Positions 1 to 64,000 of a DNA stretch of 64,000 bases are shown piece after piece. Every line of letters starts with the position of its first letter. The first letter of the stretch is position 1. The DNA comes from Trebouxia sp. TZW2008 (lineage: Eukaryota; Chlorophyta; Trebouxiophyceae; Trebouxiales; Trebouxiaceae). The notes beneath the pieces were generated by a model. It was not told the origin of the DNA and did not search any database. It was given only the letters and a program-made list of their open reading frames with translations. The translations under genes were made by a program, and so were the position numbers. The DNA is taken from assembly GCA_002118135.1 (NCBI GenBank), contig BDIU01000278.1, positions 310 to 64,309 of the forward strand, read 5' to 3'.

Positions 1-2065
1 AACCAGGGATTGCCTTGGCCTGCCTGGGTGTGAATACACCTAACAGTCTGCTCAGATCAACATTGCACGTGCAAGCAAGCTAGCGGCCATGTCCAATGGT
101 CAGAAGGCGCGATCCATTAATTTGCGAAATCCGCTGCAAGATGGTTTGCTTGCTCACCAATGCCAGTTGTTTATGGGTGAGTTAAAGAAGCAAACCCTTC
201 AGGTCGACCTAGGAAGATCTGGAATGTCGCTGTTTTGTCTGACTCCCAACAGTTTGGACATCAGAGTTGCATTTTGTGATGCTCAAGACAAGGCTGCCTG
301 GGGAGACAGGACTTTGTGCCACACATACCTAGTAATGTATGCTGTAACCTGTAGTGATGATCAATATAACTTTGCCAATGCCACCATTATGAGGAGCAAC
401 TACTGTACAGCACTGTGGTCGACAGCTATCATGGGTTCTTGCAAATCTGCTGTACAGTGGAAATCCTAGCGATTCATATCTGATGGCCTACAGTCAGGAC
501 TGCTCACCTATCTTTAACAAGTATGACAAAAAAATCCAATGATAAACAGGTTAACAAGCGTTCTACATTGTTCCTGATGCACCATTTGCACATATCAGCC
601 TGTGCTGTGATTGAAACAGGGACAGGGAGAGTTTGCAATGGAACAACAGTGCGATGCAGAACGCAGGAGACAACAGAATAACAGGTGAGCAGCCCTGACA
701 CCGCAGGCGATCAGATATGGGGCGCTAGGTTTATGCCAGGTGTCTTTTGCACACAGAAAGCTGGAGACATTAGGAAAGACAGGTGGGCAGTCCTAACACC
801 ATGACCCTTCAGATATGGTACACTAGGAATAACGTACAATGGTCATGACTGTCAGCTGATACTGTTTACACACACATCATTGCTGTCGGTTGTTACTGTT
901 GTTGCAAGCAGAGATCAATGGGTCAATCACAGCCCTTGCACATCAACAGCTCTATGAGATCAAAAGTGCTAGGGTATCAGCAGCCCAGGAGGGGATTGTG
1001 GTATCGGGTATGCTGATGCCTCTTGCTGCTGACAGTTTTCTGTTGCACCCTTATGCCCTCGAGTATTAGCAGCCCTATTTAATCAGCACTCCTAGGGTAT
1101 CAGCAGCCCCCTAGCATCCCAGACATGGGGATTGCAGTATGACTTCTGCTCACCCATCTCTCTTTCTGTCTCCTACTTGCCCTGCTACACTTTTGTGACA
1201 TGAAAACATCAGCTTGTTTCAGCACAAGAAAGACAAGCTGAAAATGTCATGCCAGAGTTGTGCCATAGGGAAAGTTGAAGACAACAGGAGAGACAAGTGA
1301 GCAGCCATGACATGACGAGCGAAGCAACTGTGGGGCACTAGGGTTTGCGCCAGGTCTCTTTGGGAAAGCAGGAGACAACAGGAGAGACGTCGGCGGCGCT
1401 GACTCCAATCCATCAGAAGTGGAACGCTAGAGTCACCAGGGCTCAATAAGGACATGAAGTAGAAAAGCAAGGGCAGTATTGCAAATTTTGCTACAGTTTG
1501 ACTGCACAAGGGAGCAACAAATGTGAACCTGCTTGCCTCGCTGCCAGCCTGAATTCCACCCTTCCTCAGTAGATCTTCAGCAAAAGTGCTGCTGCTATAA
1601 GGAAGACTCACTGTCATTTGTGATTGCTGCACTGGTCATTGTTGAACGTCAGCATGGCGCCTATCATGACTGTCATGCAAGTTGCAAACCCAATGAATTG
1701 GTACAAAAGGGGGCAACAAGTGCACCTGCCTGCCTGCCAGCCTGCATTCCAATTTCTTCAGTGGGTCTTCAGCTGGAGTGCTACTGCTATAAGGCACACT
1801 CATGCCAAGCGTTCTTATTACCACTGTTTGATTTTGACGATGTAACTAATACTGATGAAGTATAGCTGGCAGCATGAGAATGGAAGTTGAAAGGGCAAAA
1901 ACATGAACTGCGCAAGGGAGCCACAAATGGACCTGCCTGCCTGCTAACCACCATTGTTATCGTTGTCTGTTTCATTGCAAAATGTGCATGAAACATTATG
2001 CCTGACATGATGATGGCACACGTCCAAGACAGAAAAGGTTCTACACAAGGGGGCAACAAGTGCAC
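1..2065. other. No recognised gene; downstream side of the DHAD locus
   Basis: I found no exon here that matches the missing C-terminal half of DHAD on the minus strand. The stretch 640-1480 carries loosely repeated blocks of about 70-90 bp (text around gagacaacaggagagac followed by gtgagcagcc), and 960-1110 repeats tatcagcagcccc three times. Positions 1500-1830 hold decayed DHAD exon copies, listed separately. The open frame at 89-469 (+) has no recognisable domain and no flanking splice logic, so I do not call it a gene. Confidence 0.5.
1500..1830 (-). repeat. Two decayed copies of the DHAD exon 3 end plus donor
   Basis: On the minus strand the end of DHAD exon 3 ([15 protein letters not shown], then ECRLAGR) recurs twice further downstream. 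One copy ends near 1723 and keeps the donor context GGCAGGCAG/gtgcac. The other ends near 1527 and is more diverged, reading [16 protein letters not shown]. Both copies start inside the exon and run past the donor into intron, and neither has an acceptor. I read them as pseudo-exon copies and not as separate coding exons. Confidence 0.8.
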
Positions 2066-4633
2066 CTGCCTGCCTGCCAGCCTACACTCCACTTTCTTCA
2101 GTGGGTCTTCAGCAGGAGTGCTACTGCTATAAGGTAAGCTCATGCCAAGGGTCTCAATCGCACTTGCCATAGTATTTGCTGTGTACATGCCCCCGCACGC
2201 TCCAGCACCAGGACATGCGTTTCTATTGATGTCGAAGCGCTGCGTCTCGTCTATCAACTTTGCTGCATAAGCTCCTGCAAGGTGCAGCACGCATAGTTTG
2301 AACGCTTGGTGTCAAGTGTCTCTTTTGCAATTGACGTGGTATTGACTGTGTACATGCCCCCACACGCTCCAGCACCAGGACATGCACTTCTGTTGATATC
2401 AAAGCGCAGCGATGTGTCTACACAGGCACACAGTTCCAGTCAAGCTGCTTCAGAGTGTTCTAGGGAGGTAAACTCTGCGGGATGTGACGTTCTGCACACT
2501 ATCACACAGTTGCATCATGCAGGGGTTGAGTGTCAAGAATAGAGAGCAGAAAAGGGCAGGGAGTATTATCATAGCTTTGGCAAGCTGACACAATAATGAG
2601 CGACTCGATAAGATTGCTGTGAACAGGCTAGATAGTTCCTCCATCCACAATGGTAGCTGTTGCATTTGTCCTTCTCATAGCACATGTATGCATGATTGTA
2701 GCACAGGAATCAAACATCAAGGCACATTAGAGAGAGCAAGGGCGAGAGGCAATACCATAGCTTTGGAAAGCTGACACAATGTCAAGCGGCTCGTTGCCTT
2801 TGCTGTAGCCAGACTTGATAGTCCCTCCATACACCATGGCATCTGATCTGTTTGAACCTTTCTAGTCATGCATGACTGTAGCATAGCAACTGAACATTGA
2901 TAGAGGAAATAACATCGACAGAGGAGAGGTGGAAACCGCAGGAAGTACCGTAGCTTTGGAAGATTGACACAATATCCAGATGTTCATTGTCTTTGCTGTA
3001 ACCAGGCTTGATTGTCCCTCCATGAACACTGACAGCCATTGTGTCTGTTCTTCCCATACCACGTGTATGCATGATTGAAGCACAGGGACTGAACATTGAA
3101 GAGAAAGAGAGAGAGCAAGGGCGAGAGACAGTACTGTAGCTTTGGAAGGCTGACACAATGTCAAGCGGCTCATTGTCTTTGCTCTAGACAGGCTTAACAG
3201 TTCCCCCATACACTATGGTACAGGCCTATTCATCTGCCCGTATAACTTGTACGAGTGTAGCACAGGGACTGAACATCAAGGCACAACAGAGAGAACAAGG
3301 GCAAGAGATAGTACCGTAGCTTTGGAAGGCTGACACAATGTCAAGCGGCTCGTTGTCTTTGCTGTAGCCAGGCTTGATAGTCCCTCCATACACCATGAGA
3401 GCTGGCCTGTTCAACCTGCCCATGGCAATCATAACTCCGGGCATGTTCTTGTCACACCCAGGTAATGATACATTACCGTCGTACCACTGACCGCCCATAA
3501 CTGTCTCAATGCTGTCAGCGATCAAGTCACGTGACTGTAAACTGAAACTCATGCCATCTGTTCCCATGGAGATGCCATCGCTGACTCCGATTGTGTTGAA
3601 ACGGTACGCAACCATGCCACAGTCTTGCACTCCGGCTTTCACTTCTGCTGCTAAGTCCATTAGGTGCATGTTGCAGGGGTTGCCCTCATACCAAACTGAG
3701 GATACGCCAATCTGCACCAGCAACAGTGTTGTTCAGTGACAGCATCTTGCACTTTGGTCTTCACTCCTGCTGCTAAGTCCAACACATGCAGATTATATGG
3801 GTCACCTTCATACCAAATTGAGGAGACACTCATCTGCACCGTTATTCGTATCTTTCAGTGGCACATTGGCAAAGAATGTTTTCTCCTTTGCTGCTAGGGA
3901 CATTAGGTGCATCTTACATGTGCAGTTGTAAGTAATTGCATAATGGGGTCACACTTGCAATTGCAATGCAATAAGATGCATTGCAATGCACAGTGTGACC
4001 TTGTCATGCATCACAGCACAAGCTGAACATGCTGCAAGGCAGGCATGAGCAGACTCTATTGTGCTACTGCAGCAGTCTCATGCAGAATGCATAGCGGTGC
4101 AGGGTTGTGTTGTCTGAATGACAAAGTAGATAAGTAGAATCAAGTGGCCAAAACATGCCTGTGAGGCAGAGGGAAGGTGGATCAAGCTGTACATTAAACA
4201 GTTTCATATATTGGCTTGTTTATCATTGAAAACATGAGGACAGGTGGTTTTGAACAGACTATATAATTGGAGGAGTATATTTTTTTCATTGAATCTGTAC
4301 AGAAAAGTATGCGCCAGCTTGGATGAGCTGCAAGCAATGACTGACCTGAGGCTTGTTCATGTCCTCTTCGGTCAAGCCTGTCGCGTACAGCATCGCCTGG
4401 GAAGCGCCTTGCGACTTCGGTTGTGTGATATGCCTGCTGTACTTGTTCAAATTTGGCGGCATTTTCTCGGACGGCGACGGTATCTTCTGCTCCTCAAGCA
4501 CTGGCTCTGCGACAACAGCTCGAGCCGCGCGACGGATGCAACCTGTGCATCTTCGAAAGGTTTGTTGAGGAGCCAGCGCCGTCTGGCTGGTGCTGGCCAT
4601 CTGGTGAGCTGCGCTGTGCCCGGCGAAGCTCAT
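2066..4633 (-). CDS. DHAD: Dihydroxy-acid dehydratase, N-terminal half (gene runs out of window)
   Basis: This enzyme dehydrates 2,3-dihydroxy acids in valine, isoleucine and leucine synthesis, in the plastid in plants. Three exons join in phase: 4346-4633, 3315-3711 and 2066-2274, giving 298 codons of the usual roughly 600. The N-terminus looks like a transit peptide ([15 protein letters not shown], rich in Ser, Thr, Ala and Arg). The start at 4633 has an in-frame alternative at 4600, and the frame opens further upstream without an ATG. The core begins at [16 protein letters not shown]. The iron-sulphur cysteines are visible in [16 protein letters not shown] and [10 protein letters not shown]. 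Introns are phase 0 and phase 1. The C-terminal exons are not found in 1-2065 and must lie further left, or have been lost. The gene is divergent from AATF. Family assignment is very secure; completeness is unknown. Confidence 0.93.
2290..2420 (-). repeat. Decayed 5' copy of DHAD exon 3
   Basis: The reverse complement reads [17 protein letters not shown] followed by MYTVNT and then degenerates. This is a copy of the interior of exon 3 lying just upstream of the real acceptor at 2274. It sits where the pattern seen elsewhere in the window predicts an acceptor-side copy. Confidence 0.75.
2560..3205 (-). repeat. Four tandem copies of the DHAD exon 2 end plus donor
   Basis: Downstream of the true donor at 3315 the minus strand repeats the end of exon 2 four times. 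Each copy reads as variants of [13 protein letters not shown] and then [11 protein letters not shown]. The copies end near 3135, 2950, 2761 and 2573, so the period is about 183-190 bp. Most keep a GT-like donor after the AGCTACG or AGCTATG text. Later copies accumulate stops and substitutions (for example [11 protein letters not shown], then LTLCQPSK). Confidence 0.85.
3738..3920 (-). repeat. Copies of the DHAD exon 2 start with acceptor
   Basis: Upstream of the real acceptor (exon start 3711) the minus strand shows gtgcag followed by a diverged copy of exon 2 ([20 protein letters not shown] in frame). A second, poorer copy around LMSLAAK lies near 3870-3916. Both are acceptor-side pseudo-exon copies. 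Confidence 0.75.
3921..4345. other. DHAD intron 1, remainder
   Basis: This is intron sequence between exon 1 (ending at 4346) and the exon 2 copies. It contains a small block around 3945-4010 rich in attgcaatgcaa. I see no coding sequence or recognisable element in it. Confidence 0.6.
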
Positions 4634-4863
4634 CGTGATCCAGAATACAGCTGCGCTTCGCACTTGTTCAGGACGTGCAACGAAGTTTGAAGCGTTGCCT
4701 AAGTCGAGCGCATTGGCTGTCGGGCAGCAGATTAGGGTTTTCTCGACTGACCGCTCACGTGCGCAGTCATGACTCATATGGCGAGTTGCAACACGGCAGA
4801 GGTTCGTGTGTGACCGCACAGCGCTAGACAAGCGCTCGGCGACCGATCATCACATCCGTCATC
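4634..4863. promoter_or_regulatory. Divergent promoter region, DHAD (-) / AATF (+)
   Basis: Only about 230 bp separate the likely DHAD start (4633) from the AATF start (4864), and the genes point away from each other. The region is locally GC-rich compared with the introns, with several CG steps. No TATA box is obvious. Promoter function is inferred from geometry only. Confidence 0.5.
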
Positions 4864-7800
4864 ATGGCGCCAAGGCGTTCGCTGGCTGAAGAGCTGGCTG
4901 AGCTCGCCACACCTCGACCAGCCGCAGGTACGACGCGATTTTGCATGCAAGCGTACCCGACTGTCAAGCCGTTTGGTGATCAACGCCCTTTTAATCTGCA
5001 GAGGCTGATTTTGAGGGTGACGAGCTAGAAAACGAGGTCGTACTCGACGATGAGGAGATTGACTATGCAGAGATATCTGCTCAGCACTCTGCTAGGTACA
5101 GAGTACAACCCAAAAGGCACCACTGAAGGGCTTTCTCGAAATAACGACTGCATTAAACACCAAGAAGAATGTCCTTACATCGAGTCGTCCTTGCTCAGAA
5201 GCATCACTGTAGTCAGAATGCAGTGCTTGGTTCCCAGTTGCATTCTCCTGACAATGAGAATGTCCTTATATTGAGTGTCCTTATATCAAAAGATCACTTC
5301 AGTTGAGTGGCCGTCATTGCTCTGTGTGGTATGCTGTGTGTGGAATGCTGTCTGGTCGACAGCATTGGAACAATTTCATTGGGATTCTCAAATTGATTGT
5401 GTCAAACGTCTTGTGGGTCAGGCGGCAAGTCACAGCCACTGCAAGTGCTGTTGTGGTCTGCAGGAAAGTACAAGAGAGGCGGGATAAATTGCGCGCTGAT
5501 ATTCGTTACATGAGCTGTCATAGAATGGAGGGAGATTTTGATCCATCAGCCCAGTCAAGTTCTGATAAAACAACTGAGTTGATGCTGTGTAGCGCAGGAA
5601 AGCCCAAGAGGAAAACGACAAGTTTTGTGCTGATTTTCAAGTGTAGGATCCTTCTCGCAGTGCAAGGCAATACAAGCCATCGCTCCAGTCAGATTTTGAT
5701 GCATCAAGTTATCGGAAGTGGTGTTCTGGTCTGCAGGAAAGCCCAAGAGAAGTTCGACAAGTTGCATGCTGACATTGAAAGAGATGCCAGAGCCGTCATA
5801 AAGTGGAAGGCAATCCATTGCCCCTAGTCAAATTTTGATGTATCAACATTGGTCCCAAAGTGATGCTCATGTTTCTGAGGTGATGTACTGGTGTGCAGGA
5901 AAGCACAAGAAAAGAGAGACAAACTGCGTGCTGACATACAGATGCAGGAGCCGTCATACAGTGGAAGACGCACAAGTAGAGCTGCAGCTTTTGGGGAGCC
6001 AGCAAGCAGCAGCAGCTCTGATGCACCCAGGTAAGCCTTTTGCATGTCATAAAAGTGCAGCATTGCATGTCTCATAGCTTTCAATGTCACAAAGACTAGT
6101 TGTTGTTCAGCTGCACAACATACAAAAGTTTGTGCAACAGCAAAGCTCAAACAACAAACAGTACATGGCATACAAATAGAGCTGCTGCTTTCAAGGTTAG
6201 GTTCCTCTTGCGCACTCAAACATGTAACATAAATTCAATTGGACTGGCATCTGGAGTTCATGACGCATTCAAATTGTGCATGCAGCAATGATGGGGAAAG
6301 TGATGACTCAAGCCATGAAGAAGAAGACATGTCGCTTACAAACGAAGAGCAAAAGGAAGAATCACAAGCTTCAGAAGAAGAAGACCAGGAAGCTTCAAGC
6401 TCCTCACAGGATGCTGAAAGCAGTGGTGAAGAAGATGGAAGCAACGAGGCTGACAAACCCTCGCCCTCAGGTAGGGTTTTCTGTAGAGCATCTTCTCTTC
6501 TTCTTCTGTTCTTGAATCTTCTTTTGCTCTTCTTCATCCTCTCTTATTCTCTTCTTCTAATCATCCCTTCTTAAGCGGATGCAAGGGTACACAGCAGTAG
6601 CTTCATGATGCCTTTTCTAAACACACACATATTTATTTTATACTCAGTCAAAGTTCGTATTTTTGATATCTTTTTAAGCATGTTGTATTGGAATCACGGC
6701 TGTTCGTGTGCTTGCGCATAAATTTGCGGTATTAGCCTACAATTGCAAGTGGCGTTGCTGGGCACCAAATTTGGCTGAGTTCATGCTAACGCTGAGTTGG
6801 GGAATTGATCAGAGGTCTTTACTCAACTTACTATTCCAGGACTGTACTTGCCTTTCAAAAATAAAGCAGCATTTTCTAAGTTGTCAGCATGATTTTTCAA
6901 TTGCTGAAGATGTATCTGTGGTATCGTCCTGCAGTTATCAGCTGCCTGTCTGGGCATCAGATTTGAATGAGACAATCCTGACGCTGAGTTGAGGAACCAA
7001 CCAGAGGTCTTTACTCAAAATTCCAGGACTGTGTTTTGGTATATAGACACACACTGGGATGCAATCTTGGATTGTTGAGTACAGCTCTTTGAGCTTTTTG
7101 TCAACCCGGCGTCAATACCAGTCTGGCCAAATTCTTTCATTCCATTTCAAACGTGTGCTAGGCAGGCTCAGCAGGCTCAGCTAGGTACGAACTGGAGCAG
7201 TCAATTTTCTCCAACCAGTTCGGCCCTGTGCTTCCCCAAACCATTGAATCTCTGCATGGAGGCTGGTGTGGTCCTTGCAAACGGTTGTCTGCCAAGTGTC
7301 TCTGGGTTTCCCCCTAGCCTTTGTACCTGGTACCTGCTCAAATGTGCAGCGACAATTGTACTTATGATTTTGCTCCATGCAGGCGGCCATCAGGCAGAAG
7401 TAGGTGAAGAAGAAGCTGCCAAGGAAGCTGAATTGGCACAGCAGTACACATTTGTGTTTATCCTCATTTCACAACATGCCTTTCTCTTTGCAGATCATCT
7501 CATGCAGAAATTGATCAAAATGCCCTTGTATGTATTCCAACCGTTGTGTGAAACCCATGACTTCCTCGTCGCAGGTCAAGCTCAAGCAAAAGCAAGTGAA
7601 GAAGAAGAACATGAGCAAGCTGAGCTGGCAAAACAGTATACACAGGCAGCAGCACAGGATCAAATTGCACTGAACAGTCGAAGTAAATGTTTTTGTTCCT
7701 TTATTGTGCATTGAACCCATGACCTGTTTTTTGCCCTTGCCATTATGCAGGACCAGTTTTTTTTAATCCGTGTATTGAACCTGTGACTTTCTTTTTGCAG

Positions 7801-10800
7801 GTCAGCCTCATGCAAAGGCAGGTGAAGAAGAGGACGATGAGGAAGCTGAGTTGGCACAGCAGTACGCAGAGGCAGCAGCACAGGATCAAATTGCGCTTGC
7901 CAACATGAGGGATAGGGTTTCGAAAGACCAGGCCAAGGGTTTGGCAGTGTTGCATCAAAAGCGGCTATGGGAACAAAACCTAGAACTGCGGATTTTGCTG
8001 CAAAAGTGCTTACAGGTGAACGCTTTATTTGATCTTGATTCTCTGCATTACAACCCGCATTGCATCCAGTACCGAGCCAGCACTTGCAACCTTGCTCCAG
8101 GGTCACATTGAATGTGTGCGATCTCACAAGTGATGCCGATGTGAGGTCAGGAGATTCCAAGGAGGCCAATAAACAGTTGTGTAGCGGCATTGACTGACTA
8201 GAGTCAGTTATACTTTTGTTGTGTTTGGCACTCTTCAAGTTTGCCTGCATTGACAGACAGCGCCGCACATCCCTGCTGATTTTTGGTTTCTTGTGCTGCA
8301 CCTTTGCATGCATTTCAGGTCTGCTAATGCTGCAATTATTGCTGTTGCTTGTGTCATGTTGGGATGTTTCTGTTGATTGATGGCATTGCAGTAACACCCC
8401 ACAGAACAGAAATAGATACATTCAAGATGCTTGCGGTCATGATTTGCAGTAAGAGGACTGAGAGCTGCAAAGCAAAAGGGGCTAGCAAAATGTGCGTTGC
8501 TGCATGGACATACTTCATGAACACTCGGGGTTTGCAGTTGTATAATGGCATTGATTGATTGATCTGACGCCTGTGCCCTAGCAAACGAAAGTCAGGTAAC
8601 AGTCATGTTCCTGTAGGCCATACAGCAGGCTTAATTTCTCAGCAGCAGTTGGGCAGACGACGGGGCCAGCAACATGCTTGCATATCAACCCAGGACAAAC
8701 TACTTATGTGTTACAGCATTTGTTGCCTGTCGCCCCAAGGAATTTAAACTGGAAAAGATGAATGAATGAATGAATGAAAGCTTGCAGGCGGCCAATCGCA
8801 TGCCATACGGAGCGTCTCACTTCGCTGTCGTTCACTCAGATCCAACCCTAGCCGCCAGCTACACAACCCTAGCCTCAGACACAGCCACAACAATAGATCA
8901 CTTGCTAGACTTGCAGCAAGCTCTCGTTTCACAACACCCAGCCGCACAACAGAGCGCTCAAGCTTTTCTCACAACTGACAGCAGCGTCAGCAACAAAAAT
9001 GACAAGAAGGACAGCGCTCAGACATTAGTCAGCAGTAACGGAGACGCAGCTAGTCAAAATGGCAAGAGGCAGAGGCGAGAAGATGATGAAAGTGAAGAGG
9101 GAGGACAGGCGGCTAGGAAGTGGCAGCGAATAGATGAAGAGTATAGGAAGCTTGTGCCGTTCCGAGATGCTTCCATCGATAGATGGCACCGCAAAACAAT
9201 GCTGATTTCAGGTATGTCAATTTATTCATGTTCAATCTCAAAGAGGTTTCGGGTTTCTTGTGCTGCATATTTGCATTATTTTCAGGTCTACCAATGCTGC
9301 ACTTTTACTGTTGTTTGCACTGTTTTGGGATGCATCTTTTGATAGATGGCACCGCAAACCAATGCTGATTTCAGGTATGTCACTTTGGTGATGTCTTATA
9401 TCAAAGAGGTTTCAATTTTTTTGGGCTGCATCTTTGCATCATTTTCAGTTTTGCTGATGCTAGACCTCTACTGGTGCATGCGCCGTTCCGGGATGCTTCC
9501 ATTGACAAATAGCACGGCAAAGTAATGCTGATCTCAGGTCTGTTGTGCTGTGAACTCGTTTTGTCAACAAACTAAACTGCAGGTTTTCCATTATCTCAGG
9601 TGCATTGTGCTGGATCTTTTCCGTTGCTTATGCAGTTCCGGGATGCTGCTATTGACAGATGGCATTGCAGAACAATGCTGATTTCAGCTGTGTTGAGGCT
9701 GCAGCTGTTTCAGTTGCTTGTGCTTTTTTGAATTGACTGAGATTGACTGCACCAGCTGCTGTAGTCATTCTGCCTCGTGAGTCAAGGGAGTGTTGGGAAT
9801 TGTAACAGATGGCGCCGCAAAAAAAAATCTGATCTCAGCTGTGTTGATGCTGCAGCTGTTGAAGTTGATTGCCCTGTTTTGGATTGACTGTTTGACTGAG
9901 ATTGAACGCACCAGCTGCTGTCCTTGTTTGTCCTGGTGGCTCATGGGAAGGGAGTGTTGGGCAATGTGTCACATGGGAAGATGACGCTGATTTCAGGTCT
10001 GTGGTGCTGCCTCTTTTGTTGCTGCTTGTGCTGCTGTCCTGCAGCATCTTCCCTGACAGACAACAGCTCAAGCATAGGGGTTCAATGCAATTGTGATATG
10101 ATACGCAACATTCCCTACCCATGACTCACAAGGGAGTGAGTATAGCAGCTGCTGCAGTCAAGAGTAGTGTAAGTCTTACTGAGAAGTGTAAGTGGAAGTA
10201 GTGGAAGTGTCAGTGTAAATGTGTGTGTCAGTATAAGTAGTAGTACTGTAAGTTGAGTGTAAGTGTATGTGTTGGTGTAAGTAGTAGTACTGTAAGTAGA
10301 GTGTAAGTGTGAGTGTTACTTAATTGACCTGTTTGCAACCTAGACAGCTCAAGCACAGAGCTTCAGACATTTGCTTAATGGTTGATTCTGCAGGACAATG
10401 ACATATTGTGTGTGGTGACTGTAGGGGCTGGCGCAGTCAAGGGCAGTCTGAAGGCCCTTGAAGAAAAGCGTTTCCAATCAAGTTGTCGCAATCACAATTT
10501 ACTGCGTCACAGCGCTGTAATGACTGCTTACTTCATGTCATGACTACAGGGGCTGATGCACACAAGGGCAGTCTAAGAGCCCTGAACCAAAGCGTTTCTG
10601 GTCAAGTTTTCACAGTCATGACTTACACCGTCAGAGCTCTGTAATAAGGATTTACTGTGTGTCAAGGCTGCAGGGGCTGGAGCAGTCAAGGGCAGTCTAA
10701 GAGCCCTGAACCAAAGCGTTTCCAGTCAAGTTTTCACAGTCATGACTTACTGCGTCAGAGCTCTGTAATAAGGATTTACTGTGTGTCATGACTGCAGGGG

Positions 10801-12668
10801 CTGGAGCAGTCAAGGGCAGTCTAAGAACCCTGAACCAAAGCGTTTCCAGTCAAGTTTTCACAGTCATGACTTATTGCGTCAGAGCTCTGTAATAAGGATT
10901 TATTGTGTGTCATGACTGTAGGGGCTGGAGCAGTCGAGGGCAGTCTAAGGGCCCTGAACCAAAGTGTTTCCAGTCAAGTTGTTGCGATCACGATTTACTG
11001 CGTGACAGCTCCATAACGATTGCTTACTGTGTGTCATGACTGTAGGGGCAGGTGCAGTCAAGGGCAGTCTAAGGGCCTCGAACCAAAGCGTTTCCTGTCA
11101 AGTTTTCACAGTCATGACTTACTGCGTCAGAGCTCTGTAACAAGGAGTTACTGTGTGTCATGATTGTAGGGGCTGGAGCAGTCAAGGGCAGTCTACGGGC
11201 CCTGAACCAAAGTGTTTCCAGTCAAGTCGCCACCCTGATGAAAGATCCGTTGAAACTGGCTCGCCGAACTGGGGTTGCCGCTCAGCAGCGACCTAGGGTG
11301 TTGTGCCAGGCCACAGACCCTATGGCAGAACCTGCAGCAGAACTGGACCAAGCCCTAGACCAGCCTAAGGGTAGTACCGCAGAGGGTCTTGGAGCAGATG
11401 GTTTTGGAGCAGATTTGGACTTGCAAGCCTTTGATGACAATGAATTTTACGCTCAGTTGCTGAAGGAGTTTCTGGATTCAAACAGCACCGGAAGCCATCA
11501 GGCAGCTGGCGCCTTCCCTCAGGTACCATTTTGAAGTCTTGCTTCAACTTCTGCTTATCAATCCAAACCTGCAGGGCTGCTTTTCATGCCACAGAAACCA
11601 CAACAGACATCAAAGATGCTCAAGTCATGCAAATCTGCACAACAAAATATCTTACACAATTCTCATCAGTCTGCTCTTGCAAACAGTGTACATTCAAAAC
11701 TTTACTTGTCAAGTCACTTTTGCAAAGCTGGGAACTCAAACTGTGGTTTGCCTTTGTTGAGAGCACACACACTGGGAGTGCTTTTAATTTCATGCAACCC
11801 TGCTTCCTACCTTTGTATAGGTCCAGAATTAGGCAGTGACTTGCTGGTGCCTTCGCATGCGCATTTCTTCGCCTCATTACAGTCATGGGTTCAGAGCTGA
11901 TATGTTACATTACATTTGCAAATCAAAATCAGAATACACACGCTGTAACCTGTGACTGAGTGCCCATTACGATTTATGGATATTGATATGGATATATTGA
12001 TATGGATATTGATATGGATATTGATATGGATATATATATATATAGATATATGGATATATGTTACGCCAAAGTTGCTCATGACAGAATGATTCCAGGCAAT
12101 GTCAAAGTGACTGAGCACCCATCACATATGTTACAGCAAATTTGTGACTGAGAACAAGATTTCAGGCGCTGTAAGCGGTCACTGAGCACCCATCAAAATC
12201 CCATCTTCAATTTTGCAACAGGAAAAGCTTGTTTCGGATATATCATGTGTATGTTTCAGCATCAAAAGTCAAGGTGCAAAACTTGACAAGCAAGCTTGCA
12301 TAAGTGTGCAAAAATGACTTGACAGCAACACAGATGCGTCGGTTTGTCACGTGAATCTGTTGAGCCATGTATTCACAGTTTGCTGACATGGGCTGCCTGG
12401 GATGGAAGCTCTCAGGCTGCCTCTTTAGACAGAGGCTCCAGGCATGACGCCTAACGGCATAGACTTCTTTTGTTCCTCTGCTTGCATGACAAATGTTTGA
12501 CTGTCACAGGGCAAGAAGAAGAGAAAGAATGTGGACAGGCGAGCCTCCAAAGGACGCAAGCTAAGGTACCATGTTCAGGAGAAATTAGTCAACTTTATGG
12601 CACCAGTTGAGCAGGCTGGACATGGTATTGCAACTCAGCTATTTTCCAGCCTCTTTGGCTCAAAATAG
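4864..12668 (+). CDS. AATF: AATF/Che-1/Traube (Bfr2-type) nucleolar protein
   Basis: This is a small-subunit ribosome biogenesis factor of the AATF/Bfr2 family, acting in the nucleolus. Eight exons close in phase to 541 aa: 4864-4927, 5002-5095, 5899-6030, 6286-6470, 7801-8015, 8788-9211, 11170-11522 and 12510-12668. Human AATF is about 560 aa. In order the protein has an acidic N-terminus (EEIDYAEISAQHSA, then a Glu/Ser-rich stretch at residues 97-158), the AATF leucine-zipper-like domain (VLHQKRLWEQNLELRILLQK, residues 209-229) with TTIDHLLDLQQAL following, and the TRAUB domain (AVKGSLRALNQSVSSQV, then DDNEFYAQLLKEFL). The C-terminus reads NVDRRASKGRKLRYHVQEKL, then VNFMAP, and ends LFSSLFGSK. 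Exons 3, 5, 6, 7 and 8 have extra partial copies next to them. The model chooses the one copy of each exon that has a clean acceptor, donor and phase. Confidence 0.94.
5464..5830 (+). repeat. Three acceptor-side copies of AATF exon 3
   Basis: Copies begin after a cag at 5464, 5598 and 5737, each starting GAAAG(C/T)..CAAGAG as does real exon 3 at 5899. Spacing is 134, 139 and 162 bp. The decoys share only the first 60-90 nt of the exon and none has the exon 3 donor found at 6030. Frame and sequence degrade within each copy. Confidence 0.85.
7150..7400 (-). mobile_element. 5'-truncated LINE remnant (ORF2 C-terminus)
   Basis: On the minus strand a short frame reads KARGKPRDTWQTTVCKDH followed by a W-x-x-LT tail. 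This resembles the very C-terminal end of non-LTR retrotransposon ORF2 proteins (RGRPRKTW... then RxxWREL). A conserved tail follows, with plus-strand text caggctcagctaggtacgaac. Similar tails recur at 41580-41650, 56455-56650 and, weakly, 61905-61940. It lies in AATF intron 4, and its left part abuts the first exon 5 decoy. Confidence 0.6.
7383..7690 (+). repeat. Two acceptor-side copies of AATF exon 5
   Basis: Copies start after cag near 7383 and near 7576, and resemble real exon 5 at 7801 (GQPHAKAGEEEDDEEAELAQ). The first reads G-HQAEVGEEEAAKEAELAQQ and the second GQAQAKASEEEEHEQAELA with QYTQAAAQDQIAL after it. Both stay open in frame but lack the VLHQKRLWEQ part and the donor at 8015. 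They are partial copies of the exon start. Confidence 0.85.
8750..8780 (+). repeat. GAAT tetranucleotide run at a splice acceptor
   Basis: Five tandem gaat units lie at about 8758-8778, a few bases before the exon 6 acceptor (ag at 8786-8787). Confidence 0.7.
9330..10000 (+). repeat. Donor-side copies of the AATF exon 6 end
   Basis: After the true donor at 9211/9212, the exon end GATGGCACCGCAAAACAATG followed by CTGATTTCAG/gt recurs near 9343-9374, 9486-9540, 9634-9690, 9804-9840 and 9970-10000. The first copy keeps a perfect donor (TTTCAG/gtatgtc). Later copies keep TTTCAG or ATCTCAG with weaker donors. The copies contain only the last 30-60 nt of the exon plus intron start. Confidence 0.85.
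10140..10325 (+). repeat. Degenerate (GTGTAA) / GTAAGT-rich tract
   Basis: This is a simple tract of gtaagtgt, gtgtaagt and gtagtagtactgtaagt blocks in the middle of AATF intron 6, between the donor-copy and acceptor-copy arrays. It contains many perfect 5' splice site look-alikes (gtaagt). Confidence 0.75.
10425..11169 (+). repeat. Six 124-bp tandem copies of intron end plus AATF exon 7 start
   Basis: Acceptor-plus-exon copies start at 10425, 10550, 10674, 10798, 10922 and 11046, and the genuine exon 7 starts at 11170. The intervals are 125, 124, 124, 124, 124 and 124 bp. Each unit holds about 67 bp of intron 3' end (through tgtgtcatgactgcag or tgtag) and about 57 bp of exon start (GGGGCTGGAGCAGTCAAGGG and on to TTTCCAGTCAAG). 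The copy furthest from the exon is the most diverged. This is the cleanest example of the window-wide pattern. Confidence 0.95.
11975..12060 (+). repeat. GATATGGATATT / TATA-rich microsatellite
   Basis: Repeated gatatggatatt units run into a short (ta)n tract inside AATF intron 7. It is a simple repeat with no coding content. Confidence 0.85.
12375..12485 (+). mobile_element. Short dispersed repeat (SINE- or MITE-like)
   Basis: The text around tttagacagaggctcc and atgacgcctaacggcatag matches the reverse complement of 56765-56845, which reads tttagatagaggctcc and atgacgcctaacggcgtag. A short related piece (cgcccttaggcgcc) occurs at 47075-47095. The family is inferred from these copies. I see no coding sequence and cannot define its ends. 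Confidence 0.5.
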
Positions 12669-12699
12669 CAACAGATTAAAAATAGGAGGAATAAAAAAT

Positions 12700-12775
12700 C
12701 TCTGCAGTGTCAGGCGCCAATTGAGCATGCTAGACACAGTATTGCAACTCAGCTATTTTCCAAAAGATTAGGCCC
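12700..12775 (+). repeat. Partial copy of the AATF last exon, downstream of the stop
   Basis: The text aggcgccaattgagcatgct followed by attgcaactcagctattttcc copies the end of exon 8 (from APVEQAGHG to QLFS) after the real stop at 12668. It reads out of the gene and is a terminal-exon copy in the 3' flank. Confidence 0.8.
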
Positions 12776-13168
12776 TCATTCTCCCTAGGAGGAGAGAGCA
12801 AGTCAAATACTCTTAGTCTATCATCTCATGGCAACCTGAGGTGGGTCCAATGCTGTTGCTACATGTAGATACATACATGCTATCAGCCTTATGTTTAGCG
12901 CATGATAGACACAAGCAATTTTGACGTTGAGTTCACATGCAAACAGCACTTCAACATTTACTTCAGACCCTTGACAAGTATCACAAGCACAAAGTGAGGT
13001 GAAAGTGCAGCAGTAGCGCAGGTGTGAGGCACATTTGGCTACCTGTAGGGCATAGCGATGAACAATTGGATTGAGCCAGCTCACTGCATTTGGACGAGCT
13101 ATTCAGAGCTAACATACTGATACTGCTTTGCAACAAGCTGTCAAGGCTAGGATGATACTCTCAGGGCC
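12776..13168. other. Gap without supported gene
   Basis: This is the 3' flank of AATF and the left side of the doubtful minus-strand frame. The minus-strand text tgagctggctcaatcc near 13080 follows an acceptor-like atgcag, but no coding exon can be supported. Confidence 0.5.
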
Positions 13169-13169
13169 T

Positions 13170-13503
13170 ACCTTGTTCTGCTGTTGCTGCTGCTGCTGTG
13201 CTCTCTTGATGGTGCTCAGCGTTCTGATGTTGAGGCCAGCCAACAACGTTGTGTCCAAGCTTTCAAAGGAACCAGCAGCAGCTTCTTGGCTATTGAAGCC
13301 AACTGCAGCATCTTCCAGGATTTGGAGGATGATCTGCAGATCACCTCCGGCGCCAGCTCTTTCGAGGGCTTCTTGAATAGTTGCCTTGGTTGACCTGTGA
13401 AGTGCCAGGTTTGCGGTGATGCAGCGACGACTTCCCTTGCGAACCAAGCAGTTCCGTTTGTGCGTCGCCTTACCTTGTGGTCACGCAAATATCGCATGAG
13501 CAT
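13170..13503 (-). CDS. Doubtful small minus-strand coding region
   Basis: A minus-strand frame reads MLMRYLRDHK (13474-13503), then after a possible 38-nt intron GSRRCITANLALHRSTKATI and so on to a poly-Gln run and QNK. A GT donor follows at 13168, and the next plausible acceptor would give an immediate stop. I do not recognise the protein. The putative intron is shorter than any other in the window (66 nt or more), so the start may be wrong or the whole frame non-coding. The region 13116-13503 has an above-average number of CG steps, as do other gene starts here. Confidence 0.3.
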
Positions 13504-13814
13504 GCGAACACATATTGACGCAACACCGGCGCGATGCTAGCTCAAGTCAAGCAAGCATGACGTGTGGTGACCCGCATTTCTCGGAGGGTCTCGAGCTGGC
13601 TGATCTGCCGCTAGCTGCTCCAGGGTTTCTTTGCCTCTCTTAACAACGTATGGTGCACGTTCCTAGAATTTCAGTCTGAAACTCAACACTTGGCAACATG
13701 GCAGGAGGGTGAAGTATGATTCATTGCATGTTTACATTGCATGGGCTTCACTTCATTGCAGCACATTGAAGTACTTCAAAAGCACTTTCAGCACAAGTTC
13801 ACAACAGATGCATG
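13504..13814. other. Short intergenic region left of NOA1
   Basis: This is sequence between the doubtful small frame and the NOA1 stop at 13815. It holds the NOA1 3' flank. No further feature is seen. Confidence 0.5.
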
Positions 13815-16800
13815 CTACCAAAACGGGTCAGCATGCAATCGGTCCCTGCCTTGATCGACAGGCATGGGAGGACGAACGAAAACTTCAACACCAACAGGCG
13901 ACCACAGTCTCATGCGTATTTCACCCGTTACGCCTGGTGACATTATGGTAATCCAACCTGGAAGACCAGAGATGGCAATGTCTACAAGCGCGCCTCGTTG
14001 TCTACTGACTGGTATGACCTACATGTAGGTACAGAAGAAGATATACAGAAGAAGATGAAAGTCAGTTGTGCTGAATGTTATGCCCTGCAAGAAGACTGAA
14101 GAAGAAGTAAGACAGGCGATTGTGACTCATATGACCTGCAGGCAGCATGGGATGAGGATGAAGAAGTTTAGTCTTAATAAACTGTCTCCCTCCTGTCTCA
14201 ATTGTGCTGATCGGTGTAAGTTGGAAACAAGCTGAAGAAGAGGAACAAGAACACATGGACAGCATGACTAGTATGAGCTGCAGACAGCATGCAGATAACA
14301 ATGATGAGGAAGAAGAATTCATAGTGTGCTGACTGCTATGACCTGCAATGAGACTAAAGGAGAAGAAGAAGCCTACCTTCCGCAGCATTCTCATACCACC
14401 TCTTCGCATTACTGAACCCTCGCCAAGCAGCCCTTCCTCTTCCTCACTTGCCACCGCCGTACCCTGTGCAGGCTGCTGCTCAGAAGCTACAGTTGACAGC
14501 TGCTCGAATCTTAATTCTGCCTGCTGGTTATTCTCTGAAGCCAGATTTGACACAGCTTCCTGCTGCTGCTGCTGCTGTGCTGAGTCATGAACATTCAAAT
14601 GGGAGGCGGGAGCATCTGCTTGAGATGCGGCTGAAGCCTGGCCAGAAATTTGAATTCTCTCATGATGCGCATGCTGGGCTTCTTGGCTTGAAACAGAATC
14701 TGCACTTGTGTCATCCTCACGCGACAAGTGATTAGAATTCTTTCGACGCTTTTGTGTAGTCCCAGGACCTTGAACAGGCTGGGTTTCAGCGCCGTTTGAA
14801 TTTGGTCCCGCATGCTGTGCATGCTGTGCTGCTGGACTCAGCACAGCAGCTGCCTCAGAAGGTGTAGCAGGCTGAGCAGCTGCTGGAGAAGCTGCTGCTG
14901 AAGCTGACTGCACTAGCTCTTCTTCTCCCAGCAGGGGCAGGGCTGTTACATACAGGGCAGGAGGGCCATAGAATATCAGGCCTGTGCCAGGGGGGGCAGA
15001 CACAATGTCTACTCTTGCCACTCCACCCCACTGGTAGGTTGCTGACACTGGCCTGCAAATTCAGTCCCAAAACCTGTGCAGTAACTTCCATTTGTAACGA
15101 CTGCTTTGGTTCTCGAGAGATTTGTCGTTACATTGGACAGTCCTTACTCAGAGGTGCCACTGCAGTCAGAATGCAGTGATTGTTTACCAATTGCGTTGTT
15201 CCTGCGTCGAGAATGTCCTTGCATCAATTGTCCTTGTAAAGAGAAGTCACTCATGTAGATTGCTAAGGCCACAATTTGCAGACACAACTTTTGAGGCAAA
15301 AGCAAAAGGTCCAGACTTTCCTGTTTTTGGTTCAGCCTCTCATCAGCGGGACATTTGCCTTTTCTTTGAGGCAATTACTGATCAGCTGTCTTTGGTTGCC
15401 GGACACATGCACCTGTGCTTTCAAGCCAGGAAGTCCGATGAGTCACGTCTGGCTCCTTACCCCGGACTGTAAATTCTATGAATTGAATGTGAGCAGTGCT
15501 TTAGATTGGACGCATGAAAAAGACAGCTGCATGGAAGAGCTGCACAACTTGACAAAGTAAAGCTAATGGACACTGGTTGGATTGCTGTTGTAGCTTACAA
15601 TCATGACTAATCTGCTTGAGCCCTGCTTCTTCTTCTATTTCTCCCTGTTGCTCAGACAGACTCTCAGAATTGGGTGCATGAGAAAACTCATAATGACTGA
15701 CCTGCTTGAGCCATAGTTGAGCCCTTCTTCTGTTTGATGCTCAGACAGACTCTCAGGTGTGGGTGCAAAGTAGGGTTTCAGCCTACGGCGGGGGTGTAGT
15801 TTCTTTAGCTCCTCTGGTGACAGCAGATGTGGCAGCCGGTGATGAAGATGAACGCCGGGGGTGTCTGCACACACATCAGGACAGACACTCAGAAGCTTTG
15901 TCAACATGTATCTGCACACACCAAGGACAGACACTGAGGATCATTGTCAATATGGGTTTTCACACCTGACAAGACAGACAACGACAACTAATGTGCCAAG
16001 CTGATTCCTGCCAATGCAAGCTAAAGCCAGCAAAGGAGCTGAAGACAGTGTATCAGAACGCAACAATTTCTGCAAAAACGTGTGCCACTATCTGAGTAGG
16101 CGTTGCCGCTGCAGCAAGCTTGATCTGATGACAACAGAGGCTCTGCAAATAATTTGCCATGGGCACAGGCACAATGACCCCTGACGTTAATACACACCGG
16201 ATCTGAGCGCGCAGGGTTTTGCAAAAGCCTAGAAAATTTTGAACTTTCAATTTTGTTAGGGGAGTTAGGGTGGCTATAGGGTTTAGGGTTTTAGGGTGTT
16301 TTTTGCGTTTTGCAACAGAGGGTTTTGGGATCCGGTGTGTTCGAATGCAGGGGCACAATGACAAAGAGCTCGCCAAACAACCAGCCAGTTGTTGCAAATG
16401 CCTCAAGCTTGATGGTCTGCAGGTTTGTGCCAGACAGGGTACATGACAAGTCCGCAATCAACAAAGTGCATCAACTGGGGCAAAAGAAGTAAAAGATGCG
16501 CTCAGCAAACAGTGGACCAGTGGTTGCAAGCGCCTTGAGTTCAATCATTTGCAGTGTGGTACCTGGCATGCTTCATTCCGATTGAGGTAATCAATGAACC
16601 AATATAACAGTCTGGGGCAAGCAAGGTTGAAGAGTGCGCTCACCAAACAACGAGCCAGTCGTTGCAAACAGCTTGAGCTTGATCGTTTGCAGTGTGGTGC
16701 AGGACATGGCTGCCTCAACAGGCAGACGCCGTAATCGAGTCTTGGCAGTTGTTACAAAAGCATTGTAGACAAGCACGCTTCAAGAATGAAACAAATATGA

Positions 16801-19800
16801 ACACTCACCAAACAACGAGCCAGTGGTCGCAAACGCCTTGAGCTCAATCGTTTGCAGTGTGGTGCCGGGCATGGCTGACTCAACAGGCAGACGCCGTGAC
16901 TGAGCCTTAGCAGTCGGCTGAAAGCACTTGCTGTTCATGTTGCTCATCTCCCTGTGAACATTCAGCAAGAATCAACTCATGCTCAAGAGCATGCATGGAA
17001 ACAGTGGCAATTCAACAGGGACGCGCTGTGATAAAGTGATTGGGCCTTAGCAGTTGCTAGGAAGCGCTTGCTACTCATGTTGCGCATTTCCCTATGCAGA
17101 CAGTATGCGGCTTTGCACGGCATGATAACCACTCATGGGGACTGCAAACTTGTGAATACAGTCTTTGCAATCTCATATTCTCATACAATTGCTGAAGCTA
17201 CGGTGGAATTTGTGACACTTTTGATCAGTGCATGTATGGTGGTGCCGCATGCGTACAGATCGGACTGCTCAAAGACAGTTATTTGGCGACTATAACACCT
17301 AGCCAAGCCTTTGAGCATGCCTTTTGACAATAAACGATTGAGAGAAGGTTATGCTTGCTCATTTTGGCCATGAACCAGCAGATTTGGGCACATTAGCAAG
17401 GGTCAAAGTTGTTGCCCCAGGAGTAGTTGGCAATTCCCCAAAGGCAGGTCAGATGGAGCAAGATGCAATGACATGAATACATGCTCACTTTACTAAGGCT
17501 CTTATGAAAGATGATTTTCCAACATTTGCCGCTCCCATGACGTACACGCTACGGCCCTTACGGTCGCGTAAGATGGCAGAGGCCGTTTGCGAAACGCCCT
17601 GCCCCGCAGGGCTGCCCACCAAATGTGCACTGACCACATTCAGCCGGCGGTGGCCGGCGGTGGCCAGCAGCCAATCTTCAACCTTTGCCAAATCCGTGTT
17701 GTTTGGTAGCAGATCTGCCTGCAGGAAATGTGCTTTTGATGAGTGTTCTGCAAATTCTACCAAAAGCCTCCTGCCATGCTAGATGGCTAAGATCACAGAT
17801 CCTTATGCTGCCAGTGACATCAGCGGTGGGCTGCCCACCACCAGCAGTGGCAACCAGCAAATCCTGAACCTTAGCCAAATCTGTGCTGTTGGGCAGCAGA
17901 TCCGCTTGCAAGATTCACACTGATAACAAGGACATGGACAAATTTGCCAGAAATCCTTACCTTCAGGGAACAGTCTGCATGCATTCAACACATACTAACA
18001 AATTAGAAAAGCTCACGTGGTTGCGGACGCAGATGCTGCCAGTCATTTCAGCAGTGGCCGGCTGTGGCCAGCAGCCTATCTATGTGTTAAGCCAAATGTG
18101 TGCCCTTTGACATCAGATTTGCCTGCTTCAACTACATTCATATAGAATGCACACTTGGTGTTCAAGAATCTCAACCTTGCCAAACTTGCGAATTTTGGCA
18201 GGACAATGTTCCCATAGCTTATCAAAAAGTTGTCTGACAGGCGCAGAGGTCACCTTAGTGCCAACCAGCACTGGGTTTCTGCCAATGAGCTCCCTTACGT
18301 GATTTAGACAGTACCCCGTGATTTGACAAATAGATGCCAGCGTATTGTGGGCAGTCTACTTTTGTGCAAACCACCAGCTAGGTTTTTGTTTGTTTTGTGC
18401 CAAACAGGTGCTCAATGTTGATGCCTGCTTATCACTCAATGACAGATTGCTGTCAGACAGAAAAGCAACCAATGCTTACCTTTGTTCCAACCAGCAAAAC
18501 CGGGTTCCTGCCAATGAGGTCCCTTACGCGATTCAGGAAGCTGCCGCTGCAGTCCAGCAGGTCCACAACCAAGACAGCCAGGATCCGCTGCTCAGAAAGG
18601 CCCTTCAGATTTGCCCTCAATTGTTCTGGAGAGATCAGCATCTTGCCTGCTAGCTGCACGCCTGTGCTCAAAAACAATCTTGCTTATACCACCAAATTGG
18701 GCATGCAGGTAGTAACACAGGCTGATGCAAACAGTGAGATGTCACAATCGTGCGTGCAGAGATGTCCTTGAAATTTGCCCTCAACTGTTCTGGAGATAAC
18801 AGCATCTTGCCTGCTAGCTGCACGCCTGCACATCGCAATTTGACACTTCTTTGGCTCAAGTTTTGACATAGTGAGCATGTGCCGATGCAAAAATTGTATC
18901 ACAGCTTTCCATCACCATAGGACGTACCAAACTGCTTTCCCTGACTGAGCACCTCGGTTGAAAATTTAGCCAATCTGAAATTAGCAGCTACAGTCTGTTC
19001 TGACAGGAAATGCTGGCAGCTTGCAAGGTCAAAAGAGTGGCAAAATATGCATACCACTACTACACCACCTTTGCTTTTGCCTGCAGGAAACACCTGGACC
19101 TGATGCATAACTACAAGCTGGTCGAGTAGTACTGTGACATGGCGATTGTTGATGTCCCGTGACGTAAATTGCAGACGATCTACGCCTCAGCAAATGAGTA
19201 AAAAGGAGTTGAGTAGATGGTTGAGTGTCATGGTGTTTGAGGACGAACTTACAATAGCCCTCCTGATGGTCATGCCCAAGGAATGTCAGCAAGCTCAGGA
19301 GCAGCTGCAGGCGTATTCATCTGAACTGTTCGCAAGGATTTCAGGCATAGTGCACAATGTACACCACCACTCTTCACTGTGTTTCATGTCGTTGGGAATA
19401 GTGCACATCATTGCTCTGAGAGCATAGCAATCTGAACTGTTCCTGAGGATTTCCAGCACAGTGCACAGTGCTTACCGGCACTGTTCACTGTGCTTGATGC
19501 CTCTGGCAACAGCGCATTCAATTGCCCTCCTAACATAGCAGTCTGAACTGTCCCTCAGAAGTTCAAGCATAAAGCATAGTGTACACCACTGTTCACTGTA
19601 CTTCATGTTTTTGGGAACAGTGCAACCAAATGCAACATGCGTGACACAAGAAGCCGAAACATGTATGACGAAAGAGTCCCTTGCGTCTGCAAAATAGACT
19701 TGCCAAGAGGCCTTTGGATTGCATCTGTACGCACTCAAATTGCTAGGTTTCAAAGCCTGCCTAGCAAGTGCATTTGGCAAAAGAATTGATGCATGAGTGT

Positions 19801-20621
19801 TGAGTTCAGCTCTTGTGCACAGCCTGTGTAGCAAGCATATTGAAACAGTGAAGTGAAGGGATGAGTGAATGTTGAATGCAGCACAGACCTGGCATGTTTC
19901 TGCTGCTAAAGTCTTCTACAGCAGGAATCATTTGTCCATTGCTCAGTTGCTGACACCGTTGACACAGCACAGTGCTCAGATGTTTGTGCTGCGCTTTGAT
20001 GGCATACTTGGCTGGATCCACAAAGCCAGCTGCTGCCCTGACTTCTGTTTGTAGTTGCAGACCGCATCCATAGCAGAAACCCTGCACGAGCACCACATTT
20101 TGCAGATCGCGCCTGGACTGCATCTTGAGTGCACCTCAACTGCGTCGGAACTGCAGACTGCATGCTTGGAGGTTCGAATGGCTTGAAGTCAGGTGAACTC
20201 ACTTTGCGGACAGGCTGAGACTGCGCCTGTTCCTCCTCTGCTTGCGGCGCAGCAGCACTGACACGGCGTATTCGCTCATGCCGACGTGCCTTTCGGCAGC
20301 TAGAGTGGATTCTGAGCCTAGCAACACCATGCGCAGCGATGTTTGCGGCAGGTCAATGGCAAGACGACAGCAATTGAATAGTGTGCGGGCTGCGCATACC
20401 TGTGTCGCTCGAGGCTCGGTGGCGACACGAAGCGACTGCAGCGCGGTAGACACGTCCTGTAAGGAGCGCTAGATTGCGCTAGTGCTTTCCAGTCCATTGT
20501 GGTTGGAATGCAGCACCTAGACCGCTCGCAACGTTGCCGGCAACAAGACGGACTTGCATGAGTGTGAGCAAAACGTTGACCTGACGTTCAAACTTGTCGG
20601 CCTCCCTTTCGAGACTTGCAT
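13815..20621 (-). CDS. NOA1: NOA1/RIF1-type circularly permuted GTPase
   Basis: This is an organellar cpGTPase of the NOA1/RIF1 (YqeH-like) family, needed for plastid or mitochondrial ribosome function. Core exons are 19889-20123, 18480-18661, 17489-17718, 16809-16951, 15702-15864, 14377-15052 and 13815-14018, in phase, for 610 codons. A four-Cys zinc finger comes first (FCYGCG ... LCQRCQQL). Then the GTPase motifs appear in permuted order: G4 at VGTKADLL, G1 at GAANVGKSS, then VPGTT-like MPGTTL and G3 at DTPGVHLHHR. The NOA1 signature YQWGGVARVDIV with FYGPPALYVTALP follows, then a long Gln/Ser/Ala-rich insertion, and the C-terminal DIAISGLPGW ... WSPVGVEVFVRPP. The 5' end is less certain: exons at 20523-20621 (MQVSKGRPTSLNVRSTF, transit-like) and 20400-20456 fit phase 0, and a third small exon ends near 20202 (AQSQPVRK). 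The gene is divergent from IFRD. Confidence 0.93.
14062..14350 (-). repeat. Acceptor-side copies of the NOA1 last exon start
   Basis: The true last exon starts GTCATACCAGTCAGTAG at 14018. Upstream on the minus strand, tgcag is followed by GTCATAGCAGTCAGCAC, CTCATACTAGTCATGC, GTCATATGAGTCAC and GGCATAACATTCAGC. These are four decaying copies at roughly 65-75 bp spacing, each carrying an acceptor and only the first 15-20 nt of the exon, embedded in cttcttctt-rich intron. Confidence 0.85.
15600..15690 (-). repeat. Donor-side copy of the NOA1 exon 6 end
   Basis: The minus strand at 15617-15680 repeats GAGAGTCTGTCTGAGCA and then GGGCTCAAGCAG, copying the end of the exon at 15702-15864 (ESLSEHQTEEGLNYGSS). 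The donor has decayed to attagt. Confidence 0.8.
16250..16310 (+). repeat. Short interstitial telomere-like tract
   Basis: The text ttaggggagttaggg and tagggtttagggttttaggg contains four to five TTAGGG/TTTAGGG-like units in a NOA1 intron. It is too short and irregular to be a chromosome end. Confidence 0.6.
16320..16750 (-). repeat. Three donor-side copies of NOA1 exon 5
   Basis: Downstream of real exon 5 (16809-16951) the minus strand repeats CACACTGCAAACGATC followed by AGCTCAAG and TTTGCGACCACTGGCTCG-like text, then TTGTTTG/gtgagcg. Copies end near 16635, 16500 and 16357. The first also contains the TTGAGGCAGCCATG region, so it is nearly full length. All keep recognisable donors. Confidence 0.85.
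16985..17095 (-). repeat. Acceptor-side copy of NOA1 exon 5
   Basis: The minus-strand text tgcatagGGAAATGCGCAAC followed by ATGAGTAGCAAGCGC copies the start of exon 5 (EMSNMNSKCF). It is a single copy, then intron. Confidence 0.8.
17780..18130 (-). repeat. Acceptor-side copies of NOA1 exon 4
   Basis: Upstream of the true exon start at 17718 the minus strand reads ADLLPNSTDLAKVQDLLVAT near 17830-17910, and a poorer copy with LLATAGH near 18040-18115. These duplicate the first 60-100 nt of exon 4 (ADLLPNNTDLAKVEDWLLAT). Confidence 0.85.
18230..18310 (-). repeat. Donor-side copy of the NOA1 exon 3 end
   Basis: The minus-strand text GTAAGGGAGCTCATTGGCAG followed by AAACCCAGTGCTGG and ACTAAG/gtgacc copies the RVRDLIGRNPVLLVGTK end of exon 3 plus its donor. 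Confidence 0.8.
18765..18835 (-). repeat. Acceptor-side copy of the NOA1 exon 3 start
   Basis: The minus strand reads GVQLAGKMLLSPEQLRANFK after tgtgcag, nearly identical to the real exon 3 start at 18661 (GVQLAGKMLISPEQLRANLK), then diverges. Confidence 0.9.
19290..19645 (-). repeat. Three-copy array of about 125 bp in NOA1 intron 2, origin unexplained
   Basis: Units containing tctgaactgttc, then agcatagtgcaca and gttcactgtg, repeat at roughly 19318, 19430 and 19545. Unlike the other arrays I could not match the unit to a neighbouring exon, although an open minus frame (SEQWCTLCFMLELLRDSSDC) crosses it. It may derive from an exon I have not recognised. Confidence 0.6.
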
Positions 20622-20763
20622 GGTTGCAATCAGCGTCGCGCTCGTGCGCGATTTGACGCATTTGCCCCCTTTGCGGACGATACTATACGTCGCAGCCGCA
20701 GATCGCGCACCGGCAACTGGCAATTTCGCTTGCGCGCGTTCAAGTTGCTATCTTGGAGTTACA
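20622..20763. promoter_or_regulatory. Compact divergent promoter, NOA1 (-) / IFRD (+)
   Basis: About 140 bp separate the proposed starts of two divergently transcribed housekeeping-type genes. The stretch is rich in CG steps (gcgcgcgttcaag, tacgtcgcag), unlike the surrounding introns. Promoter role is inferred from position. Confidence 0.5.
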
Positions 20764-23700
20764 ATGGGCAAAAGTAAGCGCTCGAATGGCTTTGCGACCG
20801 TTGCAAGCATGCGAGCCCAGACCAAAAAAGTTGCATTGCAGAGAAAGGATCGAGGAAACAGGGGTCTCAAGCGGGAGACACCGACGCAGCCAGCATCGCC
20901 AGCGCGACCACGTTGTCTTCTGTAGCTGACTTAGGCTTTGACGATAGCAGCAGTATCGATGATGATCCTTTTGAAGTCAGCATCGACTGCCTATACGAAA
21001 AGAGGTGCTCCTCATGTGCAACAATACAGCCTGCAGCACACAGCACTGTTGGCACTAGCAGGTCACACACAGCGTGTAACTCTGCAGGGCATCTACTCGC
21101 GAGCGGGGTCTGCAAAATCTGGTCAGTTTGCTTGCCAGATCTTTCAGCTATGAAGAAGCTCTAGTCAGGTACGAGCAGCGTAAACACGGACTTGCCACCA
21201 AACGGCACAGCCTCGACTCATCTCCCATATGTGTTGTTGCAGAAAAGAGACCTTGAGCTCCCTCATGCTAGGTCGTATCAGAAAAGGGAGTGCGCTTGAG
21301 GCATCTCTGGCATGCAGAGGCGTAGGTGAATCAAATAAGCCTCACATCATGTCTATAGCTATGTGCCTTTCATGAGAGCACAGCATAAGTAATTAGCGTA
21401 AGCTGCTTTGACACCAGCCTGTAAATGTGATTGTGAGATGTGAGCAATGCACATCAGCATCTTTTATATGCTTTCACATCATGTCGTGGCAATGAGCTCA
21501 TGGTTTGAGCAAACCAAAGGAGAAAAAAAAAACAGCCTGCTTTGACACCAGGCTGTAGCTGTGGACATGAGAACAGAGCAAAGCACGGATGTAGTGGTGT
21601 GTCCATCATTCTGACATGGGTTTTTTACTTTGCAGCATTGCTGGTGGTCACACTGGGAGCAGGAGGAGATGCTGAAAGGTAATCATGCAGAACCTCGATC
21701 CTGCTTTAGTCTATTTACTGGAAAAGCTGATTGCACAACATCTTGCTTTGACATGTGGATGAATGGCATGGAAACTAGTGCATATGCATTGTCGCTTGTG
21801 ACGAGCACCAACTGATGCAGTCACCTTTTTGTGCAGCAACTCCAATAGAATTGAATGCATCAGTGTTGTCAGCCTTTGCTTGAGGGGCCACTCAGTCACT
21901 GTCTGGGACAATTGATGCAGTCGATTCTCATGCATTTGAATTGCATTACACCTCCAGCAGACATGAGTGCACCTATTTTGTCAGATTATGCTTTGAGGGC
22001 ACTCATAGCCGTACATGCATTTGCTGCAAAGAATGTCATCAAGCTCCTCACGTACATTTTTTTTTTCCACTACGTGATCACTCTTGTGTAGTGACTTGTG
22101 TTTAGCACAATCATATGCAGCAGCAGAGCCTGACACCAAGGGGGCAATGTGCAGTCTGCAGCAAGATACACTGTCAGTATTTTTGAGCAACAAGACTGTC
22201 ATGGAGGATGTTTTGCACAATCCTAGAATAGTTGCCGAAGCATTCCTTGCAGCGTAGCAAAGCACTCAAAGTGTGTGCTGCGCTGATCAAGCATCAAGCA
22301 AGCTTCAGAATCTTGTGTGCAGTTTGCAGCAACCTTCGCAATCAGTGCTGGAGCAAGCAGCATGTCACGGCAACAGCATCTTGTTTGGGCTGAAATGATT
22401 GAACACTTGCAGTCACAACATTTGCAGCTAGCAATGATGCCTACAATGCTGTATGCAGTCTGCAGCAGGATGCGCAACCAGTGCTGGAGCAAGCAGCATG
22501 TCACGGGAAGGGCGTTTCTGTGAAGGCTGCAGCAATTGAGGCCCTTGCAGTCACCACTTTTGTAGCCTGCAATGACCCTGGAGTGGTAGACAAGTGCATG
22601 ACTGGGTTCGCCAACCTCTGGAAATCAGGTGACATTTCTGTCAAGGCTGCAGCAATTGAGGCCCTTGCGGTTACCACAGTTGTAGCCTGCAATGACCCTG
22701 AAGTGGTAGACAAGTGCATGGCTGGGTTTGCCAACCTATGGAAACCAGGTGAGCTGACTCTGAGCATACTTGTTTGAAGTCAGGGTCTTGACTCCCCTTG
22801 CACTTACCACATTTGTAGCCTGCAATGACCTTGAAGTGGTAGACAAGTGCATGACTGGGTTTGCCAACCTGTGGAAACCAGGTGAGCTGACTCTGAGCAT
22901 ACTTGTTTGAAGTCAGGATCTTCACTTCTCTTCCGACTACCACATTTGTAGCCTGCAAACACCCTGGAGTGGTAAACAAGTGCATGGCTGGGTTTGTCAA
23001 CCTGTGGAAACCAGGTGACTCTTCTGTGAAGGCTGCAGCAATCGAGACTCTTGCAATTACCACTTTTGTAGCCTGCAGTGAGCTGAAATGGTAGACAAGT
23101 GCATGACTGGGTTTGCCTGTGGAATCAGGCGAGCTTCTCTGTTTGATACCATATGGGTTCATGAGTTGGGTGTTCTGAGTCAGTGACTAAGTGAGCAAAC
23201 AAGGAATGACATGAGCGAGTGGTCTAGTAAAAGTGCATGGCTGGCTTTGCTGATTTGTGCAAATCAGGCGAGCACATCCAGTGTGCAAGATGCTGCGTTT
23301 CAGTGCTTGAGAAGCTGATTGATAATTGGCTGTTTCACATCTTTGATACCATCGTTGTTATGTTGTGCAACTGTTGTTACTGCCGTTATGCCTTCTGCTT
23401 GTTAGGGACAGAAACAATGTCCTGCGTGCGTCATCAGCAGGAGCTGTTGCAAAGACAGCCCAAGGTGTCCAGTGCCACCATTAGGGGCTGGGTAAGCCTA
23501 GTGACTAAACATGATTGTTACTCAACCCCATGACTACTGCAGGGCCAGCCAAGGTGTCAAGTGCTGCTATCAAGGCTTGGTCATTGTCAGAGACCCTGTG
23601 ACTAATATAGGCATCAGGAGGTGTTTCTTCTTACTAAGCCTTGCGACTAATGCAGGGCCAGCCAAAGTGTCCAGTGCTGCCATCAGGGGTTGGTCATTGT

Positions 23701-26266
23701 TACTAAGCACCCTGCCAGCATGGCGCATGACTACAAGCAGCGTCGAGGCATGGCTACAGGTGAGTCATTAAGCTGCTTGCATTTGAATTTGACACTACTT
23801 ACAGACAGTGAAGCAAACAGTCTTTTCAAGCAGCAATTAATGTTTTGCCAGACAATGTGATGTTATGCTGTTGGGCCAATTGTTTTGCAGCAAGGTCTGA
23901 AACAAGTATGTCATTGCATTTAAAGGCAAAGAATGCGAAACATTGCAAACACTTACGAGTGTGCCATCAGACATATGTATGTCAGGCAGCATGTACACAT
24001 AGGGTCAGCCACACCTGGCATCTATGCAAGAATGCGTAGCATGTTGAGGTGAGCCCTTCTTTGTGTACACGCATCAACCACAAAAGCAAGTTTGGCCATG
24101 AGCACCTGCAAGCCACAACACCACAGCATGAGCCGCACCATTTCTTGGAATTGGGCACATGCTGCTGTTCATGATGCAGGGATTAGCTAAGCAGCTTCAC
24201 AGTGAAGATGTAGAAGTGCGGGCAGCTGCCGGGGAGGCCATTGCTCTTCTTTACCATAGTTGTGGGATCTCTGACCTGGAATCCTGGCTGGAAGATCAGG
24301 AACAGTCAGATTCTGACTCATCACCTCCAGAATCCCCTTTGTACAACCCAAATCAGAACCCTCAGGGTCAACCCCACAGCCCCATCATCCAGCCCCCAGA
24401 AAATCAACACCCCTCAGCAACAGTGTCAACAGAACTCAAGGACGGAACTCAAGTCGAGTCACATGACTCAGCAGAAGCTGCCTCAGCGCTTGAGACTGCG
24501 TCTGAACCTCAGACAGCTGCCTCACACCAACAGTCACATCATCAACGCCTTCAGCAAATTGTTAATACCCAAGAGTTAAGCAGTCAGCCAGGCATAGTAT
24601 TTGATCAACATCAGTCAGAGCCACTCAAGTCAGCATCTGAATTGCAAGAATTAAGCAGTCAGCCTGGCACAGCGGCTGACCAGCGTCATGTACAGCAGTT
24701 TGAGTCAGCATCTGAATTGCAAGGACCAAGCAGTCAGCCCAGCACAGCAGTCGATCACTGTCGTTCAGACCAACTTCAGCCAGCTAGTCAGTCCTCACGG
24801 GATGATGCAGAAGGTAACGCAGAGCATGATCAAAGACTGCAGCTTAGCAAAGATCATCAGTTCCCCTCAGCTGCTGCTGATTCTGGTGAAGCAAATCAGC
24901 CGCAGCAACCCGCTCAGCATTCAAATCAGACTGTGCGTGATGATGGCATGACTAATGGTGTGAATCTGGCAGGAACAGAACCTGCTGGGCAGCTGCAGTG
25001 TCAGAATCAGGATCTGAATGCTGCTCAGCCTGGAGTGAGTCATGATGTCAGTTCCAGCCATAGTGCCTCTCTGCGTTCTGAACAGGCCAAAACACAGGTG
25101 GCTGAGGGAGAAAGTAGTCAGCGGCCAGCGAAGAGCAAGGGGGGGCCGCAGGCCAGGCGTCAGACAGAATCAAGGGACCCTAAGCAGCAGGCTGAAGCCA
25201 TTAGTAATGGCCTGGAAGACGTGGTTAGGCGCATGAAGGAGCTGGCGACTAACAGGGGAGATATGAGTAGGCGCAGCAGGAAGGACAGAGCTTCCATGCG
25301 ATCTACTTTCAGAGAGCTGTGCAACATTGTTGAGGTGAGTCATGTGCATCAACTAGCTTCAGTATCTTAGCATTTCAAGTACGTCACATATTGATGACTC
25401 AACGCCTGTGCTTGATTGCTTGTGACTATCAGGACAGCCTAGCAGCCAGCAGACCACAGCTTACAAGGATCCTAGCTGCTGTTAATTCCAGATGATCTCA
25501 ACTCACATGCAAAGGCATTGGATCATCTGTGTTTGGCGCCATGGGACGTCCATGAGTTTGCTTCATTTCCTGTGTGCTGATTGAGTGTGTCCTGCAGGAA
25601 GATGGGTCAGTAACGCAAATCAAGATCAAGCTTCAGCACAGTACTACTTTGACAATGGACACTGTGATGTTGACGTATGCTTATGATGACATATCATGGT
25701 GCTGATTGAGTGTGTCTTGCAGAAAGATGGATCAGTGACGCAAACTAAGATCAAGCTACAGCATGGCGATTCTCTGGTGGTAGACACATTGGTTGGCACC
25801 ATTCAGTTGAACTCCCTAAGGCGTCTGCTAGCAGAGGGTTTTCAGGCTCACTTGCAGTCCAATCCTCTTCTTCACCAAATTTTTGAATTTGAACCCAGGG
25901 AGGAAAGGCCTGAGAAGCTGAGTCCCTTGGAGAAGAGGATGTACAGGTCAGCCGATCAGTATGGATTATGATGTGTATACCACTTTGTTGGATCGTTGTG
26001 TTGAAGTACATGAGCCCACACGTGCTCGCTACATTGTAAATCTCAAGCAGCGTAAGCCCTTGTACTGAAACAGGGACTGATTGCAGTTTTGTGCATGACG
26101 CTTGGAAGCTGTGGTTGAGAAGTCTCTGCATTATGATACAGCAAATTTCATGTATGGTTGCAGGTCACCTGCATCAGCAGAAAGCAAAAGCCGCACACAG
26201 CAGCGTAACCATGACAGAGCCACTGCAAAAGCATACAAAGGAGCGATGATGAGTGAAGACTGGTAG
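20764..26266 (+). CDS. IFRD: Interferon-related developmental regulator (IFRD) family protein
   Basis: This is a plant-type IFRD protein, an ARM/HEAT-like regulator implicated in transcription and translation control in other eukaryotes. Ten exons close in phase to 709 aa: 20764-20773, 20842-21004, 21088-21168, 21243-21319, 21636-21678, 22459-22628, 23656-23759, 24180-25334, 25723-25946 and 26164-26266. The protein begins MGKKKGSRKQGSQAG, then has SIDCLYEKRASTRERGLQNL, KETLSSLMLGRIRKGS, AVTTFVACNDP, and AAGEAIALLY in the ARM-like half. Exon 8 carries a very long Gln/Ser-rich low-complexity stretch. The IFRD C-terminal block follows (RKDRASMRSTFRELCNIVE, IKLQHGDSLVVDTLVGTIQL, EGFQAHLQSNPLLHQIFEF) and the end reads KRMYRSPASAESKSRTQ. 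Exon 1 is only 10 nt. Intron 4 uses a GC donor (AGAG/gcgtag). Exon 6 can extend in frame through a 120-nt copy, giving 749 aa. Confidence 0.94.
22145..22458 (+). repeat. Two acceptor-side copies of the IFRD exon 6 start
   Basis: Copies begin at tgcagtctgcagcaagatac (about 22150) and tgcagtttgcagcaacc (about 22318). The true exon starts after tgcag at 22459 (TCTGCAGCAGGATGCGCAAC). The second decoy shares the text CAGTGCTGGAGCAAGCAGCA and beyond. Spacing is about 168 and 140 bp. Confidence 0.85.
22629..23270 (+). repeat. Five donor-side copies of the IFRD exon 6 end; first copy in frame
   Basis: After the donor at 22628/22629, the exon 6 end (AAIEALAVTTFVACNDP, then DKCMTGFANLWKS) is repeated with ends at 22748, 22881, 23014, 23128 and 23267. 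The intervals are 120, 133, 133, 114 and 139 bp. The first copy is exactly 120 bp, open, and has a better donor (CCAG/gtgagc), so splicing there adds 40 codons without changing frame. The last two have gc in place of gt at the donor. Confidence 0.93.
23450..23655 (+). repeat. Two acceptor-side copies of the IFRD exon 7 start
   Basis: Copies of GGCCAGCCAAAGTGTCCAG then TGCTGCCATCAGGGGTTGG appear near 23455 (as cagcccaaggtgtccag) and at 23544 (after tgcag). The real exon starts at 23656. Spacing is about 90-112 bp. Confidence 0.85.
25585..25660 (+). repeat. Acceptor-side copy of the IFRD exon 9 start
   Basis: The text ctgattgagtgtgtcctgcag and then GAAGATGGGTCAGTAACGC with AAGATCAAGCTTCAGCAC copies the intron end and first 50 nt of real exon 9 at 25723, 125 bp earlier. 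Confidence 0.9.
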
Positions 26267-27885
26267 AGCTATCAGCCTGAGACTTGAAAGCCACTTGGGC
26301 ACCAGAGTTTCTGTGATGCCACCCACACCTAAGCTGATCCGCGTGCTGCACAACTTTGCATAGAAGCTGGAACCATTTTAGCAGCAAAATGCAATATATG
26401 ACCTGTGACTGCTTGTTTGACACAGGGAGTTGATTTGGCCTGGATTTGAGCTTTCATCTGCTTTAACATTTCCTTGAAGGACAACAGAATTGCTTGTTAT
26501 GCATGCTGAAAAGCTGCTCAGCATGCACTTTGATTTGTTTTGGATCACACTGGGATTCTTGAGATACTCTTCACCAAGCCCCGTGTCAGGGTTGTTGAAT
26601 GAACAAGTTTGCAATAAACGCTTCATTGGATGAATGAAGCTGCTCTGAAGTTGACAGGATCATACATCTGAGCAGCCTCAGCAGTCAGCAGTTGGAACAT
26701 ACCCTCATCACAGTTGACACACAGGCTGACAACAAATGACATTTCGGCGACAAGCTTTGACTTGCACTTCGGCTGGTCTTGATTATCTGACATGCATCAA
26801 CTTTTGGATCATACTGCTGTCTGAAGATACAGCTGCACAGCAAGACTACAGAATGTACTCAAGCACCTAAGCAGCATCTGACTGGCGAGACAATTTTGGA
26901 ACAAGTAACCCAGGATCACAGCACTGCACAAAACCGGTTGCCAGCAATCGTCATTTCTTGTTCGCGAGCAGTAATAGTCTGCTACATTTGACATGCATAT
27001 GTCGTCAGGCGGCCCTGCTAAGTGAAAAATCTTCTGCCAGCCAACGCATTCTGCGTTGGTGCACTTGATCAATTACATGTGCAATGCGCAAGATGTCAGT
27101 CAAGGGAATACAAATGGACACCAGAGATGACCTGTAATGATGCCTAGGCACCCATTTGAGATTCTGACTTGATTCTACAATGTTGCAGTCAGACAAGAAG
27201 TTGCTGTCTTGACTATTCGTGTGCCACAAATGCTGCAATTTGGGCTGCAAGTCATTGCTGCACGAGCACAATTGCTATCCTGGCTGGTTCTGAACCACAC
27301 ATGCTGCGACTCAGGCTGCAAGTCATTGCAAACCGTCAACAGCAGGTGCTGCTGCACTGAGTAAGCTGATTGGCCGTTGTGTCAAGTCATGGGTAGACAA
27401 ATTGCAGAGCAGGCAGTAGGCTGGATCAAGTATGCCGTGTTGGCTGGTACATTGATCCCTTGACAATCTCGACCCTGACAATCACAGCGTGCTAACATGT
27501 GAAAGCATTGACTGTTGCACAAATGCAGCTCTATGACACACAGACATAACTTGACAAGCAGAAACTTGAAGCTGTCAAACAGCGTGATTTTCAGGTGCAG
27601 CTCACCATGAGATACAAGCATGACTTGACAAGTGGATTGCAGCAGTGAAGCAGCACAAGCTGCAGCAGCCCGCGTTTCATGGACAAGCACCGTCGATCGC
27701 AAGACTTTGAAAGGACAGACAAGCACTGGGAAAGATATGAGCACAGGTGGAGAAAGCAGAGACTGTTTAGAGGCCAGGTGTAAGACACACAAGAGCGCTC
27801 TCAAGGGCTGTTCAGCATAATCGCTACTAGCCTTGAAGTGCTGCTTGAGCAATACCTGATTATAGCGAGTTGTGGGTTCGTGTAC
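26267..27885. other. Intergenic region / 3' part of an unknown minus-strand gene
   Basis: This is the 3' flank of IFRD. Positions 27180-27350 contain three copies of a roughly 60-bp block (caggctgcaagtcattgc-type text), perhaps an acceptor-side array of an unrecognised exon. The minus frame 27382-27972 stays open and could contain further exons of the gene at 27886-28399, but I cannot support their borders. Confidence 0.4.
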
Positions 27886-28399
27886 CTTGCCAGCTCGCCC
27901 AAGCGTGAGCAGTCGAAATTCAGAGCTACTTAGCAGAGCAAGACCTGCGACGGAGTAAATCGTGTCTCTCAAACGGTATCCTGGGTGCAGCTAGCATGCA
28001 AGTCGCTTGCGCAAGCATATGTCCTTTGTGCTGCAACTCGAAAGCATCTTCGTGAATTGACGCGCTGTGACAAAGCTACTACCCTGGTACCAACCTCGCT
28101 CGTGGCAAGTGCGCTGAGTCACAAAAAGGAAGCAGCGGTTACAGTGAAGTCCACCGGTCTCTGGCGTGGCGAAAAATGATTGAACATGTGAACCCACGTG
28201 GGCGGTGCACATGACAAACGTAATCCATACGCTCAGCGTGGATGATCGTATTATCTTGCAATTGACCCACGTCTATGAACTGCGTGAATTGCGTGGACAG
28301 CTCCGGTGCGAGCTGAGGTATGTAGCGGGATGAGCGACTCCTTCCACGACCAATGCCCCCTTGTCCGTTGAACCGATACACATAGGCAGTTCGCTGCAT
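27886..28399 (-). CDS. Unknown protein, 5' exons only
   Basis: Two exons fit in phase: 28198-28399 (MQRTAYVYRFNGQGGIGRGR ... DNTIIHAERMDYVCHVHRP) and 27886-27980 (YRLRDTIYSVAGLALLSSSE ... LGRAGK). The junction is phase 1 (C/GA gives Arg), with donor CCAC/gtgggt and acceptor cccag. I do not recognise the family and could not find the 3' end. The gene lies head-to-head with the RUP-like gene (288 bp apart), and the coding-like stretch is CG-richer than introns. It could be real but short, or a longer gene whose later exons I failed to see. Confidence 0.45.
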
Positions 28400-28686
28400 T
28401 GCGGGGTTGGTGCGGACTGACCGTTGCGCTCAAAGTCGACTTTTGCTGCGACTTGGCTCCGGGAGAGCATCGTGGTTGTGAACGAAAGATGCCTGTTTGC
28501 TGGACACCTGGCACTCGTCGCTTGGCGTTCAGAACTGCCTAGGTAGGCAGCAACGCTTAGTCCTGCACACTAGCGTGATTTGCAATTGCCTCCGCAAGAA
28601 TTGACCGTCTTGCGAGCTCGGTTGACAAGTTCAAGCTTGTATGGTCCACTTTCGTGAGCGGTAACCTGAGCGTTGTTCATTGCAGA
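28400..28686. promoter_or_regulatory. Divergent promoter region, unknown gene (-) / RUP-like (+)
   Basis: This 287-bp head-to-head spacer is CG-rich compared with introns, like the other two divergent spacers in the window. Function is inferred from geometry. Confidence 0.4.
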
Positions 28687-31600
28687 ATGCCACTCACGGG
28701 AAACAAACGACGAAACAGCTCAGAAGCGACTTGCGATAGCAGCCACTGCGCTTTCTGCTTACAGCGGGCTCAAAGCGGAGCTACTTTTCATAGCCAGCAG
28801 AACAACGACAGCAGTTCTAGGCCGTCAAACGAATTCGAGAGCTGGTTGCAACAACAAACACTCAGCGCAGAGGCGCACGAAGATATCAGCCTTGACAAAA
28901 TAGGCCTACCGAGCAGCCAACTTGATAGTCCTCCCAGCAAACGCAATCGACCATCGCTTGACTTTGAGGAGGCGTCAAGCAGTGACAGCAGCGACCCCAA
29001 CAACTGCACGCTTCAGCCTGCCACAAACCCGAGACAGGCTGCGGAGCACATGATCAGACACTCTGATGGCACACCTTGGGAATGGCTGTCTGAATGGGCA
29101 GAGCGACCATTGCCAATGCCAGCAGGCTTCTCAGAAATTTGCAGCTTTCAGCACCTGTCCTCACAGCCTCGGCCAGCACAGCACACAGCTGACATTGTGT
29201 GTGGCGTTGAGTTCTCTCCTGATGGGCACTTGCTAGCATCAGCTGGAGTTGCCAAACAGGTACGGCTTTGATAAAGCTTGTCACACAACAGCTGCCGTAG
29301 TTGCAGCTCTGTACAGCATTGTTGAGAGGGCTCAGCGTGCACTTGACAGACAACTTACTAAGCATGATACAGCTGACTGCGACGCTACCATGCATGCACA
29401 CATCTGCGTTGCTGTAGACATCTTGTCTGCTGTTCTAATCTGCTTAGCGATTGCAAGCACCTCCTTTTCATGTTGCCAACGCGACTAGTCTCTCAAAGTA
29501 ACTTTGTTGCTGCAGGTTCGGCTGTACTCTTTGGCTGGGCAGCTGCACAGCTTGGATGCGCCTTTTTGCAATCAGCCGATCTTTTTACAACGGCTGCCCT
29601 CAAAACTGAGCTCATTGGCTTGGGATCACAACCAGCATGTGAGCTGTCCTTGCTCATTTGCCTTGATGAACAAGTAAACTTTGTAGCTCTGTGTTGCAGT
29701 GTGAGTCATGGTCTGCTCAAGAGATGCCATGTGTGTTTTTCAGAATCAAACGCTCCATGACCTGCCTCTTGCATTGCCTGACTTTAGGCTGGCTTTGTTG
29801 TGTGCAACTGTCTGGCTGTGTGCATTACCATTTTACAGGTCAGCCCAAATGCCTCAAAGTTACCCAAGCCAATTTTGCATGTGAGCAAAAGTTATTCTGT
29901 GTGCGCATCAGCGCTCTGTTAGGGATGCATGCATTGTTGCGGTCAAGGTTTTGTATGGCTGCAGCCTGCATGCTCTAGACAGAACTGCTGCAGGGCATTT
30001 CAAGGATCCTAGGCCCATGGCAGCTCTATGTCATGCACATGAAGGCTGGTGCTGATCTGGAAAAATTGTCTTGCAGGGGGTTGTGACAGTGGGTGACTAC
30101 GACGGTGTGGTGTCACAAATGCACCTGGAATCGGGGCATTTCATAGCTGATATAGATGACCATGGCGGCTCCAGGTCTGTGTTGTAGCTTTGCATGTGAT
30201 ACTGCAACTCCCTTTTCTGCATTGGTTGTGCATATGATGTTGCATTGCTCAGCTAGGCATCACATGCTCAGAGGATTCTAGTCAAGAAGAGGATATGCAT
30301 TCTTCCCATAGGGACAGGGATGTGTATAGGTCTGTTGCAAAACATGGCCTATACACAGCGGCAGCCCTATCACAGTGACCTTGTGCTGAGCAGAACTGCC
30401 CAAACCTCATGTCAACAGTAGAGCTGGTCCACCTATGCTGTGTGTGCTCTGCAATGCAGCAGCACCTGCTCATGTATGCTTTGCGCGTGCAGCAGAATTG
30501 CACCAACTTGCCAAGCTATGTTCTGCATGCTGTGCTTGAAGCTGTGGAGCTGCACCTGCTGGCTTGCGCTTTGCATGCTGTGCTTCAAGCTGTGAAGCTG
30601 TACCTGCTGACCTACAATTTGCATGCTGTGATTCAAGCTCTGGAGCTGCACTGGCTGATCTATGCTTTGCATGCTGTGTCCAAGGTCTGAACCATATCTG
30701 CTGACTCATGCTTTGCATGCTGTGCTTCAAGTGTTGAGTCACACCTGCTGACCTCTACTCTGCATGCAGCGCTGAACATCTGAACCACTTTTGCCGATCT
30801 ATGCTCTGCATGCTGTGCTTAAAATTTGAAACATGTCTGCTGACCGTGCTTTGCATGCTGTGCAGAGTTTGGAGTGTCAGGCATTCAAAAGCTCAGGCCG
30901 GCTTAGGCATGTCCACATCAGATGACGGCACAGCGCGAATCTGGTCTGGCTGCGGCCCCCACACACCAGTAGCAGTCATCAAACCGTCAACAACAGCCTC
31001 AATATGCGATGGGGCGTTCTGTGACTATGACAGAAACCTGATTGGACTGGCATCAGCCAACCACAATGCGTACGTCTACGACATGCGGCGGCTAGATGCT
31101 CCACTTCACGTGCTGACTGGCCATTCAAGAGCAGTCAGCTATGTGCGGTTTCTCAGTGGGCAGAGATTAGTCACAGCGTCTGTGGACGGTAGCTTAGCAT
31201 GCTGGGATTTGCCATTTCAAACGGAAGACGATGGGGACCAGGTAGTACCTGACTGGGATGGTAACTTCTCTGGTACAGCGTATCTGCGTAAGGCTGACCA
31301 GGCGCAGTCGTGGCGGCATTTCAGGGGACACCACAATTCGAAAAACTTTGTTGGGTTGACAGTCAGGCCGGAGGATGGTCTCATGGCCACCGGCTCCGAA
31401 ACCAGCACAGTGTTTGCGTACAACACTCACTGGACGATGCCCTTGGCGCAGCAAGACTTAGCAGCATCGGTTTGCAGTCAATGGATGGATCCATTGCCAG
31501 ATTTGCCAGACGAAGGGGAGTTCTCATCTGCTTTACCTTTGCCCACGCGGCAGAAACAGTTTGTGAGTGCTGTGAACTTCATGCCTCGTGCATGTCAGGC

Positions 31601-31730
31601 AAATTTGCCTTTTGAGGGAGGCCCTATTTTGGCTGCAGCTATGTCTACTGGCGTGGTCAAATTGCTGACTATGAATTTGCTTGAAGAGCAGAAACCCTCT
31701 TTGTCTCAAAATTCCGGTGTCCAGGATTAG
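28687..31730 (+). CDS. RUP: COP1/SPA/RUP-family WD40 protein, RUP-like
   Basis: This is a WD40 beta-propeller of the COP1/SPA/RUP group, regulators of light and UV-B signalling. Four exons close in phase to 552 aa: 28687-29259, 29516-29638, 30077-30174 and 30866-31730. Residues 1-130 are Ser- and charge-rich with no RING finger (unlike COP1) and no kinase domain (unlike SPA), so RUP-like is the best label. TPWEWLSEWAERPLP leads into the propeller: GVEFSPDGHLLASAGVAKQV, LSSLAWD, VTVGDYDGVV, WSV ... SDDGTARIW, LIGLASANHNAYVYDMR, GHSRAVSYVRFLSGQRLVTA, and the group signature FRGHHNSKNFVGLTV with GSETSTVFAYN. The protein ends near VVKLLTMNL. An SPA-like protein with a lost N-terminus is the alternative. 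Confidence 0.9.
30470..30860 (+). repeat. Roughly 60-bp tandem array ending at the RUP exon 4 acceptor
   Basis: Six to seven units of catgctgtgcttcaagctgt followed by ggagctgcacctgctgacc and a tatgctttg block run up to the real acceptor ttgcatgctgtgcag at 30865. The exon part of the unit (AGTTTGGAGTG) is visible in decayed form as agctgtggagctg. Most units have lost the AG (tgtgctt in place of tgtgcag). Confidence 0.85.
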
Positions 31731-32942
31731 CAGAATTGTTTGGGAGATTGGTCATGGGCATTGACCTGAAGCTTTGTAGCAAATTTCATTCTGACGTGTT
31801 GGTATGGCCTTGTGAGAGCTACATATGCTCGTCGTAGCATATTTTCAAAACCAAATACGCTGCAATTCCTTTTCGTACTACAGCATTGTTTGTTATAGCA
31901 TTGGTGTTGCTGTCATTCTGGCATGTATATTGGTTGCTTTCTGTGTGACTCATTGTTTTGGCAGCTTTGTAAATTGCTTGTCCAGAGTAGACTTGCGCAC
32001 AGGCAGCGTTTTCTGATGTTGCAATAGCTGTTCAACATGATGCCATCTTTTGGTGCTCATGCCAAGATTCATTTTGAATGAACATGTGAACAATCCATAC
32101 ATTGCATTCATTGTGGCCCGCTCTTCAGTTGCTTTCCTTGTGCATCGCCTTGGACATTGCAGACCAATTTGGGCCACAGAAAGGCAGGAAAACTTGAACA
32201 TGACTGGATCCTCGCTGAATGTGATGCTGAGCAGTGTAGCTTATGTGCAAAGCATTGTTGCAAGGTCGCAATCTTTGGGTGGAAATCTGAAGGTGTCATG
32301 CATGGCCCATAATGTGTCTTACATGTCACAGTGCTAGGGCTGTCGGACATGCAACTGCATCCGTTCCGGTGCAGATTGCTGCGCATGATTCCAAGCTGCA
32401 TTGACCCTTACTCACGCTTGTCAGCCACAACAGTTGCAAATGCATTCAGCAATAAGCTGACTATGAATTCCTTTAAATGCCATCGATTTATGGTGACAAC
32501 ACCCAAGGCCATGGCACACAATCAATTGCAAATTGCAAGTTCAGGTTGGTCTGGCAGCAAGATTGCAGCAGGATCGCTCATCACAAGCCGTTCATTCACT
32601 GTGCAGTCACGCTTGAGCAACGTGCACCTTTGGGTTTGCACTGACTTGTTGACATGCAGCCACAAGGAGTGATTGGCTCCTCATCCCTTGATCGACTGAA
32701 CAGAGCTTGTTTCTCTCCTCATGCTCTTCAGCACAACTCTTCTGAACCTCACAGCCCCATCACTGGTGACTAGCCTAGACTTAGCCAAATTGTGTTAGTT
32801 TCTCACTTGATGCTCAATTCTCGATGCTCCATCATTAGACTTCATGCTGATGTTGCTCTGTATGCCTTGTCAGTGCTATCAACCCCATCTGTTGCTCTTC
32901 ACCGCAGTATTTTGAAGCATTAGTTCATTTTGTCATCCCTAG
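31731..32942. other. 3' flanks of two convergent genes
   Basis: This is the spacer between the stop of the RUP-like gene (+) and the stop of gene H (-). I see no coding exon, RNA gene or clear repeat. Simple T-rich and A-rich stretches only. Confidence 0.5.
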
Positions 32943-35900
32943 TCATGCTTCTTGCTGCTCTAACAGGACGGTGTGTCTAGTCAGTGCTATCAATCCCAGC
33001 TGTTGCACCACGACATGGTAGCTAGTGGATGTAAGGTGAAGCTTTGGGTCCTCCACCACCACAAACTGCTCCTGCAGCAACAGCACACAGCAATACATGG
33101 CGAGGGAAGAACTGTTAGAGCAGCCACATCAAAGAGTGACAAGGGGGGTACAAGTGGATGTAAGGTGAAGCTTTTCGTGCTCAACCACTGCACACTGTTC
33201 CTGCAGGCACATCACAGGTTAGCCCCTGACAGGGTAGGGGTTTCCTCACAGGTTGAGACTCAGAAAAGGTGCTGGATGGCCTCAAGGGTCAACAGAGTAT
33301 GTCACAACTATGTATTCAATTGTGTATGCTAAGCGAACACGCTCAATGTCGCAGCAAAACTCTTGCCATTGGAAGATGGTCCGATATGAAAACAGTACTC
33401 TGCCAGCGGTCCTGCAACTTCAGCAATGTGGGGACAGGGAAGAATTGACAACCACGCCAATCTGCAGTGTGCACTTCGCAGCAAGAACTGCCGTCATTCT
33501 GGTGAGCCAGGCCGTTTCTGTGTCGAGCAACTCATGGCTCCTCTGAGTGCTGTTGGAATTGTCACTTTGCGTCCAGAAAGTGTACTACAGCACCTGTTGT
33601 GAAATTGGAACAGGAGAGGCGCTGCAACAGTAGCAAGCCCGGCCATGTCTAGGTCAAGCACCTCATGGCTCATCTGAAAGCTGTCAGCAATGTGTGTGCA
33701 GAGGCAAAACCATGCAGTGCAGCTTCTTTTGTGGAGTCAGAACAGGGGAGGTGCTGCGACTTCAGTAAGCCATTTCTGGGTCAAGCAACTTGTGGCTCAA
33801 CTGAAAGCTGTCAACAATGTAAATGCAGAGTCAAATCATGCAGTGCAGGTTCTTTTGTGGAATCTGGACAGGAGAGGTGCTGCAACTTCAGCAAGCCAGG
33901 CCGTTTCTGGGTCAAGCAACTCATGGCTCATCTGAAAGCTGTCAGCAGTGTGTCTGCAGTCAAACCATGCAGTGCAGCTTCTTTTGTGGAGTCAGAACAG
34001 GAGAGGTGCAGCAACTTCAGCAAGCCAGGCTGTTTCTGGGTCAAGCAACTCATGGCTCATCTGAAAGCTGTCAGCAATGTGTCTGCAGAGTCAAATCATG
34101 CGGTGCAGCTTCTTTTGTGGAATCTGGACAGGAGAGGCGCTGCGACGGTAGCAAGCCAGGCCATTTCTGGGTCAAGCATCTCATGGCTCATCTGATGAAA
34201 GCTGTCAGCAATGTGTCTGCAGAGTCAAACCATGCAGTGCAGCTTCTGTTGTGGAATCAGGACAGGAAGAGTGCTGCGACTTCAGCAAGCGGTTTCTGGG
34301 TCAGACAACTCACGAAAGCAGAGTCAGACCATGCAGTGCAGGTTCTGTTGTGGAGTTGGGATGGCGGAAGAGCCACGACTGTGGCAAGTCAGCTCATTTG
34401 CGTTTCAAGCAAGTCCAGGCTGATTGTAAAGCTAGCGGCACTGTTACCTTGTACTCAAAACGTGCATTGCAACCTGTGATGTGGATTTGTAACGGCAGTA
34501 GTGTCAGCACCATAACAGCCAAATGTTCACACTTTCCAGCACATGTGCTGGGTGTGTGTGGCCCAAGTTCTATCCCGCCAGGCCGGCTTGTTTTGAGCGT
34601 TAGTCAGGAGCAACAGTTGATGTTCAACATGCGAAAGTCAGACAACACAATGTCGTTCCATATCTTCCTAGGTCGAACCCGTGGGTTTGGACCCTTGACC
34701 TGACTGAACAGCATCACTTTAGGCATTCTATTGTCTAACATCCTGCAAGCGTGACCATGCAACCTGCCAGCATGGTGGGCGCTTGCTGGGCAAGGACCTC
34801 ACTGCTCATCTGAAAGCTTTTGGCAACGTTGGCATGGATTCAAAAGGTGCAGCGCATCTTCTCAGAAGTACTACTGAGAACCTGCAACACACCTTTAAAC
34901 TTCACAACAACACTGTCAGCAGCTTGCACATGAGCAGCCAACTCCTTGGCCAAGGGATGGCCTGGCCTGCTAAGTTTGTTGCACTTTTTGTTGATGTCTA
35001 TCAGACCCTGATGTGATTCTCAGAACAAGCCAGCCTGGCAAGTCAAGACCTTGGTCACGCGCAACTAGCGCCTATCCTAGAATTTGTAACACAGTAGGTG
35101 TTGCAAGTGCAGCTGTGTGGCTGGTTTTTGCTGATTCAAAATGAATCTGTCTCACCTGATTTTGAGTTGAGTCACTCTGTGAGGCCATTTGCTGGAGTGC
35201 CGAGGCATCTCTGATGGCTTGAGCTGACTCAGACAGCTGATCAGTCATGTCCTGCCCTTGTCGGTGCTGGTCCTCTTCCTCTGCAAGTCGTAGCTTGTTG
35301 GCCACAACCTCAGCTAGCCTGTGCCACCAGTGTTTGATGACTAATGAGATCAATTGCTTACCAATTTGACTAGTTACAAATTTGTTTCTTTTTCTGCACA
35401 GTGTGTCCACACATGAGGTGGTCTTGTTCCTCCTCAAGTTAAATTTTGTTATCTACCATCTCAGCTGGCATGTATCAGCCGCAATCTGCTTAGTCATCAC
35501 ATTGATGACAAACTGCAACACTGCTTGCATGAAATTCACGTTGCTGCTTGAGAGAATCACAAATCAAGGTACTGCAAGAAGGCCCATTTGCACATATGCA
35601 GATTCGGTTTTCTCTGTGCACCTGGCTGACAACAGTGAGCAATGGTGCAAAAGATAATACAGCTGCAGGGCCAAGCAGATCTGCATGATATCTAGCCCAA
35701 CCTGCTTTGACTTTGCGGTGTACTGTGTATTGTGAGATTGATAGATTGAGTTGCTTGATTGCTTGCCTGCTTGCTAGACTGAACAGTCACCTGTGAGCTT
35801 CAAGAGAGCTAACGTGTGCTGGAGCCAAAGAAGAGCTGCCCTGTGGTGAGGCAGAAGAAGACTGGGCAGGCACAGCCACCCAAGCCCATCCTAATTGCCT

Positions 35901-36471
35901 CGAAGCATGGGGATGGGGTACACCCATCACTGCCAGGGTCATGTATGAAGTGCTCAGCCACCTGAAGAAGAAGAGAGACAATCAGGTTCAGTGGACTGAA
36001 GAAGAAGACTGGGCAGGCACAGCTGCCCAAGTTCAGCCCACCTGCCAGGAGGCATGGGGGTGGGGTACCCCCATGACTGCTAGGGTTGTATACGAGGTTC
36101 TCAGCCACCTGCAGAAGAAGATGAGCAGCAGAAAGATTCATTAGCAGATGAGAGGATTTACAGGGAAATGATTGCATGTCCCTGGCTTACCAGCTTTGAG
36201 AATATTGAGAATTGGTGGCTCAACTGCTCAGCGCTGGCGCTCATGCACAAGACAGACAAATAGGCTGACAACTAGACATACAGAGGGACAGACAGAGGGA
36301 CAGACAGAAGACAGACAGACGGACGTTTAGACAGACAGACAGGCAGACAGACAGCCAGCACGGCCGGCAGTTGCTGGGGGACACATGAAGAAGAACGGCA
36401 CCTGGCAAAAAGCTGTGCAGTGAGGCCTGGATGTATCTTGAACCCCCTGAGTTCTGCAGTTCATGCCCTAA

Positions 36472-36523
<52 letters not shown>

Positions 36524-36775
36524 GGACGGACGGACGGACGGACGGACGGACGGACGGACGGACGGACAGACAGACAGACAACGTGTGTCCCAGCCTCCCT
36601 TGAATGCTGGGATTTATGGGCAGCAACCCCCCTGTCTGAGCAAAAGACACTGTACAAACGTGCTCAACACACTCAAGTCTGGGAAAAGTCTCAAGTTTTC
36701 AGCACCTGGCAAAACCCTGTGCAGTGAGGCCTGGGGTGGTGTCTCAAACCCCCTGAATTCTCCGGTTGATGCCCT

Positions 36776-36822
<47 letters not shown>

Positions 36823-39762
36823 GGCTGGCTGGCAGGCAGGCAGTTCTTGGGCAAATGCGAAGAAGAACGGCACCTGGCAAAAAGCTGCGCAGTGAGACCT
36901 GGGGGCGTGTCCCGCCCCCCTTGAATCCTGGGGTTCATGGGCAGCAACCCCCCTGTCTGAGCAAACTCGTCCTGTTGTAGCTCATCAAACAGCTGCTGAG
37001 CTGTGAACCCTTCTCTGCACGAGCACCTGTCATTCAGTATTGTCCTAGAATTGTAGCTTTGTTTCATGCATGCTTGCCATGCTCCCCCACCAGGTACAAT
37101 GATGCCAATCTGCAGCATGTGGTCTAGACACTGACATGCAGCAAGCTTGTCTTTGCAGACTAAACCATTAATCATGTCACAAACAGCAGGTCTAAACACC
37201 GACATGCAGCCAACTTGTCTTTGCAGACTGACCCATTAGTCATGTCACAAACAGCATGTCAGACAGATCATGCGACACTCCCACTATTCAATTGGGTGTA
37301 AGCTGTGGTACAATCTGCTCACATATTAAACATTGCCTTTTTGAAAAGTGCCAGCGTACTGACATTGTGATACTCACACTGAAATGTAGTTGAGAGATTC
37401 GCACTACATATACTCTACTCTGCTGTATTGTACAGACACTAAATGCGCAATCAGAGATCACGAACAATACCTGTAATACTTGACCACGCTTGTCACAAAA
37501 GCCTCAGCGGCATACTGAGACGCTTGCAGAGCTCCCATGAAGCCAAGCAGAAGCCGCACTGCAGCTGACCTAGCACCTGAAATGCTGCTGCGTTGCTCTT
37601 CTTCTGATGCCCTGGCAAAGCTTGCCTGCTCTTCTTCTTCTTCTTCTTGAGAATTGCTGACTTCTGTGGCTGAAGATGATGCTTGACAGGGGTCAGAGGC
37701 AGAAGAAGAAGAGGGAGAGGGCTGAGGATCAGGTGAAGAAGGAGAAGGAATGTCTGGCGGGAGCTGGCTTGAGGATCGTGTGAACAGCAGTGCAGCTTGA
37801 CTGGGCTTGTCAGGCTGCAGAAACCCTAAGATATAGCCAGATGGCGAGAGAATTTGACCAGGGTATTGATGAATTCTGCCAAAACTGGGCAACCCTTCGT
37901 CTGAATGCAAAGGTTCAGCTGCTGCCGACCTAGAATCTGAACCTTCTGCTAATTCTGCCAAATGTTCAGCTGATCCAGGGTCTTTGCTAGGGTCTGCAGG
38001 TTCTGCCGTTTTTGCCATATACGGAGCATTGGCAGAACTAGAAGAAGAAGAGGTAAAGGCAGAATCAGATGATTCCTCTTGAGTCTGCTCATCCGCTGTC
38101 TGTCTATCAGGCAATGCTTGCTGTTGCTCAAGCCGTTGGTCTTCTTCTTGACTATGCTGCTCAACCCTAGCAGGTTTGGGCCTTTTCCTGTTGGCAGAAG
38201 CGGTTCTGCCAGATCCTAGGCTGTTCATTTGCTGCTCAGTAGGTTTCTGCATGTTTGGTTGCTGGACACTAGCCATTGAGCTTGCATCATCAGAAGAGGA
38301 GGAATAGGCGGATGATGGGCCTGAGGAAGGCGAATGGCATAAGGTGGAAGCAGATTGCCCAGAGGATGAGTCATGCTTTTTTGGTTTAGCTGTTTGATCA
38401 TGAGATAAATCTGCCCAGAATGCCGGTGTTGACTCAAGGGGCATGGCTGTGGAAATGTTGCTGTGTTGTATCATCTGCACAAACATAGCAGAAACTGCAT
38501 ACCAGTGCATAAGGACATCAGAATGTAAATGCACATAGCAATCCAGCTACAAACGTACAGCATTCAACACGCAATGATAAGCAAGCAAAGTTATGTAGCC
38601 CAGCATGTGCACACTCAGTGGATCTGTAAAGAAACCCTGTGTCTCACGTGAAGGCAAATGACATTGCTGTCTGCCTCAAATGCTGCACCCAGCTTTCAGA
38701 GGGGCAGCAACAACATCACAAAGACAAACACAATGCTGGTGTTCTGCTTTGATTGTCCAAATGTTGTCTTGCGGCCTTCATGTAGTACCAGACAACTTCT
38801 TGTACGATTGCAATAAGCGTCTCAAGCGCTCACCTCAAGTGTGAGCACAACGAGCCGAGTGTTTTGCTGCATAGTGATGACTGAAGGGGAGGACCCCTTC
38901 CCAACCCCCCCAGGAACCCCACCTGCATCCCCCTGGGACCCCCCCGCTAGGGATTGCTGTAGCAGCATGCGTCTTGAGTCAAAGCCAGACTTGTACATGT
39001 TCACGATCTGCTTCACAAACCTGTTGAGTCCTTGAGTCAAACGCTGCGCTGAGTCACCACTCTGCTGCTGCTGCTGCTGCTGCTTGGCTTCCTTCGCCTG
39101 CAAGCCAATGAAGGGCTACTTGATTGGGAACCTAAAGAGCGGTTTCGGACAGCCACAGCATGACAGGAAGGTCCCTTCAAACAGGCCTGGCATGTGCCAA
39201 AGGGCTTTAGGGCTGTTCTGCACAACTTGCGTGTTGCTAGACACGCCTTGTATTGCCAAAGAGCTCTAGGCCTTCCTTTCCAATATATATGTTGCAATGT
39301 ATGTGTCCTGCGGTCATGCTGTGCTGTGGCTTTGATGTGCATTGCCAGACATGGTGAGGACAGCAATTGAGCAGAGTGACAAGATCATCTTGAATTAGCA
39401 AAAGCCTAACTCAAGGAACTAAGCCTGTGGGAGTGCCTTACCTTTGGGTAGTGGCTGCATCCAATTTCTTGCAGAGTCAGCATGATGATTCCGCAGCGAG
39501 CTGTTAGGATGTCCAACTCTTGCTGTGACAGCAGAGTGGATCCACTTTGCAGAGTGACCAGTGAGAGCTGAAACTGTACGCTATCCAGCTGAAAGCCGCG
39601 GCGATACATCTCTACCACTGTCTCTATCAAGCAATTGGCTGCCAGCAGTGACCTGTTCTGGCTGGCGAAAAAGGCCAGCAGCATAGCTGCCATGAAGTGC
39701 TTGTTGTCTGCTCCATCTTCCCCAGCACTTGCTGTGTAGACCTGTGCATACGCAGGACTCAT
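32943..39762 (-). CDS. Unknown protein H, about 760 aa
   Basis: Nine exons fit in phase: 39442-39762, 38834-39097, 37471-38474, 36899-37014, 36191-36218 (tentative), 35791-35961, 35156-35318, 33456-33542 and 32943-33071. I do not recognise the family. The N-terminal part looks alpha-helical (AMLLAFFASQNRSLLAANCL, then VVEMYRRGFQLDSVQFQLSL). A second similar helix pair follows in exon 2 (LNRFVKQIVNMYKSGFDSRR), after a Gln run. Exon 3 is long, Ser/Pro/Glu-rich and probably disordered, ending AVRLLLGFMGALQ with VTSVVKYYR. Later exons contain FTAQQLFDELQQDEFAQTGG, AEVVANKLRLAEEEDQHRQG, and a C-terminus VVVEDPKLHLTSTSYHVVVQ. The start may lie further upstream (a transit-like frame MRRPATSVRLQESNRSA sits at 39998 but does not join in phase). 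Gene reality is well supported by phase closure; function is unknown. Confidence 0.7.
33150..33235 (-). repeat. Acceptor-side copy of the gene H last exon
   Basis: The minus strand reads ctgcag and then EQCAVVEHEKLHLTSTCTPL, a copy of the real last exon start at 33071 (EQFVVVEDPKLHLTSTSYHV), about 140 bp upstream. Confidence 0.85.
33640..34830 (-). repeat. Seven acceptor-side copies of gene H exon 8, 120-140 bp period
   Basis: The real exon (33456-33542) starts RSHELLDTETAWL. Upstream, copies preceded by ctttcag or ctgcag read MSHELLDPETAWLAEVAAPL and variants, starting near 33677, 33800, 33932, 34060, 34197, about 34310 (partial) and 34815. Several remain open for 30 codons. None has the donor of the real exon. 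The first copies nearest the exon are most alike. Confidence 0.88.
35962..36140 (-). repeat. Acceptor-side copy of gene H exon 6
   Basis: The minus-strand text cttcttctgcagGTGGCTGAG followed by AACCTCGTATACAACCCTAG copies the start of the exon at 35961 (GTGGCTGAGCACTTCATACATG), 146 bp upstream. The copy continues for about 100 bp. Confidence 0.85.
36245..36898 (-). repeat. Donor-side copies of gene H exon 4 interleaved with tetranucleotide arrays
   Basis: The exon 4 end (AQTGGLLPMNPRIQGG) recurs as AQTGGLLPINPSIQGR near 36580-36650. Its donor region (CCCCAG/gcctcactgcgcagc and then ttttgccaggtgccgttctt) recurs near 36738 and 36437. Between copies lie (gaca)n and (gacg)n runs at 36290-36350, 36472-36580 and 36776-36835. 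Confidence 0.8.
36472..36580 (+). repeat. (GACA)n-(GACG)n-(GACA)n microsatellite
   Basis: About twelve gaca units, nine to ten gacg units and three gaca units run without interruption. A shorter pure (gaca)n run at 36776-36830 and an impure one at 36270-36350 flank it. The tract sits inside the repeated unit of gene H intron 4. Confidence 0.95.
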
Positions 39763-41044
39763 GACACAACCGGAAAAAACATTGCAGCTTGATCAGTCGC
39801 TCAAGTACTCGCCTCTAGGCGCCTCTGTACAGCCGGCAGTACCCTGCGCGACCGGCTGTATTTTCTGTGCTTTGGTGCATGCAAGCGAGGCTTTGATCCA
39901 GACCTATGCCATAGCGTGCCACTGCCGCTTTTGTCTGTGCAGCCCCTTGCAGATCGGTTACTCTCTTGCAACCGTACTGAAGTTGCCGGCCTACGCATGA
40001 TGCACGGCCGCTGTAGGCTGCACATGCTTTTTGTGCAGCGGACACAACCGCGCTGGACTGACGTTCAGGTCTGTGTATGAGTGCCTCCACAGACCATGCC
40101 TTTGACTGAAATGTAAAGTCACTGGTTTCGCACAATTGCTGCATGTGACAATAGCCGCATGGTGAACACACACAATCGCTGTGTGCGTACAATTTCACGT
40201 AGACTTTTATATCTGTCAGCACCTCATCACAACTCAGCTTGCCAATGAGACACATGCCTGTGAAAACAAGGTGTCGCTTATGCGAGCTATGGCCATTCAA
40301 GCATCAAGATGTGCTTGCATCACAATTCTACATCGAACCACGCTTGTTTACATGACACCTACGCTTTGGAATGCCATTGCTGTCAATGAAAGCTGCTGCA
40401 ATGGGCATTTGTCTGACACATCTCATGCAGCACTGCGGCACATACGAAAAGCATGACTGCAGATCACATGAGCCAATGACACAAGCATCAAAACCCATGA
40501 TAGTTGCTGCTGGAATGCGGACTAAACAGCTTGACTCACTGTCTCCACCCCCTGAAGCAGCTGAATGACTAAATCTGTAGTTTCCTGCCAAACACTCACC
40601 AGTCTACACAAGCTGATAGCATTGATAGTGCCTAGCAGAAAACTTTACAAACAAGCTTGAGCTGATCTTGAGATCACTGCATGCTGCAAGATGAAAATGG
40701 ATTTGAACAACACACACATGGCACTAACATGCGCTGTCAGGAGCCTGCACGCAGATCTGTCCATGTACAGACAGCTGTACTTGCGTCATGCTGCTGACTT
40801 GTTCTATTACCATACTGCATCTACTTGTTAAGATTGCACAGCTGTAGCATTCAAGTATGCGTTCACATGCGGATACATTTGCAAACAAGAGATGCCCTGG
40901 CCGCTAAATCTGGGTCAGGCTTTATATGCCTGTCATGTGGCAACTACATGCTATCAAAATGGCAACTGAAATCAGCACCAACTGACAAGTAGTGCTGACA
41001 TGGCAAGTACATCTTGAGAACATTGCAACTGACATCAGCACCAA
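39763..41044. other. Intergenic region upstream of gene H
   Basis: It contains a minus-strand open stretch around 39801-40300 with an Arg/Ser-rich, transit-like segment (near 39998) but no joinable exon. No repeats of the splice-anchored type are seen. This is the 3' side of gene J. Confidence 0.45.
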
Positions 41045-43836
41045 CTACTCCTCCTTCTTGTCTGCTATGCCCAGCTGCTTGACAGCTTCTGCTACATGCT
41101 TGACAGCTTCTGGAGGGGTATCCCGATCGCCATGCAGCTTCACTCTGTCTGCTATTGACTGCAAATCACACACAAGCATTAACCTTTCTGCAGCAGAAAT
41201 TGCCTGGAGACCATAAAACACAAAGCCACAGACCACCTAAGCATAGCTCAAGAAGTGGCAAGTTCCAGAATCAGAAGGTTTACAAAGGTACACCACAAAG
41301 CTAGTTCCTGTAAAAACAAGTCAAAAGCACTACTCTTTGCAACAGCTTTTGGATATAGCTTGTCAAGCATGCAGTGCATTTCAGCAAGATGGGTTTGGCC
41401 GCGACATGCCAAGCAAAGAGTGTGATGCATACCCTGCTAAATGTGGCATGTCACGCAAACAGAGGTCTGTCTTTAGGCATTTGCATGCAACATGCCAAGG
41501 AGACTTGTCTGAGCAAACGCTCTAGAGTGCCGGGTGTCAAATGAGCGATAATCTGTACACACTCATTGTGCATTCTCAATGTGTGCTAGACAGGCTCAGC
41601 AAGCCCAGCTAGGTACATACTGGAGCGATCAACTGTCTCCTATCCGTCTGATCTATACACGGCGCTGTTGAACGCTATGCGCCAAGCAAGCGTCAAGCTC
41701 AATCAGTACTGGCGTATATCAGCCAAGTGATGTCTTATAACCTTGACCTGCACCTTTGCTAACCACGCTAAGCAAAGGGCTCATGACCTGCTATGTGTCA
41801 AGTCAGTGATGATCTATACACGGCGCTGCTAATCGATATGCGACAAGCAAACGTCAAGGTCACTCAGCATTGGTGTATTTCAACCAAATGCTGTTTTGTG
41901 ATCTACACCTTTGTGGTGAACCTCAGCAAGCAAAGGGGTTAGGTATGAAGCAGCGTTCGCTTTGGACCAACCTCATTCCCTTGACGTTGTCCACAGCAAG
42001 GGTATAGGTTAGTAGATAGCATTTGGGTGAAATATGCATATTTCAGCATATTAATATGAAATACGCGGCCCGCAGATTTGCTTACCGCATAGCATTCAGC
42101 AGCAACTGGTCTACATGACCAAATCACTAAGCAAGCAGCGACATGAGAAGCAAGGCCCAGAACATTGCTGTTCCCATCAGCTAATCACGCGCTACACTCC
42201 AACCAGCCATTGTACAGGTAATCCACATGTACCAAAACATATATTTGTACCTATATACAAACTGTATGTGTATATCCACGCACACATGTACAGCAAGACC
42301 AGAACGACCGACATGCATTGTACAGTACAGACAACCTGGAGCAGCATTCAGTGCTGGCCCCTTCGCCTGCACGCCTTCAGCTGATAAGAGTCTAAGCCTG
42401 CTGTACGGCCTACAGGAACAGAGTGAAGCATACCTGTTACCTGCCTTGTGTCCGCATGAGCATAGGTATCAAATCAACCGACAAACGTGGAGCAATAGAC
42501 GCTGAGCCTCAATGACTAATGCCACAGCTCATGCATTCATGATACATTATACACAACCAGACCAGACACTCAGCATACAAAGAGTAGCAAGGCCGACAGA
42601 TGCTGCACCTGGATTTTGAATGCCACAGCCCATGCATTCATAATATATCATACTCAACCCGACCAAACCAACAGACACTCAGTGCAAAAGAGTAGCAAGG
42701 CCGACAGATGCTGCACCTGGATTTTGAATGCCACAGCCCATGCATTCATGATATGTTATACTCAACCCAACCAGACCAACAGACACTCAGCATACAAAGA
42801 GTAGCAAGGCCAACAGATGCTGCACCTGGATTTTGAATGCCACAGCCCATGCATTCATGATATATTATACACAACCCGAACAGACCGACAGACACTCAGT
42901 GCAACAGAGCAGCAAGGCCGACAATGCTGCACCTGAGTTTTGGATACCACAGCCCAAGCAGTCATTGTACAGTGTATATATATACAGCAAGACCAGATCG
43001 ATAGACACTATTTGTACAATACAGACTACCAAAACCAACAAATGCTGTACCTGAATTTTGGTGGCATCGCTGTGCCTGATTAGGCCATCATTCTCATCAT
43101 ACTCCTTCTTGCCAACGTTGCTTTCTGCCTCCTTGACTAAGCTCTTTGCCACCTGACAGCAATCAACATGTCGACGTTACTCAGTACAGGATACACACTG
43201 TGCCACTATCACATGTGCCTGATTAGGCCATCATTCTCATCATACTCCTTCTTGCCAATGTTGCTCTCAGTTTCCTTGACTAAGCTCTTTGCCACCTGAC
43301 AGCATCATCAGATCAACGAAACTCAGTACAGGATACACACTGTGCTACTGACTGCATGTGCCTGAGAAGGCTGTGATTCTCGCCATACTCTTTCCTGCCA
43401 ATGTTGCTCTCAGCCTCCTTGGCTAAGCTCTTTGCCACCTGACAGCGACATCATGATAGGTGTCAAGACAGGTGTGGTCAGCACAGCATGTGCCTAACAT
43501 GTGCTTGCAGCTTTGACAATGCTATGCAAAACAATCCTCAAAATTTCAATCCCAAGCCACTGTTCTCCTCATACTTCTGCCGGAAGATGTTGCTCTCAGC
43601 CTCCTTGACTAAGCTCTTTGCCACCTGACAGCAGAGTGTTGACAGATGTCACCAAAGCTGCTTGCAACTATGCCAGTGTAATGCAAAGCAGCATGCAAAA
43701 GTGAGCTCTTTGCAACCTAGCAGCAGCAGCAGCAGCATTACACAGATCATGTCTAAGGCGACGCAAGAGAAGACAGCACGTGGGCCTCACACATCTAGCA
43801 CATGTTGACGCAAAGCCCGTCAACAAGACAGTGCGT

Positions 43837-43869
<33 letters not shown>

Positions 43870-46036
43870 CCACCGCACATCATGCCCACACCTAAAGTGA
43901 TGCAAGGAAAAGACAGGCCGTGGGCCACACACATCTAGCAACTGTGCAAGATTGTGCAAGCTTTCACTAACACTATGTTGACATGCATGAGTCACCTCTG
44001 TAGGTGTGCCTGGTGTGGTTTTAGCTTGCTTGCTGGTTGGTCTTCTGTCTTCGTACAATGCAACTTCTTCCTCAAAGCTGAAAGGAGACGTATGCGCATG
44101 CTAAAGTGATTCGAATCCAGATCGCCCAGAACAGGGCCATTGCAGACATCAAAACATGTGGGTCACATGCTGAAGCCATGACTCACCTCTGTTGGAGTGC
44201 CTGATGTGATCTCAGCCTGTTTGCTGTTTGGTCTCCTGTCGAGTTTTTCTAAACCCTCACTCAAAATCTTATCAGTGAGGCGCTGCTGCTGATCATTTGG
44301 CCCACTTGAGCTACTTTTCTTTGCTGCTGAGCTGTCAAGGTTTTGCTGACCCTTGATCTGATCTTTGACTTGATCAACTATGGGTGGAGTTGCATGCTCT
44401 GGCTCTCGCAACCTACTAGCAATCGACTGCAGCAAGACAAGACATCTTTTCTTTATCCAGACATGAGCAACGTAACAGCGGTGTAAAATCTTTTGCTTGA
44501 AATGCGGTGTGAGGGGTTTGCTGTTCCTTGCTTTGGTCCTGAGTCAATGGGTGGACTTGCATGCTTTGGCTCCAGAAAGTCACACCTGGCAGCATCATTT
44601 ACTCTGAGCTTGTTGAGAAGTCAAAATGCTGTGCCAGCAGGGGCGGAGACAAAAGCATGCCAACAGATTTCCCTCTAACTGCTGTGCTGTACTTTTGCAG
44701 CATCAGTCCCTCTGACTGTAAATTGGACAAACGCCGAAATAGCAGTGAAACTGCTGTACATTCAGACTGAGTCTCTTAAAAATACATGTTGGGCACACCT
44801 GCGTTCTTGCAGCATCAGTCCTTGTGACCACACCGCCATGTTAAGCACTGAAAGCAGCGTCGATTCAGGCAAAACGTGCAAGCCAAGAGCCAGACTTGAC
44901 CTGTGTATTGTTACAGCAAGACAGCTCTAGAAACACCAGCATGCAACATACTTGAAGCAGCAGCAACTTATTTGTAAGCCTATTGCCAAATGCTACCTGT
45001 ACTTTGGCAGCATCAGTCCCTCTAATCACACCACCATGCTGCTCCTTCTGTTCCTTGTCCAACTGACTCTGAGCCTCAAAGATGATTTCCTTGGCTATCT
45101 GATCAGTATCACCACCTGAGGAGACATGATTCAGTCTGGTCACTCTGATTTTGAAAGGCTCTATGACAACATCAATGAACTTGGCATGATTACTCAGAAG
45201 CTTGGACCGCCCTGATACACACTACGGGTGACCTTCGTGCTCCCGAGAATCTTTGCTATTTCATAAGCAAGTCTGTATGCTGATGGGTTGGTTTGGGATT
45301 TAAATAAGCAATTATATGTGTGACACACACAATCATGTGGTGTCATGTGACCAGCAATATATAGGTCGGTAGGTGGAGACATGACTTGCAGCTTGACTGC
45401 ATGACAAGTGACACAAATGTCATCAGGCCACTTGCAATGACTCACTTGTGAGTTCTGTCTGTTTGTCTTCTGGCTTCTTCGCCAGCTTCTCCTTACCAGC
45501 AGCAACAATAGTCTCTGCAAGTGAATTGTCTGCAGGCTTCAGTTTGTCCTTCAGCTGCGACCTGATTTCCTCGACCACATCGCTGGACTTGCTGTGTCGT
45601 ACTCCCTGAACAAACAATGGCAGAGGGATTGTATCTGTCGAAAGCGGTGTTACAGAGGAAGTGATCAGTGACTTCTGCATGCAAAGCTGTTGACGACGTG
45701 TCGTCACGGCAAGTCAGCGCCTGCGGCGGTCACATCCGCACTCGCCGACATGCAACATTCCAAGATGAGTTACATATCGGAGAATGAGCCGATCGCAACA
45801 CACTTGCGTCGAGCGCGAATGGCATGGCCTGAAGCGAGCGTAGTAACTGCCGGTACCTCTGCAGCCGCTCCGACAGCCGGGTCGACATCGCCTTTGGATG
45901 CACCGCTCTCGAGTGCGTTGGCGCCTTGCTTGATGACGGTATTGACCAGAGCGTCATCTACCCGTTTCGAGTCCTTCTCCAACACCTTGTCTGCACCGGC
46001 CTTGATCATCTCGCTGGCAAGAGTTTTCGGATCCAT
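41045..46036 (-). CDS. Internally duplicated helical protein J, LEA/SMP-like
   Basis: Six exons close in phase to 304 aa: 45857-46036, 45446-45605, 44997-45115, 44187-44426, 43051-43152 and 41045-41158. The start MDPKTLASEMIKAGADKVLE is clean. The sequence is highly charged, Lys/Glu/Gln/Ala-rich and almost Cys-free. Two modules alternate as A-B-A'-B'. A is VVEEIRSQLKDKL ... AAGKEKLAKKPEDKQTELTS and A' is IVDQVKDQIKG ... EGLEKLDRRPNSKQAEITSG. B is FEAQSQLDKEQ ... GGVIRGTDAAKVQ/SIASRL and B' is KEAESNVGKKE ... DGLIRHSDATKIQ/SIADRV. The composition and the DAAKVQ motif recall seed-maturation/LEA proteins with SMP motifs, which protect against desiccation. That is a guess from composition, not a firm family match. 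All introns but one are phase 0 at module borders. Confidence 0.72.
41575..41655 (-). mobile_element. LINE 3'-tail remnant
   Basis: The plus-strand text tgctagacaggctcagcaag followed by cccagctaggtacatactgg and agcgatcaactgtctcc matches the tail of the LINE-like copies at 7150-7210 and 56455-56520. It is about 75 bp long and non-coding, in the last intron of gene J. Confidence 0.55.
42500..43050 (-). repeat. 108-bp tandem array of the gene J exon 5 end plus donor
   Basis: Donor-like points (minus strand AAAATCCAG/gtgcagcat) lie near 42609, 42717 and 42825, exactly 108 bp apart, with a fourth near 42930 and the real donor at 43051 (AAAATTCAG/gtacagcat). Each unit also carries catgcattcatgatat and actcaacccgaccag text from the intron. 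Confidence 0.9.
43190..43640 (-). repeat. Three acceptor-side copies of gene J exon 5
   Basis: Copies of GTGGCAAAGAGCTTAGTCAA preceded by tgctgtcag start near 43300, 43443 and 43629; the real exon starts at 43152. The first is nearly full length (VAKSLVKETESNIGKKEYDE), the others shrink and diverge. Spacing is about 145-185 bp. Confidence 0.92.
43715..43875 (+). repeat. Two CAG/AGC trinucleotide runs
   Basis: Runs of agc lie at about 43720-43737 and cag at about 43836-43868, in gene J intron 4. They sit inside a roughly 120-bp duplicated block with tgtctaaggcgacgcaagag / cctaaagtgatgcaagg text. Confidence 0.85.
43985..44065 (-). repeat. Donor-side copy of the gene J exon 4 end
   Basis: The minus strand reads DRRPTSKQAKTTPGTPTE followed by a GAG/gtgact donor, a copy of the true end DRRPNSKQAEITSGTPTE with its GAG/gtgagt donor at 44187. 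Confidence 0.9.
44490..44585 (-). repeat. Acceptor-side copy of the gene J exon 4 start
   Basis: The minus strand carries GAGCCAAAGCATGCAAGTCC followed by CCCATTGACTCAGGACC, a decayed copy of the exon text coding REPEHATPPIVDQ, upstream of the real exon. Confidence 0.75.
44685..44865 (-). repeat. Two donor-side copies of the gene J exon 3 end
   Basis: The text GACTGATGCTGCAAAAGTACAG (near 44690) and GACTGATGCTGCAAGAACGCAG/gtgtgc (near 44802) copies the end of exon 3 (IRGTDAAKVQ) plus donor. The real donor is at 44997. Confidence 0.85.
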
Positions 46037-47190
46037 ACTGCTTGGACTCAACTGTCACCGAAAGTTAGATGTGTCGATATCAGCGGTCGATGAAATGACG
46101 ACTGCACAGCGCAATTCTGAGACTGTACATGCATGCTTTCAGGCTGGTTGGCGTTAGATTCTGGCGTTATGGCTATGCTGCAGCAAATCTCAGTATGCAT
46201 TTGCAAGCTAAAATGAGCTCAATGCTGTGGTAAAATGCTTGTACCAAATCAACGTGAAGGAGACCGATGGCAATGCTGAATATCAAGATGTTGCTCGCGT
46301 TGGATGACACTAACACTCTATCTATTCTAGACTCGTTTGTCATCATGATCGTTGACAAGGGTTAAGTGCTAATCAACAGCTGGAAACATTTTGCCTGTAG
46401 CTGAATGCAACACGCTTGTTGGCGGGCCATACAAGCCATCTGTGACAAAACAAATTCGATGTCCCGCATGACATATCATATCATGATGGTCAATAGAACA
46501 GATCACAGAATGGAAGCAGCAGCTGAATATCAGATTTGATTCAAACATGTGGTACACCCATATGACCGACCTTTAAGCCTGTCAAACGTAGCGTGAGCTG
46601 ACAAAGCACAACAAAGTAATAGCTTGCCTTCCACATGTTGCCTGCAATGCCCGGCCTTCAATCCTGCTCATCAGAGTTCGAATCAGACCCAATTTTGCTT
46701 GACTGTCACAACAGCCATATCAACAGCTATATATATAGCAACAGCTATATCAACAGCTACATCAGTGCACAGATGCTATTTTTATCCGTATGATACAAGG
46801 CAATGCTTAGCTGTGTTCACGCACAAGTCTGATATGACTGTCAAGGAAAAGGTCTCTATTGCATGTATCACATCATGGATATTTCCGTGAATATGCCACT
46901 GAATTGAGGGCAGTCATCTCTGCTACAGAGAGTAAATTAATTTGAAATTGACGGATCCTTGACAAGTTCACAAAGGGTTCACTGGTGCTTCTGATGAATA
47001 TACAGAGACCATCTCATGCCTTGGCCTGCTCCCTTGTACAACACCAAAGGAAAAGAAAGAAAAAACAAGTCTGCGCCCTTAGGCGCCGGATAACACCAAA
47101 GGACATATACAGCAAAGGCCATGCCTGGTCAGTATTGTAAGTAATGTACACTTAAGTTTGTGGTGCGATCGCTCACAAACCGGTGTGTCT
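46037..47190. other. Intergenic region, gene J promoter side / PARP 3' side
   Basis: This is the upstream region of gene J (-) and the distal 3' flank of the PARP gene. Short (tatatc)-like text lies at 46715-46760, with a partial dispersed-repeat core (gcgcccttaggcgcc) at 47075-47095. No gene is supported. Confidence 0.5.
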
Positions 47191-47194
47191 TTGA

Positions 47195-47505
47195 CAGACT
47201 TCAGCTTATATGTTAGGTGTTGGCTCTGTACGTCACCAACTCACAAGGCTGCTGTTGGGTACAAACCATATTTTTGGGCTTGGGTACCTCCAAATCAATA
47301 TTGTCACGCTTCTGCCAAAGTTGAGCTTGTGACTTAGGTCCTTGCTCTGTGTTTCTTCACCACCCCAGGGTATGCATGGCGGCTGTGGTAGATAATGTAC
47401 ATGGGCTTCAACATCTCCCAAAACATGTCTCGACGTCTCTGCCCAACTTGAGCTTCTGCCCTAGGTCTTTGCTTTGTACGTCAACAAAGACTGCTGTTGT
47501 ACACA
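47195..47505 (-). repeat. Three copies of the PARP terminal exon end including the stop
   Basis: Beyond the true stop (47569) the minus strand repeats TTGGTGACGTACA(g)AGC followed by an ACC TAA-like stop and a tail AAGCTCAACTTTGGCAGA, near 47459, 47338 and 47215. This copies codons VTYKTKT plus 3' flank at about 115-122 bp spacing. Confidence 0.85.
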
Positions 47506-47568
47506 ACATACATTGGGGCTTCAAGACTGCTAGGTCCATATGTCTGCTTTCTAAGCTGAGGGTACGTC

Positions 47569-50500
47569 TTAGGTCTTCGTTTTGTATGTCACCAAGTATC
47601 GAGGATAAGCATGACCGCTGTTGTATGTGATGTAGATCGGTGTCTTATGTGATGGATGCACTCCACTGACTGAGTCATAGCGCAGATCAGCAATGCCCAA
47701 CTGTCTGCAGCAGCAATTTGAATTTATGACACCATCTGTTGAAAGCTGTTGGATTAACTCTAAATGTGACACAACTGTCATAAATGCGGAGAGGAGCCCA
47801 AAGCATCTGACGAGTTGTAGCGCAAAGCAGCAACACTCAACCGTCTGCAGCAAAAGTATGAAATTCTGCACGCTGAGAGCACACCATCTACTCACAGCTG
47901 TTGAGACTGCTTTTGAATACGACACAAGCAGTGTGATTGCTGAAAGGAGCACAATTCACAGACAGAGTCATAGTGCAAATCAGCAGCGTCTAACTGCCTG
48001 CAAAACAGAGGAGAGAATGTGTTGACAGCTGTTGAGATTGACTTTGAACGTGATACCACTGTCATGAGCTCTGAAAGAATGGCAAGTCATGTGCTGAATT
48101 GCAGCGCCACTCAGCAAGGCCCGTTTGCCTGCACTAGAGCATTGAACACAAGCATGCTGAGACAGTTACGGTATCAGGTATTTGATGCTGCTGACTCTTG
48201 GCATAACAAGACCGTCACGAAAGTCACAAGTTTCCTGAAAAGAGGATTCATGTCGGGTGAAGACGCCGTTATTCTGTTAATAGGCTCGTTAGGCTGAACA
48301 GCAGGGAGAACTACCTTCTGAGGCTTTAGTCTTCAATGTCACAGGGTTTCTGGGAGGGGCGTTTGTTTTTGCCAGAAACACCATAACTCTATGAACGGGC
48401 TTGTTAGAGTGACATAGCAGGAGCGTCACCTTCCAAGGCTTTTGTCTTCAATCAGAGGCGGCATGCGCAGCGTCTTATCCTGAGCCAGATTCTTCGCTTT
48501 GCCAGTCAAGACATCAACAGCTAACATTTGCCTGAGTCCGTCCGTGCTGCTGAATGAGCCCAATGGGTGGAACCCATTTAGAACCCCTTCATCTGATTGG
48601 CTGACCCTGTGTGAGTAATCCATGCACAGCTGGGGGCGGGTTGAGAAATAGGTGCCATGGCCCCACAGGGCTGGTCCATCAGCCCTTGCATGATTGTGCT
48701 GAAAGCCTGCAGATGAAGAAGAATGACGTTGTCAGTAAGCATGTGAAGAAGAAGATGGGAATGCATGTACATTTGGGGTTGATTTGAGTCACATGACCAC
48801 CCAGGACCAGTCTATCAGCCCTTGTGTGATTGTGCTGGAACCCTGCAGAAGAAGAATGTGCTCATAGACAAACTGAAGGGGGAAAGAAGATGGAAAATGC
48901 ATGTACACATTGGGAGCATCAGAGACTGCTTGAGAGATGCCGTGCCTGAAGCTGTCATTGATGAGACACTGTCTTTGCTGAATTTACTGCACTTGCATGT
49001 AATTCAAGCTGTGCAACAGCAGTGATGCGAGAGTTTGCACACGCTAAACCATGCTCACCGTGTTCAGCGGCATAATCTGCCCAAGAATCTGCTTAAGATG
49101 TGCAATGCCATAAAGTGTTCAGTCCTCCGTTCACAAGACACAGAGCAGGTTCATGTCTAGAGTGAGCAAAGCAAGTAATGCTCAACAGCATGATTGCTTT
49201 GGCAGTTGAAGGACAATATGCTTTTGACGTTGCAACCTGTTCTAGAATTGATCAACGACGCATGAAGACTCACCGTGTTCAGCAGCATAGATTGCCCAAG
49301 GATCTGCTTGAGATGTGCCATGCCATAGAGTGTTGAAGCCGCCGTTGACAAGGCTCAAAGCAGGTTCATGTCGCCAGCGAGCTCTCATCGCATCCAGATT
49401 CCCAGCGTACACCTTCCACAGCAGCTGATTCTGAATGCGGTGAACCTGCAAGACATCTGGCGGCTGTCAATTTGAATTTGGATTAAAGCAGGTTCAAATC
49501 TCCAGCGCAATTCGATCGCATCAAGATTCCCAACGTACACCTTCCACAGCAGCTGCGGTGAACCTGCAAGACATCAGGCAGCTGTCAATTGAGGATTTGG
49601 ATCAAAGCAGGTTCATATCTCCAGCAAGCTCTCATTGCGTCCAGATTCCCAGTGTAAACCTTCCACAGAAGCTGATTCTGTATGCGATGAACCTGCGGTA
49701 GCCTGATTTGAGATGTGCAGCTTAAGATTGAAAATCATGAAGAAGTAGGCATACTCTGGCTACATCCAGATTGCCAGCGAACACCTTCCACAGAAGCTGA
49801 TTCTGAATGCGGTGAACCTGCAAGACATCAGGCAGCTGTCAATTTTGAGGTTGGATCAAAGCAGGTTCATATCTCCAGCAAGCTCTCATCGCACCCAGAT
49901 TCCCGGTGTACACCTTGCGCAGCAGCTGACTCTGTATGCCGTGAACCTGCGGTAGCCACGTTTCAAATTTGCACTTCAACATTTGAGACTGATGCAGAAG
50001 TGGGCACGCCCTCATTGCATCCAGATTCCCAGTGCACACCTTGCACAGCAGCTGTTTCTGAGTGCAGGAAGACTGCAAGACGTCAGCTAGCTGTTGTAAA
50101 GTTTTGAATTTGGATCAAAGCAGGTTCACGCAAACTGTCAGATGGCTGTTGCATGTCGCACCTTGAAATTGCATCAAATGATGGCATCCTGATTATCATG
50201 GCAACAGCAGCAATTGCTAAGATTGCAACAACAAAGTAGATGTCTGCTGTGTACAGCCCTGGAAAGCGTTTGACGCACCTTCACAACTTGAGCGCCTGCT
50301 TTCTGAACTGCTGCCACCAATTCTGCCGCATCAGGTTCTGCCAGGTTCACTTCAAAGAGCTCTGTGTTGTGACTCATGGGCGCCCAATTTGAGGGCAAAG
50401 CCCTAGTGACGCTCATCAATTCACCTGCCAACTGGGCTGTGACCACGTCGCAGATATACTCACGCACATAGCTTGCAGCCTGCAACAGAAACAGAACATG

Positions 50501-53500
50501 GGCAGATCAGACTCGGTCAGATTCAGGGCAAAGCAGCTCTGTGTTGTCAGTCAAGGGCGCCTAATTTGAGGGCAAAACCCTAGTGACACTCAGCATTGCC
50601 CCTTCCAATTGGGCTATGACTCATGTCACAGACATATGCACAGACAAAGCTTGCTGCCTACAGCACAAACAAAATTCGCTTATGTCACAGACTTCAATAT
50701 GGATATAGATGGCTGGCTGCAGCAAAAACAGAACGTGTGGGCATGTCACACACCCTCCTACACTCAATCTCTGCTACCTTTCAGGATCAGCAAGTGTGTA
50801 TGCAAATCTTACAGCGTGAGTTGGGTCCTACATGTTTATTACATGTAATAAAGGAAAAGCAATAGGAACAGAAGGCACACTGACAGTGGATCTGAAACAA
50901 GAGACCTGAAGTCTGCAGGTTTTGGCTGCTCCAGGGTTTGAAACCGAGAGAATTCTGGTTGCTTGTTTTTCAAGCGCATTGTCAACAGGGCATAAAATGC
51001 ACCTTGTAGACTAGATCTTGGCAGCCTTTCAGAGTCAGCAGGTCTGTATGCAGGTTTTATAGCATTGGTAGATTCTTGTTCCAGAAACAGAGGAAACAGT
51101 CAGCAGCGTTCAGTCAGAACAGTCACGAAAAAAGCAAATGTGATAATGCAGTCTGCACCACTAACAGAGAATCGCAGATTGCAAACAAAAGGAGGGACAA
51201 ACCTCGTAGACTAGATGTCTGCAGCCTTTCAGAGTCAGCAGGTCTGTATGCAGGTTTTATAGCATCGGTAGATTCTTGTTCCAAAAACAGAGGAAACAGT
51301 CAGCAGTGTGCAGTCCGAACAGTCACAAAAAAGCAAATGTGATAATGCAGTCTGCACCACTAACAGAGAATCGCAGATTGCAACCAAAAGGAGGGACAAA
51401 CCTCATAGACTAGATGTCTGCAGCCTTTCAGGGTCAGCAGGTCTGCGCTCAAGTCCGGTAGCACAAGCGCTAGCTTCTCATGTTGCAGCAATTCTGACTG
51501 CTGCTGAGCGCTTAGGCGTTGCATCTTGACTGTTTGACACATCAACTGGGCCTGCGCAAACAGGAGAAGCCATCAATGGAAGTTTAAACAACACAATGTG
51601 AGCAGCAAGGAGCACAAGCAGAGGAAGAGATGTTGTGGCTGCTGTTGCTCAAGCAGCTGTTCAGTGTTTGCGCCATGCACCTTGACTGTCTGACACATCA
51701 AGTGATCCTGTATCAGCACAGACACATGAATCTGCATGCTCATTTGAGAGGATCAACATCAACTTCTCATGTTGCAGCAATTCTGACCACTGCTAACTGC
51801 TTAGGCGATGCACCTTGAATATCTGACACATCAAGTGATCCTGCACCAATACAGTAAATCATCATTCCATTGTGTAAAATTGGCAGCCTGAGCACCAACT
51901 TCTAATGCTGCAGCAATTCTGACTGCTGCTGAGCGCTCAGTCGATGCATCTTGACTGTTTGACACATCAGGTGATCCTGACCTCTGTTTGCATGTCTTGC
52001 ATTGCAGGTTGGCAAATTGTTGTCCTGCCCACAATTGTCAGGATCAAGGTTCGAAGCAACAGGAACACTTAAATGAATTTGGTCTTGCATGTCTTTGAGT
52101 CCTTGAGCTCTAAACAAGAGAAGCAACACATGCACAGAACGCCTTTGGTTGCAACAAAATTGAGTCCTTGAGTTTGCATGCAGGGTGACTGCTATTGCAA
52201 GTGGGTCAGTTTGCGATGTCAGAGCAGAAACAGCACTGAAGTCAAGTTGCTCTTGCATGTCTTGATTTGCAACTGTGAGTAAAACATGATCCTGAACCTC
52301 AACTATTTCTTGAATGTCTGGCATTGCAGCTTTGTAAGCACAAGGAGCTCTGACCTTAACCTGGTACAGATCTGGCATTGCAGCTTTGAAAGCAACAGCA
52401 TCACTGCCCTCAATGCGCCCTTGCATGCCTTGTAATGCAATCTTGCAATCTACCGCCCTACCCACAACAACTCGTTGTTCACTTTCTGCTGACTTCTAGT
52501 GAGGCATAGGGCCACTCTGATGAATCTGGAACTGTAAGCTTGTGACTAACGCACGCCAGAGACCCAAAGCAAAAGGAGCACTGATCTCAATTTCCTCTTG
52601 CATGTCTTGCACTGCAGCTTTGCAGTCTGCAGCCCTTCCTACAGCTTCCAAGATGGCTGCTTTCATGACTACCGATGGATCACAGGGCTAACGTCACAAA
52701 TCTGGAATTACATGCTTTTGACTAGCTCAAGTTGTAAATGTCAGAGAAAAAGGAGGACTGACCTCAATTTGTTGTTGCACGTCTTGCATTGCAGCTTTGC
52801 AATCCGCCGGCCTGCCCACAAACGCCAAGCTGCATCCCTTGGACTGCAACCGTAGCTCTTCTTGCAGCGCTTCAATGCTTGACTTGTTGATGTCCACAAA
52901 ACGCACTTCCTGCAAACAGAAATTTCTTAGCCCAGATGTTGCAGTCTGCAAGCCTGCCCACAAACACTAACTTGCATCCCTTGCATTGCAACCATAGCTC
53001 TTCTTGCAGCGCTTCAATGCTTGACTTGTTGATGTCCACAAATCGCACTTCCTGCAAACAAACATGTCTTAAAGCAGATGTTGCAGTTCTCTGACTGAGT
53101 CTACGCCCCTGAAGCTAAAACAATTACTGTTCTCGCAGTGCTTCAATGCTTGACTTGTTGATGTGCACAAAGCGCACTTCCCGCAAACAGAACTTAGCCC
53201 AGATGTTGCCATCTGCAAGCCTGCCCACAAACACTAACTTGAATCCCTTGGACTGCAACCGCAGCTCTTCTCGCAGTGCTTCAATGCTTGACTTGTTGAT
53301 GTGCACAAAGCGCACTTCCCGCAAACAGAACTTTCTTAGCCCAGATGTTGCCATCTGCAAGCCTGCCCACAAACACTAACTTGAATCCCTTGGACTGCAA
53401 CCGCAGCTCTTCTTGCAGTGCTTCAATGCTTGCCTTGTTGATGTCCACAAATCGCACTTCCTGCAAACAAACATGTCTTAAAGCAGACGTTGCAGTTCTC

Positions 53501-56500
53501 TGACTGAGTTTACGCCCCTGAAGCTAAAAAAGTTACTGTTCTCGCAGTGCTTCAATGCTTGACTTGTTGATGGGCACAAAACGCACTTCCTGCAATCAGA
53601 ACTTTCTTAGCCCAGATGTTGCAGTCTGCAAGCCTGCCCACAAATGCTAACTTGCATCCCTTGGACTGCAACCGCAGCTCTTTTTGCAGTGCTTCAATGC
53701 TTGCCTTGTGATATGCACAAAACGCACTTCCTGCAATTAAAAAACAGTCTTCAACAACTAGTCTGAGCACACTAGCTGACTCCACCTGCATTGCTTGTCT
53801 ACTGTGAGTATATCATCAGTGGTTTTGCGCAGCAATCAAGCTTTACAAATCTGGGCTGATGTATGCCAGGGGTTTTGAAAAGGACAAGTCCAGAAAGGTA
53901 CCTTGAGCGCTTTGTCATTTCTTGAGTGGGCAAACTGCAACAGTCCAGCAGCATAATTTCCTGCTGCCAGCACGTCAAAACCTGCATACCAGAAGAAGAC
54001 ACATACGCTGTTATCTTGGAGTGTTGTACCAGATCTTGAGCTAGCAAACTCCCAACACTCCTGCACATATGCACATATGAACCTGTCCTGCCAGTTGTAT
54101 AGGCCATCCTGCTGCTCCTATCAAAGGCAATGCAACAGATTGTGCATAAAAGGCAGCACAAGTGCAAGTTTAGGACCATACCTTAAGCGTTTTGTCGCTT
54201 CTTGAGTTGGCAAACTGCAACACTGCAGCAATGTGAATCTGCGCTGCCAACTGAATTAGACATCCTGCATCTCTCAGCAAAGGCATTGCAATAGGCTGCA
54301 TCCGTATGAAGAAGAAGATGTAGGACCATACCTTGAGAGTCGTGTCGCTTCTTGAGCTGGCAAGGTGCGACATTCCAGCAATTTGAATGCGCTGCCAATG
54401 GGATAGGCCATCCTGCTGCTCCTGCGTTTAACAGCGGCAATGCAATAGACTGCGATCCTTCATAGCTCTCAACTAAGGAGCGTACCTTGAGCATTTTGTC
54501 GCTTCTTGAGCTGGCAAATTGCAACACTGCAGCAATGTGAATCTGTGCCGCCAGTTGTATAGGCCATCCTGCATTTCTCTGCAAAGGCATTGCAATAGAC
54601 TGTTCCATGAAGGAATAGATCTAGGACCGTACCTTGAGACTGTTGTCGCTTCTTGAGCTGGCAAGGTGCAACACTCCAGCATTTTGAATCTGTGCCGCCA
54701 ATGGGCCATCCTGCTCCCATCAGCAGCATTGCAATAGACTGCATCCCCTCATAGGTCTGAAATTCAGGACCATACCTGAAAACTTTTGTCGCCTCTGAGC
54801 TGGCAAATTGCAACACTCCGATGACGTGAATCTGTGCCGCCAATTGTATAGGTCATCCTGCTCCTATCAACAGCATTGCATTGCATTACACTGCATTCCT
54901 TCATTGCTTCATATTGACAGAAGTACCTTGAGCGTTTTGTCGCTTCGTGAGCTGGCAAACTGCAACACGCTGGCAATGTGAACCTGTGCCGCCAATTGTA
55001 TCGGCCATCCAGCCGCTCCTGCTCCTATCAACGGCATTGCTATGGACTGCATCCCCTCATTAGTCGCTTGCTGCAACACTGCTTGGACAGTACTCTTTAA
55101 GAGCGCGATGTCTTCATGTTCATCACCTGTCAAGCAGAGCAAGGGTTACTGTCAGCAAATAACTAGGATGGTTTCTAGTTGCACTACTGCGCTGCAGTCC
55201 GTCAATGGCATTGCTATGGTTTGCATCTCCTGTTAGTCGCTTGCTGCAACACTGCTTGGACAGTACTTCTCAGCAGCTCACTGTCTTCATGTTCATCACA
55301 TGAGAAACAAACACAAACTACTGTCGATGGCATTGCTACGGACTGCAATCCTGTGTTACTCGCTTAATGCAACACTGCTTGACAGTATTTCTCAGCAACT
55401 CACTGTCTTGCCGTTCATACCTGAGACACAAACACAAACTGCTGTCAACAACATTGCAATCGACTGCATTCCTTGTTTGGTCGCTTGCTGCAACACTGCT
55501 TGGACAGTACTTCTCAGCAGCTCTGTGTCTTCAGGCTCATCGCTGTCAAACAGAGCAAGGGTTACTGTCAGCAAACAAAGCTAGTCTGGCAGGGTGTTTT
55601 CACCAATGCGCTGCAGTCAGTCAATGGCACTGCTATGGACTGCGTTCCTTGAAGCATTGCTTGCTGCAACACTGCTAGGACGGTATTTCTCAGTAGCTCT
55701 GTGTCTTCAGGCTCATCGCCTGTCAAACAGAGCAAGGGTTACTGTCAGCAAACAAAGCTAGTCTGGCAGGGTGGTTTCACCACTGCGCTGCAGTCAGTCA
55801 CTGGCACTGCTATGGACTGCGTTCCTTGAAGCATTGCTTGCTGCAACACTGCTTGGAAGGTAATTCTCAGCAGCTCTGTGTCTTCAGGCTCATCGCCTGT
55901 CAAACAGAGCAAGGGTTACTGTCAGCAAACAAAGCTAGTCTGGCAGGGTGGTTTCACCACTGCGCTGCAGTCAGTCAATGGCATTGCAATGATCTGCATT
56001 CCTTTGTTAGTGGCTGGTCTCAACACCGCTTGGACTGTGTTCTCAGCAGCTGACTGTCTTCATGTTTGTCACCTGAGGAACAAGAGCAAAGTTACAATCA
56101 AAGGCATTGCAATGATCTGCATTCCTTTGTTAGTGGCTGGTCTCAACACCGCTTGGACTGTGTTCTCAGCAGCTGACTGTCTTCATGTTTGTCACCTGAG
56201 GAACAAGAGCAAAGTTACTATCAAAGGCATTGCAATGATCTGCATTCCTGTGTTGGTTGCTTGATGCAACACTACTTGGACAGTAAATCTCAGCAGCTCT
56301 GTGTCTTGCTATTCATTGCCTGTCAAACAAACTCAAATTTCAAATGAGTGTCAGACACAACCAAGCAAACAGCGGCAGTTGGTGCTGATTTGAAAATGCC
56401 ATGAATGATATTGTAAAATCGTATGGACTCATTTCATTCAGTCATTCTAAATGTAGTCATGCTAGACAGGCTCAACAGGCCCAGCTAGGTACGTACTGGA

Positions 56501-58527
56501 GCACTCAAATATCTCCAACCATTTTCGTCCTGTGCTATTTTGAATCATTCAAACTGTGCATGCAGGGAGGTGAGATCCTTGTATATGTTTGTATGCCAAG
56601 TGTCTCTGGGTTTGCCCCTAGCGCTTGGAAGATCCACAAAGCTTCTCACAGCTATGAGGTGATCTCACTATGAAGCAATCACTGTGATGAAAAATAGTAC
56701 AATACATAATCAAGTAAAAAGAAAGAAGAAAGTATTCAAAAGGAAAACTCCTCCTGTCTCTTCCGCTAGAAGAAAGAAAAGAAAGGCCTACGCCGTTAGG
56801 CGTCATAATGGGAGCCTCTATCTAAAGGGGCAACCCAGGATCCACTAGAAGAGAAAAAGGAAAAACGCTCACCACTATAATGAGGACCAACAGCATGGAT
56901 GATGTTGTCAAACGGCATGGGACTGCTCAAGGGTTCACGAATGGGTGACACCACAGCTGTGCCCACCGGCACCCGGCGGTGGCCGGCAGGCAAGGCCTCC
57001 AGGTACTCCTTGCAAGCCACCTTCAGCTCTGGGCCCACAGCTGTGGCGATGTGCTTTGACACGCCGCCTGTGAGATTGAGCTGATTATTGGTGGGATTGA
57101 CAATGCCTGAGACGTTCTGCTCAGTCAAATTGCCAATTTCCACCTGCATGCATGTCAATGGTTTTATAACAATAACAAAACCTATCGACAAAGAGGAAGG
57201 AGAGCTTGAGGGTGTGAGTAACAATGCCCGACACGTTCTGCTCAGTCAAACCGTCACTTTCCACCTGCATGCATGTGATATGATAGTTAGTAATGTTCCA
57301 AAAAAATTCACAACAGTAAAGAAGAGTAGCTCAGGGGCATTTGCAGGACAGTGCCTTGAGTGGATTGCTTACTTGAAGTGCCAATTTTGAACTGCAAGCG
57401 CGTCAATGATAGGCTATAAGGTTCAGAAGAGTTTTGACAACAAACAAAACTAGCTAAGGGGCATTTGCACTACAATGCCTGAGAGTTTTTGCTTGATGAG
57501 ATCATCCAGTTTTCACCTGCATGAGTGCTAGGAATGTAGATCACAAGAGTCAAAGAAAATTGACAATCAAGCAAAACAGCTAAGCAAAGCATGAAGGGAA
57601 GGCAAAGCGAGATCAAGTTCAAGAAGAGAAGCTCAATGTGAAGTTGCAACACCTGCGCGCAGACAGATTTGAGCATTGGGAGCTCAACACATCACGCTCA
57701 ATCTTCAAAAACCATCACAAGCAGACACAAGGGGCAGCACTGAGATAGACCTGCTCAAGAAGCGATAGAAAGCCAAGCAGAAAAGATGTCAGTCAGTCAA
57801 TGCAAGGAGTACTTAAAAAGCAATACCTTACATGCAACTCATGCTATCTGAGGGTATGTCTCACTGAAATGCATTGCAAAATGTAAAACATGCAGTACAT
57901 AAGTGCCAATACATGACATGAAATCAGCAAAATCTTGAAGTATCAACAACTGAGAACAAGATCATAGTGATTCAATGAATGACGTTGACAATCATCCATT
58001 TGGTGCTGAAGACTTGCCTCAAGGTGCATGTGATTGAATGCAGGGCCCTTAGTCACCCAGCACACAACCCTGTGCTTCTTCTTCACCTCCTGTATCATGT
58101 GCTCGCCCACATGCTGGAGCTCAGGATGAGTAAACAGGGCAGCTTGGTAGGGCTCTAGGGCGAGGCTGGCCTCAGGGCTGTTCCGCTCTTCCTCTTCACA
58201 AGCTGTTTCCAGCACATGCATGGCTTGGTCAATGTCACTCTCTGTGCCATGCAAAGTGACGTTTCCATCCTGGAGCAAGCAAAACAAGAACAAGTCTTTT
58301 TCTGTGTCGCGTTTATCAAGGAAGGAATAGTGAATTGTGTTGCTGTTGCCTGAGTTTGTCATGCTGACTTTTTCTACCAGTGTCATGCAACAATGCAGAA
58401 CAAGCTAATGCATGGTGTGTGAAACGGGAATTTGGGCAGCACAATGTCGCTTTGCGATTTGATGTGCTGGCAAAGTGACCGAGCTCCTAGTGCAGACAGA
58501 TGGATGGGCAGACAGACAAACAGAAGC

Positions 58528-58604
<77 letters not shown>

Positions 58605-59120
58605 CATGACATCAGAAACCTGATAGGAGGAATGGTAGGTGACAATCTCTGGCACAGGCGCAAAACAGCTTGTTTTCAGCATCAGAGAAGCATAGGCAGC
58701 ATGCAGTATCAGTACCTGTACGTCTTTTGATATGACCACTCCTAGATTGGTGCATTGCTCCGTCAAGTGATCCCAGTCATGCTGTAGGCACAGCTGATGA
58801 ACTGACAATGAGAAGCATATGCTCCTGTCCACCAGCACTGGGGCTGGTTGGGGCAGGGCTGCTTGGAGGGGCCCTGACTGGGGCAAGGCAGGTTGGAGCA
58901 ATCCTCCAGAGGCTGTAGCTGAAGGTGTGTCCGAGCTGTCAGGAGAATGAATTCTGCTCAGGGCTGTTTGGTGCAGCCCTTGCTGTGGCAGGGCTGCTGG
59001 GAACAGCCCTTCTGGGAGGGTGGGGGCAAAATTTGTGGGCATGTCTAATGAAGCTGATGAGTCATCTGCTGACTTGGCTAGCATTGAACGTTGCGCCCCT
59101 CCATATTCGTCATCTGCCAT
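47569..59120 (-). CDS. Macro-domain PARP, predicted mono-ADP-ribosyltransferase
   Basis: Ten exons close in phase to 736 aa: 58716-59120, 58018-58269, 56873-57143, 54927-55126, 52763-52909, 51402-51551, 50279-50479, 49274-49445, 48430-48706 and 47569-47704. Residues 1-219 are a Pro/Ser-rich start and a helical linker. A macro domain spans about 220-425 (EIGNLTEQNVSGIVNPTNNQ, GGVSKHI, FDNIIHAVGPHYS, then SIAMPLIGAGAAGWP). The PARP catalytic domain spans about 490-736 (RALPSNWAPM, VHRIQNQLLWKVYAGN, LWHGTS, GHGTYFSTRPQLCMDYSHR, GLRQMLAVDVLTGKAKN, then SGHAYPRYLVTYK). The catalytic triad aligns as His584, Tyr619 and Ile715. Ile in place of Glu is what family knowledge associates with mono-ADP-ribosylation, as in PARP10. 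Intron 2 uses a GC donor (GAG/gcaagt). The layout recalls PARP9/14/15. Nearly every exon has partial copies beside it. Confidence 0.92.
47705..48160 (-). repeat. Acceptor-side copies of the PARP exon 10 start
   Basis: On the minus strand tgcag followed by ACAGTTGGGCATTGCTGATC (real, 47704) is preceded by copies reading gcagACGGTTGAGTGTTGCTG, caggcagttagacgctgctg and caggcaaacgggccttgctg. These sit near 47843, 47997 and 48133, with spacing of about 135-155 bp. Confidence 0.85.
48295..48365 (-). repeat. Donor-side copy of the PARP exon 9 end
   Basis: The minus-strand text GAAGACTAAAGCCTCAGAAG/gtagttc copies the end of exon 9 (DKSLG..) and its donor, 119 bp downstream of the real donor at 48430. 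Confidence 0.8.
48765..48850 (-). repeat. Acceptor-side copy of the PARP exon 9 start
   Basis: The minus-strand text ctgcagGGTTCCAGCACAAT followed by CACACAAGGGCTGATAGAC copies the first 60 nt of exon 9 (GFQHNHARADGP) 140 bp upstream of the real acceptor. Confidence 0.85.
49045..49165 (-). repeat. Donor-side copy of PARP exon 8
   Basis: The minus strand repeats exon 8 from GAACCTGCT to the TATGCCGCTGAACACG/gtgagc donor, with changes, about 220 bp beyond the true donor at 49274. The HGTS codons have decayed. Confidence 0.85.
49480..50080 (-). repeat. Five acceptor-side copies of PARP exon 8, about 125-bp period
   Basis: Exon starts (minus strand, after tgcag or cgcag) lie at 49445 (real), 49563, 49692, 49817, 49946 and about 50071. 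The intervals are 118, 129, 125, 129 and about 125 bp. Each copy contains about 75 nt coding VHRIQNQLLWKVYAGNLDAM-like text and ends near GAACCTGC, which is itself the next unit's boundary. None extends to the exon donor. Confidence 0.93.
50500..50765 (-). repeat. Acceptor-side copies of PARP exon 7
   Basis: A nearly full-length decayed copy (TTTGCCCTCAAATTAGGCGC and so on) lies at 50510-50660 with its own tgtaggcagcaagc start. A second trace starts at ctgcagccagccatc near 50720. The real exon is 50279-50479. Confidence 0.85.
50995..51275 (-). repeat. Two donor-side copies of the PARP exon 6 end
   Basis: The minus-strand ends CTAGTCTACGAG/gtttgtccc (51202) and CTAGTCTACAAG/gtgcatttt (51002) copy the real end CTAGTCTATGAG/gtttgtccc (51402) at exactly 200-bp spacing, each with upstream GACCTGCTGACTCTGAAAGG. 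Confidence 0.9.
51640..51990 (-). repeat. Three acceptor-side copies of PARP exon 6
   Basis: Copies of TTGATGTGTCAAACAGTCAA followed by GATGCAACGCC appear near 51705, 51840 and 51980; the real exon starts at 51551. Spacing is about 135-150 bp. The last copy is fused directly to a copy of the exon 5 end. Confidence 0.88.
52230..52665 (-). repeat. Donor-side copies of the PARP exon 5 end
   Basis: Variants of GCAAGACATGCAAGA(g)GAAATTGAG recur near 52590-52620, 52420-52450, 52310-52330 and 52240-52265, plus the fused copy near 51990-52015. They copy AAMQDVQQQIE and the donor region of the real exon (ending 52763). Confidence 0.8.
53030..53745 (-). repeat. Six acceptor-side copies of PARP exon 5, about 130-142 bp period
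   Basis: Starts (minus, after tgcag or cgg) lie near 53051, 53182, 53320, 53460, 53590 and 53731; the real exon starts at 52909. Each reads EVRFV(D/H)INKSSIEALQEE with LRLQSKG and often FVGRLADGNIWA after it. They are highly alike and mostly open, so this array is young. Confidence 0.93.
53880..54865 (-). repeat. Six donor-side copies of the PARP exon 4 end, about 145-155 bp period
   Basis: After the true donor at 54927 (ACGCTCAAG/gtactt), copies end near 54775, 54632, 54487, 54333, 54180 and 53902. Each carries GWPIQLAAQIHIAAVLQFAS-like text followed by SRSDK.LK and a gt donor in most cases. Most copies also include ggaatgcagtctattgcaat text from the exon middle. Confidence 0.93.
55235..56330 (-). 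repeat. Seven to eight acceptor-side copies of the PARP exon 4 start
   Basis: Starts (minus, after gacag or tcag) lie near 55300, 55425, 55545, 55720, 55900, 56073, 56198 and 56320; the real one is at 55126. Each has GATGAGC-CTGAAGACAC followed by text coding ELLRSTVQAVLQQAT. Copies 55720/55900 and 56073/56198 are nearly identical pairs (180-bp and 125-bp higher-order duplications). Confidence 0.92.
56455..56650 (-). mobile_element. 5'-truncated LINE remnant
   Basis: The plus-strand text catgctagacaggctcaaca through ccaagtgtctctgggtttgcc is collinear with 7150-7330 over about 180 bp. On the minus strand it keeps a decayed GKPRDTW-like C-terminus. It lies in PARP intron 3. Confidence 0.6.
56765..56850 (-). 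mobile_element. Second copy of the short dispersed repeat
   Basis: The minus-strand text gggttgcccctttagatagag, gctccc and atgacgcctaacggcgtag followed by gcctttcttttc matches 12375-12485 (+). It ends within 25 bp of the donor of the macro-domain exon. Confidence 0.5.
57205..57520 (-). repeat. Three acceptor-side copies of the macro-domain exon start
   Basis: The real exon 3 starts GTGGAAATTGGCAATTTGAC at 57143. Copies start near 57263 (GTGGAAAGTGACGGTTTGAC), 57388 (TTCAAAATTGGCACTTCAAG) and 57515 (GTGAAAACTGGATGATCTC). Spacing is 120-127 bp, each preceded by tgcatgcag- or tgcag-like text, increasingly diverged with distance. Confidence 0.88.
57521..58017. other. PARP intron 2, remainder
   Basis: This is A-rich intron sequence between the macro exon copies and exon 2. 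I see no exon-like copies beside the GC donor at 58018 and no other element. Confidence 0.6.
58507..58608 (+). repeat. (CAGA)n-(CAGG)n microsatellite
   Basis: About eight gaca units are followed by about twelve cagg units in PARP intron 1. It is a pure simple repeat that creates long artefactual open frames on both strands. Confidence 0.95.
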
Positions 59121-59430
59121 GAGATGAAATTCGGTTTGTGTTTGACATGTTTGGCTTTATTTGCAGGAACTTGAGAGAACGTGACATGAAACGATTACGC
59201 AAAAGTGTGCAATTTACCTAATGTAAAGATAAATGTAGAACATGATGGCAGAATGCGGAATAGCAGATTGTGGGCGAAGGCAAACAAATATTCAAGCAGC
59301 CAGCTGGTTTCTGCTGTGAATGCAGAAAATTTTGGATTTTCCAGGATTTTGGGGCGCTTTTCCCCTCAGTCTCCGCCCAACAAAGCACAATGTTCTGCCC
59401 AACAAAGCACAATGTTCTGAGTATGGGCAA
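59121..59430 (-). other. PARP upstream region / possible end of the ankyrin-PH gene
   Basis: This must contain the PARP promoter. A minus-strand frame after tgcattcacag at 59312 (AETSWLLEYLFAFAHNLLF, stop near 59195) has the right phase to be the last exon of the ankyrin-PH gene (donor at 59876). Its sequence is unremarkable and I am not confident. A short direct repeat (tgcccaacaaagcacaatgt) occurs twice at 59384-59420. Confidence 0.3.
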
Positions 59431-59431
59431 A

Positions 59432-59551
59432 ACACTACAGCACTGAAGGTTCCAGGGCGATCACTCAGCCGAGTAATAGTTGAGCTCAATCCAGTTTGAC
59501 TTCCCTGATCAGACAAGAAGGGGTCTGGTCAGGATGATATGGCCGTAACAT
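59432..59551 (-). rRNA. 5S rRNA-like gene, copy 2
   Basis: The minus strand gives a 120-nt sequence starting ATGTTACGGCCATATCATCC and containing TCTGATCAGGGAAGTCAAAC, ATTACTCGGCTGAGTGAT and a 3' end GTGCTGTAGTGT. The order and spacing of the 5S landmarks (ACGGCCATA, GAAGTCAA, TACTCGG-TG-GTGA, GCTGTAG) are correct. The two ends pair through all ten helix I positions with G-U allowed. TTTT follows at once, as expected for RNA polymerase III termination. It differs from typical plant 5S at several sites, so it may be a diverged gene or a 5S-derived repeat. Confidence 0.8.
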
Positions 59552-59639
59552 ATATCATTTGCCAAATCTGGCAGTCATATACCATTTGACAACCATGAAG
59601 AAGCTAGCTTTGCCTTGCTACTGTTGGCAAAGGCAGTCT

Positions 59640-59875
59640 ACAGGCATACAGATGTTGCACCTGAGACAAGCCTCATTCTTTTAGTCATGGCAGCATCGGT
59701 TGCAACTGCCACACAGAGTGAGCAAGATTTTGCACTAAAATGAGATCCAGTGCTGCAGTCATAGCATGCACCTGTACGGCCAAAGAGGCAACATTTTGCA
59801 CCTGAAAACTTCGTTGCTGCAGCCATCACAGCATGTGTCCGCATTGCCAAAGAGACACAGATGACAATGTTGCAC
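59640..59875 (-). repeat. Donor-side copies of the ankyrin-PH proline-rich exon end
   Basis: After the donor at 59876 (ATACCAG/gtgcaacattg) the minus strand repeats ttcag/gtgcaaaatg (about 59800), a decayed tttagtgcaaaatc (about 59732) and ctcag/gtgcaacatc (about 59662), with upstream gctgcagcaacgaag-type text. Spacing is about 70 bp. Confidence 0.8.
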
Positions 59876-62306
59876 CTGGTATGAGCTTCCTTGCATCAGC
59901 CATCATAGCCTCAGTTGCTGGTGGGGCAGAGGGAAGAGGGAGTATGCCTGCCCCTGCGTCTTGGCCCAAATAGCCCTGGCCCTGAGGGGCATTTCCAGGC
60001 TGTGAGCTCAAAAAGCCCTGCCCCTGAAAAAGAGGCACTCCTGCCACTGCATTTTGCCTCAAACAGCCCTGCTGCCAAGAGGCACTTTCGGGCTGTGGCT
60101 TCAAAACGCCCTGCCCCTGAAGGTCACTTGCCGTTCTCTGATTACAAATGCTGTCATTGGGTATAAGGACTGTTTGTGGTACCCCCGATGGCTTGCCGTC
60201 AAGTTGTGCCAGAGGGGAGTTATCGGGTGGTCCAGTGCCTGGTAGGGTTTGGCTGTCACCTCCAGGGCTTTGACCAGGGACCCCAGGTTGATGAGGAGGG
60301 GCCTCTGCAGGGTCTGGGGTGGGTTGCATGTGGCTGTGAGCACCGCTGCTGACAGGATTTGGGGGTGTCTGAGGACCCCTAGGGGGTTGCTGAGGGAGGT
60401 TGGTGGGGTCAACGGGAGCAGGCATTGGGCCAGGTGCATTTGTAGGGGCTGTCTGTGGGGGTGTCTGAGGCCTCCTGAGGGGTTGTGGAGGGGGGTTGGC
60501 AGGGGTCACGGGTGGTTGCACTGGGGTAGTTGCTTTGCTGCCTACAGGCTTGCTGAACAGGTCAGCTGCTGGTTGACTCATCATCTTGACTAAGCGTGAC
60601 AGCATTGGCTGGCCCTTGGAGTCCTGCTGGGAATCTGGCATGCTGATGAAGAAGCTATATCCTGCTTGGTCTGTTCCAATGGTGAAGCAGCCGTCCCGCT
60701 TCACAATTGACGCCCATGGCATGTGCTGCAAGACAACAAAAACTTTTTCTCCCTTGGCATTTCTTTTTTGTTTGTAAGGGAAAAAGAAAATTGGCAAAAC
60801 AAAAAACGGAAAAACAGAAACTGTCAGCCTGCAGACCTTGCATCAAGAGCTGTTGCTAAATGCCCTGCAACAATGCAGCTCACATGCTGCAGATGAGGGC
60901 AAAAGCCCTGGGGAAAAGCATCTGGGGGCCAGCCCTACAGCAAAAGCTCTAGCGCAAGACAATAGGCGCAACACATGACCAGTACCACACAAGTGCCAGG
61001 GCTGCTGCCAAAAGCCCCAGGAATAAGGGTAAAAACCCCAACAGCAAAGCAATCAGGGCAGCAGGGCAGGAGTGTCATCAAGGGCCACGGCTGTTGCCAA
61101 CTGCCCGACAGATGAGGGCAAAACCCCTTGAGCAGAGCAGCTTACCAGTGCCACACAAGCGCCAGGGCTGTTGCCAACCGCCCCAGGGAAGGGCTCTTTG
61201 CTGACTTGTGCTTCTGTGACAAAGAGTGTTCCCTTCAGTCGCACTCTGTCTTTGGAGAAAATCATCAGTTGTGTGTGCACAGCTTTGCCGTAGATATTGT
61301 ATTTGGGCACCAATACAGACCATCGCTCTTTCCAGATCAATTTGGCTTTCAACCTGCAGTACAAAGACAGCTTATCTTTGTGAACATTGTGTTCAGGTAT
61401 CAGTATACAACATTGCTGTTTCCAGCTAGTTTTGGCTTTCAACCTGCATCACAAGTGCACAGCATCGCCCTAAACATTGTATTTGGGCACCGATACACAC
61501 CATCGCTCTTTCTAAATCAATTTGGCTTTCAACCTGCATCACAAATGCATAACAGTGTCATAGATGTTGTATTTTGGGCACTGATGTGTTTGCATGCTCT
61601 TTTCATATCTGTTTGGCTTTTGAGCTGCATTACAAGCACATCAATGTCAGTGCTGAAACGCTGGCAAAGTGCTGCTGTTCTTGTTTGGCACACAGCAGAA
61701 TGCGCGCATGGGTGTAGGATCAACACAAGAATTGCCTAACGACGATGCTGGTCTGAATGAACATGTCTTCAGATGAAATGACAGGCAATGTGCAAGTTGC
61801 ATGCCAATATGCAATGCTATGCTTGTCGGGTGATGTTTTCAGCAGACCAGTCAAGATCATCAAAGGGAGTCAAGTATGCCTTTCGTTCAAAACATCAAAA
61901 CATGTGCCAGACAGGGTCAGCAGGCCCAGGTAGGAGTCATGCATGCATGTAGGAACAATGCATGAGTGACACATGTGTGAAAACCAAACATCAGGCATAG
62001 ACAAAGATCTTACCAGGAAGAAACGCCATGCATCTTTGATAAGATGTACACATTCCCATGAAATGCATTCTGAGCCTTGACAAACTTGAGAACGCAATTC
62101 CCCATTGTGTCTGCTTCCCTGTATAAGCCGTCCTTGGAACCTCTGATTTGTAAAGCATATTCCATTGCGGTCCGACCTGCAGGACATTGCATGCCATCAT
62201 TCAACAATCACAATGATAACTATTACACCAGTTGCATTGATTGACCTTCAGGAACAGGCTGAGGCGTATTGTGATCTACCTTGCGTCCGCGCAGGCACAG
62301 ATGTCA

Positions 62307-62364
<58 letters not shown>

Positions 62365-64000
62365 CCAATCAACCAATCAATCAATCAACCAATCAATTGC
62401 AGCTGTAGCAACATCAACAGAAGCATATGTACTGCTAAACAGAATTACACACGCAATGCATCCATGCAGGCCATTGCATGCCATCCAAAATGCAGGTACG
62501 GCCTCATGACAACATTTACGAACTTGTGCTGAGCTGCTGAATGCACTGCCGAGCCAGCCCACCCTGGAGCAGCTAGAAGTAGGTCAGCTCGTGCACAGAC
62601 CCTGGACTCTGCAGCCTGCAGCGCTAAGCAAAAGGCTTGCAAAATCGCAGCTGTTTTCAACCTCTCACAGACTCCATGTATGCCCACGTGCCCAGCTGAT
62701 GCATGCATTTCTGAGCCAGCACACCCTGGAGCAGCTAGAAGTAGGTCAGCTAGCCTACAGACCCTGGAGTGACTATTGCAGCCTGCAGCGCTTGCTGACT
62801 TGCAAAACAAAGGCCAGCTGGTTTTGCTCTGCAACAATGCTTGCAGGATTGCAAACAAAGGCCCTTTGATGGCAACACCTCAGATAGTCATGGGGTTTGG
62901 GGGCAGAGCAAAGCATGCCAAAACGCATATGGGCAAGACACTATAGCACTCAAGGTTTCCGGGCAATCACTCAGCCGAGTACTAGGTGAGCCCAATCCAG
63001 TTTGACTTCCCTGATCGGACGAGAAGGGGTCTAGTCTGGATGGTATGGCCGTAGCATACCATACTAGCCAAATCTTTCTGTTACATACCTTTAACACAGC
63101 TTGCACATGGGTGCACCATACAGTGATGCTGTGCATTTTGCTGGGCTTTAGTGGTAATTGGTCTGACTCATTTTTGATACAAGGCTCTTGCAGCTGAGGC
63201 TCATCTGAGCGCTGGATTTTCTGTCATGATGCCTAACAGCCCAGAAGCTTGTCAACTGTGCTGTCTGTGTTTGTGCTGCATGGATCATATTTTGATGCAG
63301 AGGGAAGTGACAAATTCACCTGATGGCTGTAGTGTCAAGCTTCCACTGGTTGCAAATTGATGCAGCTGCTACTGAAGTTGCTCTGTGAGAAATTTGTATG
63401 CAAGCTGGATGTTCACCCGCTCAACATTCACAAGTCTGTGAGATTGCATCGCACTTCTCAGCACTAGCTGCAGCTTCTGTGCTCAGCTTAAGCGCAAAAA
63501 CCTCTTCAGCTGTGTCACACATTATAAGTTGTACAACAGATTGTTCAGAATGCTTTAGAGCAGAAACTCACCTGACTTATCTGGCGTGTATGGATTACTA
63601 CCATGACTGAGAAATGTATCTAACATCTGTTCATCGATAGTCACATCGCCCAGCAAACGTATGAAGCTGAGCATGTGGGATCTCACCCGACTTGTCTGGC
63701 ATGTGTGAATTGGCATTTTGGTTCAGTAATATGCCCAGCATTTGCTCATCAACGGTCATTTTCTCAAGCCAATCTTGAGGGCTACGCATTTCAAATCTCA
63801 CTAAGACTATGTGGCATGCGTGTAGTCGCACGCTGGTTCAGCATTTGCTCCTCAACTCCTTGACAACACTAGTCCCAAGCAGAATGTGCAAAGCTAAGCA
63901 TTTGAGATCTCACCCAACTTGTCTGGCATGTACGGGTTGACACCATGACTAAGCAGCATGTCCAGCATGTGCTCATCAACAGTCACACTGCCAAGCAAAT
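59876..64000 (-). CDS. Ankyrin-repeat plus PH-like domain protein, partial
   Basis: The gene enters from the right edge. Exons in phase are a phase-1 ankyrin exon (three alternative copies ending at 63572, 63690 and about 63915), 62014-62176, 61146-61353 and 59876-60725. The ankyrin part reads LSHGSNPYTPDKSG joined to GRTAMEYALQIRGSKDGLYR, followed by HGNVYILSKMHGVSSW. It continues into LKAKLIWKERWSVLVPKYN with KGTLFVTEAQVS, SIVKRDGCFTIGTDQAGYSF and FISMP, which has the beta-strand and Trp spacing of a PH domain (lipid or protein binding). A roughly 200-residue Pro/Gln-rich tail follows (TPVQPPVTPANPPP), with repeated GQG-L units. The last exon is uncertain. The exact family is unknown to me. 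Ankyrin is well supported and PH moderately. Confidence 0.7.
60870..61145 (-). repeat. Donor-side copies of the PH exon end
   Basis: The minus-strand text GGTTGGCAACAGCCCTGGCG followed by TTGTGTGGCACTG/gtaagc (real, 61146) recurs as GTTGGCAACAGCCGTGGCCC (about 61085) and TTTTGGCAGCAGCCCTGGC with TTGTGTGGTACTG/gtcatg (about 60981). A weaker trace lies at 60870-60900. Confidence 0.85.
61435..61640 (-). repeat. Acceptor-side copies of the PH exon start
   Basis: Copies of GTTGAAAGCCAAATTGAT(c/t) preceded by gtgatgcag or tgcag start near 61443, 61535 and 61627; the real exon starts at 61353. Spacing is about 91 bp. The second and third still read ERWC.. and LVPKYN-like text. Confidence 0.88.
62308..62398 (+). 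repeat. (AATC)n microsatellite
   Basis: About twenty tandem aatc units with a few aacc variants. A second, shorter aatc-like trace is not seen nearby. Confidence 0.95.
62500..62800 (+). repeat. Roughly 170-bp direct duplication
   Basis: The text gcactgccgagccagcccaccctggagcagctagaagtagg at about 62543-62584 recurs at about 62705-62750 as atttctgagccagcacaccctggagcagctagaagtaggtcagc. Both are followed by cagaccctgga and gcagcctgcagcgct. This is a two-copy unit in an intron of the ankyrin-PH gene, possibly from an exon I do not recognise. Confidence 0.8.
62938..63057 (-). rRNA. 5S rRNA-like gene, copy 1
   Basis: Again exactly 120 nt on the minus strand: ATGCTACGGCCATACCATCC, TCGTCCGATCAGGGAAGTC, TAGTACTCGGCTGAGTGATT and a 3' end GTGCTATAGTGT. 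It is closer to consensus 5S than copy 2 in the TCTCGTCCGATC and AGTACTCGG regions. Helix I pairs at nine of ten positions. No TTTT follows (TCTTGCC), so termination may be poor. It lies inside an intron of the ankyrin-PH gene, in the same orientation as that gene and as copy 2. Confidence 0.8.
63560..64000 (-). repeat. Tandem in-frame copies of an ankyrin exon end
   Basis: Three units end at 63572, 63690 and about 63915 with the same phase-1 donor (AAGTCAG/gtgag, AAGTCGG/gtgag, AAGTTGG/gtgag). They read LSHGSNPYTPDKSG, LNQNANSHMPDKSG and LSHGVNPYMPDKLG, each after VDEQML- or VDEHML-like text. By the rule seen elsewhere the outermost (rightmost) copy should be the genuine one. All three remain open. 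Confidence 0.82.

Follow-up and report, generated by a model that had tools for sequence, protein, structure and literature searches.

Introns of a Trebouxia-like alga carry copies of their own splice junctions, stacked inward from both ends, and a general process of tandem duplication, with selection for the outermost splice sites and with the inner copies drifting, very probably explains this pattern. The explanation is carried by the direct orientation, the size and the order of the copies, their occurrence at unlinked loci, the equal density of arrays in introns and in unannotated DNA, the decay of the copies and a missing class of duplications. The pattern was noticed in a first-pass annotation of one stretch of DNA, 64,000 nucleotides long as a whole and called the window below. 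There, copies of an exon 3′ end plus donor were described directly downstream of the real donor, copies of an acceptor plus exon 5′ start directly upstream of the real acceptor, and only the outermost copy was joined to the rest of the exon.

In the mechanism that we propose, a mutational process would make head-to-tail tandem duplications, mostly of about 60-250 bp, across the whole genome. When the duplicated segment crosses a donor, one copy would remain joined to the exon and the second would fall just within the intron; when it crosses an acceptor, the additional copy would fall directly upstream of the acceptor. The protein would be unaltered only when splicing stays with the outermost donor and the outermost acceptor, so that selection would retain those events, while use of an inner site would add intron and a second exon fragment to the message. 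The inner copies would then drift as intron, and successive rounds would make introns grow inward from either end. To judge from the continuity of reading frame and profile, the outermost sites are probably those used.

The fixed order, the continuation of the outermost copy alone and the lack of a reverse order follow from the geometry of tandem duplication together with selection, and therefore give no evidence of a special process; a process acting on splice-junction sequence, as first suggested, is unneeded for the order rule. The event in the DNA may be error-prone repair of staggered breaks by fill-in and then end joining. In mammalian cells, according to one study, break ends whose overhangs are complementary give rise to small tandem duplications through fill-in and joining of the staggered breaks (PMC8355091), and we infer a break-repair origin in this alga by analogy.

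Junction duplications in the window

The window has a GC content of 47-51% and belongs to a genome of 68.5 Mb in 527 contigs. Trebouxia genomes in print measure 62-71 Mb, with a GC content of about 50% where stated (PMC12712428, PMC11126685). The best named relative of a WD40-protein exon at 30738-31727 is a protein of Trebouxia sp. C0009 (63% identity). Among the gene names given by the first-pass annotation, DHAD (PF00920), AATF (PF13339) and IFRD hold by Pfam scores above the families' own cut-offs, as does the macro domain (PF01661); in the IFRD gene, PF04836 is marginally below its cut-off and PF05004 has two matching stretches that share a frame. The Pfam cut-offs are not reached by the PARP domain or by the GTPase match underlying NOA1, and 'gene H', 'gene J' and the ankyrin-PH gene were not identified under those names. 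The 'sea of false ORFs' turned out to be a real but modest excess, with 169 stop-to-stop ORFs of at least 90 aa, true exons counted, where 30 resampled sequences average 111 (sd 8).

Comparison of the window with itself gave 125 direct versus 3 inverted repeat pairs. The direct pairs are local, 114 of the 125 lying at most 1.3 kb apart, and all three inverted pairs are more than 33 kb apart. Repeat units are mostly 70-250 bp. The arrays and duplications discussed here are as follows.

2143-2411, minus strand: DHAD acceptor-side copy (2310-2411), copying the exon that starts at 2274; unit 167 bp
2541-3421, minus strand: DHAD donor-side array, four exon-3′-end copies downstream of the exon end near 3313-3315; unit about 182-190 bp
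3623-3840, minus strand: DHAD acceptor-side copy, upstream of the exon starting at 3711; unit 122 bp
9150-9976, plus strand: AATF donor-side array, from the exon ending at 9211; unit about 163 bp
10395-11227, plus strand: AATF acceptor-side array, about 6.6 copies, reaching into the exon starting at 11170; unit about 124 bp
15600-15767, minus strand: NOA1-like donor-side duplication, from the exon ending at 15702; unit about 89 bp
16368-16914, minus strand: NOA1-like donor-side array of about four copies, from the exon ending at 16809; unit about 138-165 bp
22314-23142, plus strand: IFRD array with exon-bearing copies, which of them is the real exon being uncertain; unit about 133-136 bp
25564-25763, plus strand: IFRD acceptor-side duplication, preceding the exon starting at 25723; unit 126 bp
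33505-34485, no strand: array touching no modelled exon; unit about 131 bp
36241-36965, minus strand: donor-side array of an unnamed gene, from the exon ending at 36874; weaker evidence, because it overlaps a tetranucleotide repeat
42286-43061, minus strand: donor-side array of an unnamed gene (41045-46036), from the exon ending at 43051; unit about 101-118 bp
51001-51445, no strand: array touching no modelled exon, the youngest of the well-covered pairs (94.7% identity); unit 200 bp
57090-57276, minus strand: acceptor-side duplication of the PARP-like gene, before the macro-domain exon (PF01661) starting at 57143; unit 121 bp
60978-61187, minus strand: donor-side duplication of an unnamed gene, from the exon ending at 61146; unit 166 bp, 44 bp aligned

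In the DHAD donor-side array, the last 75 nt of the exon recur within the intron (minus strand) at 3130-3207, 2944-3021, 2753-2828 and 2564-2642, with identities of 72/76, 70/78, 68/78 and 59/79; the four copies score 58-132, versus 18 for the best antisense match. The true donor near 3313 is weak by matrix (0.7), and its phase agrees with the next exon at 2274. In AATF, the donor-side and acceptor-side arrays share one intron of 1958 bp.

The 25 ab initio introns modelled in the window hold 12 junction-spanning arrays (7 donor-side and 5 acceptor-side) and 8 interior ones. The ab initio model scored the DHAD array at 2541-3421 as interior when it is truly donor-side, which brings the spanning total of the window to 13; it was left as interior in the pooled counts given below. 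The arrays first reported are thus present, in a lower number than the 'well over twenty' claimed, the models covering part of the introns of the window.

Recurrence of the order rule at other loci

Profile searches of the whole genome gave 63 exon matches for Cpn60, 54 for HSP70 and 146 for kinesin. Outside the window, 22 loci holding 124 of these matches (only 9 of them kinesin) were taken, and their splice models were built from profile continuity and phase, independently of the gene models of the first-pass annotation. Among the 85 candidate introns, 77 score at least 8 and have a sharp consensus, MAG|GTRAG at the donor and TGCAG|G at the acceptor, and 72 of the 77 splice models join their exons at profile offset 0. 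The first-pass annotation had proposed that exon-3′-end similarity should lie in the first half of an intron and exon-5′-start similarity in the second, and this was examined in 74 introns at 20 loci, with 40 mismatched controls per intron.

Copies of the upstream exon's 3′ end scored above every control in 8 of the 74 introns, and all eight lie within the first half, the closest to the middle at 0.49 of the intron. For the 5′ start of the downstream exon this was so in 5 of the 74, each time in the second half. When the control level is relaxed to 99.9%, exon-3′-end copies appear in 9 introns and exon-5′-start copies in 7, and antisense copies of exon edges in 0/74. The order rule and the exon-edge copies described for the window recur among the introns of these 20 other loci. 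The reverse order, of which the first-pass annotation saw no clear case, is likewise unseen here. The order expected from intron birth by tandem duplication is absent too: intron starts resembled the downstream exon start in 0/74 introns and intron ends the upstream exon end in 0/74, at the 99.5% control level. The clearest case is an HSP70 locus (L049), in which two partial copies of profile positions 131-168 are followed by the full exon, 131-205, and the outermost copy alone continues into the remainder of the exon.

At two loci, the profile matches of exons overlap over short introns, at ~3044-3131 in L035 (21 positions) and at ~6396-6641 in L034 (31 positions; gene orientation, 0-based). 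Both blastn and the direct test give no DNA similarity at these overlaps, which could be very old introns born by duplication.

A probable general duplication process

The duplications extend well beyond exon edges. In 259 kb scanned for pairs of at least 40 bp, 304 direct and 21 inverted pairs were found, and arrays cover 18.0% of modelled introns, 11.2% of modelled exons and 17.6% of unannotated DNA, the last of which includes some unmodelled introns. The first-pass annotation had named equal density in intergenic DNA as a finding that would speak against its account. For the duplication process overall the density is indeed equal, with the reservation just given; exon-fragment copies as such are by nature limited to gene edges. 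What that account lacked is the interior arrays and the like arrays in unannotated DNA.

Exons are not touched at all by 71 of the 108 well-covered pairs; in 30 pairs one copy is partly exonic, only one pair is more than 90% exonic on both copies, and one more reaches 89% on both. The median duplication unit is 145 bp, in direct orientation. Units that touch exons and units that do not are similar in size (medians of 157 and 141 bp; KS P = 0.85), and unit lengths show no bias to multiples of 3.

The copies decay as expected of neutral sequence. Well-covered pairs mostly diverge by 12-34%, with indels and eroded boundaries, and only 1 of the 108 exceeds 90% identity. Decoy donors keep GT in 14 of 22 cases and decoy acceptors keep AG in 16 of 19, near the prediction from base identity (84% and 86%). 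Four alignments in this comparison matched themselves, at 100% intronic identity, and its pooled intronic value was set aside. The longer decoys in homology-backed introns contain a frameshift or a stop in 10 of 20 cases. Among spanning units, those with less than 20 nt of intron are absent (0/44 versus 6.5 simulated, P = 0.0009), although part of this deficit may be geometric, the simulation having used exons of 220 bp when real exons are often shorter. Such units would offer hardly any space for a functional splice signal, and their absence agrees with a filter on survivors imposed by splicing. The alternative that the first-pass annotation had also allowed, a neutral process whose survivors are limited to those that leave one exon intact, is thus well supported by the unit sizes, the equal density, the decay of the decoys and the absence of the low-intron class.

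Young arrays are scarce: 5 of 65 have a best identity of at least 90%, versus about 27-33% under a constant rate. Either the process has slowed, or there was a past burst, or young copies have collapsed in the assembly.

Excess of arrays at splice junctions

The 76 homology-backed introns (20 loci) contain 10 donor-side, 10 acceptor-side and 5 interior arrays, and the median intron length is 628 bp with arrays versus 303 bp without. With the 25 introns of the window added, there are 45 arrays in 35 introns, 17 of them donor-side, 15 acceptor-side and 13 interior. An enlarged set of 180 introns, to which 85 more ab initio introns were added and in which the window introns were chosen more strictly, has 65 arrays distributed over 53 introns; the donor side accounts for 24 of them, the acceptor side for 20 and the interior for 19, and 2 connect the two junctions. 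One extra copy is all that 46 of the 65 arrays have, and the maximum is about nine copies. The retuned ab initio finder recovered 69-73 of 77 known introns (penalties 10-14), yet predicted 131-146 in the same gene spans, so that there may be false ones among the 85 ab initio introns.

Junction-spanning arrays number 46 of 65 in the enlarged set, versus 24.7 expected under uniform placement within each intron; by set, they are 20 of 25 in homology-backed introns (10.3 expected under uniform placement), 16 of 23 in ab initio introns and 10 of 17 in the window. The proper expectation is higher than the uniform one, because exon-anchored copies remain detectable longer, and a simulation of this detection bias raised it by a factor of 1.25-1.43. 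A scaling of arrays by their intronic scores (30 of 49 spanning versus 17.1 expected) was set aside as too lenient, since random scores were scaled up as well.

Forward simulations with decay, indels, selection and growth were run in ten settings. The simulated spanning fraction was 0.54, 0.51 and 0.64 at a constant rate, the last with halved starting introns; 0.53, 0.51 and 0.54 with a quiet recent period; 0.54, 0.48 and 0.50 with longer indels, which in two settings were also more numerous; and 0.55 in the final setting. Compared with nine of these settings (31-36 spanning arrays), the observed 46 of 65 gives P values of 0.0002-0.007, and compared with the tenth, that of the halved starting introns (42), P = 0.16. 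In odds, the excess is two- to 2.6-fold over the nine settings and 1.4-fold over the tenth. These figures come from simulations of which no setting fits all features, introns with arrays making up 35-63% of simulated introns versus 29% of real ones. They suggest a junction preference of at most two- to 2.6-fold.

This modest excess is the only opening for a process aimed at splice junctions, in which exon-edge breaks, R-loops or splicing-linked DNA damage would make the copies. It persists over the simulations with decay and selection in all but one setting, and a like excess is seen in the homology-backed set alone. However, the neutral setting with shorter starting introns is not rejected, and both unit sizes and density are equal away from junctions. 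The two sides of the intron are also affected about equally, and the exonic reach of the spanning duplications is widely spread rather than fixed. We consider junction targeting improbable and general duplication under selection for the outermost sites the better account. Some further features fit general duplication less well: exonic reach is non-uniform (KS P = 0.013), with units almost wholly within the exon being scarce, which is the low-intron class described above; introns bearing both donor-side and acceptor-side arrays (6 of 180) are slightly more frequent than by chance (P = 0.03); and 2 of the 65 arrays connect donor and acceptor.

Other origins of the copies

Could the arrays be traces of intron birth, through tandem duplication of an exonic AGGT segment? 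Intron birth of this kind is a known mechanism (PMC3443670). A donor-to-acceptor link is seen in 2 of the 65 arrays, each of them in an ab initio intron, and a small number of exon matches share profile positions over short introns. However, both donor-to-acceptor cases may have a decoy as the predicted exon, and the direct comparison of intron ends with the opposite exon found nothing in 74 introns on either side. Intron birth is thus largely ruled out for detectable ages, while old events could have decayed, and it is very unlikely to be the source of the arrays.

That the copies were kept through use as alternative exon ends or mutually exclusive pieces is more doubtful still. Some decoys are as strong as the real sites, but splice-site retention matches neutral decay, half of the longer decoys are broken by a frameshift or a stop, and unit sizes ignore the reading frame. 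An assembly artefact is highly improbable: the few near-identical copies could mean collapsed young duplications, but the well-covered pairs recur at unlinked loci and their divergence, indels included, is not something that an assembler creates.

Relation to known systems

Hellsten et al. in 2011 reportedly described intron gain by tandem genomic duplication. In that system (PMC3443670), a local tandem duplication likewise meets splice sites, and use of the right sites preserves the protein. The difference is that there duplication of an exonic AGGT gives birth to a new intron, whereas in this alga the duplication affects a junction that is already present and makes its intron longer; the intron/exon similarity expected from such gain is absent here (0/74).

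Tandem duplications from staggered breaks are similar in being direct, head-to-tail, local and limited in size. They can arise in any sequence; in this alga the density is equal in modelled introns and unannotated DNA, with a residual excess at junctions. The work on mammalian cells used induced breaks whose overhangs were as small as 43 bp (PMC8355091), whereas the duplications in this alga have a median unit of 145 bp and are old. Intronic minisatellites and tandem repeats also form arrays of diverged copies in non-coding DNA; unlike these, 46 of the 65 arrays here consist of one extra copy, and the spanning ones carry coding sequence and a splice site. Introners, too, add sequence to introns in many genes (PMC9860276), but as near-identical dispersed copies, whereas the copies here are local. 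For the one array checked, the AATF acceptor-side array, the sole match in the whole genome is itself, and introners are ruled out for it.

Ordinary tandem duplication under selection accounts for the order; what is unusual is how abundant the arrays are in this alga and how many decoy splice sites they leave behind. We did not find the filling of introns from both ends by junction duplications described in the titles and opening parts of abstracts consulted on splice-site duplication and tandem-duplication intron gain, a coverage that takes in few subscription papers. The main text of the Trebouxia A48 genome paper contains 'intron' once and 'tandem' zero times.

Decoy splice sites and splice-site choice

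Decoys that score at least as high as the real site are common, making up 5 of 22 donors and 8 of 19 acceptors, or 13 of 41 overall. If the outermost donor and acceptor are picked over decoys of equal strength, it follows that sites are chosen from the exon side. The nearly equal tolerance of donor-side and acceptor-side events (24 versus 20) would fit such a choice. Duplications that cross an exon edge would cost little as long as the outer splice sites win.

We advance only tentatively, and as rather unlikely in its full form, the proposal that local tandem duplications are received or retained at junctions with about twice the frequency seen in intron interiors and that the spliceosome reliably takes the outermost sites over nearby decoys of equal strength. 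If it is true, the genome is a natural experiment on splice-site choice. General duplication across exon edges by itself offers a simple account of how introns can lengthen from both ends without transposons. With an array in 53 of 180 introns and 13 of 41 decoys at least equal to the real site, extrapolation to the genome would give thousands of decoys, and these natural decoys could show how the spliceosome picks between equal sites.

Other repeats in the window

Two 5S rRNA genes, at 59432-59550 and 62938-63056 (both minus strand), lie 3.5 kb apart and are 83.5% identical over about 170 bp. A dispersed direct repeat occurs at 7150-7318, 41571-41640 and 56443-56622; unlike the local arrays, it links distant places, which are 80-84% identical, and is possibly the remnant of a mobile element. 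Long tetranucleotide repeats (AGAC, ACAG, CAGA, CAGG) are present at 36250-36843 and 58509-58606, and the two places match each other.
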